This document shows, one piece after another, positions 1 to 49,355 of a stretch of 49,355 nucleotides of DNA (position 1 is the first letter of the stretch; each line of letters starts with the position of its first letter). Source of the stretch: Dactylosporangium sp. AC04546 (GTDB lineage: Bacteria; Actinomycetota; Actinomycetes; Mycobacteriales; Micromonosporaceae); the NCBI RefSeq assembly GCF_022095675.1, contig NZ_JAHYSG010000089.1, positions 1 through 49,355 on the forward strand, read 5' to 3'. Below the pieces are notes generated by a model that was not told the origin of the DNA, did not search any database, and saw nothing but the letters and a program-made list of their open reading frames with translations. The position numbers and the translations under genes are program-made.

Positions 1-484
1 AGGCGATGCCCTCGATGACGTCGCCGTCGCCCGGGATGATCTGCCCGGCCTCGACCACCACGACGTCACCCTGCTGCAGCTGCGTGGCCGGCACCAGTTC
101 CTCGGCGTCGCCGACGAGGCGGCGGGCCATCGTGTCCTGCTTGGTCTTGCGCAGGGTGTCGGCCTGCGCTTTGCCCCGGCCCTCGGCGACCGCCTCGGCC
201 AGGTTGGCGAACAGGACCGTCAGCCATAGCCACACGGTGATCGCCCACGCGAACACGCTCGGGTGCAGCACGGCGAGGACCGTCGTGAAGACCGACCCGA
301 CCTCGACGATGAACATGACCGGGTTGCGCCACAGGGTGGCTGGGTTGAGCTTGCGCAGCGCGTCGGGGAGGGACTTCCACAGCTGCGCCGGGTCGAGCAG
401 GCCGCCTGCGACCCTGCGCGGCGTCGGGCTGGTCATCGGGGTTCCTTGAGACAGGTCTTGCCGGGGCAGGGTTGGGGTGGTCAT
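1..484 (-). CDS. kdpB: Potassium-transporting ATPase subunit B (N-terminal part, cut by window edge)
   Basis: This is the P-type ATPase subunit that hydrolyses ATP to drive K+ import through KdpA. Only the first 161 codons are in the window and the frame is open to base 1. The visible part has the first membrane segments ([18 protein letters not shown] and the following hydrophobic stretch), the [18 protein letters not shown] linker and the start of the actuator domain ([18 protein letters not shown]). The chosen ATG at 484 overlaps the kdpA stop as ATGA, which implies translational coupling. An in-frame ATG at 436 (MTSPTPRR) is an alternative start. It is very similar to the kdpB of the second locus at 6659, but the N-terminal tails differ. 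The catalytic DKTGT loop and kdpC lie outside the window. Confidence 0.95.
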
Positions 485-2142
485 TGGATGCCTTCCGCGA
501 GCGGGCCGAGGGCCAGCGCGGGCAGGTAGGTCAGCGCGACCACAATGATCGTGACGCCGACCACCATGCCGACGAACAAGGGCTGGTAGGTCTTCAACGT
601 GCCCGTCGACTCGGGCACCGGCTGCTGGCGGGCCAGGGAGCCGGCCAGGCCGAGGATGAAGATGATCGGGAGGAACCGGCCCAACAGCATGCACAGGCCG
701 AGCGCGGTGTTGTAGAACTCGGTGTTCACGCTGATGCCGGCGAAGGCGGAGCCGTTGTTGTTCGACGCCGACGTGAACGCGTACAGCACCTCCGACAGGC
801 CATGCGCCCCCGTGTTGAGCATCGAGGAGCGGGCCTTCTCCGAGGCCATCGCGACGGCGGTGCCGATCAGCACGAGCGCCGGGGTGGTCAGCAGGTACAG
901 CGACGCGAACTTGATCTCCCGCGAGCCGATCTTCTTCCCGAGGTACTCCGGAGTCCGCCCGACCATCAGCCCGGCCACGAACACCGTGATCACCGCCAGG
1001 ATCAACATGCCGTACAGGCCGGAGCCCGTGCCACCCGGTGCCACTTCACCGAGCATCATGTTCAACATCGTGATCATGCCGCCGAGCGCCGTGTACGAGT
1101 CGTGGAACGAGTTCACCGCACCCGTCGACGTCAACGTCGTGATCGACGCGAACGTCGCCGAGTTCGACACCCCGAACCTGGCCTCCGTGCCCTCCGTCGC
1201 CGCACCCACCGCCGACGGGACCGTCCCACCCGCGTGCAGCTGCAGCGCGTTGATCGCGATGACGCTGCCGATCGCCAGGATCGCCATGATGCCGGCGATC
1301 GCCAGGCCCTGCCGCCGGTCGCCGACCATCCGGCCGAACACGCGGGGCAGCGTGAACGGGATGAGCAGGATCAGGAACAACTGAATCCAGTTCGTCCAGC
1401 TCGTCGGGTTCTCAAACGGATGCGAACTGTTCGCGTTGTAGAAGCCGCCGCCGTTGGTGCCCAGCTCCTTGATGACCTCCTGGCTGGCCACCGGCCCGCC
1501 CGTGATGGTCTGCGCCCCACCCGTCAGCGTCGTCACGTCCGTGCCCGCGCTGAGGTTCTGCACCGCACCGCCGATGATCAGCAACGTCGCGCCGATCACC
1601 GCCACCGGCAGCAGAATCCGCAGGCAGATCCGCACCAGGTCGACCCAGAAGTTCCCCAGCTGGTCGGTCTTGCTGCGGGCGAAGCCGCGCACCAGAGCGA
1701 CCACGACCGCGACTCCGACGGCCGCCGAGGTGAAGTTCTGCACCGCCAGGCCCGCCATCTGGACCAGGTGACCCATCGTCGACTCGCCGGAGTACGACTG
1801 CCAGTTCGTGTTCGTCACGAAGCTGACCGCCGTGTTCCACGCCTGGTCGGGCTTCACCGGGTCGAAGCCGAGGCTGAGCCACAGGTGGTTCTGGACGCGC
1901 TGGAACAGGTACAGGAACAGGATCGACACCGCGGAGAACGCCAGCACGCTACGGGCATACACACCCCACGACTGCTCGCCGTCCGGGTTCACCCCGACCG
2001 CCCGGTAGACCACGCGCTCGGCCCTCAGGTGCTTCGCCGACGTGATCGCGCGATACATGTAGTCGCCGAACGGGCGGTACACAACCACCAGGGCGAGGAC
2101 CAGCGAGGCGATGAAGAGCACGCCCGCCGTTGTCGGGCTCAT
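481..2142 (-). CDS. kdpA: Potassium-transporting ATPase subunit A, locus 1
   Basis: This is the K+ channel-like subunit of the Kdp pump, a polytopic membrane protein of 553 aa, the normal length. All four pore-loop signatures can be read: [38 protein letters not shown] and [10 protein letters not shown]. The start ATG at 2142 shares its A with the TGA of kdpF (TGATG), and the stop overlaps kdpB, so the subunits are probably translated in a coupled way. It aligns along its full length with the second KdpA at 4969, including the C-terminal [14 protein letters not shown], so the two are recent or well-conserved paralogs. Nothing indicates loss of function. Confidence 0.97.
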
Positions 2143-2231
2143 CAGAACCGCTCCGGAAAGAGTAGGGCAGCGACAAGGAACGCGGTGAGGGCGATTGCGA
2201 GGACGAGGCCGACGAGGTTCTCGGCGTTCAC
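2142..2231 (-). CDS. kdpF: Kdp complex small membrane subunit KdpF, locus 1
   Basis: This 29-aa, one-helix peptide ([20 protein letters not shown] followed by AALLFPERF) matches the usual KdpF layout: a short polar head, one hydrophobic helix and a PER/F tail. KdpF stabilises the KdpABC complex in the membrane. The GTG start at 2231 overlaps the stop of the upstream 27-aa ORF by four bases (GTGA), and its own TGA overlaps the kdpA ATG. This places it firmly in the operon. The second copy at 4879 has the same length and a near-identical tail (LLFPERL). Confidence 0.9.
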
Positions 2232-2311
2232 AGTTTCTCCACCGCCCGTACCGCCAGGCCGAGGATCGCGAACAACGCGATCGTCAGCAGTACGAACACC
2301 ACATCAGCCAC
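2228..2311 (-). CDS. 27-aa membrane peptide preceding kdpF, locus 1
   Basis: This is a short ORF encoding [20 protein letters not shown] followed by VRAVEKL. It has one hydrophobic helix and a basic tail. An AAGGAGG ribosome site lies 10 to 15 bases upstream of the GTG start. The stop overlaps the kdpF GTG, and the start overlaps the end of the DUF4118-like gene by eight bases. A homologous peptide of exactly 27 aa stands in the same position before the second kdpF (4799). Conservation of sequence, length, order and overlap in two diverged loci supports a translated gene. The function is unknown; a role as an extra small subunit or assembly factor of the Kdp pump is an inference. Confidence 0.8.
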
Positions 2312-2777
2312 TGGAGCTTGCCTCCTTGTACGGGGGAATCGACGTGAGTGGGGGGACCGGCGACGCGAGCACGTCGCCGGAGAGCCAGCTGCGCATCCGG
2401 ACGATCTCCAGGCGATGCCGCAGCACGCGGCGGGTCAGGACGGCCAGCCAGCTCGCTGCGGCGGCGCCGAGGAGCACGCCGAGCCGCACCGCGTCGGCCG
2501 ACCCGTGCCAGGTCAGCTCGCCTCGCTGGTTCACCAGGAACCCGTTGAGCACCGTCCAGGCGATCACTGCGGTGGCGGCCGCGGCGACGAGGTCGCCGAC
2601 GGCGCCGACCGCAGCGCTCCACAGCGCCAGCGCGACGAGGCGGACGACCGCCGCCGACGGTGCGGTCGTGGCGGCACACAGCGCCGCGACGACCACCACG
2701 CCGGCCGCTGCGGCCGCGAGGGTGAGGCCGGTCGGCGCGGCGAACCGCGGCCGGACCAGCCACCAGGTCCTGTTCAT
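2304..2777 (-). CDS. DUF4118-like membrane protein upstream of kdp locus 1
   Basis: This is a 157-aa protein starting MNRTWWLVRPRF with three to four hydrophobic helices (about residues 12-100) and a short cytoplasmic tail with RHRLEIVRMRSWL. The pattern, with the NGFLVNQRGELTW loop between helices, resembles the DUF4118 membrane module found in KdpD-type sensors, but no histidine-kinase domain follows. It is the first gene of the kdp-1 operon, since its stop overlaps the start of the 27-aa ORF. It may be a membrane sensor remnant or a stand-alone partner of a kinase elsewhere. The start at 2777 is chosen because upstream sequence in this frame is antisense to the divergent stress-protein gene. 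The 171-bp gap to that gene must hold both promoters; no clear boxes were identified there. Confidence 0.7.
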   Translation of the reverse strand: MNRTWWLVRPRFAAPTGLTLAAAAAGVVVVAALCAATTAPSAAVVRLVALALWSAAVGAVGDLVAAAATAVIAWTVLNGFLVNQRGELTWHGSADAVRLGVLLGAAAASWLAVLTRRVLRHRLEIVRMRSWLSGDVLASPVPPLTSIPPYKEASSSG

Positions 2778-2948
2778 CTCGCAACAACCGCCTCGACACT
2801 CGGCTATGGGCCTCCGTCCCGGGGTCCGCTGCCAGTGAAAATCCGGGCCGGCATCGCTGCCCAGATGCGTTGACGAAATCCCTACGCGGGCATTGCGTTT
2901 CTTGACGCTTTCCCTACGCCGCCGGCTGGATGGGCCGTCTACCGTCGA

Positions 2949-3500
2949 GTGCGTGTGGGTCTCGCTCGCTCGGAACGCTTCGTGATCACCGGTGACCGCC
3001 GCCGGGTCGTGGTCGGCGTGTCGCAGTCGCTGGCCGGACTTGCCGCGGTGCGGTTCGCACTGCGCGAGGCGCGGCGGTGCGACGCCCCGCTGTACGCGGT
3101 ACGTGCGTGGGCGCTGCCGTCCCACTGGCACGGGCCGGCGGTCAACGCGTGGCGGCATGAGCTACGCGCCGAGGCCCGGCAGTACATCGCCGAGGCGTTC
3201 GACGCCGCGGCCGGCGGCCCGCCCGGTGACGTCGACGTCCTGGCGGCCGTGCCGGACGCTCGGGCCGACCGGGCGTTGGTCGACGCCGCCGACGACGAGC
3301 GTGACCTGCTCGTGCTCGGCGCCCGCAGCAGTTGGCGCCGGCTGTGGCCGAGCTGGGTCGTACGCGGCTGCCTCAGCGCCGCCCGGTGCCCGGTGATCGT
3401 CGTCCCGCCGCCAGCCCTCGCGCGCATCGCCGGGCCATGGTCCCGGCACCGACTGGCACGCGAAGCAACCCGGGCAACCGCCGGATCAACGCCCACCTAG
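2949..3500 (+). CDS. Universal stress protein (UspA family)
   Basis: This is a single UspA domain of 183 aa. The first strand and helix read RRVVVGVSQSLAGLAAVRFALREA, and the last core strand reads CPVIVV. The usual nucleotide-binding G-x2-G-x9-G(S/T) signature near the end is degraded (LGARSSWRRLW), so ATP binding is doubtful. It is transcribed divergently from kdp locus 1. Stress-protein genes often sit beside kdp genes in actinomycetes, so a link to osmotic or potassium stress is plausible but inferred. The start is a GTG at 2949. An internally deleted second copy of this gene follows kdp locus 2 near 9921. Confidence 0.85.
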   Translation: MRVGLARSERFVITGDRRRVVVGVSQSLAGLAAVRFALREARRCDAPLYAVRAWALPSHWHGPAVNAWRHELRAEARQYIAEAFDAAAGGPPGDVDVLAAVPDARADRALVDAADDERDLLVLGARSSWRRLWPSWVVRGCLSAARCPVIVVPPPALARIAGPWSRHRLAREATRATAGSTPT

Positions 3501-3997
3501 GCCACGAGGACCACGGCCGCACCGACCAAGACGGCGATCTCCCGGACCAGCCGGTCGTGCGTGCCGGCGTCGCCGAGCACGGCGTCCGCGACGGTCACCC
3601 ACTGCACGTCGACCGGCGGCGCCTCGCGTTGCCCGGCCTGGTGTGCAGCAGTGCGGCGAGTGGGAACAGCCACAGGGAGCGCACGGCCAATGATCTCGAC
3701 ACCGTCGTCCGACTGCCTCAACACCAGGACGAGCATGCCACTGGTGCCGGCCAACCTCCCGATGCTTCGACGCCGCTCCGGCATCACCCGGTTCACTATC
3801 TGCCGTCGTTGGTGCGCGTTGCCGACGGCGAGCAGCTTCGTCTGGCCCAAGCCCCTCGCCGCGGGCTGACCGCCGAGGGCCACGAGTATGAACCGCTGCC
3901 ACCCCGGTACGGGCCAGCAGGCGGCGGTCAGCGACCGCGGCCGGTCGTGACCGTTGGAGCAGCAGCGCATCGACCGGGCCAGCGTGTGGCGGCCCAA
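3497..3997 (-). CDS. Hypothetical protein, possibly decayed
   Basis: This is a 166-aa reading frame that overlaps the end of the stress-protein gene by four bases and starts at a TTG. I do not recognise it. The middle (WQRFILVALGGQPAARGLG) and the end (REIAVLVGAAVVLVA) look like real protein. A membrane-like segment, VLMVLAVALMAAVAAVW, lies just upstream in a different minus-strand frame (about 4050), which suggests that a longer membrane protein gene was broken by a frameshift. No Shine-Dalgarno site is evident. It could be a pseudogene, or the frame could be chance. Confidence 0.3.
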   Translation of the reverse strand: MGRHTLARSMRCCSNGHDRPRSLTAACWPVPGWQRFILVALGGQPAARGLGQTKLLAVGNAHQRRQIVNRVMPERRRSIGRLAGTSGMLVLVLRQSDDGVEIIGRALPVAVPTRRTAAHQAGQREAPPVDVQWVTVADAVLGDAGTHDRLVREIAVLVGAAVVLVA

Positions 3998-4798
3998 GCC
4001 GCCAGACGGCGGCGACCGCGGCCATCAGTGCGACCGCCAGGACCATCAGCACAGGTGAACACCGAGCCGAGTCGCCTGCGAGCCGGCAGGCAAGCCGTCG
4101 GACCTTCGTCAGCAGGCGACGCTGCTGACCGGTGCCGGAGAGCCGGCACGGACGGCAAGCACGATTGGCCATGGCCAGGAGGACCGCTACCGTCGCCGTG
4201 ACGACGTCGGCCGCTCCAGTGTGCTTCGCCTGGTCCGACCGCGAAAGCCGAGTTCACGTGCGGTGGGGGCGCCCGTCAGGGAATCCGGCGCGACCGCCGG
4301 CCATGTCGAGCCGAACCGGCACGGCGGTAGACACCGTTGTCCGGCCCGGCGCCGTGACCCACGCCTTGTCCCCCGCGGACATCACCTTCACCCGCGTTGA
4401 CCCGCATTGACTGCTGCCTCGGCGACAGCCTGATCAAGGCAGTGACAGGCCGAACGTGGTCCACCGCAACACACGCGGCGAGGTTTGTCTCATCACCGCC
4501 CAGTCATCTACGACGGGCTCGTCAGCGCGCATTCGAAGAGATCCGCTGTCTGCCCCGCACCGGTCAACCGACAACTACTGGTTGAGCCGCGAAGCCGGGG
4601 GTATGTGCCTGCGGCATGGCGACCGGCCCGCCGGACGGACGCGGCATCTCGGCCAGACTCTGGTACATCGTTCGGCAGCTGTCAGTCGAACACGGACGGT
4701 CTGATCCCAGCCCAGGCCACCGGCAGGCGCACGGATTTCGGTGATCTTCACGCCAGATACCGGGTGAGAGAGACAAAACTTCCGGAGGGAGAAGCACG
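3998..4798. other. Region without a supported gene upstream of kdp locus 2
   Basis: This stretch of about 800 bases separates the decayed ORF from the second kdp operon. Short frames on both strands exist but show no recognisable domain, no good ribosome sites and no consistent codon pattern. The hydrophobic run mentioned under the 3497-3997 entry lies at its left end. The last 150 bases before 4799 must contain the promoter of kdp locus 2, but no convincing -35/-10 pair was picked out. Confidence 0.5.
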
Positions 4799-4882
4799 AT
4801 GCTGGATCTTGCGTTCGTGCTGCTGACCATGGCGCTGTTCGGAGTCCTGGTCTTGGTGCTCCGCGGTGTGGAGCGGCTGTGA
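4799..4882 (+). CDS. 27-aa membrane peptide preceding kdpF, locus 2
   Basis: This short ORF encodes MLDLAFVLLTMALFGVLVLV followed by LRGVERL, one hydrophobic helix with a basic end. A GGAGGG ribosome site sits ten bases before the ATG. The TGA overlaps the kdpF GTG as GTGA, exactly as in locus 1. Identity with the locus-1 peptide is concentrated in FVLLT.ALF and R.VE.L. It is too short for most gene callers, but the paired conservation makes it a credible gene. It is probably the first gene of this kdp operon; its function is unknown. Confidence 0.8.
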   Translation: MLDLAFVLLTMALFGVLVLVLRGVERL

Positions 4883-4968
4883 GCGCGGAGAACGCTGTGG
4901 GTCTGGTGCTGGCCGCTGGGCTGATCGCGTATCTACTCGCGGCCCTGCTGTTCCCGGAGCGTCTCTAA
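4879..4968 (+). CDS. kdpF: Kdp complex small membrane subunit KdpF, locus 2
   Basis: This 29-aa single-helix peptide starts MSAENAVGLVLAAGLIAYLL and ends AALLFPERL, with the same layout as the locus-1 KdpF. It begins at a GTG overlapping the previous stop by four bases and ends with TAA directly before the kdpA ATG at 4969, with no gap. It is expected to stabilise the KdpABC complex. Without this annotation, kdpA would appear to be the first gene of the operon. Confidence 0.9.
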   Translation: MSAENAVGLVLAAGLIAYLLAALLFPERL

Positions 4969-6630
4969 ATGAGCTCCACGATGGCGGGCGTCCTCTTCGT
5001 CGCCTCGCTGGTCGCCGCGCTGGCGTTGGCCTACCGGCCGCTCGGGGACTACATGTACCGGGTGATCACACCGGCCCGGCATGCACGGGTCGAGCGTGCG
5101 ATCTACCGCCTGATCGGGGTCAATCCGAGGGGCGAACAGTCCTGGGCCGCGTATGCGCTGAGTGTGCTGGCGTTCTCGGCGGTCTCGATCCTGTTCCTGT
5201 ACGCGTTCCAGCGGGTCCAGAGCCATCTGTTGCTGTCGCTGGGCTTTGCCGATGTACCGCCGGCACTGTCGTGGAACACCGCGGTCAGCTTTGCGACCAA
5301 CACGAACTGGCAGGCGTACTCGGGTGAGTCCACGATGGGGTACCTGGTGCAGATGGCCGGGCTGGCGGTGCAGAACTTCGCCTCGGCTGCGGTGGGGATC
5401 GCGGTGGCCGTGGCGCTGGTCCGCGGGTTCGCCCGCCAGCAGACGGACCAGTTGGGCAACTTCTGGGTCGACCTGGTACGCATCGTCCTGCGGCTCCTGG
5501 TGCCGATGGCCGTGGTCGGCGCGGTGGCGCTGATCGCCGGTGGCGCGGTACAGAACTTCGTTGCCGGGCACGACGTGACCACTCTCGCCGGTGCCACGCA
5601 GCACATCACCGGCGGCCCGGTGGCCAGTCAGGAGGCCATCAAGGAGCTGGGGACCAATGGCGGTGGCTTCTACAACGCCAACAGCGCACATCCGTTCGAG
5701 AATCCGAGCACCTGGACGAACTGGCTGCAGATCTTCATGTTGCTGGTCATCGCGTTCTCGCTGCCGCGCACGTTCGGGCGGCTTGTGGGCAGTAACAAGC
5801 ATGGATACGCGATCGTCGCGGCGACGGCGGTCATGGCAATCGGCAGTGTGGTCGCCCTCAATGTGCTGCAGGGCCTGCATCACGGCACGGTGCCGCAGGC
5901 GGCCGGTGCAGCCACCGAGGGTACCGAGACCCGGTTCGGGGTGCTCAACTCGGCGACGTTCGCCGGTGCGGCGACGCTGACGTCGACCGGTGCGGTGGAC
6001 TCGTTCCACGACTCGTACACGGCGCTCGGCGGTGGGGTGACGATGGCCAACATGATGCTGGGCGAGGTGGCGCCCGGCGGTACCGGCTCCGGCCTATACG
6101 GCATCCTCATCCTCGCGGTGATCACTGTGTTCGTCGCCGGGCTGATGGTCGGGCGGACCCCGGAGTACCTGGGTAAGAAGATCGGCGCCCGGGAGGTCAA
6201 GTTCGCGTCGCTGTACTTCCTGACCACGCCGGCGCTCGTGCTCACCGGTACCGGGGTGGCGATGGCGGTGCCCGCCGGTCGGGCCGCGATGCTCAACTCT
6301 GGGCCGCACGGTCTCTCCGAGGTCCTCTACGCGTTCACCTCGGCCGCCAACAACAACGGTTCGGCGTTCGCCGGGATCAGCGCCGACACGACCTGGTACA
6401 ACACGGCGCTGGGCCTGGCGATGGGGTTGGGCCGGTTCCTCCCGATGATCTTCGTCATCGGCCTCGCCGGCGCCCTGGCCCGACAGAAGGCAGTGCCGGT
6501 CTCGGCCGGCACGCTGCCGGCATATCGGCCGCTGTTCGTCGGCATGCTCGTCGGAGTCACGTTGATCATCGTTGCCCTGACCTACCTACCCGCGCTCGCT
6601 CTCGGTCCGCTCGCCGAGGGCCTGCGCTGA
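4969..6630 (+). CDS. kdpA: Potassium-transporting ATPase subunit A, locus 2
   Basis: This is the K+-translocating membrane subunit, 553 aa, identical in length to the locus-1 paralog. The four selectivity loops are intact: [38 protein letters not shown] and [10 protein letters not shown]. Ten or so hydrophobic helices fill the rest of the chain. It follows kdpF without a gap and precedes kdpB by 28 bases that hold a GGGAGG ribosome site. Substitutions relative to the locus-1 copy are spread over the whole length, so the duplication is not very recent, or one copy came from a related strain. Confidence 0.97.
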
Positions 6631-6658
6631 CGACGCCGCTCGGGAGGGAGACGTACAG

Positions 6659-8833
6659 GTGACAGCCGAAGTCGGACAACCCCCGGCCCCCGAGCCGCCG
6701 ATCCCGCAGATGCCGCAGATGCCGCGTCGAGTCGCCGGCGGGCGGCTGGACGCCAGGCTGCTGCTCAGATCCACCCCGGACGCGCTGCGCAAGCTCAGCC
6801 CGGCCACGCTGTGGCGTAACCCGGTGATGTTCATCGTGGAGATCGGCTCGGTGTTCACCACCGTGCTGGCCATCGCCAACCCGACGGTGTTCGCCTGGCT
6901 GATCGCCGCCTGGCTCTGGCTGACAGTCGTCTTCGCCAACCTCGCCGAGGCAGTTGCCGAGGGGCGGGGTAAGGCGCAAGCCGACGCGCTGCGCAAGGCC
7001 AGGACCGACACTACTGCCCGCCGGCTCATCGGATGGCGATCTGAAGCCGCCGACGTCCGGGAGGAGCCAATCGCGGCGACGGCTCTCCAGCAGGGCGACA
7101 TCGTCGTGGTGGAGGCCGGTCAGATCATCCCCGGTGACGGCGACATCGTCGAGGGCATCGCCAGTGTGGACGAGTCGGCGATCACGGGCGAGTCGGCGCC
7201 GGTCATCCGCGAGTCCGGCGGTGACCGGAGCGCGGTCACCGGCGGCACCAGAGTGCTCTCCGACCGGATCATCATCAGAATCACCCAGAAGCCCGGCGAG
7301 AGCTTTATCGACCGGATGATCGCGCTCGTCGAGGGTGCCAGCCGACAGAAGACCCCCAATGAAATCGCACTGAACATCCTGCTCGCTGCGCTCACAATCA
7401 TTTTCCTGCTCGCGGTCGCCACCTTGCAGCCGCTTGCGATCTACTCCAAGTCGGTGCAGGCGTTCGCCCCCGACAGCCAGGCCCTGAACAGCCAAGGGGT
7501 TACCGGTATCGTCCTCGTGTCGCTGCTGGTGTGCCTGATACCCACCACAATCGGGGCACTACTGTCCGCGATCGGCATCGCCGGCATGGACCGCCTCGTC
7601 CAGCGCAATGTCCTGGCCATGTCCGGGCGCGCAGTTGAAGCCGCCGGTGACGTCAACACCCTGCTGCTGGACAAGACCGGCACTATCACGCTCGGCAACC
7701 GGCAAGCCAGCGGGTTCATCCCGGTCGACGGTGTCTACGCGTCGGAGTTGGCCGCCGCAGCGCAGCTGTCCAGCCTGGCCGACGAGACCCCCGAGGGGCG
7801 TTCGGTGGTGGTCTTCGCCAAAACCACGTATGGGCTGCGCGAGCCACAGGACGGCGAACTGACCCAAGCCGAGCAGGTCCCGTTCACCGCGCAGACCCGT
7901 ATGTCCGGCGTGAACATCACCGATCATGACGTGGTCCGCCGGATCCGTAAGGGCGCCGCTGCGGCCGTGATGGCGTGGGTCCGCGACCGCGGTGGGCACC
8001 CCTCAACCGAGGTCGGCCACCTCGTGGACGGCGTTGCCGCCTCCGGCGGCACCCCACTGGTGGTCGCCGAGCACGTCGACGGGCAGCCAGCCCGCGCACT
8101 GGGGGTCATCCACCTCAAAGACGTCGTCAAACAGGGCATGCGGAAACGCTTCGACGAAATGCGCCGCATGGGCATCCGCACCGTCATGATCACCGGCGAC
8201 AACCCGCTCACCGCACGAGCCATCACCGAAGAGGCCGGCGTCGACGACTTCCTCGCCGAGGCCACCCCCGAGGACAAGATGGCCCTCATCAAGCAGGAGC
8301 AGCAGGGCGGCAAGCTCGTCGCGATGACCGGCGACGGCACCAACGACGCACCGGCGTTGGCGCAGGCCGACGTCGGCGTGGCCATGAACTCCGGCACGTC
8401 GGCGGCAAAGGAGGCCGGCAACATGGTCGACCTCGACTCCAACCCGACGAAGCTGATCGAGATCGTCGAGATCGGCAAGCAGTTGCTCATCACTCGCGGC
8501 GCGCTGACAACGTTCTCGATCGCCAACGACATCGCCAAATACTTTGCGATCATCCCGGCGATGTTCGCCGCCATGTACCCCGGCCTGGCCGTGCTGAACA
8601 TCATGCGGCTACACAGCCCGACCTCGGCGATCCTCTCCGCGGTGATCTTCAACGCCATCATCATCGTTCTGTTGATCCCGCTCGCGCTGCGCGGCGTGCG
8701 CTACCGCCCGTCCAGCGCCGCAGAAATGCTACGCCGCAACCTCCTCATCTACGGCATCGGCGGCATCATCGCCCCGTTCATCGGCATCAAACTCATCGAT
8801 CTGCTCATCCAGTTCATCCCGGGGATCTCGTGA
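6659..8833 (+). CDS. kdpB: Potassium-transporting ATPase subunit B, locus 2
   Basis: This is the catalytic P-type ATPase subunit, 724 aa, starting at a GTG after a good ribosome site. Expected landmarks in order are [15 protein letters not shown] (first helices), [10 protein letters not shown] in the actuator domain (about residue 177), [15 protein letters not shown] (membrane region), the phosphorylated aspartate in [10 protein letters not shown] (about residue 337), and VMITGDN and [18 protein letters not shown] in the phosphorylation domain. The N-terminus carries a proline-rich tail ([15 protein letters not shown]) not seen in the locus-1 copy. Its stop overlaps the kdpC ATG (TGATG). The subunit is complete and should be active with KdpA and KdpC. 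Confidence 0.97.
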
Positions 8834-9720
8834 TGCACCTACCGCCCTGGATCGCGCAGTACATGACGGCGCTGCGGACGTTGCTCGTGCTCACCGTCCT
8901 CGTCGGTATCGCCTACCCACTCGCCGTAACAGGCGTGGCGCAACTGCCCGGCCTGCGCCACCGAGCCGGCGGATCATTCACCAAAGTGGGTGACACCACG
9001 ACCGGCAGTACACTCATCGGCCAGTCGTTCACCGACAAAGACGGCAACGCCCTCGCTCGGTACTTCCAGTCCCGCCCGTCGGCGGCTGGGAGCGGCTACG
9101 ACCCGACCGCCACCGGCGCCTCCAACCTCGGACCGGAAAGCGTCGTCGACACTCTGCCCGACCCGTCGAACAAGAACGACACAGGCAAGCGCAGCCTGCT
9201 CAGCCAGGTCTGCTCGCGCAGTGTCGCCGTAGGCAAACTGGAGGGCGTGGACGGTTCCCGACCGTACTGCACCCCAGCCGGCGTCGGCGCTGTGCTGGCC
9301 GTGTTCCACCACTCCGGCGCCACCGGCCCTGTCACCCGCGTGGTCAGCCTCAACGAGGCGTGCCCCGCCGTCCCCTTCGTCACCAGCTACCAGGGCGTGG
9401 ACGTGCAGTGCGCGACGTTCGGTGTGGACTACACCAAGGGCGTGGTAACGCCCGTACGCGGCGGCGCACCGAACAATCCGAAGGTCCCAGCCGATGCGGT
9501 CACCGCCAGCGGCTCAGGCCTCGACCCACACATCAGTCCGGCCTACGCGAAGCTGCAGGCTCCCCGGGTTGCCAAAGCCCGCGGGACGGACGACGCCACC
9601 ATGCAGAAACTCATCGCCGAACACACCAGGGGCAGGGCACTGGGCTTCATGGGCCAGCCGAACGTCAACGTCCTCGAGCTCAACATCGCTCTGGACCGCC
9701 GGTACCCCGTCCGCAGCTGA
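8833..9720 (+). CDS. kdpC: Potassium-transporting ATPase subunit C, locus 2
   Basis: KdpC holds the KdpA-KdpB complex together and raises nucleotide affinity. The 295-aa chain begins with one membrane helix (LRTLLVLTVLVGIAYPLAVTGVAQ) followed by an extracytoplasmic domain with the expected GSTLIGQSFTD, YFQSRPSAAG, NLGP and GLDPHISPAYAKLQ motifs. The C-terminal LGFMGQPNVNVLELNIALD is also typical. At 295 aa it is longer than the roughly 190 aa of the enterobacterial protein: a segment containing four cysteines (CSRS, YCTP, ACPAV, QCATF) is inserted in the middle. The start ATG shares its A with the kdpB stop. No kdpD or kdpE follows. Confidence 0.95.
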   Translation: MHLPPWIAQYMTALRTLLVLTVLVGIAYPLAVTGVAQLPGLRHRAGGSFTKVGDTTTGSTLIGQSFTDKDGNALARYFQSRPSAAGSGYDPTATGASNLGPESVVDTLPDPSNKNDTGKRSLLSQVCSRSVAVGKLEGVDGSRPYCTPAGVGAVLAVFHHSGATGPVTRVVSLNEACPAVPFVTSYQGVDVQCATFGVDYTKGVVTPVRGGAPNNPKVPADAVTASGSGLDPHISPAYAKLQAPRVAKARGTDDATMQKLIAEHTRGRALGFMGQPNVNVLELNIALDRRYPVRS

Positions 9721-9919
9721 CGACCGGCCGCATCGACCCGAAGAAATGAGTACCTCGAAGTGGTATCCCGCGGACAGCTCACTCGCCGGGTGGGTCGATC
9801 ACTGAAAATGGACGTCGAGACCGTCCTCCGCACGCAACCCCCAACGCTGGCAGGAAACTCCGTCCAAGACCCACCCGACCCGGGCATCACCGACAGCCAA
9901 GACAAGACCGAGGCGTTGA

Positions 9920-10066
9920 ACCGCTGTACGCGGTATTCGCGTGGGCGCTGCCGTCCCACCGGCACGGGCCGGCGGTCAACGCGTGGCGGCACGAACTCCG
10001 CGCCGAGGCCCGTCAGTACATCGCCGAGGCGTTCGACGCCTCGGCCGGATCAACGCCCATCTTAGT
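9920..10066 (+). pseudogene. Remnant copy of the universal stress protein gene with internal deletion
   Basis: The sequence from CCGCTGTACGCGGT onward repeats the stress-protein gene at about 3088-3212 with few changes (AWALPS, AVNAWRHELRAEARQYI, AEAFDA can be read). It then jumps directly to GGATCAACGCCCAT, which matches the last codons of that gene (3483-3500). About 270 bases of the middle and the N-terminal third are missing. It lies 200 bases after kdpC, so the stress gene was probably copied together with a kdp locus and then decayed. The 9721-9919 gap before it holds nothing I can recognise. Confidence 0.75.
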
Positions 10067-11006
10067 CGCACCGCAGGGAGGCGTCCTCCAGGTCGAGTGT
10101 GCGCTGCAGGCGGCGGCGGGTCCCCTCACCGATCAGCCCGGTGCCGTGGAGACGGTCGAGCTCACAGCCCTCGACCGCGATCAGGTCGCGCCGCACCTCG
10201 CCGCGGGCGGCGTCGTCGGTCTGGTGCTCCACGCTCGGTGTGGCGTGCTCCTCGATCCGGTGCGTCAGTGCCCGTCGCAAGGTGACACTGACGGTGGGCG
10301 GCACCGCCTCGACGTCGTCGAGCTCGTCGAGGCGGGCCAGCGCCGCCCGGGCCATGTGGACGTCGGCGGTCTTCTCCTCAGCGAGCAGGTCGTCGTTCGA
10401 CGTGGCGATGCCGGCACGGCGCACGAGCGGGCTGAGCGTGAATCCCTGCACCGTCAGCGTCAGGACGATCACCGCTGCGGTGACCGTGATGACGAGCTCC
10501 CGGCCGGGCGCCGCGAGCAGCAGCGACAGCGCGGCGGCCAGCGGCAGGACGCCACGGGCACCGGCCCACGACACCACCGCCGGGACGCGCCACGACGGCC
10601 GGTCGCCAGGGCCGGTGTGCAGCACCGCCACCGGGTCGGTGCTGGCAAGGATCGCGCCGAGCACGAACGCCATCGGCCCGGACATGGGGGTGATCGCCGC
10701 CGCGACCGCGCCGACGGCCGCCGCCGACGCGATCACCAGGCCGAGCGCCAGGATCGTGACCGAGCGCCAGACCCGGTGCAGCTCGCGCCACGACAGGTCT
10801 CCACCGGCCGCGTAGAGCAGTGGTGGAAGGACGACGAGCGACACCACCTCGGGCCGGATCTCGACGTGCGGCACGGCTGGCAGCAGTCCGACCACGACAC
10901 CGGCGGCGACGAGCAACGACGGCGCGGGAAGGCGGAACCGGCGCGCAGACACCGCCACAATCGTCGCCAGGACGACCAGCACGAGCACCGCTTCGACGAC
11001 GCGCAC
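10062..11006 (-). CDS. CPA1-type Na+/H+ antiporter with large internal deletion
   Basis: The N-terminal half is typical of bacterial CPA1 (NhaP/Nhe) exchangers: alternating helices with RRFRLPAPSLLVAAGVVVG, LPPLLYAAG, and the helix ending ILASTDPVAV. In intact members this is followed by an ESLFND-type helix carrying the essential acidic residue and several more helices. Here ASTDPVAV runs straight into PSWRVPAVVSWAGARGVLPLA, which belongs to a late transmembrane segment. The protein is 314 aa instead of the usual 500 or more, and roughly 200 aa are missing without loss of frame. A soluble tail with charged helices remains. Ion exchange is unlikely; it may be a pseudogene or a truncated regulatory form. 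Confidence 0.75.
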   Translation of the reverse strand: MRVVEAVLVLVVLATIVAVSARRFRLPAPSLLVAAGVVVGLLPAVPHVEIRPEVVSLVVLPPLLYAAGGDLSWRELHRVWRSVTILALGLVIASAAAVGAVAAAITPMSGPMAFVLGAILASTDPVAVLHTGPGDRPSWRVPAVVSWAGARGVLPLAAALSLLLAAPGRELVITVTAAVIVLTLTVQGFTLSPLVRRAGIATSNDDLLAEEKTADVHMARAALARLDELDDVEAVPPTVSVTLRRALTHRIEEHATPSVEHQTDDAARGEVRRDLIAVEGCELDRLHGTGLIGEGTRRRLQRTLDLEDASLRCD

Positions 11007-11152
11007 GCCAACCCCTCTTGTCCGACCCGATGCCGACCAGACTTCCCGGCGCGCCTGCCCATATCTTATGCGTCAAGAAACCATCAGGAAGCCGTGGCTC
11101 GGCGTACGAGAACCGTCAAGCCGCCTTGGCGGCGCCGGCACGTCGCACTGCG

Positions 11153-11479
11153 ATGGATCCCATGTCCTTCTCCTGGTCATGTCCGTACGCGGTCGGCGGT
11201 TGTCTCACCCTCCTCACCGTCGCCGTGCTGGCCGGCTCGTTCGTACCCGCCGACAACGGCGCGGCACGAGCCGTCGCCATGGCGGTGACGGCCGGGTGCT
11301 GCACGGCGCTCGTCGCGCACCGGTGGACCGCGCTGGCGCTGACCGCACTCGCCGTCGTCCTGACCGCGGCACTCGTTCCGTTCGCCGAGGGCGTGGTTCC
11401 AGCCTTGATCACGGCTGCCTTCCCGGTGGCGCTCGGTGCCCTGCTCGGCCGGGGCCAGCGCTGGATGCGGACCCGATGA
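11153..11479 (+). CDS. Small multi-helix membrane protein
   Basis: This 108-aa protein, start MDPMSFSWSCPYAVGG, has three or four hydrophobic helices (about 10-28, 33-50, 53-70, 77-95) and a basic end, RGQRWMRTR. It lies divergently from the antiporter, 147 bases away, and convergently to the FHA gene. A second in-frame ATG at 11162 is possible. The hydrophobic pattern loosely recalls the DUF4118 module of KdpD-like sensors, but I cannot assign a family. Its place beside potassium and sodium transport genes suggests, but does not show, a membrane-sensing role. Confidence 0.55.
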   Translation: MDPMSFSWSCPYAVGGCLTLLTVAVLAGSFVPADNGAARAVAMAVTAGCCTALVAHRWTALALTALAVVLTAALVPFAEGVVPALITAAFPVALGALLGRGQRWMRTR

Positions 11480-11522
11480 TGCGGCGTCCGCTCCTGCGCG
11501 GCCCCCGTCCGGAGTCGCTCGG

Positions 11523-12161
11523 CTATCCCGGTGGTTGCAGGGTCAGCATGGTCCACGCGCCGAGGTGGATCCGGTCACCCCCGCCGAGAGAGTACTGCTG
11601 GTCGGGGTCGATCGGCTCGGTAGCCTCGTTGAGGTAGGTGCCGTTCGCGGATCCGATATCTGCCACGCTCCACCGGCCGTCCGGCCCGGCCAGCAGCATG
11701 GCATGGGCGTGCGAGACGCCGGGATCCTCGGGCGGGCCCGACAGGTCGACGTCCGGCTGGATGCCGCGCGACCGACTGCGCCGGCCGATGAGCAGCCGGG
11801 TGCCGGTCAGGACGAACCGCCGATCCGGGCAGTACTCCGGAAAGGCGGTCCCCTCGCCGACCCGTGCGTGATGGGCCCGATCGGCGACGGCGACGAGCTG
11901 CCATCCCACCACCGCCTGTCCCGGAGTGGCTTCGGGCACCTTGCCGATGGGAATGCCCTCGGCGTTCAGGACGAAGTCGTGCCCGCAGACCTCGCAGAAC
12001 CGTCCACCGCGCGGCGTGCCGCACTCCGGGCACGGACCGGCGGAGGCCGCCGGCGCGGCGGGCGGAACGGCCGGGCCGATCCGGCCGCCGCACACGTCGC
12101 AGTAGTCCGTGGCGGCCGACTCGTGGCCTTCGACGCAGACGACCATGACGACCGGGCTCAT
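11523..12161 (-). CDS. FHA-domain protein with double zinc ribbon
   Basis: This is a 212-aa protein. The N-terminus has three CxxC pairs (CVEGHE..YCDVCGG, CPECGTPRG, FCEVCGHD) that form zinc-ribbon modules. The C-terminal half is a forkhead-associated domain with GRRSRSRGI, VSHAHA and DIGSANGTYLN, which bind phosphothreonine peptides. It is the last gene of the six-gene operon, and its ATG overlaps the VWA stop (ATGA). In this context it most likely docks to a protein phosphorylated by the PknG-type kinase encoded upstream, by analogy with GarA/OdhI in other actinomycetes. Those are smaller and lack the zinc ribbons, so this protein is not a simple ortholog. Confidence 0.88.
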   Translation of the reverse strand: MSPVVMVVCVEGHESAATDYCDVCGGRIGPAVPPAAPAASAGPCPECGTPRGGRFCEVCGHDFVLNAEGIPIGKVPEATPGQAVVGWQLVAVADRAHHARVGEGTAFPEYCPDRRFVLTGTRLLIGRRSRSRGIQPDVDLSGPPEDPGVSHAHAMLLAGPDGRWSVADIGSANGTYLNEATEPIDPDQQYSLGGGDRIHLGAWTMLTLQPPG

Positions 12162-13438
12162 CCCTTCGTGACGCGAATCGTCTTGACCGAGCGCACATCG
12201 GCCAGCTCGGCGTCGACGCCGGCGACCGAGCGTTTGAGCCGCACGGTACCGGTCCGGGCGTCTACGACGTCGACGACCCGGGCCAACAGGTTGGCGGTGT
12301 CCACGTGACCGGACTCGGCGGCGAGCTGGACCGCCCGGCCGAGCTTGGCTGTCGCGGTCTCGGTGTCCCCGCCGTCGCGGGCGGCGAGTCCCTCCTGGAT
12401 CGCGGCGGCCAGCTCGGCCTGGCCGCTGTAGTGCGCGACCCGTGCATTGATCCTGGTGGACAGTGCCTCGTCGTCGGTCCACTCGGCGAGCACGAGGGAC
12501 TGCGATAGGACCGTGTCACCGCTCACGACCGCGACGCGCGCCGCCAGCCGCTCCTCGCCGACCGCTCCGGCGGGCACGTCGACGCAGACGTGGAAGTCGC
12601 GGCTCTCGGCGCCCCAGGCGCCCGTCGCGTAGTCACCGATCCGGGCGCTGACGTCCTGCCGGCGGTCGGTGAGGTCCTCGACATGCGGGAACACCTGCTT
12701 CACGAACCGGATCCGGGCACCGGCCGGGGTCCACAGCCGCAGCGAGACGGCGGCGACCGCCTTGCCCATCGCCGTCTGGGTCATGGTGCGGAAGTCGTCG
12801 ACCAGGCCGGCCGGGTCGGGCAGGCCGTCGGCAGTGCCGAGCAGGGCCGATGCCACGGTCCGCAGCTCGGTCCCGCTCCAGTCGTCACCGACGCCGCGGC
12901 TGTCGCACACGAACCGGCCCTCACAGGCCCGCAGCGCGGCGGCCAACTGATGGGGCGACTCGTGCTCATTCTTCCCGTCGGTGAGCAGGATGGCGTGCTT
13001 GAACGCGGCCGGGTGCCCGATGAACAGGGTGTTGGCCAGGGCGAGCCAGGTGCCGATGGCGGTGCCGCCGTCGGCGGTGAGTTGCGTGACTGCCCGCTTC
13101 GCCGCGGTACGGGTCCGTGCGTCGGCGACGGCGAGGACCGGGTCCGGCGGGTACACCATCGTCGCGTCGGCGCGGCCGGCGACGATGCCGAACGCGACCC
13201 CGTCAGGCAGCGTATCGATCGCCGCCATCGTGGCCTTCTTCGCCTCGGCAAGCTTGTGGCGCGGGCTGCCCATCGACCCGGAGCAGTCCACCATGAGCAC
13301 CTGGGCGACGTCTGACGGGTCGGGCGCGGCTGGAGCGGCCGGCCCGCCGGCGGCGACGGTGACCACGGCGTTGACCGTCGTCGTGCCGGTCGGCAGGAAC
13401 CGGTTCTGGTAGACCTCGGTGGTGAAGGTGGTCGTCAT
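12158..13438 (-). CDS. von Willebrand factor type A domain protein
   Basis: This is a 426-aa cytoplasmic protein without a signal peptide. The VWA domain starts around residue 45, and its metal-binding MIDAS signature DCSGSMG is intact, with a later T/D pair in GTAIGTW and LLTDGKNE. The C-terminal 150 residues form a beta-rich part (ARVAVVSGDTVLSQSLVLAEW) followed by a helical tail that resembles a small repeat region. It overlaps both neighbours by four bases. VWA proteins of this type stand beside PP2C and kinase genes in actinobacterial signalling operons; the binding partner is unknown. Confidence 0.9.
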   Translation of the reverse strand: MTTTFTTEVYQNRFLPTGTTTVNAVVTVAAGGPAAPAAPDPSDVAQVLMVDCSGSMGSPRHKLAEAKKATMAAIDTLPDGVAFGIVAGRADATMVYPPDPVLAVADARTRTAAKRAVTQLTADGGTAIGTWLALANTLFIGHPAAFKHAILLTDGKNEHESPHQLAAALRACEGRFVCDSRGVGDDWSGTELRTVASALLGTADGLPDPAGLVDDFRTMTQTAMGKAVAAVSLRLWTPAGARIRFVKQVFPHVEDLTDRRQDVSARIGDYATGAWGAESRDFHVCVDVPAGAVGEERLAARVAVVSGDTVLSQSLVLAEWTDDEALSTRINARVAHYSGQAELAAAIQEGLAARDGGDTETATAKLGRAVQLAAESGHVDTANLLARVVDVVDARTGTVRLKRSVAGVDAELADVRSVKTIRVTKG

Positions 13439-14406
13439 CGGTCAGCTCCTTGCGGCGGCCACGCCAGCACGGCGACGGTGATGTTGTCGTGGCCGCCGGC
13501 GGCGAGGGCGGCCTGAACCAGGTGGCGGGCGGCCGCACGGGGCGGGCGGGTCCGGAGGATCTCGGGCAGGGCGGCGACGATGCCGGGGTAGCGGGACAGC
13601 CCGTCGCTGCACACGACCACGTGACCCGGGCCGTCCGGCGCGAGACGGCGCAGATGTGGTGCGCTCTCCGTGGCGTCGGCACCGAGCCAGCACACGAGCG
13701 CGGCTGCGTGCGGGTGCTCGGCGGCGGTGCGCTCATCGGTGCCGGCGGCCGCGAGCTGTTCGGCCAGCGAGTCGTCGACGGTGAGACCGGCCGCCGGGCC
13801 GCTGGTGGGCACCCAGTACGCGCGGCTGTCCCCGACCCAGCCGACGGTCACCTCTTGGGCGCTCGCCACCGCGCAGACGAAGGTGCAACTCGCGGCCGCA
13901 GCCGTTGCGCCGCCGAGGCGTGCCACGGCGGTCTGTGCAGCCCCGGCCGCGCTGGTGATCGCCGCACCTGCTGTACCGCCTCCGCCGAGATCGTGCAGCA
14001 GCGACGTGGCGGCGACAGCGACGGCGGCGTGCGCGGCGGCGTCGGGCCGGTCGGTCGTGGAGACGCCGTCGCAGACGACGGCGAATGCGGCGCCGCCGGT
14101 CGCGCCGAGCGCGACCGCGTCCTCGTTGCGCCGGTGGTGCAGGCCCCGGTCGGTCACGGCGGCCGCGGTACCGAGGTCGACGGCGCTGCGATCGGGGGCC
14201 ACCGCGCGCGGAAGGCCGCAGTCGTCGCAGTACCCGTCGGTGCCGGGAGCGGTGCTACCGCAGGCGCAGGGCGCGGGCAGGCCGGCGGACGACACCCACC
14301 GGTCGGCCACGGCGGCCGTCGTGAGGTCGTGGCCGCACGCCTCGCAGTACCGGTCCGCGGTCGCGGCGGGCTCGGCGCAGGCGGGGCAGCGGCCTGCCAC
14401 GGTCAC
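13435..14406 (-). CDS. PP2C-type protein Ser/Thr phosphatase with zinc ribbon
   Basis: The first 70 residues hold paired CxxC motifs (CPACAEP, YCEACGHD, CACGS, YCDDCGLP), and the rest is a PP2C domain. Metal-binding motifs of the family are present: RRNEDAVAL near the start, VVCDGVSTT, VGDSRAYW and CSDGLSRYPG. The enzyme should remove phosphates placed by the kinase encoded just upstream. I chose the GTG at 14406 because it overlaps the kinase TGA by four bases (GTGA), like every other junction in this operon; an ATG at 14418 is possible. The domain is near full length at 323 aa, and nothing essential seems to be lost. Confidence 0.9.
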   Translation of the reverse strand: MTVAGRCPACAEPAATADRYCEACGHDLTTAAVADRWVSSAGLPAPCACGSTAPGTDGYCDDCGLPRAVAPDRSAVDLGTAAAVTDRGLHHRRNEDAVALGATGGAAFAVVCDGVSTTDRPDAAAHAAVAVAATSLLHDLGGGGTAGAAITSAAGAAQTAVARLGGATAAAASCTFVCAVASAQEVTVGWVGDSRAYWVPTSGPAAGLTVDDSLAEQLAAAGTDERTAAEHPHAAALVCWLGADATESAPHLRRLAPDGPGHVVVCSDGLSRYPGIVAALPEILRTRPPRAAARHLVQAALAAGGHDNITVAVLAWPPQGADR

Positions 14407-16595
14407 CACAGCGTCCACGGCCGCACGGCGTTGGCCTGGTCGACGAGGGCGTGCCGGGCTTTGCGGTCAGGCTCCAGCGTGGCCAGCACCCGGTAGGTGC
14501 GCTCCAGGCCGGTGCGCAACTCCCGTTCGCTGAGGCCCTGACCGAGCAGCTGACCGGGGAGCCCTGTGACAGGCATCGGCGCTCCGTTCAGCCAGCGCAG
14601 TGCGCCGCTGAACATCTCCACCGCGAGCATGGCCTGCCGCCGGCCGTCGAGCCGCAGCCGCTCCAGGCGCTGCGACGCCTCGACGAAGTCGGTCTCGGTC
14701 AGCGGTCCCGGCCGCGGGTCGACCGCCGCACGCACGGCGGCGACCTGCGCCGCGACGTACCGGCTGGAAGTGTCGGGAACCTCGTCGAGGATCCGGACGG
14801 CTCCGGCCCGGTCGCCGCCGTCGAGCCGCATCCGGGACAGTCCGAACGCGGCGCTGACGAACGCGTGGTCAACCCGCCAGACCCGCTCGTAACGGCGGGC
14901 GGCGCCGGCGGTGTCGCCGGACAGTTCGCAGGCCGCGGCGAGGGCCAGCCGGGCGGCCGGTTCGCCGGGCAGGGCGTCGTAGACGGCGTCCAGATGGGTG
15001 CGGGCCTCCCCGAACCGGCCGGCGGCCAGCGCGATGAGCCCGGCGTGCCAGTCGTGGCGCCAGTCGGTGTGGGTCAGCTGCGCCGCCTGCAGCTGCTGCG
15101 TGGCCGCGGCGGGGTCGCCGGTGGCGAGCAGCGCGCGGGCGAGCTGGAGCCGGACCTCCACGCTGCGCACCGGCGCGGCTCGCAGCGCCGCGACCGCGGC
15201 CGGGGCGTCGGCCGTGGTCAGCGCGGCGAGGAATCCCGCCGCGGGATCGGCCGGATCGCTGAGCGGGACCGGCAACGCCGCCACGACCTCCGCCCCGCCC
15301 GGTGCGGATCCGGTGGTACCGAATGAGGCGCGCTCGCCGGTGAAGCGGGCCGAGCCGGACGGCCGCGGCACGCCGTCGGCCGCCGCGAGGACCTCCCGCA
15401 GCACGCCCGTGAGCTGTTCCGCCATGTCCGCCGCGGAGGTGAACCGGCGGTGCGGCTCAGAATCGGTGGCCCGGCGCAGGAACCGGTGGTACGACTCCTC
15501 GCGGGCCAGCAGCGGCACGTCGCCGGGGTCGGGCAGGCGGTCGGCGTAGCGGGTCGAGAAGCCGCCGAAGTCGAAGCTGAGCACGGCCAGGGTGCGCCCG
15601 ACGGTGTACAGATCGGAGCCGATCGACGCGCCGGTGGTCGCCAGCTCCGGGGCCTGGTAGCCGGGCGTGCCGTAGAGCGCCGAGACGTCGTCGCCCATCC
15701 CCCGTACCGCGCCGAGGTCGATGAGCTTCAGCTGCTCCTCGGCGTGGATCACGTTGTCCGGTTTGAAGTCGCAGAAGAGCAGGCCGCGTTCGTGTAGGTA
15801 GCCCAGGGCGGGGAGCACCTCGAGGCCGTACGCGAGGACCTGCGGCAGTGGCAGGGGGCCGGTACCGGCCAGGACCAGCTCCTTGAGCGAGCTGCCGCCG
15901 ACGTACTCCATGACGATGTAGCCGGCGGTCTCGCCGGTGGCCGGGTCGGTGTGCTGCGCGAAGTCGTAGATCTTGACGATGTTCGGGTGGTCGACCGCGA
16001 CCAGGAAGCGCCGCTCGGCGACGGCGGCGGCCAGCGCGTCCGGGTCGCCGGTGTTGATGAGGCCCTTGAGCACGACCCAGCGGTCCGCGCCGGCCTCGCT
16101 GACCTTGCGGTCGCGGGCCAGGTAGATCCAGCCGAGTCCGCCGTGCGCGAGCGCGCCGAGGATGTCGTAGCGGCCGTCGACGACGTCGCCGGCGTGCAGG
16201 CTGGGCACGAAGGAGAACGGGGTGCGGTCGTTGGGGCAGAACCCCTCGGTGCGGCCGGGGCGTCCCTCGCGGCCGCGGCCGACCGGTTCGCCGCAGCGGG
16301 AGCAGTACCGCGCGGTCTCGGGCACCTGGGGGTCGCCCAGGATCGCGGTCGCGGGGTCGCGCAGCGGTACCGGTGCGACGACGACCAGGTCGGCGCCGAG
16401 GCCGCCCCGGCCCCTCGTACGGCCGCTGGTGTGCCCGCCGAGACTCGGGCCGCCGAGACTGGGGCCGCCCAGCGATGCTGAGTGGCCCTGGTTCGGCGCA
16501 CTCCCGGTCGTCGCCTGGGCCTTGTGGCCGCACTTGTCGCAGTAGCCGTCGGCGGCATAGGTGCCGGTGCAGTCCGGACGTCGGCAGCCGTTCAT
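14403..16595 (-). CDS. pknG: PknG-type serine/threonine protein kinase
   Basis: This is a 730-aa soluble kinase that aligns with mycobacterial PknG over kinase and TPR regions. Order: an extra zinc ribbon (C4, C9, C19, C22), a Gly-rich linker with SLGGP repeats, the rubredoxin-like site (YCSRCGEP and GFCPND), the kinase domain with AHGGLGW, catalytic Lys in VVLKG (about 177), IVMEYVGG, FCDFKPDN (Asp about 276) and LIDLG, GTPGYQAPE, then a C-terminal TPR-like helical domain ending VRPWTLW. PknG links amino-acid sensing to central nitrogen and carbon metabolism. Oddity: the fourth rubredoxin cysteine is replaced (CPND instead of CPxC). It is embedded in a six-gene coupled operon. Confidence 0.93.
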   Translation of the reverse strand: MNGCRRPDCTGTYAADGYCDKCGHKAQATTGSAPNQGHSASLGGPSLGGPSLGGHTSGRTRGRGGLGADLVVVAPVPLRDPATAILGDPQVPETARYCSRCGEPVGRGREGRPGRTEGFCPNDRTPFSFVPSLHAGDVVDGRYDILGALAHGGLGWIYLARDRKVSEAGADRWVVLKGLINTGDPDALAAAVAERRFLVAVDHPNIVKIYDFAQHTDPATGETAGYIVMEYVGGSSLKELVLAGTGPLPLPQVLAYGLEVLPALGYLHERGLLFCDFKPDNVIHAEEQLKLIDLGAVRGMGDDVSALYGTPGYQAPELATTGASIGSDLYTVGRTLAVLSFDFGGFSTRYADRLPDPGDVPLLAREESYHRFLRRATDSEPHRRFTSAADMAEQLTGVLREVLAAADGVPRPSGSARFTGERASFGTTGSAPGGAEVVAALPVPLSDPADPAAGFLAALTTADAPAAVAALRAAPVRSVEVRLQLARALLATGDPAAATQQLQAAQLTHTDWRHDWHAGLIALAAGRFGEARTHLDAVYDALPGEPAARLALAAACELSGDTAGAARRYERVWRVDHAFVSAAFGLSRMRLDGGDRAGAVRILDEVPDTSSRYVAAQVAAVRAAVDPRPGPLTETDFVEASQRLERLRLDGRRQAMLAVEMFSGALRWLNGAPMPVTGLPGQLLGQGLSERELRTGLERTYRVLATLEPDRKARHALVDQANAVRPWTLW

Positions 16596-17821
16596 GCGCC
16601 CTCCGCTTCACCGCGAACCGCCGGCGGCCGCTGCTGCAGCAGCTCGGCCAGGACTGTCTGGTATCCGTGCACCGCGCGGGTGCTGCCGCGCAGGTCGCAC
16701 GGCGCGGTGTACAGCAGCCCGCGGGCCTGCCGGTACTGCTCGGCGAGCCCGTCGTGCTCGGTGAGCCCGGCCCGGGCCGCCTTCGCCTGGTAGGCGTCGA
16801 GCCGCCCGCGCAGCTCGTCACGCCGGTTGAGCAGTCCGCTGGCGGTCGACTGGAGGCGCCCGGCCCGCTCCTGGGCCCCGGCCACCGCCTCCTCGACCGT
16901 GGTGAGGTCCGCGGCGAGCCGCAGCCACCGGCCGGATCCGGCGAGCTCGCCGAGGCGGGCGGCGCGGACGGCCAGCACCGGCGCGGCGGCCGGGACCGGC
17001 GGCAGGTCGGGCGCGGCGATCTTCGCCAGCACGATGGCGTAGACGCCGGCGGTCGCCGACTCGGCGTCCGCGAGTTCGCTGAGCCGCTCGTGCAGGCCGG
17101 CGAGCCGGGACGGATAAGTCTCACGGACGCGGGCCACGTCGGCGAGACCCGTGGCGGCCTGCGCGACGAGCGCCTCCAGCTCGTCCAGCCGGGCGACGGC
17201 GCCGGGGGCGAGGCGCCCACCGGGTGCGGCGGTCAGCGGGTCGCCGAGCTCGCGCTGCCGGATCGCGGCCAGACGCCGTTGCATCGGCTCGATCCCGCCG
17301 ACCGCGCCGAGCTCCGCTGCGAGCGACGCGGCGGCGTCCAGCGCGGCGTCGATCGGCGCGATCCGCGCCGCCACCGCTGACCACGCGTCGTCCACTTCGG
17401 ACAGATCGCGGGCCGCTGCGGCGGAGCGCCGGTCGAGGTCGTCCGCGAGGTCGAGGAGGCTGACCCGGGAGGCTGGGGCCACCCCTGCCCCCTCGGCGGG
17501 CAGCCCGTCCCGGCCGAGGCCGATGCCCGGGAGCCGGAGCAGGGCCGTGAGTTCGGCCAGCCGGTCGGCGCCGCGGGCTGCCCGGGCCTGGTCCAGTCCG
17601 GTGCCGAGCGTCGCGAACAACGCCCACAGGTTCCGAACCCGGTCCGGCAGGTCGCCGGCGAGCTCGGCGGTGCGGCCGGTCAGCCCCGCGCCGCGCAGCG
17701 CCGCCAACGCGGGGTGGTTGTCTACGGCGAACAGCGCCACGGCGACGCGCCCGTGGACTGCGTCCAGGTCGGCGAGCAGCTCGTCCGCCTCGCCGGCTTT
17801 GAGGTTGCCGGGTGCGTTCAC
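16592..17821 (-). CDS. Helical (coiled-coil-like) protein of the pknG operon
   Basis: This is a 409-aa, Ala/Leu/Glu/Arg-rich protein with long predicted helices and no membrane segment or known catalytic motif. The start MNAPGNLKAGEADELLADLD overlaps the upstream membrane-protein stop by four bases, and its stop overlaps the kinase start. I do not recognise a named family. Charged heptad-like stretches (LDELEALVAQAATGLADVAR, VEEAVAGAQERAGRLQ) suggest a scaffold that could bridge the membrane sensor and the kinase. That role is an inference from the gene order alone. Confidence 0.75.
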   Translation of the reverse strand: MNAPGNLKAGEADELLADLDAVHGRVAVALFAVDNHPALAALRGAGLTGRTAELAGDLPDRVRNLWALFATLGTGLDQARAARGADRLAELTALLRLPGIGLGRDGLPAEGAGVAPASRVSLLDLADDLDRRSAAAARDLSEVDDAWSAVAARIAPIDAALDAAASLAAELGAVGGIEPMQRRLAAIRQRELGDPLTAAPGGRLAPGAVARLDELEALVAQAATGLADVARVRETYPSRLAGLHERLSELADAESATAGVYAIVLAKIAAPDLPPVPAAAPVLAVRAARLGELAGSGRWLRLAADLTTVEEAVAGAQERAGRLQSTASGLLNRRDELRGRLDAYQAKAARAGLTEHDGLAEQYRQARGLLYTAPCDLRGSTRAVHGYQTVLAELLQQRPPAVRGEAEGA

Positions 17822-19251
17822 CGGTACTCGGCGAGGCGTCGGCGCAGCCCGAGCAGCAGCAGCGTGAGGATGACGGCACCGGCGGCGGCGGGCACGAACG
17901 GCCAGCGGGACAGTTCGCGCTCGCCGGCCTGGATGCTGCCGTCGAACGCGTGCTGGTTGATGTCGATGACCGCGACAAGTGCCTTGTCGTACTGGTCGAA
18001 GGCGTAGTTGGAGTCGCCCGGCGCGTAGCTGGTGCAGAACGCGATGGCTTGCTGGCGCTTGCCGTCCTGGACGAGCCGGCGGATGCGCCGGTCGTCGAGC
18101 TGGTAGGTCTGGAAGCGGGTCAGCGCCGTCTCGGCCGCGGGCCGCTCACCGTCGAACGTGATGTTGCGGAACTCGGCGCCGAGGTGGCCTTGCCAGCCGA
18201 CCGCGCGCTGGTCGCGCCGGTAGGCCTGCAGGGCGTCGTCGAGCCTTGCGTCGAACGTCGTCAGGGTGGCGCCGTCGAGGGTCACCAGCTGCTGGGTCTT
18301 GGCCAGGAACGCCTGCTCGTACTGGGCGGCCCGGTCGGGGTCGACGAGGTAACGGCTCTCGTCGGCGTTGGCGTCGTAGCTCACCGCCCGGGCCCGGTTG
18401 AGCACCAGGATGGAGTCGAAGGCGTCCTTCTTCGCGCCGCGCAGGTGCTCGGCGACGCTGGTCGTCAGCGCGACTGCCGCGCCGCCGAGCGTCACGGCGA
18501 CGACGGTGGCAATCGCCAGCGGGATGTTGAGCATCCGGCGGAACCGTCGGGCGAGATGGATCTGCAGGACCGCCAAGGCCGCGACGAGCAGGACCGCGAG
18601 CGCGATCAACCAGGCCCGGACGGTCAGCACCCGCCCGCGCTCGTCCTCGTAGGTCTGCTCCAGCGTGTCGGCGTGGTGGTCGGTGAGCCCGCGGGCCGCG
18701 GGCAGCAGCACGGTGGCCAGCAGGTCGGTCGCCTGCCGGTACCGGTCCAGGGCGGCGGCGGGCGGCTGCCCGGCCGCGTGGGCCGTCTGCTGGTCGAGCA
18801 GGATGGTCTGGGCGGCGAGTGCCTCGTACCGGCCGAGGGCGTCGAGGATGTCGCGGACGCTCTGCGCGGTGACTGGGTCGGCCGCCGCCGCGGCGGCCTG
18901 CTGGAGGTCGCGGCTGACCTGCTGGCGGCGCTGCTGGTAGAGGTCGAGCGCCTGGGCCCGGGTGAAGCCCAGCGTGGTCTCGTCGCCGACGAGGAGCACG
19001 TTGGCCAGCTGTGCGTCCATGTCGTTGAGGGCGAAGTAGAGGTCGGAGGTGGCGACGACCTCGGGCGCCGTCTGCCGGCCGATCAGCTGCAGGCCGCGCT
19101 GCTCCTGGCGGACCTCGACGGTGAGGACCGTGACGAGGGCGACGACGAGCACAGCCACGGCGACGGCGAGCAGCCGCAGCTGCGCGGCGGTCCCCCGGGC
19201 TAGGGCTCCGGCCCGGAGCCGCGGCAGCACCTCAGCGGTGGTCGGCGCCAC
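17818..19251 (-). CDS. GlnX-like four-helix membrane sensor protein
   Basis: This is a 477-aa protein with a membrane helix near residue 30-50 (LLAVAVAVLVVALVTVLT), an extracytoplasmic helical domain of about 150 aa, two central helices (about 228-275: WLIALAVLLVAALAV and LAIATVVAVTLGGAAVAL), a second helical extracytoplasmic domain and a final helix (FVPAAAGAVILTLLLLGL). This four-helix, two-sensor-domain layout resembles GlnX, which senses amino-acid binding by GlnH and signals to PknG in mycobacteria. The chosen GTG at 19251 has GGGGAG eight bases upstream; a longer frame to 19347 has no good start. It heads the six-gene operon. No GlnH-like lipoprotein gene is in the window. Confidence 0.75.
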   Translation of the reverse strand: MAPTTAEVLPRLRAGALARGTAAQLRLLAVAVAVLVVALVTVLTVEVRQEQRGLQLIGRQTAPEVVATSDLYFALNDMDAQLANVLLVGDETTLGFTRAQALDLYQQRRQQVSRDLQQAAAAAADPVTAQSVRDILDALGRYEALAAQTILLDQQTAHAAGQPPAAALDRYRQATDLLATVLLPAARGLTDHHADTLEQTYEDERGRVLTVRAWLIALAVLLVAALAVLQIHLARRFRRMLNIPLAIATVVAVTLGGAAVALTTSVAEHLRGAKKDAFDSILVLNRARAVSYDANADESRYLVDPDRAAQYEQAFLAKTQQLVTLDGATLTTFDARLDDALQAYRRDQRAVGWQGHLGAEFRNITFDGERPAAETALTRFQTYQLDDRRIRRLVQDGKRQQAIAFCTSYAPGDSNYAFDQYDKALVAVIDINQHAFDGSIQAGERELSRWPFVPAAAGAVILTLLLLGLRRRLAEYR

Positions 19252-19356
19252 GACATCACTCCCCGTAGCCGCGGGCGGGAGCCCGGCGGTGGTCCGATGA
19301 TGGGTCCGGCGCCGCGGCCGACGGTAGACGTTTTGACGAAAAAACAACGATCGCGG

Positions 19357-19725
19357 TCAGCGCCCCGGACCGGTCGCGAGACCGCGCCGGGGCCGTCGCG
19401 CCGCGGTGTCGCACCGGGCACCGGGTAGCCGTGTGGCCAGATCCACCTGCCGCAGCACGAGATGCGCGTTCGTCCGGATCGCACCGCCGTCGACCCGCAT
19501 GGCGGCGAGTACCCGTCCCAGCTCGGCCACGTCTAGGCAGTCGAGCTGTACCACCAGATCGGTGTCGCCGGCCACCTGCCACGCGGCGACGATCCCGGGC
19601 GTGCGTTGCAGGAACCGTTGGAACCGCACCGGGCTGGTGTCGGCGAGCCGGACGAAGACCATCGCGTGCAAGGATTCGGATTCGCTCACCAGAATGACGG
19701 TGGCATCCGGCCCGGCCGGCCGCAC
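19357..19725 (-). CDS. AsnC/Lrp-type ligand-binding domain protein lacking a helix-turn-helix
   Basis: This 122-aa protein contains the RAM (AsnC effector-binding) fold: HAMVFVRLADTSP, RTPGIVAAWQVAGDTDLVVQLD and RTNAHLVLRQV. Full Lrp/AsnC regulators have a DNA-binding helix-turn-helix of about 60 residues before this domain, and none can be found here or just upstream in any minus-strand frame. It may be a stand-alone RAM protein, which bind amino acids and can pair with full-length Lrp proteins, or a truncated regulator. The start is a GTG at 19725. A perfect palindrome lies five bases upstream (19730-19746). The unrelated ORF at 19794 is divergent. Confidence 0.75.
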   Translation of the reverse strand: MRPAGPDATVILVSESESLHAMVFVRLADTSPVRFQRFLQRTPGIVAAWQVAGDTDLVVQLDCLDVAELGRVLAAMRVDGGAIRTNAHLVLRQVDLATRLPGARCDTAARRPRRGLATGPGR

Positions 19726-19729
19726 ACCA

Positions 19730-19746
19730 AAATCTCGTAGAGATTT
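19730..19746. promoter_or_regulatory. Perfect 7-3-7 palindrome between divergent genes
   Basis: AAATCTC-GTA-GAGATTT is a perfect inverted repeat, AT-rich in an otherwise very GC-rich setting. It sits directly upstream of the AsnC-like ORF and about 48 bases before the divergent ORF. It looks like an operator for a dimeric regulator, which could be an Lrp/AsnC protein; the binding partner is unknown. Confidence 0.5.
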
Positions 19747-19793
19747 CGTATGGTCCGGTTGGCGGACAAGGCCCGGGGTGCGAGCGTCGAAGC

Positions 19794-20267
19794 ATGCGCA
19801 CAGCGTCGGTGTCTCACCGTTCCCCGCTGCCTCCGGTCACGCTGGACACGGGCGCGGCGGTCCTGCTGGACGAGGTGTCGGAGGCCGCGAGGCCGTTGTG
19901 GATTGTGCTGCGCGAGGCCGGCTCCGGCCGACCACATCCGGTGTTGAGCCGGGCGCTGCAGTTGGTCGTGAAGCCCGGCCTGGAACCTGGTGTCCCGGTG
20001 TCCGTCCGCGGCGACGTCCTCAATGGACGGTGGGTGCTCCGGGCGACGGCCGTCGACGTCCCGGCGGCGATCGCTGCCGTGCTCATCGCCGCCCGGGACC
20101 GCACCGGGCTCGTGCCGAGGCTGTCGTGCGCAGCGCCGGAGCGTCACCCGTTGGCCGAGCTGCTGAGTGTCCTGGACCTCTCGGCGGCGTCGGTGCTGCG
20201 CATCCGTTCGCTGCTGCGCCGGGCCGAGCCGGACCCGGCCCGCCGGCCCGTCGTCCACACCTGGTGA
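19794..20267 (+). CDS. Hypothetical protein
   Basis: This 157-aa protein starts MRTASVSHRSPLPPVTLDTG. No domain is recognised. The chain shows two hydrophobic strands or helices (RPLWIVLREAG, AAIAAVLIAARD) but no clear membrane span, and ends with a helical RIRSLLRRAEPDPARR segment. Codon bias fits a real gene. It is divergent from the AsnC-like ORF, sharing the palindrome-bearing gap, and converges with the permease gene two bases after its stop. Low information on role; autoregulation by the neighbouring AsnC-like protein is possible. Confidence 0.55.
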   Translation: MRTASVSHRSPLPPVTLDTGAAVLLDEVSEAARPLWIVLREAGSGRPHPVLSRALQLVVKPGLEPGVPVSVRGDVLNGRWVLRATAVDVPAAIAAVLIAARDRTGLVPRLSCAAPERHPLAELLSVLDLSAASVLRIRSLLRRAEPDPARRPVVHTW

Positions 20268-20269
20268 GG

Positions 20270-22210
20270 TCACCCGACGTGCACGAACGGCCGCCGTTCC
20301 GGGTCGCGTTCGGCCTCGCGCAGCACCTCCCGGGTGACCGGTGCGATCTCGCCGTCACCGAGGAAGAGGTACCGCAGCAGGTAGGCGACCGGGTTCCCCT
20401 CTGTCCAGTTGAAGTAGACGTGCGGGAGCTTGCCGGTGGCGTCGCGCAGGTGCAGCAGCAGCGCCGCGATGGCGTTGGCGATCGACGGGCTCTCGACCTT
20501 CAGGACGGCGTAGCCATGCCGCTCCTCGCCGGTGACCGCCAGCTCGGTCTCGAAGTCGGAGGGGTCACGGACGGTCACCTCCAGGAACAGCGGGCGGGTA
20601 CCGGCCGGGATGTGGTTGTGCCGTCGCTGCTCCGTCTCCTTCTCGCGGTACTCGGCCTCGTCCCGAGCGTTCGGCTCGTTGGCGATGACCGCGAGCTCGC
20701 CGCTGGCCGCCGCCTCGTCGACGAGACGGCGCGCGACCGGGTCGAGTCGGATCCTGGTGACCCGCAGCTCGGTGACCCGCAGGATCCGCGACAGCAGCGA
20801 CGTGACGATGATGCCGAGAATGAACAGGGAAGCGATCTTGACGCCGTCGGGGCGTTCGATGACGTTGTCGACGGTGGTGTACGCGAAGACCAGCGTCACC
20901 ACCGCGAACGCGATCGTCGTCTTGCGCTGCCGGCGCCGCCGGGCGGACATCGTGACGGCGACGGCGGCCGACGTGATGAGCACGAGCACCCCGGTGGCGT
21001 AGGCGCCGCCCTGCGCGTTGACGTCGGCCTCGAAGATGACCGTGATGAGGAACGCGGCCAGCGTGAAGACGACGGTCAGCGGCCGGACCGCGCGGGTCCA
21101 GTTGGGCGCCATGCCGTAGCGGGGCAGGTACTGCGGGACGAGGTTGAGCAGGCCCGCCATCGCCGACGCACCGGCGAACCAGAGGATGAGCACCGTGCTC
21201 ACGTCGTAAAGGGTGCCGAAGCCGTTGCCGAGGTACTCGTGGGCGAGGAACGCCAGCGCCCGCCCGTACGCGGCGCCGCCCTCCTCGAACTCGTGCTGGG
21301 GAATCAGCAGGGTCGTGGCGAAGCTGCTGGTGACGAGCATGACGCTCATGATGACGGCGGCGGTGGTGAGCAGCCGGTGAGCGCCGCGGATGCGACCCTG
21401 TGGACGGTGCGGATCGTCGCCCTTGCCGCCCTGGATAAGTGGCATCACGGCGACACCGGTCTCGAACCCCGACAGGCCCAGCGCCAGCTTCGGGAAGACG
21501 ATGAGCGCCACCAGCGCCACCCCCAGCAGGCTGGGCCGTTCGACGCGGAGCAGGTCGGTCCAGTCGCCGACGAGGTGCGGGTTCACGGCGACGTGCTGCA
21601 GCGCGATGCCGATGACGACGACGTTCAGCGCGAGGTACACGGCGACGATGCCGACCGCGATGCCGATGGCCTCCTTGAAGCCTTTGAGAAATACGGCACC
21701 GAGCAGCGCGACGAGGATCAGCGTGACGGTCACCTGCTGGCCGTCCAGCGTCCCCCGGACGTAAGGGTTCTCCAGGACGTGTGCGGTGGCGTCGGCGGCG
21801 GACAGCGTGATGGTGATGATGAAGTCGGTGGCGGCGAAGCCGAGCAGCGCCAGCACGAACAGCTTGCCGGTCCAGCGGGGCAGGATCCGCTCCAGCATCG
21901 CGATCGAACCCTGGCCGTGCGGGCTCTCCCGGGCCACCCGGCGGTACACCGGCAGCGCTCCCAGCAGGGTGAGCAGCACGAGGATGAGGGTGGCGATCGG
22001 CGACACGACGCCGGCGGCCAGGGCGGCGATGCCGGGCTGGTAGCCGAGCGTCGAGAAGTAGTCCAGGCCGGTGAGACACATGACCTGCCACCACGGCCGC
22101 TGCTCCGCCTGCCCGGCCGGTGCGTGCGGGCCGCCGGACTGTCCGGCGTGCAGGTCACGGAGCAACCACGATCGGAAGCGGCTCGCTGGTCTCGGCGGCG
22201 GCGATGTCAC
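20270..22210 (-). CDS. APC-superfamily amino acid/cation permease
   Basis: This is a 646-aa protein with about twelve hydrophobic helices followed by a soluble C-terminal domain of roughly 200 aa. The first part carries [36 protein letters not shown] and [18 protein letters not shown], characteristic of a large actinobacterial APC permease family. The size, 12-helix core and cytoplasmic C-domain recall the KimA (YdaO) potassium importer, but substrate cannot be told from sequence alone. The GTG at 22210 has AAGGA seven bases upstream, which fixes the start; a longer open frame upstream is antisense to the histidine kinase. It is divergent from the KdpD-like sensor, consistent with a cation-related role. 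Confidence 0.85.
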
Positions 22211-22315
22211 TCGGACATCCTTGCGTGGCGACACCGGACGCCACCGGCACGCAGGCGTTAAGAACGCGTCAAGATCGCTTCGTAGGGGTGTGGCGGTGGT
22301 CACGAGGGCGGTGTC

Positions 22316-23437
22316 ATGCCGCCGTCGTCCGGCCACGGGAGACCGGCGACCGCCTCCTGCGACAATGACCAGGTGAAACCCGATGCCGCGCTCCCTCGTC
22401 GGCGCGGCTGGCTGGGCGCGGGCGTAGCGGTAGCCGGCCTGGCCGCGACCACGGGCGCGCTGCAGCCGGCCCGCGAGGAGCTGTCGCTGGCGTCGGTGGC
22501 GCTGCTGTTCCTGATCCCGGTCGTGGCCGCCGCCGGCGTCGGCGGGATCTGGCCCGCGCTCGGCGCGGCCGTCACCGCGGACGCGCTGGTCAACTACTTC
22601 TTCCTGCCGCCGTACCAGACGCTGCGGGTGAACAGCGCCGACAACGTCATCGTGCTGGTCGTCTACATCTTGGTCGCGGTCACAGTGGCGATCGTGATGG
22701 ATGTCGTCGCCCGCCAGCGCGCCGCCGCGGCCAGCACCGAGGTCAGGGCCCGCGAGCTGGCCGAGATCGACCGGCTGCGCACCGGCCTGCTCGACGCCGT
22801 CCACCACGACCTGCGCACTCCCCTCGCGGGGATCAAGGCCGCCGTGTCGAGCCTGCGCAGCCCGGAGGTGAGCTTCTCCGAGCCGGACCGCACCGAGCTC
22901 ACGGCGACCATCGAGGACGCGACCGATCGCATGATCGATCTTGTGGAGAACCTCCTGTCACTGAGCCGGCTCCGGACGGGCACGCTTTCCGTGGACCCGC
23001 AGCCGACCGCCCTCGACGCCGTCGTGGCCACCGCGGCGCTCCACCTGGCCGACCACCGGCTGGTCGACGTCGACGTGCCGGACGACCTGCCGCTGGCGTG
23101 GGCCGACCCGGGCCTGCTGGAACGGGTCGTCGCCAATCTGCTGGCCAACGCCCTGGCGATGACGCCGCAGGGAACGCGCGTCCGGGTCACCGGTGACACC
23201 GGTGACGCCGCCGCGGCGACAGTACGACTGCTCGTCGTCGACCACGGGCCCGGGCTGACCGCCGAGGAGCAGGCCAGGATGTTCGAGCCGTTCCAGCGCT
23301 ACCACGACCACGGCGGCGGTCTCGGCCTCGGACTCGCGATCGTGCGCGGCTTCGTGGAGGCGATGGGCGGACGCGTCACCCCGTCGCAGACTCCGGGGGG
23401 CGGGCTCACCATCGCCGTGGAGCTGCCGAGCGCATGA
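22316..23437 (+). CDS. KdpD-C-like sensor histidine kinase (DUF4118 plus kinase, no KdpD/USP domain)
   Basis: This is a 373-aa membrane kinase. Residues 33-130 form the four-helix DUF4118 module ([33 protein letters not shown]). The dimerisation box [20 protein letters not shown] carries the phospho-His at about 164, followed by the N box [17 protein letters not shown] and [18 protein letters not shown] of the ATPase. All these resemble the C-terminal half of KdpD. The N-terminal KdpD and Usp domains that sense K+ and c-di-AMP in classic KdpD are absent. The ATG at 22316 follows GAGGG; a GTG at 22373 is an alternative start. The KdpE-like regulator follows. Confidence 0.88.
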
Positions 23438-23469
23438 CCGGCCCGGAGCGGAGCGGAGGGGCCGGTCAT
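23434..23469. repeat. Stem-loop between kinase and regulator genes
   Basis: The kinase stop codon lies inside a perfect 11-bp inverted repeat (ATGACCGGCCC / GGGCCGGTCAT) with a 14-base GGAGC-repeat loop. A related CGGAGCGAAGCGGAG motif lies just before the regulator start. It could cap the kinase mRNA and lower regulator expression, or be an interspersed repeat element of the genome. Confidence 0.65.
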
Positions 23470-23516
23470 CAGGGGCTCAGCATGAAGGCATGCGGCCGGA
23501 GCGAAGCGGAGAACGC

Positions 23517-24191
23517 ATGACCCGGGTGCTGATCGTGGACGACGACGAGCTGCTGCTGCGGACGTTGGAGCTCACCCTGGCGACACACGGCTACCAGGTG
23601 CGGACCGCGACCGACGTCGCCGGTGCGCTGGCCGCCGCGGACCGCGCGGCCGACCTGATCGTGGTCGACCTGGGACTGCCCGACCGGGACGGCATCGCCG
23701 TGGTCCAGGGCATCCGCACGACCAGCAGCGTGCCGATCATCGTGCTGTCCGCGCGGCACGCCGCCGCGACGAAGGTGGCCGCGCTCGACGCCGGCGCCGA
23801 CGACTACGTCACCAAGCCGTTCGGTACGGACGAACTGCTGGCCCGGATGCGGGCCGCGCTGCGCCGGGCCGCGCCGCCCCTGCAGACGCCGACCGTCAGC
23901 ACCTCGTCGTTCACGCTGGACCTGGCCGCCAAGCGGGCGACCGGCCCCGGCGGCGCGCCGGTGCGGCTCACGCCGACCGAGTGGCACCTGCTCGAGGTCC
24001 TCGCCCGGCACCGGGGCGCGCTCGTTGAGCACCGGCAACTGCTGAACGAGGTATGGGGCCCGCAGTACGAGACCGAGACGAACTACCTGCGGGTCCATTT
24101 CGCCAATCTGCGCCGGAAGCTGGAGGTCGACCCGGCCCGGCCGCGGCACATCATCACCGAGCCGGGAATCGGCTACCGGCTGGAACTCTGA
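23517..24191 (+). CDS. kdpE: KdpE-like OmpR-family response regulator
   Basis: This is a 224-aa two-domain regulator. The receiver has the acidic pocket VDDDE (8-11), phospho-acceptor Asp 51 in VVDLGLPDRDG and the conserved Lys in YVTKPFG. The DNA-binding winged helix follows (LTPTEWHLLEVLARHRGALV, NYLRVHFANLRRKLE, ITEPGIGYRLEL), matching OmpR/KdpE. It is 79 bases downstream of the KdpD-C-like kinase and is its obvious partner. It may drive one or both kdp operons at 1-9.7 kb, which have no regulator of their own in the window; this is an inference. The ATG at 23517 is preferred over an upstream GTG because it gives the canonical MTRVLIVDD start. Confidence 0.88.
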   Translation: MTRVLIVDDDELLLRTLELTLATHGYQVRTATDVAGALAAADRAADLIVVDLGLPDRDGIAVVQGIRTTSSVPIIVLSARHAAATKVAALDAGADDYVTKPFGTDELLARMRAALRRAAPPLQTPTVSTSSFTLDLAAKRATGPGGAPVRLTPTEWHLLEVLARHRGALVEHRQLLNEVWGPQYETETNYLRVHFANLRRKLEVDPARPRHIITEPGIGYRLEL

Positions 24192-24292
24192 TCGCTACCT
24201 GGATCGTGCGCGTGCGGGTGGTGGCACCGGTGCAGGACACTGCTGCCGTACCCCCCAATGGCAAGATCGGTTGAACGGTGGAGGGAGGGCGA

Positions 24293-24430
24293 ATGGCGAA
24301 ACGGCGCGCAGGCCCGGTGCGGCGGCATCTGCCGCTCATCCTTCTGCTGGTGCTGGTGGCATGGAACGTCCTGATCATCGTGCTCATCACCGTGAACCCG
24401 ACCCCCGGTGGCGGCAACCCGATGGGCTGA
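24293..24430 (+). CDS. Single-helix small membrane protein
   Basis: This is a 45-aa ORF: a basic head (MAKRRAGPVRRH), one strong hydrophobic helix (LPLILLLVLVAWNVLIIVLI) and a short PTPGGGNP tail. GGAGGGAGG lies directly upstream of the ATG, a strong ribosome site. It follows the response regulator by about 100 bases. The positive-inside orientation puts the tail outside the cell. The function is unknown; it could be a small accessory peptide of a transporter or sensor. Confidence 0.6.
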   Translation: MAKRRAGPVRRHLPLILLLVLVAWNVLIIVLITVNPTPGGGNPMG

Positions 24431-24496
24431 AGCTCGCACTCGCCGGACCGCGCGAAGAACGGACCTGCCGTCACGACTGAGCGGTGGTGCTGACGC

Positions 24497-25009
24497 ATGG
24501 CGCAGCGCTGGGGATGGCGTCTGCCACTACCCGGAGGCAGGACTGCCACGACGCAACCGACGCCGGGCTCACCTCCGGCCGAACCGCGGCGCAGCGGCGA
24601 CGCCGTGGTGGACTGCGCGCTCTACGTCAGCGGCGTCCGCCAGGCTGGCGGGCGCGGCGTCGCGGACCTGTTCGCCGAGGCGAAGGCGACACCCGAGGCG
24701 TTCGTGTGGATCGGCCTGCACGATCCGACCGAGGCGGACATGGCCAGGGTCGCCGAGGTGTTCGACCTGCACCCGCTCGCCGTCGAGGACGCCCTGTCCG
24801 ACGACCAGCGACCGAAGCTCGAACGCTACGAGGAGACCGCGTTCCTGGCCGTGCGGGCCGCCAGCTACATCGAGCACACCGAGGTCACCGACACCAGCGA
24901 GGTGGGCCGGAGCATGGCTGCTCAATGTCACACGAGTGCAGGTCCCTCACGCACCGCGGCGCCAGAGCCGAGGATCGGCCGCACCTGGACGCGGCGACGA
25001 TGGCAGTGA
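24497..25009 (+). pseudogene. CorA-type Mg2+ channel gene, truncated to the N-terminal domain
   Basis: Residues about 35-135 match the N-terminal cytoplasmic domain of CorA-family Mg/Co channels: VVDCALYVSGVRQAGG, FVWIGLHDPTEADMARVAEV, HPLAVEDAL and RPKLERYEETAFLAVRAA. After TEVTDTSEVGR the similarity stops abruptly and the frame runs on as unrelated sequence to 25009. The long helix and the two C-terminal membrane helices with the GMN motif are missing, so no channel can form. The gene is cut at the same place where the decayed stretch 25.0-26.0 kb begins, which points to a deletion or insertion joint near 24905. Confidence 0.75.
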
Positions 25010-25081
25010 TAGGCAGGCAGGTCTATGAACGGCAGCGATCGGGGCAGGTCTCCTTCCCGCCGGGCCATGCCGGGGAGCACG

Positions 25082-25345
25082 ATGGCCCTGAGCGATGCCG
25101 GACAGGCCGACGCCGAGGTGTGACTCGTCGCCGTCGAATCCGAAGCCGACGTCGCCGCCGTCGAATCCGAAGCCGACGTCGCCGCCGTCGGATTCGCCGG
25201 GTCGCCGACGTTCACCGTCGATGGTGTCGACCTGTTCGGCACCACCGCACCGAAGGGCGCTCTCGCCTGCCGGGTCTTCCCCACATCACATGGCCTGGCC
25301 GGCGTGCCGGACACCGCCGACCTCGTCGGGCGCTCACCGAGCAGG
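25082..25345 (+). pseudogene. Thioredoxin-like domain fragment with internal stop
   Basis: The frame reads MALSDAGQADAEV, then a TGA, then continues in frame with an AVESEADVA repeat and GFAGSPTFTVDGVDLFG...LACRVF. The GSPT..VDG..LF...L.CR pattern is typical of small actinobacterial thioredoxin-like proteins. The stop replaces a codon just before a core strand, and the N-terminal active-site region cannot be found. Two tandem 27-bp copies (25130-25156 and 25157-25183) duplicate nine codons. The gene is evidently dead or only a fragment. Confidence 0.6.
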
Positions 25346-25545
25346 CGACCACATGAACGCGCCCGCCGACGCCACGCACGACCCTGACGTATGCCAATGC
25401 GGCTGCTGCGGCCGGCCACAACCGGCCCGCCTCGGAGTGGGCGCGCGCTGGCCGGTCGTCCGGATCATGGTTTCGCGGTGGTTGGGGGCGTATTCGGGTT
25501 GACCCTGGGGAGTTGTGTAGCACAGCGATGGTGTGGAGGCGGCAG

Positions 25546-25826
25546 ATGGCGCGGAGCAGACTTCGGGTCTATCTCGGCGCGGCGCCTGGGGTTGGCAAGA
25601 CGTACGCGATGTTGGCGGACGCGCGCGAGCGGCAATCGCGTGGCGCGGATGTGGTGGTCGGTTGGTGGAGCCGCACGGCCGTCGGCCGGTGGCGGCGGTG
25701 GCCGGGGGCTTGAGGCGGTGCCACGGCGCAGTGTGCCGTACGGCGGCCGGGTGTTGACCGAGATGGACCTCGATGGTGTGCTGCGCCGGCGGCCGCAGAT
25801 CGCGCTCGTTGACGAGCTCGCTCATA
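25546..25826 (+). pseudogene. kdpD: KdpD N-terminal sensor domain, broken by frameshifts
   Basis: After a ribosome site GGAGG, an ATG opens MARSRLRVYLGAAPGVGKTY, the hallmark start of KdpD with its Walker A motif. About 38 codons later the reading shifts frame (VEPHGRRPVAAVAGG) and shifts again (LEAVPRRSVPYGG, LTEMDLDGVLRRRPQIALVDELAH). Together the three pieces reproduce the first 90 residues of a normal KdpD. After DELAH the homology ends; neither the rest of the KdpD domain nor the Usp domain, membrane helices or kinase follow. It is a clear remnant of a former full-length K+ sensor. Confidence 0.85.
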
Positions 25827-25968
25827 TCGTCCTCGTCGCCCCACGGCCACGGCCCTTATCCACTGCTGGGCCGACAGCATCGCCGGCTGGCCACGACCGG
25901 CAACCTGCGAGGCCACGAGCGACCGCAGCGAGCACGCCGCTCCGCTGCACCGCTAACCAACAGATCGA

Positions 25969-26232
25969 CTATTCCGGCGACATTGCCGGAGGTTCGACCT
26001 GCAACATCCGACCTCTGACCGTAACCTGCCGATGCCCCACTTCGGCGCCCGCGCTGTTGAGCTGCACGCCCTCGACGAGGTACCACCGCTCGCCGTCGTA
26101 CTCCTCCGAGCCCGCCCAATACACCCGCTCGACCCGCATCCGGAGGACTCCCACCCCGTATCGGTAGTCCCGTTCCTGCAAAACGTGCACCAGCACCATG
26201 CACAGACAACGAACGTTCCTCACATTACGCAA
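25969..26232 (-). CDS. Hypothetical small protein
   Basis: This is an 87-aa protein with a well-formed beta-rich core: VLQERDYRYGVGVLRMRVER, YDGERWYLVEGVQ and VGHRQVTVRGRML. An internal ATG at 26199 (MVLVHVLQERDY) may be the true start, giving 76 aa. Similar short proteins occur in actinomycetes, but I know no function. It is isolated on the minus strand between the dead kdpD piece and the catabolic island. Confidence 0.6.
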   Translation of the reverse strand: MRNVRNVRCLCMVLVHVLQERDYRYGVGVLRMRVERVYWAGSEEYDGERWYLVEGVQLNSAGAEVGHRQVTVRGRMLQVEPPAMSPE

Positions 26233-26708
26233 CGCGCCCGCTACGAAGCACCCTCAATGTCCGTTCTGACCTCGCCGAACCCCGTCGTACTCCAGCCGCT
26301 CGTCGGTCGCCAGCCGTCGCCGTCGGCCGGTTGCGAATACACCCGATCGTCAGCACAGCTCAGCAGGCGGTTGAGCTGCGGTTGAGCTGTGGAGAGGCAG
26401 GTCACCGCCTGTCGTGGGCGATGGCAGCCACACGCGGCCTCCATCGGAGTCGGTGAGGGTTCGATGAGGGAGATCGCCGGTCTCAGCGGCTGATCGACGG
26501 TCGGCGGCAGAGTCCACCATGCCGCATGCCCGGGCCGCCCGATGGAGGCAGTTTTTCGAACAGCTTCAGGCCAACGGGGAGTACCCAGTACCTGCGACGG
26601 CGACAAGGCCGCCGCCTACCCTTGTCCCGATCGGTAGAAACGTTATACCATTTGCACACCCTGTGCTTGACCCCGCCTGACAACGAACAATCCGGATCCG
26701 GAGGACCC
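26233..26708. other. Intergenic stretch before the catabolic island
   Basis: This holds no convincing gene. A minus-strand frame (26241-26606) ends with SQPADGDGWRPTSGWSTTGF, which has protein-like composition and might be a fragment, but its upstream half is poor. The right end contains the operator-like motif at 26639 and should hold the promoter of the bicupin gene. Confidence 0.4.
26639..26650 (-). promoter_or_regulatory. Putative GntR operator upstream of the bicupin gene
   Basis: On the minus strand this reads TGGTATAACGTT, the best copy of a motif repeated before all transcription units of the catabolic island. It lies about 60 bases before the ATG at 26709. It fits the TnGTnnnACnA-type box of FadR-subfamily regulators. 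Confidence 0.55.
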
Positions 26709-27707
26709 ATGGGCAAGAGCGGACGCGTCTTCGTACGTGGACTGACGTCGCAGTCGTACGGGCTGGGCGAGTTCCGGCGCCAGCAACTGGCGGTCGATCG
26801 CGTGCGCGACGACAGCGTCGTGGTCGACGACGCCAAGGTCGCACACTCGGGCGACAGCGAGAAGAGCCGCACCTGGTGGCGGATCGGGCCCGGCGACGAG
26901 GACTTCCTCACCCAGACGATCCAGGTGCACTTCGTCGAACTGCCCCCGGAGTCGTCCAACCACGGCCACGGCCACCAGAACGAGGCCGCCTTCTACATCC
27001 TCGAGGGCCGGGGCTACGAGATCCACGACGACCAGCGGTACGACTGGAGCGCCGACGACCTCGTCTTCGTGCACACCGACTCCGTGCACCGGCATTTCAA
27101 CCCGTACCAGGAACGCGCGGTCGCCCTGGTGGTGAAGGCGAAGTGCACCTGGATGTTCATGGGCCTGATCCAGCAGGGCCGCTCCGGACCGGTCGAGAAC
27201 GAGGAGCGGTTCGGCCCGCGGGAGGACTGGTCGCGCATCTGGACGCCGGGCGTCCTGGACCGCAAGAAGGTGATCTCGCCGGCGGACACCGTCTGGCAGG
27301 ACACTCCCCTGGGCCGGGTCCGGGTCATGTCGGCGGCGGACCGCGTCGACGCGCGCATCTTCAGCGTCGACGCCTTCGAGCTCGACATTCCGGCCGGCGG
27401 GCAGAGCGGCAAGTACTGGAAGATGGCCGACGAGGTCTACTACGTCCTCGACGGCGAGGGTTACGCGTTGCAGTGGGAGGTCGAGGCGGAGATCGCCGAG
27501 AAGTACTACGCGCGTATCGCCCTGGATCCCAAGCGGTACGAGGTGCGCCGCGGCGACACCCTCTACGTGCCGCAGAACCACGTCTGCCAGCTCTTCGCCG
27601 CCGACGGCACTCCGCTTCGTCTGTTCAACGCGCAGAACCGGGTCTTCAAGCACCTCGGCTACGACACGGTCCACTACTTCGAACCGGCCTCGGCGCCGAC
27701 CGCCTGA
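26709..27707 (+). CDS. Bicupin protein, candidate ring-cleavage dioxygenase
   Basis: This is a 332-aa protein with two cupin barrels. The first has a full metal site: HGHGHQNEAAFYILEGRGYE (two His and Glu) and HTDSVHRHFN. The second (YWKMADEVYYVLDGEGYAL, RRGDTLYVPQNHVCQLF) lacks the His-x-His pair, so probably only the first barrel binds a metal. The two-barrel plan resembles gentisate/1-hydroxy-2-naphthoate dioxygenases, which open aromatic rings, though the family also includes isomerases and binding proteins. The start ATG at 26709 follows GGAGGA. A putative operator precedes it. No LigAB-type ring-cleavage gene exists nearby, so this is one of two cupin candidates for that step. Confidence 0.75.
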   Translation: MGKSGRVFVRGLTSQSYGLGEFRRQQLAVDRVRDDSVVVDDAKVAHSGDSEKSRTWWRIGPGDEDFLTQTIQVHFVELPPESSNHGHGHQNEAAFYILEGRGYEIHDDQRYDWSADDLVFVHTDSVHRHFNPYQERAVALVVKAKCTWMFMGLIQQGRSGPVENEERFGPREDWSRIWTPGVLDRKKVISPADTVWQDTPLGRVRVMSAADRVDARIFSVDAFELDIPAGGQSGKYWKMADEVYYVLDGEGYALQWEVEAEIAEKYYARIALDPKRYEVRRGDTLYVPQNHVCQLFAADGTPLRLFNAQNRVFKHLGYDTVHYFEPASAPTA

Positions 27708-27806
27708 GCGGCCCGTGGCACAGGTGCCGTCCCGTGACACCCCGGCCGCAGTGCCGGGGATGGCGGCGGCGAGACGGCCCGATACCTGACCTGTCCCCGC
27801 CACCTT

Positions 27807-27847
27807 GGCGCCTGGGATCCTTGGCCTGGCCAGGGATCCCGGGCGCC
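27807..27847. terminator. Hairpin terminator between convergent genes
   Basis: The arms GGCGCCTGGGATCC and GGGATCCCGGGCGCC pair with one mismatch around a TGGCC-containing loop. It lies between the bicupin (plus) and MFS (minus) genes, so it can serve both directions. There is no U-tract, as is common in high-GC actinomycetes. Confidence 0.65.
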
Positions 27848-27897
27848 TCTCCGCGCAGGGCCTGATCGGCGTCGTCGAAGCGGCAACTGGGCCCTGG

Positions 27898-29124
27898 CTA
27901 GCGCGTGGCCTCCACCGTGCCGGTGTGCGACCGGACGACGTTCTGCCGGGCCAAGAACGAGGCAGCGACGATGATCGGCACGAACGCCCCGACGGTCAGC
28001 GCCGCCACCGGTCCGGCCACGCCGGCGAACGCGCCGACGAGCACGTCGCCGACTGCGGGCCCGCCTCGCGACGACATCTGGTAGAACGCGGTGACCCGGC
28101 CGCGCAGTTCGTCGGGGGTGTCGATCTGGACGGCGGCGTGGCGGATCGTGGTGGCCATCGCGTCGCATGCGCCAAGCAGGCCGGCGACGACGAGCGCGAC
28201 GGCGAAGACCGGCGCATGGGCCAGGGAGAGCGCCGCGCCGCCGTACAGCGCGGTGGCCAGCAGCAGGACCCGGCCCTGCCGCCGGCTGCGCTGGACGGTG
28301 CGGAAGACCAGGTAGGTGGCCAGCAGCGCACCGGCCGACGGTGCACTGGACAGCAGGCCGTATCCGACGGAGCCGGCGTGCAGGATGTCGACCGCGATCG
28401 CGGGCAGCAGGACGCGGTACGCGCTGAAGACCGTCGCCGACAGGTCCAGGGCCATGAGGCTGTAGATGAGCGGGCGGTGCGCCACGTAGCGTGCACCATC
28501 CACAATGGACCCCAGCAGAGAGCGCCGCTCCCCCGGCTGCTGCGACACCGGCACCCGCAAGACGGCCAGCACCGCGACGAGAAGGCCGTAGGTGGTGGCG
28601 TCGACCGCGTACACGAGACCCGGCCCGCTGGCGCTGATGAGCAGCCCGGCCATGAGGGGACCCACGAGGACGGCCAGTTCCCGCGACGGGTTGAGCAGTG
28701 CGACGGCCTGGCCGATCTCCGCCTTGGGCACCAGAGCCGGGACCAGGGCCTGCCGGGCCGGCTGGTCGAACGTCGCGGCGGCCGTGGTGAGCACGACCGA
28801 CAGCACCACGTGCCACGCCTGCGCGTGACCGGCAAGGGTGAGCCAGGCCAGCAGCGCGGCCACGAGCAGCGCGACGAACTGTGCCGCCTGCAGCAACCGC
28901 CGCCGGTCGAGCCGGTCGGCCAGTGCTCCGCCGAGTGGGCTGAGCACCAGCAGGGCCGCCGCCTGGGCGGCGCCGACCAGGCCGGTGTAGGCGATGGAGC
29001 CGGTGAGGTCGTAGACCTGATAGAAGTTCGCGGCCACCGTGCCACGGGTACCGATCTGAGACAGGATCACCGTGGCCCAGTACAGGCTGAAGTCGCGGTG
29101 TCGCAGGACCGGGGGCAGTCTCAA
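27898..29124 (-). CDS. MFS transporter (MFS_3/EntS-like), last gene of ABC operon
   Basis: This is a 408-aa, twelve-helix carrier. The start MRLPPVLRHRDFSLYWATVIL and the loop GALADRLDRRRLLQ between helices 2 and 3 fit the MFS_3 family; TPDELRGRVTAFYQMSSRGG is a second conserved loop. It lies 27 bases behind the ABC ATPase and is probably in the same operon. Such carriers often export small molecules, so it could move a pathway intermediate out or a substrate in; direction cannot be told. A related MFS gene at 35119 belongs to the same island. Confidence 0.88.
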   Translation of the reverse strand: MRLPPVLRHRDFSLYWATVILSQIGTRGTVAANFYQVYDLTGSIAYTGLVGAAQAAALLVLSPLGGALADRLDRRRLLQAAQFVALLVAALLAWLTLAGHAQAWHVVLSVVLTTAAATFDQPARQALVPALVPKAEIGQAVALLNPSRELAVLVGPLMAGLLISASGPGLVYAVDATTYGLLVAVLAVLRVPVSQQPGERRSLLGSIVDGARYVAHRPLIYSLMALDLSATVFSAYRVLLPAIAVDILHAGSVGYGLLSSAPSAGALLATYLVFRTVQRSRRQGRVLLLATALYGGAALSLAHAPVFAVALVVAGLLGACDAMATTIRHAAVQIDTPDELRGRVTAFYQMSSRGGPAVGDVLVGAFAGVAGPVAALTVGAFVPIIVAASFLARQNVVRSHTGTVEATR

Positions 29125-29151
29125 CGGACCGCCCCCGGTCCCGCGACCGGT

Positions 29152-30309
29152 TCAGGCAACGGGGACCAGGGCCAGCTTGTTGGGATCGAACCGGAGATAG
29201 ACCTCGGTGTCGGGGGCGATCGACACCGATGGGTTGCCCCGCGCCCGGATCTCGTGCTGGCCGACGGTGACCACGTGGTCGACGGCCTCGCCGAGGAAGG
29301 CGCGGGTCAGGACCTTGCCGGTCCACTCGTTGGGCACCTCTCCCGCGCGGGAGGAGAGGCTGACCTCGACCGCCTCCGGCCGGATGGACACCACCACCTG
29401 GCTACCAGTGGGGACGTCGGCAGCGGCGTCGAGGACCAGCGGTCCGTCGTCGGTGCGGATGGTGTACCGGCTACCGTCCTTCGCCTCGACCACCCCGGCG
29501 ATGAAGTTCGACGTGCCGATGAACTCGGCGACGAACCTCGAGTTGGGGTTCTCGTAGATCTCCCGCGGGCGGCCGAGCTGCACGACGTTGCCGCCGCGCA
29601 TCACCGCGATCGAGGAGCTCAGCACGAGCGCCTCGGTCTGGTCGTGGGTGACGTACACGGACGTGATGCCAAGCTCGCGCTGCAGACGCTTGAGCTCGTA
29701 CCGCAGGGATTCGCGCAGCTTGGCGTCGAGGTTGGACAGCGGTTCGTCGAGCAGCAGCAGCGGCGGCTCGATGACCAGCGCCCGGGCGAGCGCGAGCCGC
29801 TGCTGTTGGCCGCCGGAGAGCTTCGTCGCCTGGCGGCCGGCGAGGTCGGCCAGCTCCATCGTGGCGAGCACCCGCATGACCCGGTCGGTGAGCTCCTTCT
29901 TGCCGGGGCGGGTGCCCCGCTTGCGCACCTGCAGCGGAAACGCGACGTTGTCGAAGACGGTCATGTGCGGCCAGATCGCGTACGACTGGAACACCATGCC
30001 GAGGCCGCGCTCGTTCGCCGGCATGTTGACCAACTTCGCCGTGCCCTTGCCCGGCTCCCCGCCGGAGAAGAGCACCCGGCCGCCGACCTCGATGGTTCCG
30101 GCGTCCGGCCGCTCCAGCCCGGCGATCGAGCGCAGGGTGGTGGTCTTGCCGCAGCCGGACGGCCCCAGCAGGGTGAACAGCTCACCGTCGGCGACGTCGA
30201 AGCTGACGTCGTTGACGGCGTACACGCGATCCGGCTCGGCCCGCGCGGCCCGCGACCGCCGGCGCTGCTCGCCGTCGTAGCTCTTCACCAGGTTCTTGAT
30301 ACGCAACAT
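29152..30309 (-). CDS. ABC transporter ATP-binding protein (Fbp/Pot type)
   Basis: This is a 385-aa ATPase. Walker A GPSGCGKTTTLR (about 53), Q-loop in MVFQSYAIWPHMTVFDN, signature LSGGQQQRLALARAL, Walker B LLLLDEPLSN and the switch His in VTHDQTEAL are intact. The C-terminal third is a TOBE-type regulatory domain. It energises import through the adjacent two-domain permease with the lipoprotein at 32276. The family covers iron, spermidine, thiamine and small organic acids. Location within an aromatic-acid cluster favours an organic acid or a metal for the oxygenases. Confidence 0.93.
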   Translation of the reverse strand: MLRIKNLVKSYDGEQRRRSRAARAEPDRVYAVNDVSFDVADGELFTLLGPSGCGKTTTLRSIAGLERPDAGTIEVGGRVLFSGGEPGKGTAKLVNMPANERGLGMVFQSYAIWPHMTVFDNVAFPLQVRKRGTRPGKKELTDRVMRVLATMELADLAGRQATKLSGGQQQRLALARALVIEPPLLLLDEPLSNLDAKLRESLRYELKRLQRELGITSVYVTHDQTEALVLSSSIAVMRGGNVVQLGRPREIYENPNSRFVAEFIGTSNFIAGVVEAKDGSRYTIRTDDGPLVLDAAADVPTGSQVVVSIRPEAVEVSLSSRAGEVPNEWTGKVLTRAFLGEAVDHVVTVGQHEIRARGNPSVSIAPDTEVYLRFDPNKLALVPVA

Positions 30310-30325
30310 ATTGGCCTCCGTACGC

Positions 30326-32059
30326 TCAGTCCTGCTTGAGCCCGACCTTGGCGCCGAGCTTGTACGCGACGCTGACGAGGACGACGAGCGTGAGCACCAT
30401 GACGACGCCGAGCGCCGACAGGACGGTGAACTGACCGTTCTCGTACTGTTCGAAGATGAGGATGGACAGCACCTCGTTGCCGGGGCTGTAGAGCAGGATG
30501 GAGCTCGACAGCTCGCGGAACGAGACGACCAGGATGTAGATCCAGCCGGCGAGCAGGCCGGGTGACAGCAGCGGCAGCAGCACCCGCCGGAACGTCTGCC
30601 ACCAGCTGGCCCCGCTCACCTGTGCCGACTCCTCGAGCTCGGCGGAGATCTGGTGCATCGAGGTGACCGCGTAGCGCATGCCGTACGGCATGTACCGGGT
30701 GCAGTAGGCGATCAGGAGGATGAAGATCGTCCCGTAGATGGGGATCGGGCTGCGCAGGTACACGAACGACAGCGCGAGCCCGAGGACCAGGCCGGGGATG
30801 ACCAGGGGTACGAAGGCGAACTGGTCGACGAGCTGCCGGCCGGGAATGCGGGAACGCACGACGATCCAGGCCGCGACCGCCATGCCGGCCATGACGAGCG
30901 TGGCCGACGCGACGCCGAGGAAGAGCGAGTTCTTCAGCGCGGTCATCGCCTGCGAGAGGTGCAGCAACTCCCGGTAGTTGTCCAGCGACATCGACTTGAA
31001 CGCTGCCATCGACGGCGCCTGGTAGAACTTCAGCAGCGAGGTGTACAGCAGCACGAACAGCGGTGCGACGACAGTGAAGAAGAAGTACAGCAGGATCCCG
31101 GCGCCGACGACCGGGCGCCACTTGCCGAGCTCCATCGGCCGGGGCCGGAAGCCCTTGCCCGTCACGGTCTGGAACGACTTGCCGGACCGGCCGGCAAGGT
31201 TGGACACGGCCACGCCGATCATCGCAAGCACCAGCAGGCCCAGCGCGAGCGCGCCGGCAGCGGCGAGGTCCGGCGGGTAGCTGCGCAGCACGAAGTAGAT
31301 CCGGCTGGTGAACACGTATGTGCCGTCCTGCAGGCCGAGCAGCGCCGGGACCTCGAAGCTCTCCAGGCCGCGGACGGCCATGATCAGCACCGCGGCGACG
31401 ATCGCGGGGCGGACGAGCGGGATCGTGACCAGCCGGAACACCTGCAGGCGGGTCGCCCCGCACATGAACGCCGACTCCTCCAGCGACGGGTCCATCGAGC
31501 GGAACGCGGCGACCATGAGCAGGAAGACGATCGGCGACAGGTGCAGGCCCTCGACCCAGATCATGCCCCAGATCGAGAACACGTCGAAGAAGCCTTCGCC
31601 CACGATCGGTTCGATGGCCTTGTTGAGCAGCCCGATATCGGGGCTGGCCAGGAAGATCCAGGCGATCGTGTAGAGGATGCCGGGAATGACCAGCGGAATG
31701 ATCGACGCGGCGAAGAACAGCGCCTTGAACGGCACGTCGGTGCGTACGTTGAGATAGGCCAGGGTGGTGCCGACGACGAGGGACAGCAGGGCGGATCCGC
31801 CGGCGAACCACACCGAGTTGCCGATGAGGCTGCCGATCTGACTGTCGTTGTAGGCCCGGGCGAAGCCGCCGAGGGTGAACCCGCGGTCGTCGAAGAAGGT
31901 GCCCCAGATGAGGTAGTAGAGAGGAACCAGGGCGAGATAGCCGATGGTGCCCGCGACAGCCACGATGATGATGAGCTTCGGGGACGGCCGCCATCGGCGT
32001 CTCGGTCCGGCCGTGACCGGTTCTGTGACCGGTGCAGCGGGCGGCGCTACGGTGGTCAT
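30326..32059 (-). CDS. ABC transporter permease, two fused permease domains (FbpB/ThiP type)
   Basis: This is a 577-aa membrane protein with about twelve helices in two homologous halves. Each half has a binding-protein-dependent permease loop: EESAFMCGATRLQVFRLVTI in the first and EESAQVSGASWWQTFRRVLL in the second; both start EESA, the EAA-type contact for the ATPase. Fusion of two domains is normal for the iron/thiamine-type importers. The start ATG at 32059 lies 216 bases after the stop of the binding protein. That gap has a strong hairpin which may lower expression of permease relative to binding protein. Confidence 0.92.
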   Translation of the reverse strand: MTTVAPPAAPVTEPVTAGPRRRWRPSPKLIIIVAVAGTIGYLALVPLYYLIWGTFFDDRGFTLGGFARAYNDSQIGSLIGNSVWFAGGSALLSLVVGTTLAYLNVRTDVPFKALFFAASIIPLVIPGILYTIAWIFLASPDIGLLNKAIEPIVGEGFFDVFSIWGMIWVEGLHLSPIVFLLMVAAFRSMDPSLEESAFMCGATRLQVFRLVTIPLVRPAIVAAVLIMAVRGLESFEVPALLGLQDGTYVFTSRIYFVLRSYPPDLAAAGALALGLLVLAMIGVAVSNLAGRSGKSFQTVTGKGFRPRPMELGKWRPVVGAGILLYFFFTVVAPLFVLLYTSLLKFYQAPSMAAFKSMSLDNYRELLHLSQAMTALKNSLFLGVASATLVMAGMAVAAWIVVRSRIPGRQLVDQFAFVPLVIPGLVLGLALSFVYLRSPIPIYGTIFILLIAYCTRYMPYGMRYAVTSMHQISAELEESAQVSGASWWQTFRRVLLPLLSPGLLAGWIYILVVSFRELSSSILLYSPGNEVLSILIFEQYENGQFTVLSALGVVMVLTLVVLVSVAYKLGAKVGLKQD

Positions 32060-32108
32060 GCATGCACCTTTCGCCGGTAGCCGCCATGAGGAACTGGGCG
32101 GTGGTGCG

Positions 32109-32136
32109 GGGGGCGCCGCCTCGCGGCGGCGCCCCC
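32109..32136 (-). terminator. Strong GC hairpin between binding-protein and permease genes
   Basis: GGGGGCGCCGCC pairs perfectly with GGCGGCGCCCCC around a TCGC loop (12-bp stem). It sits inside the ABC operon, downstream of the binding-protein gene. A partial terminator or RNA-stabilising hairpin here would give the usual excess of binding protein over permease. Two GGGGGTGTC repeats follow at 32141 and 32164. Confidence 0.6.
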
Positions 32137-32275
32137 GCTCGGGGGTGTCAGGGTGTGCGTTGAGGGGGTGTCTCGTAGTCGACGTCGTACTTCGCCCCGG
32201 CCCGACCCTCCGCCGCGAGTTGTTGCCGGCGGCCGCGGGCGCGGGCCGGACAACCGGGCGAGGAGGGCCGCGGGT

Positions 32276-33406
32276 TCATTTGACCTCTTGTCCGGACCGG
32301 AGGATGTCGGCGTAGAGGTTGTCCCACTTCTTCGGATCGTTCAGCAGTTCCTGTTCGGGCACGGTGACCACCTTGAGCCCGGCGAGGGGGTCCTTCGCCT
32401 GCGGAATCGAGCCGATGCGGAACGACTCGCCGAGGATCGCCTGGCCCTCGGTGAGCTGGAAGTCGGCGAAGAGCATGGCCGCGGCGGGGTTCTTGGCCGT
32501 CTTCATGAGCGCCATCCCGTTGGGCCGCAGGACGATGGGCTGCAGGGGAACGCCCGACGCGGGGTGCCAGCTCACCGGGGCGCCCTTGTCCTGCGCCTTG
32601 TCGATGGTGTGGCTGTAGGAGGAGACGGTGATCGCGAACTGGCCCGCCGAGAGCAGCTCGCCCTGGGTGGTGTGTCCCTTGGCGACCTTGGAGTTGGCGG
32701 CGACGCGGGTGAAGAGGTCACGGACCTCGGCATCGGACTTGCCCTGATCGAGGTAGTACTTGTACAGGCCGGCGAACCAGTCGACGTCACCGACCTCCAT
32801 CGACACCCGGCCCTTCCACTTCGGGTCGGCCAGGTCCTCGAAGGACTTCGGCTCCTCGCCGGGTTTCACCTTCTCGGTGTTCCAGCCGATGACGAAGACG
32901 TTGAACCGGTGGGCGGTCCAGCCGTCCGCCTGGCCCTCCTTGCGGACCTTGTCGCGCAGTTCGCCCTTGTACGGGTAAACCACCTTCTCCGCGTTGAGGA
33001 CGTTGAGCTCGCCGGCGTTGGTGTCGACGAAGTCGACGCCGAGGTAGTTGGCCTTCTGCTCCTGCAGGATCCGCTGCAACACCGATTCGGAGTTGCCGCG
33101 GTACACGCTCACGTCAATCTTGTAGGCCTTCTCGAACTTCTCGATGACCTTGTCGATGTCCGTGTTCGAGGTGTAGACGGAGAGGTTTCCCTCTTTCTCG
33201 GCCAGCTCGACGAGCGTCTTCTTCCGCTCGTCGCTGGTGAGGCCGTTGATGCGGTCGTACACCTGCTGGGCCTTGGCGGTGGCGTCCGCCGCGGCGCCGC
33301 CGGCCTCGCCGGCGCCGCCGGGCGAGGTTGGCGACGATCCGCAGGCCGCGAGGATGAGGGCGGCAGCCGCGACTGCCGCCGATCGGACGATTCTTCTGTA
33401 TCGCAC
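32276..33406 (-). CDS. ABC transporter substrate-binding lipoprotein (Fbp type)
   Basis: This is a 376-aa exported lipoprotein. Signal peptide: MRYRRIVRSAAVAAAALILA followed by the lipobox Cys (LAAC). The mature part shows the extracellular solute-binding fold: GNLSVYTSNTDIDKVIEKFE, VDFVDTNAGELNVLN, PKSFEDLADPKWKGRVSME. This group includes iron and organic-acid binding proteins. The typical tyrosine pairs of iron binders are not obvious, which leaves an organic anion possible. The GTG at 33406 fits the signal peptide; the longer frame upstream is spurious. It is 83 bases behind the cupin gene and begins the transporter part of the operon. Confidence 0.9.
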   Translation of the reverse strand: MRYRRIVRSAAVAAAALILAACGSSPTSPGGAGEAGGAAADATAKAQQVYDRINGLTSDERKKTLVELAEKEGNLSVYTSNTDIDKVIEKFEKAYKIDVSVYRGNSESVLQRILQEQKANYLGVDFVDTNAGELNVLNAEKVVYPYKGELRDKVRKEGQADGWTAHRFNVFVIGWNTEKVKPGEEPKSFEDLADPKWKGRVSMEVGDVDWFAGLYKYYLDQGKSDAEVRDLFTRVAANSKVAKGHTTQGELLSAGQFAITVSSYSHTIDKAQDKGAPVSWHPASGVPLQPIVLRPNGMALMKTAKNPAAAMLFADFQLTEGQAILGESFRIGSIPQAKDPLAGLKVVTVPEQELLNDPKKWDNLYADILRSGQEVK

Positions 33407-33489
33407 GGTTGCTCCCGCGGGGATGTGAGGTGGGCGGGCATCGCCGGAACCCGGCGACGTGTCAAAGGCGTCCCCCGTGCGGAGCGGGC

Positions 33490-34113
33490 TCAGATGTTGT
33501 CGGGATCCAGGACCGGGTCGGCGACCGAGCCGTGCTCGTGGGTGTGGGCACCGTGGACGGTGCCCTGCTCGATCGCCGCCCTCAGCAGCTCGGCGCCCTG
33601 CTCGGGGGAAAGCTGGACGCCGTGGCGTTCGATGTTGTGCAGCCGCATGGTGCGCAGCAGACCGGTGTCCTGGATCGCGAGGTACCGGGACGTGTCGTCG
33701 CCGTCGAGGTTGAAGTGCTGGTGCCAGGCCCAGCGCGGCGGCGCGAACAGCGTGCCTTCCGACCACTCGACGACCTCGACCGGGTCGTCATCGTAGTTGA
33801 TCAGCGAGAACCCGTGGCCCTTCACGATGTAGAGGTAGGCCTCGGTCGTGTGGCGGTGCCGGACGGAGGCGCCGCCCGGCTTGAGCTCAGCCAGGTGGGC
33901 GTTGAGGATCTCGTAGTCGGCCAGATCGAACCAGTGGCCACGGTTGTTGCGCCACGGCCGCTCGGGCAGCTCCATTTTTCGCAGGTCATGGGGTACCACC
34001 AGACCCTTGATCGGCGGATGCTTGCGGTTGAACTCGTCGCGGGCCGCGATCTCCGACGCGTCACGGTTGCGCTTCTCATTGGCGATCACGCCCGGTAGGT
34101 AGTCGTCGCGCAC
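33490..34113 (-). CDS. Single-domain cupin protein
   Basis: This is a 207-aa protein with one cupin barrel. The metal site is complete: RHRHTTEAYLYIVKGHGFSL (two His, Glu) and PPRWAWHQHFNLDG (His pair). An N-terminal extension of about 80 residues includes NRGHWFDLADYEILNAHLAE. The motif spacing is close to the first barrel of the bicupin at 26709, so the two may be related. A dioxygenase, decarboxylase or isomerase role in the aromatic pathway is possible. The GTG at 34113 follows AGGAGG at short spacing; a GTG at 34131 is in frame. It is the first gene of the ABC-transporter operon, with a putative operator about 40 bases upstream. Confidence 0.75.
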   Translation of the reverse strand: MRDDYLPGVIANEKRNRDASEIAARDEFNRKHPPIKGLVVPHDLRKMELPERPWRNNRGHWFDLADYEILNAHLAELKPGGASVRHRHTTEAYLYIVKGHGFSLINYDDDPVEVVEWSEGTLFAPPRWAWHQHFNLDGDDTSRYLAIQDTGLLRTMRLHNIERHGVQLSPEQGAELLRAAIEQGTVHGAHTHEHGSVADPVLDPDNI

Positions 34114-34154
34114 AGTTCCTCCTGGTTTCACCGATGATCAGCGCGGTGGTCAAC

Positions 34155-34166
34155 TGGTATAAGGGA
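34155..34166 (+). promoter_or_regulatory. Putative GntR operator upstream of cupin/ABC operon
   Basis: It reads TGGTATAAGGGA, a weaker copy of the island motif (TGGTAT-N-A conserved). It lies in the 85-base gap between the cupin start and the end of the dehydrogenase gene. Confidence 0.4.
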
Positions 34167-34198
34167 CTAACCTTTGTACCGCCTTTTTTACCGGAAGG

Positions 34199-35038
34199 TT
34201 ACGGCGAGGGCAAGGGATGTAACGGCCCTCCCGTTAACAAGCGGCGCACATCGTCCACGCCGATACCGAGCATGACGGTGCGTGCCGTCTCCGCTACCGG
34301 AAGCGCCAGGTCGACCTGCTCCGCCAGCACGGCCGCGTTCGCCAGATCCTTCGCGTGCCAGGTCAGGCGCATGTGTTCAAGCTCGCGCAGGGTCCGCGAG
34401 TCGACCGGGCCGTCCATGAGCGCCTGACGCAGGACCGGTACGGCGACCCCGGCGCGTCGGGCGAGCTCCAGCGCCTCGGTGATCGCGCAGATCTGCGCCC
34501 AGTGCACGAGGTTGTTCGCGGTCTTGCCGATCTGGCCGGCTCCGAGCGGTCCGAGATGATGCACGGCACTGGTCCACGGCCGCAGCACGGGCCGGATGCG
34601 CTCGAGCGTCGCCGCGTCGCCACCGACGAGGAGGTTCACCTGACCGGCCTCCGCACCGCGCACGCCGCCGGTCAGCGCGGCGTCGAGCACCTCGACGCCG
34701 GCAGGCGCCCGCGCCGCGACCGCGGCACAGGTCTCCGGCCGCACCGACGAGCACAGCAGCAGCACATCTCCCGTGGCCATGCCGGCCAGGACACCGTCGG
34801 CGGCGAGACAGGCCGCGCGGACGTCGTCGTCGGTCGGCACGAAGACCGCGACCACCCCTGCCTGCCGGGCCGCCGCCGCGCCCGAGGCCGCGGCGAACGC
34901 ACCGAGCGCCGCGGCGGCCGTCATCGCGCGCTCGTCGAGGTCGTACACCGGCACCCCGACCCCTGCGGCACGCAGATGGCGGACGATGGGCAGCCCCATC
35001 GCCCCGAGCCCGATGACCGCTACATGTCCGTCCCGCAT
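34199..35038 (-). CDS. NAD(P)-dependent beta-hydroxyacid dehydrogenase family protein
   Basis: This is a 279-aa oxidoreductase of the 3-hydroxyisobutyrate/6-phosphogluconate group. It has the Rossmann start HVAVIGLGAMGLPIVRHL, a DAALTGGVRGAEAGQ substrate loop and the catalytic-Lys region GAGQIGKTANNLV. In the pathway it could oxidise a hydroxyacid such as the semialdehyde/hemiacetal step (LigC-like chemistry) or reduce a keto acid. GGAGGGAG precedes the ATG at 35038. It is divergent from the MFS gene at 35119, with a putative operator in the 80-base gap, and runs toward the cupin/ABC operon, so read-through is possible. Confidence 0.85.
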   Translation of the reverse strand: MRDGHVAVIGLGAMGLPIVRHLRAAGVGVPVYDLDERAMTAAAALGAFAAASGAAAARQAGVVAVFVPTDDDVRAACLAADGVLAGMATGDVLLLCSSVRPETCAAVAARAPAGVEVLDAALTGGVRGAEAGQVNLLVGGDAATLERIRPVLRPWTSAVHHLGPLGAGQIGKTANNLVHWAQICAITEALELARRAGVAVPVLRQALMDGPVDSRTLRELEHMRLTWHAKDLANAAVLAEQVDLALPVAETARTVMLGIGVDDVRRLLTGGPLHPLPSP

Positions 35039-35082
35039 CGCTCTCCCTCCTCGACGTGAGGATCGATCAACCCGTAGGGTTG

Positions 35083-35094
35083 AATGTAATACCA
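35083..35094 (-). promoter_or_regulatory. Putative GntR operator between divergent dehydrogenase and MFS genes
   Basis: On the minus strand this reads TGGTATTACATT; with flanks it contains the inverted repeat AATG-N6-CATT. It can control both divergent genes. Confidence 0.55.
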
Positions 35095-35118
35095 TTGGGC
35101 CAATCTGGGGAGGCTGCG

Positions 35119-36372
35119 TTGCGCCGACTCTGGACATCTGGAGCGCGGCGCCTCGGCGCCGCGTCGCGCCGGACCTTCCGATCGCTGCGCGTGCCCAACT
35201 ACCGGCGGTTCTTCGCTGGGCACGCGGTGAGCGTGATCGGCACCTGGATGCAGCGGGTGGCTCAGGACTGGCTCGTACTCGAACTGTCCGACTCCGCGGT
35301 CGCGATCGGCGTGGCCACCGCCCTGCAGTTCCTTCCCACGCTGCTGTTCGGCCTCTACGGCGGCGTCGTGGTCGACCGGGTCGACCGGCACCGGGCGATC
35401 ATGGCCACCCAGGCGGTGAGCGCCGTGCTTGCCGCGGCACTGGCCGCGCTCGTGCTCACCGACGCGGTCGCGCTGTGGATGGTGTACGTGCTGGCGCTGG
35501 CCCTCGGCCTGGTCACGGTCATCGACGTGCCCGCACGGCAGGCGTTCATCACCGAGATGGTCGGGCCGGAGGACTACGTCAACGCGCAGGCACTCAACTC
35601 GACCATCCACAACGCCGGCCGGCTGGTCGGCCCGGCGCTCGCCGGCGTGCTCATCGCGACCGCCGACGTCGGCGTGGCGTTCGCCCTGAACGCGGTGTCC
35701 TTCGCCGCCGTCCTGGTCGGACTCGCCCGGATGGACCGCGACCGGCTGCGGCGCCCACCCGCCGCGCCGCGTGTGCCCGGCCAGGCCAGGGAGGGCCTGC
35801 GCTACGTCTGGCGGCACCCAGAGCTACGCGCGTGCATGGTCCTCGTGGCGGTGGTCGCGCTGCTCGGCCAGAACTTCCGGGTGGTCCTGCCACTGCTGGC
35901 CCGGGACACGTTCCACGGCGGCCCGCAGCTGTACGGCTGGCTGACCTCGGCGCTCGGGATCGGAGCCGTGCTCGGCGCCCTCGCCAGCGCGTCGCGCACC
36001 AGCGTGACCGCGTGGGCGCTGCTCGTCTGGGCCGTCGTGTTCGCCGCGGTCAACACCGGGGCCGCGGTCGCGCCGGTGCTGATCATCGCGCTGGCAGCGC
36101 TGGTCGGCGTCGGTGTCGCGAACATCTGCTTCAACACGCTGGCCCGCTCCCTGCTGCAGCTCGGTGCGGAGCCCGCGATGCAGGGACGAGTGATCGCCCT
36201 GCACAGCATCGTCTTCCTCGGCAGCACCCCGATCGGAGGGCCGATCGTCGGCTGGGTGTGCGAGCAGTGGGGCGCGCGGGCGGGCCTGCTGCTGGCCGGG
36301 GCATCCGCAGCGGTCGCCGCGCTGGTCGTGCTGCCGAGCCTGCGCCGGGCCCGGCGGCTCGCCGAGGCCTAG
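35119..36372 (+). CDS. MFS transporter (MFS_3 family)
   Basis: This is a 417-aa, twelve-helix carrier with LRVPNYRRFFAGHAVSVIG at helix 1, GVVVDRVDRHRAI after helix 2 and VPARQAFITEMVGPEDYVNA, all typical of MFS_3. I prefer the TTG at 35119 because GGGGAGG lies six bases upstream; an ATG at 35056 would include the operator region in the coding sequence. It is about as similar to the MFS gene at 27898 as family members are, so there are two carriers of one family in the island. Likely import or export of an aromatic acid or intermediate. Confidence 0.87.
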   Translation: MRRLWTSGARRLGAASRRTFRSLRVPNYRRFFAGHAVSVIGTWMQRVAQDWLVLELSDSAVAIGVATALQFLPTLLFGLYGGVVVDRVDRHRAIMATQAVSAVLAAALAALVLTDAVALWMVYVLALALGLVTVIDVPARQAFITEMVGPEDYVNAQALNSTIHNAGRLVGPALAGVLIATADVGVAFALNAVSFAAVLVGLARMDRDRLRRPPAAPRVPGQAREGLRYVWRHPELRACMVLVAVVALLGQNFRVVLPLLARDTFHGGPQLYGWLTSALGIGAVLGALASASRTSVTAWALLVWAVVFAAVNTGAAVAPVLIIALAALVGVGVANICFNTLARSLLQLGAEPAMQGRVIALHSIVFLGSTPIGGPIVGWVCEQWGARAGLLLAGASAAVAALVVLPSLRRARRLAEA

Positions 36373-36403
36373 GCCCATCATCGGGGTACCCTTAGCAAAT
36401 ATA

Positions 36404-36415
36404 TGGTTGTATGGT
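36404..36415 (+). promoter_or_regulatory. Putative GntR operator upstream of ferredoxin gene
   Basis: It reads TGGTTGTATGGT, a direct repeat of ATGGT with three bases between, set in the AT-rich AAATATATGG context. It is a weaker match to TGGTATNACGTT but keeps TGGT-N3-A. It lies 41 bases before the ferredoxin ATG. Confidence 0.4.
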
Positions 36416-36455
36416 TAGTCCATTAGACTCACGCGTGCACCCGGAGGAACCGCCA

Positions 36456-36779
36456 ATGCCCAAGGTCACCTTCGTCACCCTGGACGGATCGCGGCGAACG
36501 ATCGACGCCACGGCCGGTGACTCCGTCATGGCGACGGCCGTGCGCAACGGCGTGCCCGGAATCATCGGCGAGTGCGGTGGCAACGTATCGTGCGCGACCT
36601 GCCACGTGTACGTCGACGAGGCGTTCGCCTCCCGCGTCGGCCCGCCCGGCGACATGGAGGACGACATGCTCGACCTCGCGGTGTCGGACCGGCGCGCCAC
36701 CAGCCGGCTCGCCTGCCAGATCAGGATGACCGACGCGCTCGACGGGCTCACGGTCGAGTGCCCCCAGGACCAGCCGTGA
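36456..36779 (+). CDS. [2Fe-2S] ferredoxin, adrenodoxin type
   Basis: This is a 107-aa ferredoxin. Cluster ligands are C40, C46, C49 (ECGGNVSCATCH) and C87 (RLACQI), the C-x5-C-x2-C pattern of the adrenodoxin/putidaredoxin class. It carries electrons from the reductase encoded next to the terminal oxygenase. The start ATG at 36456 follows GGAGGA. Its stop overlaps the reductase GTG by four bases. In the island the most likely acceptor is the Rieske oxygenase at 44689, as there is no cytochrome P450 gene in the window. Confidence 0.93.
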   Translation: MPKVTFVTLDGSRRTIDATAGDSVMATAVRNGVPGIIGECGGNVSCATCHVYVDEAFASRVGPPGDMEDDMLDLAVSDRRATSRLACQIRMTDALDGLTVECPQDQP

Positions 36780-38038
36780 ACGCCGGGGTGCTCGTCGTCG
36801 GCGCCGGGCAGGCCGGGGTCCAACTGGCGGTGACGCTGCGTGAGCTGGGCCACGACGGGCCGATCACGCTGGCCGGTGCCGAGCGGCACCAGCCGTACCA
36901 GCGCCCGCCACTGTCGAAGGAGTTCCTCTCCGGCTCGGCCGATCTCGACATCCTGGCGCTCCGCACCCCGGCGTTCTACGCCGAGCAGCGCATCGACCTC
37001 GTCGCGGCGGAGCGGGTCGTCCGGGTCGACCTCGCGACGTCCGGTGCGGGCGTCGCGGTCACCGACCACGGGCGGCGGCTGCCGTTCGACCGGCTCGCGC
37101 TGACCGTCGGCGCGCGGCCCCGCCGCCTCTGCCTGGACGGGGCCGACCTGGAGGGTGTCTGCTACCTGCGGGACATCGACGACGCCGCCCGCCTGCGGGG
37201 CCGTCTCGCGCAGGCGCGCGACGTGGTGGTGATCGGCGGCGGGTTCATCGGCCTCGAAGCCGCCGCCGTCGCCAGATCGGCCGGCCGGAACGTCACCGTC
37301 GTCGAGGCGGCCGACCGGCTGATCCCGCGCTCGGTCGCCCCGGTCGTGTCCGGCTTCTACGCCCGGGCGCACGACCGCCGCGGGACCAGTGTCCGGCTGA
37401 GTACCGGGGTCACCCGGATCGACGGCGTGGACGGCAGGGTGACCGGCGTGCACCTCGACGACGGCACCCGCCTGCCCGCCGACCTCGTGGTCGTGGGCGT
37501 CGGCGTGGTCCCCCGCACCGAACTGGCCGAACAGCTCGGCCTGGCGTGCGGCGAGAGGATCGGCGGGATCGTCGTCGACGAGTTCGCCCGCACAAGCGAG
37601 CCGTCGATCGTGGCGGCGGGCGACTGCACAGTGCTGCACAACCCCCGGGCCGGTGTCGGACCGGTCCGCCTGGAATCGGTGCCCAACGCCGTCGCGCAGG
37701 CCCGGGTGGCCGCCGCGACCATCGTCGGGAGCCTCCGGCCGTACACGGAGGTGCCGTGGTTCTGGTCCAACCAGTACGACCTCAAACTGCAGATCGCCGG
37801 GCTCGCCGACGGCTACGACCAGTTGGTGGTCCGTGGTGACCCGGCCGGCGAGCGCTTCTCCGTCCTGTACTACCGGCAGGGCCGGCTGCTCGCGGTGAAC
37901 GCGGTCAACCAGCCAGCCGACTACCTGGCGGTGCGCCGGGCGTTGACCACGGGCACTCCCCTGGCCGCCCACCTCGCGGCGCTCGACGACGTCGCGCTCA
38001 AGGATCTGCTCGTCCGACACCCGAGTTCGCTCGGATAG
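36776..38038 (+). CDS. FAD-dependent ferredoxin reductase
   Basis: This is a 420-aa flavoprotein of the putidaredoxin/rhodocoxin reductase class. The FAD motif VVGAGQAGVQLAVTLREL, RPPLSKEFL, the NAD motif VVIGGGFIGLEAAAVA and the second FAD motif PSIVAAGDCTV are in order, and the C-terminal domain has PWFWSNQYDLKLQIAGL. It passes electrons from NADH to the preceding ferredoxin. The GTG at 36776 overlaps the ferredoxin stop (GTGA). With the Rieske gene this makes a three-component oxygenase, split over two transcription units about 8 kb apart. Confidence 0.93.
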   Translation: MNAGVLVVGAGQAGVQLAVTLRELGHDGPITLAGAERHQPYQRPPLSKEFLSGSADLDILALRTPAFYAEQRIDLVAAERVVRVDLATSGAGVAVTDHGRRLPFDRLALTVGARPRRLCLDGADLEGVCYLRDIDDAARLRGRLAQARDVVVIGGGFIGLEAAAVARSAGRNVTVVEAADRLIPRSVAPVVSGFYARAHDRRGTSVRLSTGVTRIDGVDGRVTGVHLDDGTRLPADLVVVGVGVVPRTELAEQLGLACGERIGGIVVDEFARTSEPSIVAAGDCTVLHNPRAGVGPVRLESVPNAVAQARVAAATIVGSLRPYTEVPWFWSNQYDLKLQIAGLADGYDQLVVRGDPAGERFSVLYYRQGRLLAVNAVNQPADYLAVRRALTTGTPLAAHLAALDDVALKDLLVRHPSSLG

Positions 38039-38090
38039 GTCCACGTTGGGCCTCGCGCCAGCACGTCCCGATACAGGCACCACGCGCGAG

Positions 38091-38128
38091 ACGCCGACCG
38101 ACCCATGTGGACACGGGTCGGTCGGCGT
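38091..38128. terminator. Perfect 14-bp hairpin between convergent genes
   Basis: ACGCCGACCGACCC and GGGTCGGTCGGCGT pair perfectly around a ten-base loop, between the reductase (plus) and the ligJ gene (minus). It is a strong bidirectional terminator candidate. Confidence 0.85.
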
Positions 38129-38133
38129 CGGCG

Positions 38134-39156
38134 TCACAGCCCGGCGGCGGCCAGTCTCGCGTCTAGCCTCGGGTACACCCGCCGGGCGTTGCCCGAGAGC
38201 GTCTTGCTCAGCGCCTCCGCGCTCAGCCCGGCGTTGTCGATGTAGCGCTTGGTGTCGTCCCAGTGGTGCCCGGTCTCCGGGTCGACGCCGCGGACGGCAC
38301 CGTGCAGCTCCGACGCGAACAGGATGTTGTCCACGTCGACGACGCGGTACAACAGGTCGATGCCCGCCTGGTGGTAGACGCACGTGTCGAAGAAGACGTT
38401 GCGCATCACGTGCTCGGCCAGTGGTGGCCGGCCGAGCCGGTCGGCGAGCCCCCGGTAGCGGCCCCAGTGGTACGGCACCGCGCCGCCGCCGTGCGGGATC
38501 ACCAGGCGCAGGGTCGGGAAGTCGGCGAACAGGTCGCCCTCGACCAGCTGCATGAAGGCGCTGGTGTCGGCGTTGAGGTAGTGCGCGCCGAGCGCGTGGA
38601 AGTTCGGGTTGCACGACGCCGACACGTGGATCATCGCCGGGACGTCGAGCTCGACCAGCGCCTCGTACATGGGGTACCAGAAGCGGTCGGTCAACGGCTT
38701 GGAGGTCCAGTGCCCGCCGGAGGGGTCCGGGTTGAGGTTGCAGCCGACGAACCCGAGCTCGGCCACGCAGCGGCGCAGCTCGGCGATCGTGTCGTCGAGC
38801 GTCCCGCCGGGGGTCTGCGGCAGCTGACAGGCGCCCGCGAAGTTCCGCGGGAAGAGCTCGGTCACGCGGTACACCAGGTCGTTGCAGGCACGTGCCCAAG
38901 CCACTGCGGTGGCCGGGTCGGGCACGTGGTGGGCCATTGCGGACGCCTGTGGCGAGAAGATCATCATGTCGGCGCCGCGCTCGCGCAGCATCCGCAGCTG
39001 GGTGGTCTCGATGCTCTCGCGGATCTCGTCGTCGCTGATGCGCGCGGGCACCGGCGCGGCCCGGCCCGGCTCGGCGAGCAGGGCCAGTTGCGCGTTGCGG
39101 AACGTCTGGTGGGCGGCGGGTGCGGTCGTGTAGTGGCCGTGAGCGTCGATGATCAT
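38134..39156 (-). CDS. ligJ: 4-oxalomesaconate hydratase (LigJ, amidohydrolase family)
   Basis: This is a 340-aa metal-dependent hydratase that turns 4-oxalomesaconate into 4-carboxy-4-hydroxy-2-oxoadipate, the penultimate step of protocatechuate 4,5-cleavage and gallate degradation. The sequence follows Sphingobium LigJ throughout: MIIDAHGHYT, ERGADMMIFSPQASAMAHH, GFVGCNLNPDP, IPHGGGAVPYHWGR. Predicted metal ligands H6, H8, H177 and E283 are present. The ATG at 39156 shares a base with the stop of the aldolase gene (TGATG), so the two are translated together. It is the last gene of the operon starting at 40969. The amidohydrolase name alone would hide this specific role. Confidence 0.9.
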   Translation of the reverse strand: MIIDAHGHYTTAPAAHQTFRNAQLALLAEPGRAAPVPARISDDEIRESIETTQLRMLRERGADMMIFSPQASAMAHHVPDPATAVAWARACNDLVYRVTELFPRNFAGACQLPQTPGGTLDDTIAELRRCVAELGFVGCNLNPDPSGGHWTSKPLTDRFWYPMYEALVELDVPAMIHVSASCNPNFHALGAHYLNADTSAFMQLVEGDLFADFPTLRLVIPHGGGAVPYHWGRYRGLADRLGRPPLAEHVMRNVFFDTCVYHQAGIDLLYRVVDVDNILFASELHGAVRGVDPETGHHWDDTKRYIDNAGLSAEALSKTLSGNARRVYPRLDARLAAAGL

Positions 39157-39845
39157 CAGTACTCCGTCACCTGGTCGACATACCGCAGCCCCTTGCTGGC
39201 CAGCCGCTCGCGCATGTCGTTGACGTCGAGGCTGAGCTCCCCCGCCTCGTAGCGCGCCCGGGACACCGCCTCGCGTTTCTCCCGTTGCTTCGCCGCGTCG
39301 ATCAACTCCGGCGCCGCCCCCCGGGGTACCACCACCACGCCGTCGTCGTCGGCGACGATGACGTCGCCCGGCCGCACCAACTGGCCCGCGCAGACGATCG
39401 GGACGTTGACGTCGCCGAGCGTCTCCTTGACGGTGCCGGTCGCCGAGACACACCTGGACCAGACCGGGAACCGCATGCGGGCCAGCTCCGCCACGTCGCG
39501 GCACCCGGCGTCGATCACCAGGCCCCGCACGCCGCGCGAGCGCAGCGAGGTGGCGAGCAGGTCGCCGAAGTAGCCGGCGTCGGACGGCGACGTCGGCGCC
39601 ACGACGAGGACGTCGCCCTCCCGGCACTGCTCGACGGCGACGTGGATCATCCAGTTGTCGGCGGGCGGCACGCTGACCGTGACCGCCGTCCCGTACAGGT
39701 ACGCACCGGAGTACACCGGCCGCAGGCGCACGTCCATGAGACCGGTCCGGCCCTGCGCCTCGTGAATAGTGGCCACACCGAACCCGGCGAACGCGTCCAC
39801 GATCGACCGCTCGGTCCTGCGGATGTTGCGCACCACGACACCCAT
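39156..39845 (-). CDS. ligK: 4-carboxy-4-hydroxy-2-oxoadipate aldolase / oxaloacetate decarboxylase (LigK, RraA-like)
   Basis: This is a 229-aa RraA-fold class II aldolase that splits 4-carboxy-4-hydroxy-2-oxoadipate to pyruvate and oxaloacetate. Typical segments: TIHEAQGRTGLMDVRLRP, DNWMIHVAVEQCREGDVLVV, GYFGDLLATSLRSRGVRGLV, then the metal-site Arg-Asp in DAGCRDV and DVIVADDDGVVVVP. GAGGGAG six bases before the ATG at 39845 supports this start; a GTG at 39866 would overlap the dehydrogenase. It is coupled to ligJ and provides the exit of the pathway to central metabolism. Confidence 0.92.
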   Translation of the reverse strand: MGVVVRNIRRTERSIVDAFAGFGVATIHEAQGRTGLMDVRLRPVYSGAYLYGTAVTVSVPPADNWMIHVAVEQCREGDVLVVAPTSPSDAGYFGDLLATSLRSRGVRGLVIDAGCRDVAELARMRFPVWSRCVSATGTVKETLGDVNVPIVCAGQLVRPGDVIVADDDGVVVVPRGAAPELIDAAKQREKREAVSRARYEAGELSLDVNDMRERLASKGLRYVDQVTEY

Positions 39846-39856
39846 CACCGGCTCCC

Positions 39857-40969
39857 TCACGCCCACGGCAGCAGCGAGACGTGGACGACACCCTGCTCGT
39901 CACCCTGCCCGCCGACGGCCCGGATGGCGCGGTCGACCTCCTGCAGCCCGAACGTGTGGGTGGTCAACCGGTCCAGCGGGAACCGGCCGGAGGCCAGCTG
40001 CGCGAGTGCGAGCTCGCACGAGCGGTAGCTGTGGCCGCGGGCGCTCTTGATGGTGATCGCCTTCTCGGTCACCTTCTTCACCGGGAAGTCCGGGAACGCC
40101 GCCATCTCGCCCTGAATCAGCAGCGTGCCGGCGCGGCGCTTGAGCGCGTCGATGCCGAGCAGCACGGGGGCGACGCCGGCGCCGGCGGTGCAGTCGAGCA
40201 CGACGTCGACGCCCTTCCCGCCGGTGATCTCCATGACCCGCTGCAGGGCGTCCTCGCGCTGGACGTCGACGACGTGGTCGGCGCCCAGCTGCTGCGCCAG
40301 GTCCAGCCGGGCCGCGTCGCGCGTGGTGCCGGTGACGATGATCAGCGAGGCGCCGGCCTGCTTGCACGCGACCGTCTGGGCCAGCCCCTGCTGGCCGGGC
40401 CCCTGGATGAGGACCGTCGAGTCGTACCCGACGCCGGCGTCGAACAGCGCCCACTCGATGCCGTTGGACATCGGGGTGACGATGCCGGCGAGCTCCGCCG
40501 ACACCCCATCGGGCACCTTGTGCAGCACCGCGTTCCACGGCAGGTACATGTAGCCGGCGAATCCGCCCCAGAGGTGGAACGGGTTGTCGGCCGAGGTGTA
40601 GCCGTACCGCCGGGCGTCGGCGTTGGTGCGCCAGTCGGTGGCCTCGCAGTGCCGGTACTCGCCGAGGTGGCACCACTCGCAGCGCCGGCACGGCACGTAG
40701 TGCTCGATGAAGACCCGGTCGCCCTCGGCCACGCCCTGCCGCTCGCGGAAGGTGCGGCCGGCCTTGACGATGATGCCGACATTCTCGTGGCCCATGATCA
40801 CCGGGCCCGCCACGACCGGCTTGTCGTACATCTTGACGTCGGTACCGCAGATGCCGGCGACCTCGACCTTGAGCAGCGCGCCATCGTGCGGGACGTCGGG
40901 CATCGGGAACTCGCGGAGCTCCGTGATGCCCGGGCCGGTTCGCACGGCCGCCAGGACCTGTTCCGTCAT
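39857..40969 (-). CDS. Zinc-dependent alcohol dehydrogenase (MDR family)
   Basis: This is a 370-aa medium-chain dehydrogenase. Catalytic zinc ligands C41 and H61-E62 (GICGTD, GHENVG) and the structural four-Cys zinc site (C94, C97, C100, C108) are complete; the cofactor loop GPGQQGLAQTVACKQAG follows. It resembles threonine/sorbitol-type members. In this context it may oxidise the cis-dihydrodiol made by the Rieske oxygenase or an alcohol substrate. It is the first gene of the ligK-ligJ operon. The start ATG at 40969 has GGAGGG upstream, and a putative operator lies in the divergent gap with the decarboxylase gene. Confidence 0.9.
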   Translation of the reverse strand: MTEQVLAAVRTGPGITELREFPMPDVPHDGALLKVEVAGICGTDVKMYDKPVVAGPVIMGHENVGIIVKAGRTFRERQGVAEGDRVFIEHYVPCRRCEWCHLGEYRHCEATDWRTNADARRYGYTSADNPFHLWGGFAGYMYLPWNAVLHKVPDGVSAELAGIVTPMSNGIEWALFDAGVGYDSTVLIQGPGQQGLAQTVACKQAGASLIIVTGTTRDAARLDLAQQLGADHVVDVQREDALQRVMEITGGKGVDVVLDCTAGAGVAPVLLGIDALKRRAGTLLIQGEMAAFPDFPVKKVTEKAITIKSARGHSYRSCELALAQLASGRFPLDRLTTHTFGLQEVDRAIRAVGGQGDEQGVVHVSLLPWA

Positions 40970-40996
40970 GTGCTGCCCTCCATCGCCTTGGTCATA

Positions 40997-41008
40997 TGGT
41001 CTAATAGT
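40997..41008 (+). promoter_or_regulatory. Putative GntR operator between divergent dehydrogenase and decarboxylase genes
   Basis: It reads TGGTCTAATAGT within the AT-rich CATATGGTCTAATAGTTATC, in a 93-base gap between two divergent genes. TGGT-N3-A is kept. Confidence 0.45.
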
Positions 41009-41062
41009 TATCACGACAGCGTCGGCGGCACCAGACCGCGCGCCGGACGGAGAGGCGGGGCG

Positions 41063-41992
41063 ATGCAGCTCAGGACCGTGACCCGAACCCAGGGCAACAA
41101 CGAGGCACTCAAGGACGGCAGCGTGCGCCCTCGCGGCCACGAGTTCGCCTTCACCGAGGTCCCCGTGCTCGTCCAGGCGTTCCGCAGGATGGTGCGCGAC
41201 CTGGAGTTCGACGTGTGCGAGATGGCGATCACGACGTACCTGTGCGCCAAGGCCCACGGCAAGCCCTTCACCGCCCTGCCGGTCTTCCTCGTGCGCGGCT
41301 TCCACCACAGCGCCATGGTCCGCGGCGCCGACTCCGACGTGACACCGCACAGGCTCGAAGGCCGCCGGGTCGGGGTCAACCGCGGCTACACGGTCACGAC
41401 CGGCGTGTGGGCGCGCGGCATCCTGCAGGACGAGTACGGCGTCGACCTGGACCGAGTGACCTGGCTGCCGACCGGCGACGAGCACGTGGCGGAGTACCGC
41501 CCGCCCGCGAACGTGGCGCCCCTGGACGCCGGCCTCGACACCGCGCTGGCCGACGGCCGGGTCGCGGCGGCGGTCGGGATCGAAGCGACCCACGCCGGGC
41601 TGGAGCCGCTGATCCCGGACCCCGCGGAGGCGGGCTTCGCGGCCCTGCGCGACCGCGGCCTGTACCCGATCAACCACCTCGTGGTCGTCAAGGACGAGCT
41701 GCTGCGGACCGATCCGGGCCTGGCGGTCGCGGTCTTCGACGCGTTCGCCACCGCCAAGCAGCGCTACGTCGACCGGCTCACGGCCGACGCGATCGCGGCA
41801 CCGACCGCGACCGACCGGATGTACCGGCGGGTCATGCAGATCACCGGCGCCGATCCGCTGCCGTACGGCATCGCCCCGAACCGCGCGATGCTCGAGCAGC
41901 TCATCGGCCACGCGGTGCGTCAGCGGATCGTCGGCGCAGCGCCCGCCGTGGAAGCGCTGTTCCACCCCGCCACCCACGATCTCCTCGGCTGA
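41063..41992 (+). CDS. 4,5-dihydroxyphthalate decarboxylase-like protein
   Basis: This is a 309-aa protein of the Pht5/4,5-dihydroxyphthalate decarboxylase family, which adopts a periplasmic-binding-protein fold but is cytoplasmic. Family marks: LEFDVCEMAITTYLCAKAHG, ALPVFLVRGFHHSAM, LEGRRVGVNRGYTVTTGVWARGIL, and INHLVVVKDELL. No signal peptide is present. The typical reaction turns 4,5-dihydroxyphthalate into protocatechuate. The start ATG at 41063 is divergent from the dehydrogenase operon. This protein is the main hint that the substrate is phthalate-like, but the family may act on other ortho-dicarboxylates. Confidence 0.82.
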   Translation: MQLRTVTRTQGNNEALKDGSVRPRGHEFAFTEVPVLVQAFRRMVRDLEFDVCEMAITTYLCAKAHGKPFTALPVFLVRGFHHSAMVRGADSDVTPHRLEGRRVGVNRGYTVTTGVWARGILQDEYGVDLDRVTWLPTGDEHVAEYRPPANVAPLDAGLDTALADGRVAAAVGIEATHAGLEPLIPDPAEAGFAALRDRGLYPINHLVVVKDELLRTDPGLAVAVFDAFATAKQRYVDRLTADAIAAPTATDRMYRRVMQITGADPLPYGIAPNRAMLEQLIGHAVRQRIVGAAPAVEALFHPATHDLLG

Positions 41993-42002
41993 GGACGCCG
42001 CG

Positions 42003-42458
42003 ATGCGGATCGCGATCGCAGCCGACCACAACGGCATCTCGATGAAGGCCCGCCTCGCCGCGTGGCTGACCGGCCAGGGTCACCAGGTCGACGACCGCGG
42101 GGCGCACGACCCCGACGCGATCGTCGACTACCCACCGCTCTGTGCCGACCTGGCGCGGGAGATCCTCGCGGGGCGGGCCGACCGCGGCATCGTGATCGGC
42201 GGCACCGGCGGGGGCGAGGCGATCGCCAGCAACAAGATCCGCGGCATCCGCGCCGGCCTGTGCCACACGCCGTTCCTCGCCGAGATCTCCAGCGCCCACA
42301 ACATGACCAACGTCCTGGTGCTCGGTGCGAAGGTGATCACTCCGGACGACGCCGTGGAGATCACCTCGATCTGGCTCACCACGCCGTTCAAGGGCGAACG
42401 CCATCAGCACCGCCTGGACCAGATCGCCGCGCTCGAACGCGGCGAGCCGCTGTCCTGA
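42003..42458 (+). CDS. RpiB/LacA/LacB-family isomerase
   Basis: This 151-aa protein has the sugar-phosphate isomerase B fold: MRIAIAADHNGISMK, GIVIGGTGGGEAIASNKIRGIRAGL and HNMTNVLVLGAKV. The catalytic Cys of the E. coli-type enzyme is replaced by Gly, and Glu occupies the following site (GGEAIASNK), as in actinobacterial RpiB. The gene starts ten bases after the decarboxylase and has no link to sugar genes here, so a role on a ring-cleavage intermediate (keto-enol or double-bond shift, as done by LigU/GalD) is an attractive inference. Confidence 0.85.
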   Translation: MRIAIAADHNGISMKARLAAWLTGQGHQVDDRGAHDPDAIVDYPPLCADLAREILAGRADRGIVIGGTGGGEAIASNKIRGIRAGLCHTPFLAEISSAHNMTNVLVLGAKVITPDDAVEITSIWLTTPFKGERHQHRLDQIAALERGEPLS

Positions 42459-42471
42459 CCGCGTGACCGCC

Positions 42472-43332
42472 TCACGCCGCGCTGTCGACGGCGTCGAGGA
42501 ACTGCAGCACCCGGGTGGCCGCGGTGTCCTCGGTCTGCCCACTCACCGGGACGTCCCAGTACTCGTTGTTGGGCAGGCACTCCTGCAGGTACCGCGCCGC
42601 CGACGTCGCGTGGGAGGCGTCCTCCCCGGGCACGATGAGCGCCGGGATGTCCAGCAGCATCAGGTCCTCCGGCTCCGGGCCCGGCACCGTGTCCCGGTCG
42701 AACAGCACGCGCGACATGCCGGCCACAACGGCGGCGTAGCGGCGCGGTTCGTATTGCGCGTACCGCTGCGCGAACTCCGGGTCGCGGCGGATGACCGTGC
42801 TCCACGGGCCGACCCGCGAGTCCTGGCTGAAGCCCTTGTCCACCTCGCGGGCCAGGGCTACCACCTGCGCCAGGCCACACTCGGCGACGTAGGCCAGGTG
42901 CCGGACGAACCGGTCCTGCTGCAGCATGCGGTACCGTGGCCCGCCCGCCGGCGAGTACAGCACCATGCCGGCCACCGCGTCCGGGTATGCGACGGCGAAC
43001 GTCGTCGCGATCGAGCAGCCCACGCAGCCGCCCATGAGGTATGCGCGCTCGACGCCGAGGTGCTCGAGCAGCCCGCGGCCCTGCGCGGCGTAGGCACTCC
43101 AGCTGAGCCGTTCGACCCGGCCGCCGGAGCGCCCTGCCTCCCGCTTGTCGAACGTGATGCACATATAACGGTCGGCGAGCTGGCCCATCAGGTTGAGCCG
43201 GCGGTACAGCCCCTGCGCCCGCCAGTTGTCCAGCGTCGCGTTGAACCCGCCGGGCGAGAACATCAGCAACGGCGGCCCCGAGCCGGCCGTCTCGTAGTAC
43301 GTGGCGATGCCGTCGATGATGGCGGTGGGCAC
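42472..43332 (-). CDS. Alpha/beta-hydrolase-fold protein with Cys at nucleophile position
   Basis: This is a 286-aa alpha/beta-fold protein. The nucleophile elbow reads MGGCVGC: Cys 103 replaces the usual Ser (G-x-C-x-G). The oxyanion region FSPGGFNATLDNW and FDKREAGRSGG are present. The acidic residue (PGEDASH) can be found, but no His occurs in the usual C-terminal position (VPVSGQTEDTAATR), so the triad is unusual. Cys is known in dienelactone hydrolase. It could hydrolyse a lactone such as 2-pyrone-4,6-dicarboxylate, for which LigI is missing, or act without hydrolysis. The start is a GTG at 43332, preceded by GGAGGGG. It is the last gene of the Rieske operon. Confidence 0.8.
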   Translation of the reverse strand: MPTAIIDGIATYYETAGSGPPLLMFSPGGFNATLDNWRAQGLYRRLNLMGQLADRYMCITFDKREAGRSGGRVERLSWSAYAAQGRGLLEHLGVERAYLMGGCVGCSIATTFAVAYPDAVAGMVLYSPAGGPRYRMLQQDRFVRHLAYVAECGLAQVVALAREVDKGFSQDSRVGPWSTVIRRDPEFAQRYAQYEPRRYAAVVAGMSRVLFDRDTVPGPEPEDLMLLDIPALIVPGEDASHATSAARYLQECLPNNEYWDVPVSGQTEDTAATRVLQFLDAVDSAA

Positions 43333-43354
43333 GACGCCCCTCCGTTCCTTGTCG

Positions 43355-44173
43355 TTACCGCGCGGAGCCGCCCTTGATCTGCCGTCCGGCGCGCACGTCC
43401 CCGGCGTAGGCGGTGATCGCGTCGAAGCTGATCCGCGCCACGTTGGCGTAGGTGTCCGGCGGGTCGTCGAGCGCCGAGGCGGCGTAGCCGATCGCGGCGG
43501 TCGCCATCCGCATCCGCCCGTCGAGCCACGGCCCGCCGCCGTGCCCGCCGATGACCGGGATCGACACGGCGTTGGCCACGGCGGCGCCGACGACCGGCCC
43601 GGAGTTGGTGAAGTTCAGCAGCGACGCGCCGGCGGCCTCCAGCCGCTCGGCCTCAGCGACCAGTTCGTCGCGCATCTCCGGCGGTACGGTCGACCCGGCG
43701 CCGGGGTCGGGCCGGTACTCGACGCCGTAGCGCAGCGCGGTCTGCGGCGTGATGCCGAACTGCGCGAACACCGGGATACCCGCCCGGTGGACCGCGGTGA
43801 CGGCCGGTAGGTGGTCGGCCGCGCCGTCGAGCTTCACCAGGTCGACGCCGGCCTCCTTGACCAGCCGGATCGCGGCGCGGACCGCGCTGTCCGGGCCTTC
43901 CTGGAGCGGTCCGTACGGAAAGTCGCAGCTGAGCAGCGCGTGTTGCACCCCGCGGCGGACCGCCCTGGCGACGACGATCATCTCGTCCAGTTCGATCTCG
44001 AGCGGGTTCGCCCGGCCCCACAGGTTGACGCCGACAGTGTCGCCGACCGAGACGATGTCCACGCCGACCCGGTCGACGATCCGCGCCATCTGGTAGTCCC
44101 AGACGACCACACCGACGATCTTGCGCTGCTCGCGCTTCATCGCCTGCAGCCCGGCAAGGGTGACCTTCGCCAT
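43355..44173 (-). CDS. PanB-like (ketopantoate hydroxymethyltransferase family) enzyme
   Basis: This is a 272-aa TIM-barrel protein of the PanB family: KVTLAGLQAMKREQRKIVGV, VDIVSVGDTVGVNLWG (metal-binding Asp), AVRAAIRLVKEAGVDLVKLDG (catalytic region), and PVFAQFGITPQTA. It departs from true PanB in key loops, and the pantothenate gene panC is not present. PanB relatives with other substrates perform aldol or retro-aldol reactions. Within the Rieske operon, with four bases between it and the upstream ORF, it probably acts on a pathway keto acid. Confidence 0.8.
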   Translation of the reverse strand: MAKVTLAGLQAMKREQRKIVGVVVWDYQMARIVDRVGVDIVSVGDTVGVNLWGRANPLEIELDEMIVVARAVRRGVQHALLSCDFPYGPLQEGPDSAVRAAIRLVKEAGVDLVKLDGAADHLPAVTAVHRAGIPVFAQFGITPQTALRYGVEYRPDPGAGSTVPPEMRDELVAEAERLEAAGASLLNFTNSGPVVGAAVANAVSIPVIGGHGGGPWLDGRMRMATAAIGYAASALDDPPDTYANVARISFDAITAYAGDVRAGRQIKGGSAR

Positions 44174-44176
44174 GCT

Positions 44177-44692
44177 CTAGGCCCGCAGCGCCGTGAGCAG
44201 TTCGGTCAGGTCCTGTTCGTCGTGCGTCACCATCAGCACGCGCGCGTGGGGCCGCAGCGCCGACACGGTGACCCGGGTGTCCTGCCCGGCGAGCACCAGC
44301 CCGGCGGTCATGATGCCGTACAGGGTGCAGGCGTCGCCGATCGCGCGCGCCGCCGCGGCCGCCTCGTCCGTCGTGGCCACCATGACGGCCGCGTCGGCGC
44401 CGGCCAACTCCGCGCTCAGGCGCGCCTCCGACCCGTCGTCGCGCACCAGCACGACGTCGGCGATGCCGGTGAGGTCGCCGTCGGCCGGCATCGCCGGCGA
44501 CTGGCACGACAGGAAGTGGGCGCCGCCACGGTGTTGCTCGGCGGCACGGCGCACGACCGCCTCGGCGCCCTCGTCGAGTGCCACGACCCGGGTGCCGCGC
44601 GACGGCGCGATCGGTGCGTCGAGGCGGAACCTCGCCTCGGCCGCGGTCGCGGCCCGGGCGCAGCTGTTGAGCAGGATCGGCCGCATCGTCAC
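44177..44692 (-). CDS. Hypothetical protein of Rieske operon
   Basis: This is a 171-aa protein, start at GTG 44692 overlapping the Rieske stop by four bases (GTGA); an ATG at 44686 (MRPILLNSC) is possible. I do not recognise the family. It shows two alpha/beta modules: RGTRVVALDEGAEAVVRRAA and ADVVLVRDDGSEARLSAELA, then AAVMVATTDEAAAAARAIGD and HARVLMVTHDEQDLTELLTAL, suggesting a Rossmann-like or small nucleotide-binding fold. There is no signal or membrane segment. Tight coupling to oxygenase and PanB-like genes argues for a functional link. Confidence 0.6.
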   Translation of the reverse strand: MTMRPILLNSCARAATAAEARFRLDAPIAPSRGTRVVALDEGAEAVVRRAAEQHRGGAHFLSCQSPAMPADGDLTGIADVVLVRDDGSEARLSAELAGADAAVMVATTDEAAAAARAIGDACTLYGIMTAGLVLAGQDTRVTVSALRPHARVLMVTHDEQDLTELLTALRA

Positions 44693-45975
44693 ACCGTCGT
44701 CTGCGGTACGCCGGGGGTCGCCGTCACCGCGTCGCGGCACGCATCGAGGAACGACTCCTCGCGGGGGAGCACGATCGCGGCGGACCGGACCCGGTGGTGC
44801 GCGGGATCCGTGCCGGGCGGGGTCACACCCTCGTCACGCAACGCCAGGGCGGCCTTGCGCAGCTTCTGCCGAGCCTTGATGATGCCGCTGTCGGCCGGGA
44901 CCAGCCGCTCCTTGGTGCGGTCGACGATCGGCCCCATGCTCTCCTGCAGCGAGGCGTCCTGGATGGCGATGCCGGCCACACCGGAGTAGTGCTCGCCACG
45001 CTGCTGCGCCTCGCGGTCCATCAGGTAGTCGTTGTCCTTGTTGCGTACCGGGCGATACGTGCCAGGGATGTTCTCGCTGTGCACGCCGAATCCGGCCTTC
45101 ATGTTCTGCAGTTCGGCGTCGCTCAGCGCGCGGACCGGGTGGTAGTCGAACGTGTACACCCAGCAGTTCTCGTCGTCGATCGGCACCCAGAAGTGCCCGT
45201 GGACCGGGTGGTCGCCGCGCGGAGGCACCATCGTGAAGCTCGGCATGATCCACGGCGTGATGCGCCAGTAGTACTGGCCCTCTTCGGCGTTGCGGCGGGC
45301 CCCGACGAACAGGCCGCCGTCGGCCTCCGCGACCTCGAAGAACGGCTTCAGGTCATTGACGTTGTACTGGTTGCCACGGGCGCCCTTGAACAGCGGGTCG
45401 CTCTTGAGCGCTCCGGAGTGCAGCCAGGTGACGTGGCTGGAGTCGATGCCGCCCTCCAGTGCCTGCAGCCAGTTGCATTCCTGCCAGCGCTTGGAGGTGT
45501 ACGTCTGGTCCGCCGGCACGTTGACGAACTCGAACTCCGGCAGTCCCGGACGCCGGGCGGGGTCGCCCATGTGCGTCCACAGGATGTCGCCGACCTTGAT
45601 CAGCGGGTAGGCGCGGAGCTTGACGTTGGTGCAGAAGTTGCTGTTGTCCGGCTCGGACGGAACCTCCACACACTGGCCGGTCACGTCGTACTTCCAGCCG
45701 TGGTACGAGCAGCGCAGCCCGCCCTCCTCGTTTCGGCCGAACCACAACGAGGCGCCGCGGTGAGCACAGAACTCGTCCATCAGGCCATACCGGCCGTCGC
45801 TGTCCCGGAACGCGATCAACCGTTCGGACAGCAGCTTCACCCGCACCGGCGGGCAGTCGTCCTCGGGAAGCTCCTCCGCCAGGAGGGCAGGAATCCAGTA
45901 CTGCCGGAACAGCTCACCCATGGCCGTTCCAGGACCGGTCTGCGTCAACAGCTCGTTGAGCTCTGGTCTGAGCAT
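44689..45975 (-). CDS. Rieske non-heme iron oxygenase, phthalate 4,5-dioxygenase-like
   Basis: This is a 428-aa terminal oxygenase alpha subunit. The Rieske site is C70-x-H72 and C89-x2-H92 (FCAHRGAS, RCSYHGWKYD). The catalytic iron site has N168, D178, H181 and H186 (IDSSHVTWLHSG). Overall it follows phthalate 4,5-dioxygenase and related one-subunit oxygenases, including the N-terminal MGELFRQYWIPALLAEEL. Electrons come from the ferredoxin/reductase at 36.5-38.0 kb. It is the first gene of a four-gene operon and divergent from the regulator. The ATG at 45975 is about 42 bases downstream of a putative operator. No beta subunit gene exists, as expected for this class. Confidence 0.92.
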   Translation of the reverse strand: MLRPELNELLTQTGPGTAMGELFRQYWIPALLAEELPEDDCPPVRVKLLSERLIAFRDSDGRYGLMDEFCAHRGASLWFGRNEEGGLRCSYHGWKYDVTGQCVEVPSEPDNSNFCTNVKLRAYPLIKVGDILWTHMGDPARRPGLPEFEFVNVPADQTYTSKRWQECNWLQALEGGIDSSHVTWLHSGALKSDPLFKGARGNQYNVNDLKPFFEVAEADGGLFVGARRNAEEGQYYWRITPWIMPSFTMVPPRGDHPVHGHFWVPIDDENCWVYTFDYHPVRALSDAELQNMKAGFGVHSENIPGTYRPVRNKDNDYLMDREAQQRGEHYSGVAGIAIQDASLQESMGPIVDRTKERLVPADSGIIKARQKLRKAALALRDEGVTPPGTDPAHHRVRSAAIVLPREESFLDACRDAVTATPGVPQTTV

Positions 45976-46016
45976 CGAGGCGTCCTCCCGGGCAACCGCT
46001 CACCTCTTAAGTGCAA

Positions 46017-46028
46017 ACCATCATACCA
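46017..46028 (-). promoter_or_regulatory. Putative GntR operator upstream of Rieske operon
   Basis: On the minus strand this reads TGGTATGATGGT (ATGGT-ATG-ATGGT direct repeat), 42 bases before the oxygenase start. It is one of the clearest copies of the island motif. Confidence 0.55.
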
Positions 46029-46160
46029 TTGCAAGGGTTAGCAGGCAACGCTCGCCTCGGCGGCCGCTTCCTCGCGGCATCGAGTCGGACAGCACGGTGA
46101 ATTCAGGACTTTCGGCCCGGGTGCCACGGGCGGCACGCGCCGACCATCTGACACAGGCCC

Positions 46161-46172
46161 TGGTATGACGTC
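46161..46172 (+). promoter_or_regulatory. Putative GntR operator upstream of regulator gene
   Basis: It reads TGGTATGACGTC, 80 bases before the regulator ATG. A second candidate, TGGT-TAGGCC-ACCA, is an inverted repeat at 46192-46205. Together they suggest autoregulation. Confidence 0.5.
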
Positions 46173-46251
46173 ATTCTTTTAGGCCGTATTCTGGTTAGGC
46201 CACCATCCGCTTGCTCGGCGAAAGCTGCGCAACGACGAAAGATGAGCGCCA

Positions 46252-46995
46252 ATGGCAGCCGCGAAGACCCAGCCCATCGGTACCGGCGACGACGCGGACA
46301 TGTTCAAGACGGTGTCGATCAACCGCGTCTCGCAGTCGATCATCGATCAGATCAAGCTGCTGTTGCGGGAGGGACGACTCAAACCCGGAGACCGCCTGCC
46401 CAGCGAGCGCGAGCTGTGCGAACGCTTCGGGGTCAGCCGCGTGACCGTCCGCGAGGCGCTGCGCGTCCTCGAGGCGAGCGGCCTCATCGACATCCGCGTC
46501 GGCGCGCGCGGCGGCGCGTTCGTCACGTCCCCCACGTCACAGCAGATCGGCGAGGGTCTCGCCGATCTGATGAACCTGTCGCCGATGTCCGCGCCGCAGG
46601 TCACCGAAGCCCGTCAGATCTTCGAACTGGGCATCGTGTCCCTCGTGGTCGAGCGGGCCACCGACGAGGACATCGCGGCACTGCGCGACATGCTCGAACT
46701 GCACCAGGAAGCCCTCGATCGCGGCGAGTACAGCATGGCGCTGTCCGCGGACTTCCACGTCCGAGTCGCCGCCTGCACGCACAACCCGACGATCGAGATG
46801 CTGGTCCAGTCCTTCCACGGCCCGCTGCTCATGTCCCTGATCGAGGCGCAGGCGGTGGCCCCGACGATGGGCCGGCGCGGCACGGCGGAGCATGTCGAGT
46901 TCGTCGACGCGATCGCGGCCCGCGACGCCGAGCGGGCCTTGTCGATCATGCGCGAGCACCTGCAGCGCACGGCCGACCGCGTGAGGGAGATGTAA
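46252..46995 (+). CDS. FadR-subfamily GntR transcriptional regulator
   Basis: This is a 247-aa regulator. The winged helix spans about residues 20-88 (LLREGRLKPGDRLPSERELC, RVTVREALRVLEASGL), and the C-terminal FCD domain binds the effector (ELGIVSLVVERATDEDI, LSADFHVRVAACTHNP, EHVEFVDAIAARDAERAL). His and Asp residues of the metal/effector site are kept. FCD regulators normally respond to carboxylic acids and repress catabolic operons until an inducer is bound. It is divergent from the Rieske operon, and the motif set in the island matches the box type of this subfamily, so it is the probable master regulator of the cluster. Confidence 0.92.
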   Translation: MAAAKTQPIGTGDDADMFKTVSINRVSQSIIDQIKLLLREGRLKPGDRLPSERELCERFGVSRVTVREALRVLEASGLIDIRVGARGGAFVTSPTSQQIGEGLADLMNLSPMSAPQVTEARQIFELGIVSLVVERATDEDIAALRDMLELHQEALDRGEYSMALSADFHVRVAACTHNPTIEMLVQSFHGPLLMSLIEAQAVAPTMGRRGTAEHVEFVDAIAARDAERALSIMREHLQRTADRVREM

Positions 46996-47139
46996 CTGAC
47001 GAGCACAGGGCAGGTCCGTTGGACGAGACGACGCAGGTGTGACTGACAGACTTGGTTGGCCATTGCAGCGGTTAGTTGGCCGGGCGTCAGCAGCTGGTAG
47101 TACAGCTCCGGCGGTGGGATCTGCAGCGCGAACCCGCCT

Positions 47140-47513
47140 TGGGCCATCGCCGCCCCAGGCCGCGGGGTGGGTCAGCACGGTACCCACGGGCGCCATCGTT
47201 CCGGCCCGTTCCATCTCCTCGACGACGCGGCGAAGGGTCGCGGCGACAAGATCGGCGATGTCGTGCTCGCGGTCCCCGAGCAGGACGCCGATCTCATTGA
47301 TCCGTCGTTTGGGGTTCTGCTCGTGGCGGCTCGGGTCGAGGCGGGCGGCGTCGAGCGCGTCCCTGCCGGTGAGGAGACGCCCGTCGAGGTCCTGTACTGC
47401 CGAGGGCAGGAGTGGGGACGAATCGATCAGCAGCGGCCGGATGCGGCCGTCGGGTCAGCGCAGGAGGCAACGGTGTTCGAGGTGCCGTAGTCGATGGCGA
47501 GTCGTGGGGTCGC
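47140..47513 (-). pseudogene. Hsp70-like (actin-fold ATPase) gene fragment
   Basis: On the minus strand, RLAIDYGTSNTVASC is the first phosphate loop of an Hsp70-family protein. A frameshift near 47445 leads to RPLLIDSSPLLPSAV, then GRLLTGRDALDAARL, QNPKRRI, EIGVLLGD, ATLRRVVEE and VLTHPAAWG, in the order of actinobacterial Hsp70-like proteins. After HPAAWG homology ends; the other three quarters of the gene are missing. It is a truncated, frameshifted remnant. Confidence 0.7.
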
Positions 47514-47601
47514 CGAGCCGGCCCCGGCCGGGATATGTCGGCGGCGGTCGCTCTGACCAGCGAGGACCAGGCTGGCGGCGGTGGCCGCTGGCCGGTGGTG
47601 G

Positions 47602-48099
47602 TCAGGCGGCACGGCGAGCCTGCTCCGCCTCGGGGCGGGGGAACTGGGACCTGGCAGCGCCAACGAGCAACCCAGCGGCCGTTGGGACGGCCGCGAACCC
47701 GATCGTCAGGACGGCATCGGCGACCACATCGTCGCCGATGGCCGCCAGATACAACCCGGCCACCACCGAAGCCGTCGCGGCGGCGAACACCATGCCCAGG
47801 CCGGCAATCCGCAGCCAGTACGCCCGGATCACAGCTGCTGTCCAGACCACATCACCGGCGATCGCGGCGCGGGTGTACAGCACCGCGGCCGTCACGGTCA
47901 GCATCCCCAGGCAACCGCCGACCTCCGCGATGACCCGCGGCATGTCAAACGGATCCCCGTTGGTGGCGACCAGCATGCCGGCACCGGCCACGGCAGCAAC
48001 CACACTGAGTGCGACGCACGTAACCGCACTGATCAGGAGCCGACCGCGCATCGCCGCGCCGGTCCCGCTCGGCAACGTCATCGTTTCCGCTGTGCGCAT
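47602..48099 (-). CDS. Hypothetical membrane protein
   Basis: This is a 165-aa protein (start MRTAETMTLPSG; an upstream in-frame GTG at 48135 would give 177 aa). It has four hydrophobic helices: LLISAVTCVALSVVAAVAGA, VGGCLGMLTVTAAVLYTRAA, a third around LRIAGLGMVFAAATASVVAG, and VLTIGFAAVPTAAGLLVG. I do not recognise the family. The ribosome site is weak. It lies alone between decayed genes, so it may be a survivor of a larger lost locus. Confidence 0.5.
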   Translation of the reverse strand: MRTAETMTLPSGTGAAMRGRLLISAVTCVALSVVAAVAGAGMLVATNGDPFDMPRVIAEVGGCLGMLTVTAAVLYTRAAIAGDVVWTAAVIRAYWLRIAGLGMVFAAATASVVAGLYLAAIGDDVVADAVLTIGFAAVPTAAGLLVGAARSQFPRPEAEQARRAA

Positions 48100-48439
48100 T
48101 CGCCGACCACCCGTCCGCAGACCTCGCCGCGTCACCGCGGCAGACGCCTACAATGCCGTACCCGCACGGTACAGCCGGGGACGGCGTGTACAACGGCGCC
48201 ACCTGCTGTGTCGGAACGTCGCGTCTCGAGCTGCCACACCCGGGCCACCGTTGGCGAGCTACGCGTCTCCGGCAGCCGCTTTCGGTGTGACCGCAGCCAT
48301 ACTGGTCATCGGATGGCTGCGTGGCAACGCAGCCGCATGCACGAACCTACATCGGTTTTCTGAAGACGGGATGCGGCGCCTGCAGCGGCGGCGGTTCCGA
48401 ACGTGCCAACCATCACCGGCACGGGACGGTGGACAACGG
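48100..48439. other. Region without a supported gene
   Basis: This is the sequence between the membrane protein and the transposase remnant. Frames on both strands have no recognisable domain. It might include the lost left end of the insertion sequence, but no inverted repeat matching the right end was found. Confidence 0.4.
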
Positions 48440-49197
48440 TGCGAACTGGCATCAGGTGCCGGAGCGGTATGAACCGTGAAAGACCTGCTATCACCGGTTT
48501 TCGCAGTGGGAGTCCGACGTGACGTGGGCACGGATCGAGCAGTGGCTGCAGGCCGATGCTGACGCTGTCGGTGACCTGGACTGGCGCGCCTGGGCGGACG
48601 CGACGATCGTGCGGGCGCATCAGCATGCGGCGGGTGCGCGTAAAGGGGGTTGAGCGCGGATGAATCACGCGCCGCGCGAGCGATCGGCCGGTCCCGGGGT
48701 GGGTTGACCACCAAGGTGCATCTGCTTGCTGAGGGTCGTGGCCGGAGTCTGGTCAAGCGGCTCACCGCGGGGCAGGCTTCCGACACCAGGGAACTGGTGC
48801 CGTTGCTGGTCGCTGTCGCTGTTCCGCGCCCGGTGGAGTGGGTCGGCACCGCAAGAGGCTGGAGCACCTGACCGCAGACAAGGCCTACGGGTCCAAGGCC
48901 AACCGGCGGTCGCTGCGCGCACGGGGCATCCCGCACACGATCCCGGAACGCGCTGATGTGCGGGCCAGCCGCGCCCGCAAGGGATCACGGGGCGGCCGAC
49001 CCCCGAACTTCAACGCAACACGGTACAACGACTGCAACCGGGTCGAACGGGCATTCAACCGACTCAAACAGTTCCGGGCTGTCGCCACGAGGTACGACAA
49101 GTTGAAATCCCGTTACGAGGCAACGGTTACCGTCGCCTCGATCGTGATCTGGCTGCATGCCAGACCCGACCGCGCCACCTCAAGATCCGTCGGATAA
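48440..49197 (+). mobile_element. IS5-family transposase remnant, broken by a stop and frameshifts
   Basis: Pieces of an IS5-type DDE transposase follow in order: WHQVPERYEP, then a TGA where a Trp codon is expected, then YHRFSQWESD, ARIEQWLQADADAVGDLDW and ADATIVRAHQHAAGARKGG in one frame; RSRGGLTTKVHLLAEGRGR in a second; and LTADKAYGSKANRR, RGSKGGRPP-like GSRGGRPPNF and RVERAFNRLKQFRAVATRYD in a third. The catalytic Asp and the final Glu region can be seen. One shift (near 48655) could be the programmed slip of two-ORF IS5 elements, but the stop and the second break near 48840 make it inactive. GGGCTTATCCGAC, read on the minus strand at 49190-49202, may be its right end. Confidence 0.8.
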
Positions 49198-49237
49198 GCC
49201 CTAGCATCCCGTGTCGTGCGACGGAAGGATCTCCGGC

Positions 49238-49355
49238 GTGATGCTGCACGACAACGAGGTGCCGGTCGACGATGCGGTTGTCAGGTCGCTGTTGGAGGCG
49301 CAGTGCCCGGAGTGGGCCGACCGGTCGCTGTCACCCGCCGGTGCGGGCACGGACA
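49238..49355 (+). CDS. Aminoglycoside phosphotransferase-like protein (start only)
   Basis: The first 39 codons read MMLHDNEVPVDDAVVRSLLE, then AQCPEWADRSLSPAGAGTD, and stay open at the window edge. The pattern D..VR.LL..Q.P.WA....P...AGTD is typical of the N-terminus of the actinobacterial APH family (phosphotransferases on small molecules). AAGGA lies upstream of a GTG-ATG pair (49238/49241). The kinase motifs are beyond the window, so activity cannot be judged. It sits directly behind the dead insertion element. Confidence 0.7.
   Translation, partial: MMLHDNEVPVDDAVVRSLLEAQCPEWADRSLSPAGAGTD

Follow-up and report, generated by a model that had tools for sequence, protein, structure and literature searches.

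The closest described systems to the locus studied here are the protocatechuate 4,5-cleavage (lig/pcm) pathway, which shares the orthologues LigJ and LigK at the end of the route, and isophthalate dioxygenase (IPDO). IPDO of Comamonas testosteroni KF1 (PDB 9INA) is a single-subunit Rieske oxygenase with R234 and H257 as carboxylate ligands (PMC12445078). Three further proteins of the locus resemble 4,5-dihydroxyphthalate decarboxylase (PDB 9JP7), ketopantoate hydroxymethyltransferase (PanB), and the GTPase domain of the FtsZ/tubulin superfamily. The locus occupies positions 26709-46995 of a 49,355-nucleotide stretch (the window) of Dactylosporangium sp. AC04546. The host assembly is rated at 99.75% completeness and 11.5% contamination.

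Every gene named in the first-pass annotation was recovered, i.e., the Rieske oxygenase with its own ferredoxin and reductase, a dihydroxyphthalate-decarboxylase-like protein, LigJ and LigK, two cupins, and RpiB-like, PanB-like, Cys-type alpha/beta, and 171-aa proteins. The Zn-dependent alcohol dehydrogenase, the 3-hydroxyisobutyrate-dehydrogenase-like protein, an ABC importer, two MFS proteins, and a GntR regulator had not been mentioned there. Co-occurrence of these families had been suggested as a check. With the 171-aa protein as query, the grouping was found conserved in 39 distinct loci, and a block of approximately 13 genes is common to many soil actinobacteria. The Rieske oxygenase and the Cys-type alpha/beta protein accompany the 171-aa protein in 39/39 loci and the PanB-like protein in 38. 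By called genes, these four (the core) are contiguous in 37 of the 39. The grouping is not chance.

The locus and residue counts (39 loci, 40 sequences) omit L056, a 64-residue match without the cluster, as well as two duplicates, L058 (of L040) and L061 (of L035). Duplicates are retained in the bicupin and PanB-like conservation lists and in the GTP-motif count. Genes of the relatives were called by a simple caller trained on this window, which in L063 overlooked two core genes that tblastn detects, and presence counts read flanks of 10 kb or less. The plasmid collection searched gave no match, and among the open-licence papers listed by literature searches no title or abstract described this cluster. 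The features are as follows.

26709..27707, forward: bicupin of 332 aa, candidate ring-cleaving dioxygenase, near the core in 14/39 loci
27898..29124, reverse: MFS transporter (MFS_3), homologue near the core in 2/39 loci
29152..30309, reverse: ABC importer ATPase (PotA/PhnT-like), near the core in 5/39 loci
30326..32059, reverse: ABC importer permease with two BPD_transp_1 stretches, 4/39 loci
32276..33406, reverse: ABC importer solute-binding protein, 3/39 loci
33490..34131, reverse: single-domain cupin of 213 aa, HxH...E and H...N motifs recognized by eye
34199..35038, reverse: 3-hydroxyisobutyrate-dehydrogenase-like protein, 4/39 loci
35191..36372, forward: MFS transporter (MFS_3), 3/39 loci
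36456..36779, forward: [2Fe-2S] ferredoxin, presumed Rieske partner, 28/39 loci
36776..38038, forward: ferredoxin reductase (FAD, Reductase_C), 18/39 loci
38134..39156, reverse: LigJ, 4-oxalomesaconate hydratase, full-length match to PDB LigJ (E about 1e-152)
39156..39866, reverse: LigK, 4-carboxy-4-hydroxy-2-oxoadipate aldolase, above the NF006731 and TIGR02798 cut-offs
39857..40930, reverse: Zn-dependent alcohol dehydrogenase family protein, in 26/26 LigJ/LigK loci
41063..41992, forward: 4,5-dihydroxyphthalate-decarboxylase-like protein, diverged paralogue matching PDB 9JP7
42003..42458, forward: RpiB/LacAB-like isomerase, 21/39 loci
42472..43332, reverse: Cys-type alpha/beta-hydrolase-fold protein, invariant Cys103, Gln266 at the usual catalytic-His position
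43355..44173, reverse: PanB-like TIM-barrel protein, PF02548 above the gathering score
44177..44692, reverse: 171-aa protein with predicted FtsZ-like fold, GTP motif absent, 4-base overlap with the Rieske gene
44689..45975, reverse: Rieske oxygenase of isophthalate/phthalate-dioxygenase type, PF00355 and LigXa_C
46252..46995, forward: GntR/FCD transcription regulator, 25/39 loci

The 171-aa protein was given no family by Pfam and NCBIfam scans. Its predicted model (pLDDT 84) has an FtsZ-type Rossmann fold over residues ~27-171, Foldseek aligned it with the FtsZ-like fold at E 8e-4, and the best 50 matches listed in the VIA structure list were all FtsZ. On the sequence side, hhalign gave a colinear but weak profile match between the family and FtsZ (probability 38%), and this support, though weak, lay above that of 239 control families. 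The profile reached only E 0.16 at best against PDB sequences, and Pfam scans of 35 members brought up no tubulin/FtsZ model. In contrast to FtsZ, the protein is too short for the C-terminal domain and lies in catabolic operons, and the GGGTGTG-type GTP motif was found in 0/41 sequences (two duplicates included) versus 26/26 FtsZ. The protein thus looks like a shrunken FtsZ relative without the GTP motif, going by the predicted model. That the protein is instead a generic Rossmann-like one, without any particular link to FtsZ, we consider somewhat unlikely. No case of FtsZ-like proteins in catabolism was found among the open-licence papers listed.

The Rieske oxygenase has isophthalate dioxygenase 9INA as its nearest PDB relative. 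Three solved relatives stood far above the rest: this enzyme and two more entries of the phthalate-dioxygenase type. The IPDO ligands R234 and H257 are retained as R238 and H261 in 40/40 sequences. The Rieske domain, the LigXa_C-type domain, and both carboxylate ligands are features shared with the phthalate/isophthalate dioxygenases. Relative to IPDO, F249 is replaced by Arg, F333 by Ile, and L198 by Asn in all 40. The island also differs from IPDO in its separate ferredoxin gene and in the constant 171-aa, PanB-like, and alpha/beta neighbors. Because the closest relative is isophthalate dioxygenase, the carboxylate ligands are retained, and an invariant Arg is added, we take the probable substrate of the cluster to be a di- or tricarboxylate of the phthalate type. 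Among the open-licence papers listed for benzenetricarboxylate dioxygenases, none described this cluster in title or abstract.

LigJ and LigK were found within the stretch read in 26/39 loci. A further LigJ search covered 13 genomes, i.e., 12 of the 13 loci lacking the pair (L060 was left out) and one positive control. Eleven of the 12 gave a close LigJ of 66-81% identity, and it was not found in L054, a MAG carrying the core. Nine of these 11 lie 11-55 kb from the core, the contig being taken as the same because its length is equal; for Mycolicibacterium and Phytohabitans alone this was also verified from sequence in common. In Phytohabitans the match is split over two frames. The Zn-dependent dehydrogenase is a constant companion of LigJ/LigK and is a candidate dihydrodiol or semialdehyde-hemiacetal dehydrogenase. 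Unlike the lig/pcm pathway, the island combines LigJ and LigK with this dehydrogenase and with RpiB-like and Cys-type alpha/beta proteins, and neither LigC nor LigI was recognized among its scanned proteins.

For the decarboxylase-like protein, 9JP7 alone among PDB sequences matched with an E of 1 or less (1.5e-33), aligned over residues 15-306. The island copy is a diverged paralogue scoring 117-120 bits, whereas a closer relative of 9JP7 in 18/39 loci (c11) scores 309. A 55% relative of c11 is present in the host on a different contig from the island, and matches at the level of the window copy (94-124 bits) occurred in 15/15 genomes searched with c11, host included. The RpiB-like protein exceeds the subfamily models NF004051 and TIGR00689 and falls below the equivalog cut-offs of TIGR01120 (124.4 vs 138.65 bits) and TIGR02133 (135.5 vs 168.2 bits); it is a candidate tautomerase. 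Treating the PanB-like and RpiB-like genes as housekeeping copies was dropped, since separate proteins over the family cut-offs exist elsewhere in the host, i.e., a PanB on contig C4 and two proteins over the TIGR02133 cut-off.

The first-pass annotation had noted that standard LigAB and LigI are missing, and no LigA/LigB-type genes were recognized among the island's scanned proteins. The profile search with LigA (PF07746) gave 0 matches in the host genome, and all 14 control genomes were also silent; the model does respond in cluster relatives, with E 1e-33 or better in 4 genomes. LigA was present in 5/25 cluster genomes and, at variance with the lig/pcm pathway, not found in the other 20 (the search covered the genomes of 25 of 35 loci, the remaining ten being MAG records). 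Three LigB-family (PF02900) proteins lie on other contigs of the host; one passes an MhpB cut-off, one is DOPA-dioxygenase-like below the cut-off, and the third, an unassigned class III enzyme, is encoded on contig C21 next to a citryl-CoA-lyase-like gene. LigB-family proteins, at least one per genome, were found in 17 of 18 cluster genomes searched, two LigA-bearing Blastococcus genomes being excluded. The exception is Sphaerisporangium album (L029), for which the LigA search was likewise negative; one stretch of its DNA carries the core, LigJ, LigK, the dehydrogenase, the decarboxylase, the RpiB-like protein, the bicupin, and the ferredoxin with its reductase. Because LigA was found neither in the host nor in most relatives searched and one relative gave no LigB-family match, a LigAB-free feed into 4-oxalomesaconate is supported at the sequence level.

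The bicupin is the best candidate for the ring opener. Its His87, His89, Glu92, His122, His127, and His129 are invariant in 16/16 sequences (one a duplicate). However, it may not open the ring, because it is near the core in so few loci and none of four cupin types was found in 16/39 (flanks of 10 kb or less). The single-domain cupin has an 84% identical copy in Acrocarpospora catenulata. An EutA-like protein (c15) and its neighboring bicupin (c14), in 17/39 loci each, were considered as required members and dropped on host searches: c15 gave no match in a search run without a positive control, and c14 gave only 35-42% matches spanning one cupin domain. The idea that LigAB, LigJ, and LigK are merely scattered over the genome was likewise dropped on the LigA result (no match in the host and in 20 of 25 cluster genomes).

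An ordinary phthalate or isophthalate route would have the cluster produce protocatechuate, which a LigB-family enzyme from another part of each genome would then open, with the odd proteins accessory. The relatives of the Rieske oxygenase agree with this, the 4,5-dihydroxyphthalate type of decarboxylase yields protocatechuate, and any LigB-family protein of the host or cluster genomes, the class III enzyme on C21 among them, could act on the cluster's substrate. The failure to find LigA in 20 of 25 genomes, the full set without a LigB-family match in S. album, and the location of the host LigB-family proteins on other contigs, two of them reading as MhpB and DOPA-dioxygenase-like, count against it, and we regard this route as unlikely.

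The PanB-like protein belongs to PF02548 and retains Asp45 and Asp84. It differs from PanB in scoring 144.6 bits against a TIGR00222 cut-off of 207.6 and in having Thr189, invariant in 41 sequences (duplicates included), in place of the catalytic Glu. The alpha/beta-hydrolase fold of the Cys-type protein is clear, and Cys103, Asp238, and His241 are invariant in 31 sequences, Gln266 holding the canonical His position. It is improbable that the Rieske core is a LigXa-type O-demethylase or dealkylase, with the PanB-like and alpha/beta proteins processing the released one-carbon unit and LigJ/LigK taking a gallate-type cleavage product. In favor of this, the C-terminal domain is LigXa_C, named for a lignin O-demethylase, PanB proteins carry hydroxymethyl groups, and gallate cleavage leads straight to 4-oxalomesaconate. 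Against it, the top three solved relatives are isophthalate- and phthalate-type dioxygenases, the carboxylate ligands are retained, and the PanB-like protein has lost the Glu needed for PanB catalysis.

The first-pass annotation had proposed a new variant of the 4-oxalomesaconate route in which the odd proteins replace ring opening, semialdehyde dehydrogenase, and pyrone hydrolase. The variant itself gained from the conserved aromatic-acid set ending in LigJ/LigK and from the absence of LigA in most genomes tested. A one-for-one replacement of the ring-opening, dehydrogenase, and lactonase steps gained no such support. The 171-aa, PanB-like, and alpha/beta genes adjoin the Rieske gene. Because these genes stay contiguous with it even in the 13 loci without nearby LigJ/LigK, a role at or beside the oxygenase step is no less likely than a role at the pyrone step.

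Our proposal is an undescribed, mainly actinobacterial pathway for aromatic polycarboxylates with cupin ring opening and an FtsZ-fold accessory subunit; judged from sequence, belief and doubt are evenly balanced. The substrate would be a di- or tricarboxylate of the phthalate type. Going by family, the Rieske oxygenase, ferredoxin, and reductase would dihydroxylate the ring, the decarboxylase-like protein would take off a carboxyl, LigJ would hydrate 4-oxalomesaconate, and LigK would split the product into pyruvate and oxaloacetate. In between, a cupin dioxygenase, best the bicupin, would open the ring instead of LigAB, the Zn-dependent dehydrogenase would oxidize either the dihydrodiol or, after ring opening, the semialdehyde in its cyclic hemiacetal form, and the RpiB-like protein would make a keto/enol shift. 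The Cys-type alpha/beta and PanB-like proteins may act on an intermediate adjoining the oxygenase step. The 171-aa protein would be an accessory, non-GTP-binding subunit whose conserved N-terminal segment would bind the Rieske, PanB-like, and alpha/beta enzymes. It is a long shot that a tubulin/FtsZ domain without its GTP site is an obligate subunit of a Rieske/PanB-like/Cys-type alpha/beta assembly and, with cupin opening, provides a third entry into 4-oxalomesaconate, for benzene tricarboxylates from humic or charred matter.

The cluster is carried by named culture-collection strains, e.g., of Planotetraspora, Acrocarpospora, Sphaerisporangium, and Blastococcus, and therefore the pathway and FtsZ-fold claims are testable now. 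The 171-aa protein is a candidate for an FtsZ-fold protein working in catabolism, and not in cell shape, division, or DNA segregation. The cluster suggests that a soil pathway for aromatic acids, widely shared, has so far escaped description.

Genes of the window were taken from a gene call, and their proteins were scanned against Pfam, NCBIfam and PDB sequences. All genes named in the first-pass annotation were present at 26709-46995, in the following order:

First, + strand: bicupin
Second, - strand: MFS, three ABC-importer genes, single cupin, 3-hydroxyisobutyrate-dehydrogenase-like
Third, + strand: MFS, ferredoxin, ferredoxin reductase
Fourth, - strand: LigJ, LigK, Zn-dependent dehydrogenase
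Fifth, + strand: dihydroxyphthalate-decarboxylase-like, RpiB-like
Sixth, - strand: Cys-type alpha/beta protein, PanB-like, 171-aa protein, Rieske oxygenase
Last, + strand: GntR regulator

In the open frames used, the Rieske and 171-aa genes overlapped by 4 bases, LigK and the Zn-dependent dehydrogenase by 10 bases, and LigJ and LigK by 1 base. Elsewhere in the window, two KdpA genes lay on opposite strands, within 481-2121 and 4981-9720. The second was accompanied by an E1-E2 ATPase gene and KdpC, i.e., two potassium-ATPase loci adjoin. A PknG-type kinase (14403-16595), carrying both a rubredoxin and a TPR domain, and, nearby, a von Willebrand A protein (12158-13438) lay in the region 12158-17821.

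The 171-aa protein had 1937 homologues at E <= 1e-3, including a 93%-identical one filed under Dactylosporangium. By alignment of 24 of these homologues, 35 named loci were found, and seven further stretches were added; with one fragment and two duplicates removed, 39 loci were counted. The Rieske oxygenase, the 171-aa protein and the alpha/beta protein were found in 39/39 loci, and PanB-like in 38. These four core genes were contiguous in 37 loci by called genes. The Zn-dehydrogenase and ferredoxin were each found in 28 loci, LigJ and LigK each in 26, the GntR regulator in 25, decarboxylase-like in 23, RpiB-like in 21, ferredoxin reductase in 18 and the bicupin in 14. All 26 LigJ/LigK loci also held the Zn-dehydrogenase and a decarboxylase of either type. 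The relatives carrying the cluster included Micromonospora, Kibdelosporangium, Acrocarpospora, Phytohabitans, Sphaerisporangium, Blastococcus, Mycolicibacterium, Actinomadura, Planotetraspora, Pseudonocardia and Modestobacter. Fertoeibacter niger, an alphaproteobacterium, was also among them; no PanB-like gene was seen in the 20 kb read there. Co-occurrence of the gene families across distinct loci was thus confirmed, and the grouping is real and stronger than it first appeared.

Further genes were seen near the core in relatives. An EutA-like protein (approximately 520 aa; PF06277 in the L037 copy) was paired with a second bicupin type (approximately 372 aa), each in 17/39 loci; the pair was listed for loci L032, L033, L035-L038, L042, L043, L045, L046, L048, L049, L052, L053, L060 and L062. 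In the host, the EutA-like protein went unmatched, and nothing matched the second bicupin over its full length. A phosphoglycerate-mutase-type protein (approximately 247 aa; His_Phos_1 in the L049 copy), another sugar-phosphate-type enzyme here, was also in 17/39 loci, i.e., L049, L044, L043 and others.

LigJ and LigK were not seen in the stretch read at 13 of the 39 loci. LigJ was searched in 12 genomes of these loci, together with one positive control, and matches of 66-81% identity were found in 11. In nine of the 11, LigJ was 11-55 kb from the core, and the contigs recorded for the two were equal in length; in two, both MAGs, the contigs were different. From these matches beyond the stretch, the LigJ/LigK module belongs to one system with the Rieske core, including where some tens of kb separate them. 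At the distant sites of Phytohabitans suffuscus, Mycolicibacterium stellerae and Blastococcus sp. DSM 46786, LigJ was adjoined by LigK, the Zn-dehydrogenase, the decarboxylase and RpiB-like. The first two sites also held ferredoxin and reductase, and the Blastococcus site the reductase. A bicupin at 88% identity lay within the Mycolicibacterium site, and LigJ, LigK and the dehydrogenase were grouped at the distant site in Fertoeibacter. In P. suffuscus the dehydrogenase call was short and the LigJ match was split over two frames; because of this split, the LigJ copy may be broken, and with the short dehydrogenase call it suggests that the module may be degenerating. The one genome searched without a LigJ match was the MAG of locus L054. 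Genes past the core there resembled CoA-transferase, biotin-dependent carboxylase and hydantoinase types, as read by eye from the first letters. A second downstream route is possible in L054.

The best PDB match of the Rieske protein was isophthalate dioxygenase 9INA (447 bits), followed by a putative phthalate 4,5-dioxygenase (331 bits). In the isophthalate dioxygenase study, R234 and H257 hold the two carboxylates, F333 stacks on the ring, and F249 was changed to His, with V178A, for binding further carboxylate positions (PMC12445078). These residues were placed on the window Rieske protein by hand, via the PDB-match alignment. The carboxylate ligands are kept as R238 and H261; F249 is replaced by Arg253, F333 by Ile336 and L198 by Asn202. 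All five window residues were identical in 40/40 sequences. With its third cationic residue, the enzyme would fit a benzene tricarboxylate or an ortho-dicarboxylate, which we infer as the substrate.

A second decarboxylase type, c11, was found in 18/39 loci. Against the 4,5-dihydroxyphthalate decarboxylase of known structure it scored 309 bits, far above the window decarboxylase (117-120 bits). Full-length c11 was found in 9/15 genomes searched, including the host (55% identity, separate contig), and not in the other six, one of which had two short pieces. In Kibdelosporangium aridum, just two short c11 pieces adjoined the cluster (contig C13, 64829-65158), as if the gene were decaying. Matches of 94-124 bits, the level of the window decarboxylase, were present in all 15 genomes.

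The PanB-like protein scored 144.6 bits against a cut-off of 207.6. It keeps Asp45 and Asp84, and Thr189 stands at the site of Glu in the host's own PanB; this Glu is the base in PanB catalysis. Asp45, Asp84, Lys114, Asp116 and Thr189 were invariant in 41 sequences. The RpiB-like protein was over two subfamily models and under both RpiB equivalog cut-offs, and two other host proteins, encoded elsewhere, exceeded the TIGR02133 cut-off. The predicted model of the alpha/beta protein (pLDDT 88) showed an ordinary fold, with esterases and C-C hydrolases as its nearest neighbours. Its Cys103, Asp238 and His241 were invariant in 31 sequences, and so was Gln266 at the usual catalytic-His site. The roles of these three proteins and the Zn-dehydrogenase are putative, as is that of the 171-aa protein with its predicted FtsZ fold.

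LigA had no match in the host genome (13.0 Mb; rated at 99.75% completeness and 11.5% contamination). Among 25 cluster genomes, LigA was above the cut-off in five, four of these at E <= 1e-33, and had no match above it in 20; 14 control genomes were also silent. Despite the silent controls the search works, because four relatives matched that strongly. LigB-family proteins were found in 17/18 genomes searched. Matches of 220-240 bits adjoined LigA in Pseudonocardia parietis and Modestobacter lapidis, and scores in the other genomes were at most 156 bits. Three such proteins were in the host, i.e., one reading as MhpB (above a cut-off), one DOPA-dioxygenase-like protein below its cut-off, and an unassigned class III extradiol dioxygenase (locus L006, 8100-10123, host contig C21). 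The last adjoined a citryl-CoA-lyase-like gene and a 120-aa open frame. Sphaerisporangium album matched neither LigA nor the LigB family in genome searches; one stretch of it held the core, LigJ, LigK, dehydrogenase, decarboxylase, RpiB-like, ferredoxin, reductase and bicupin.

In the first domain of the bicupin, His87, His89, Glu92, His122, His127 and His129 were invariant (16 sequences, one a duplicate), so the His/Glu set of a cupin metal site is kept. The bicupin is the strongest candidate for the ring-opening enzyme, though it was in 14 of the 39 loci. The first-pass annotation had proposed a new variant of the 4-oxalomesaconate route in which island proteins replace the missing steps. 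The sequences support this route in part; one-for-one replacement of the absent steps would be conjecture. The LigJ/LigK genes, the conserved gene set and the missing LigA in the host and most relatives tested were all read directly from sequence. Because LigA is missing there and S. album lacks a LigA or LigB match, a feed into 4-oxalomesaconate without LigAB is supported at the sequence level.
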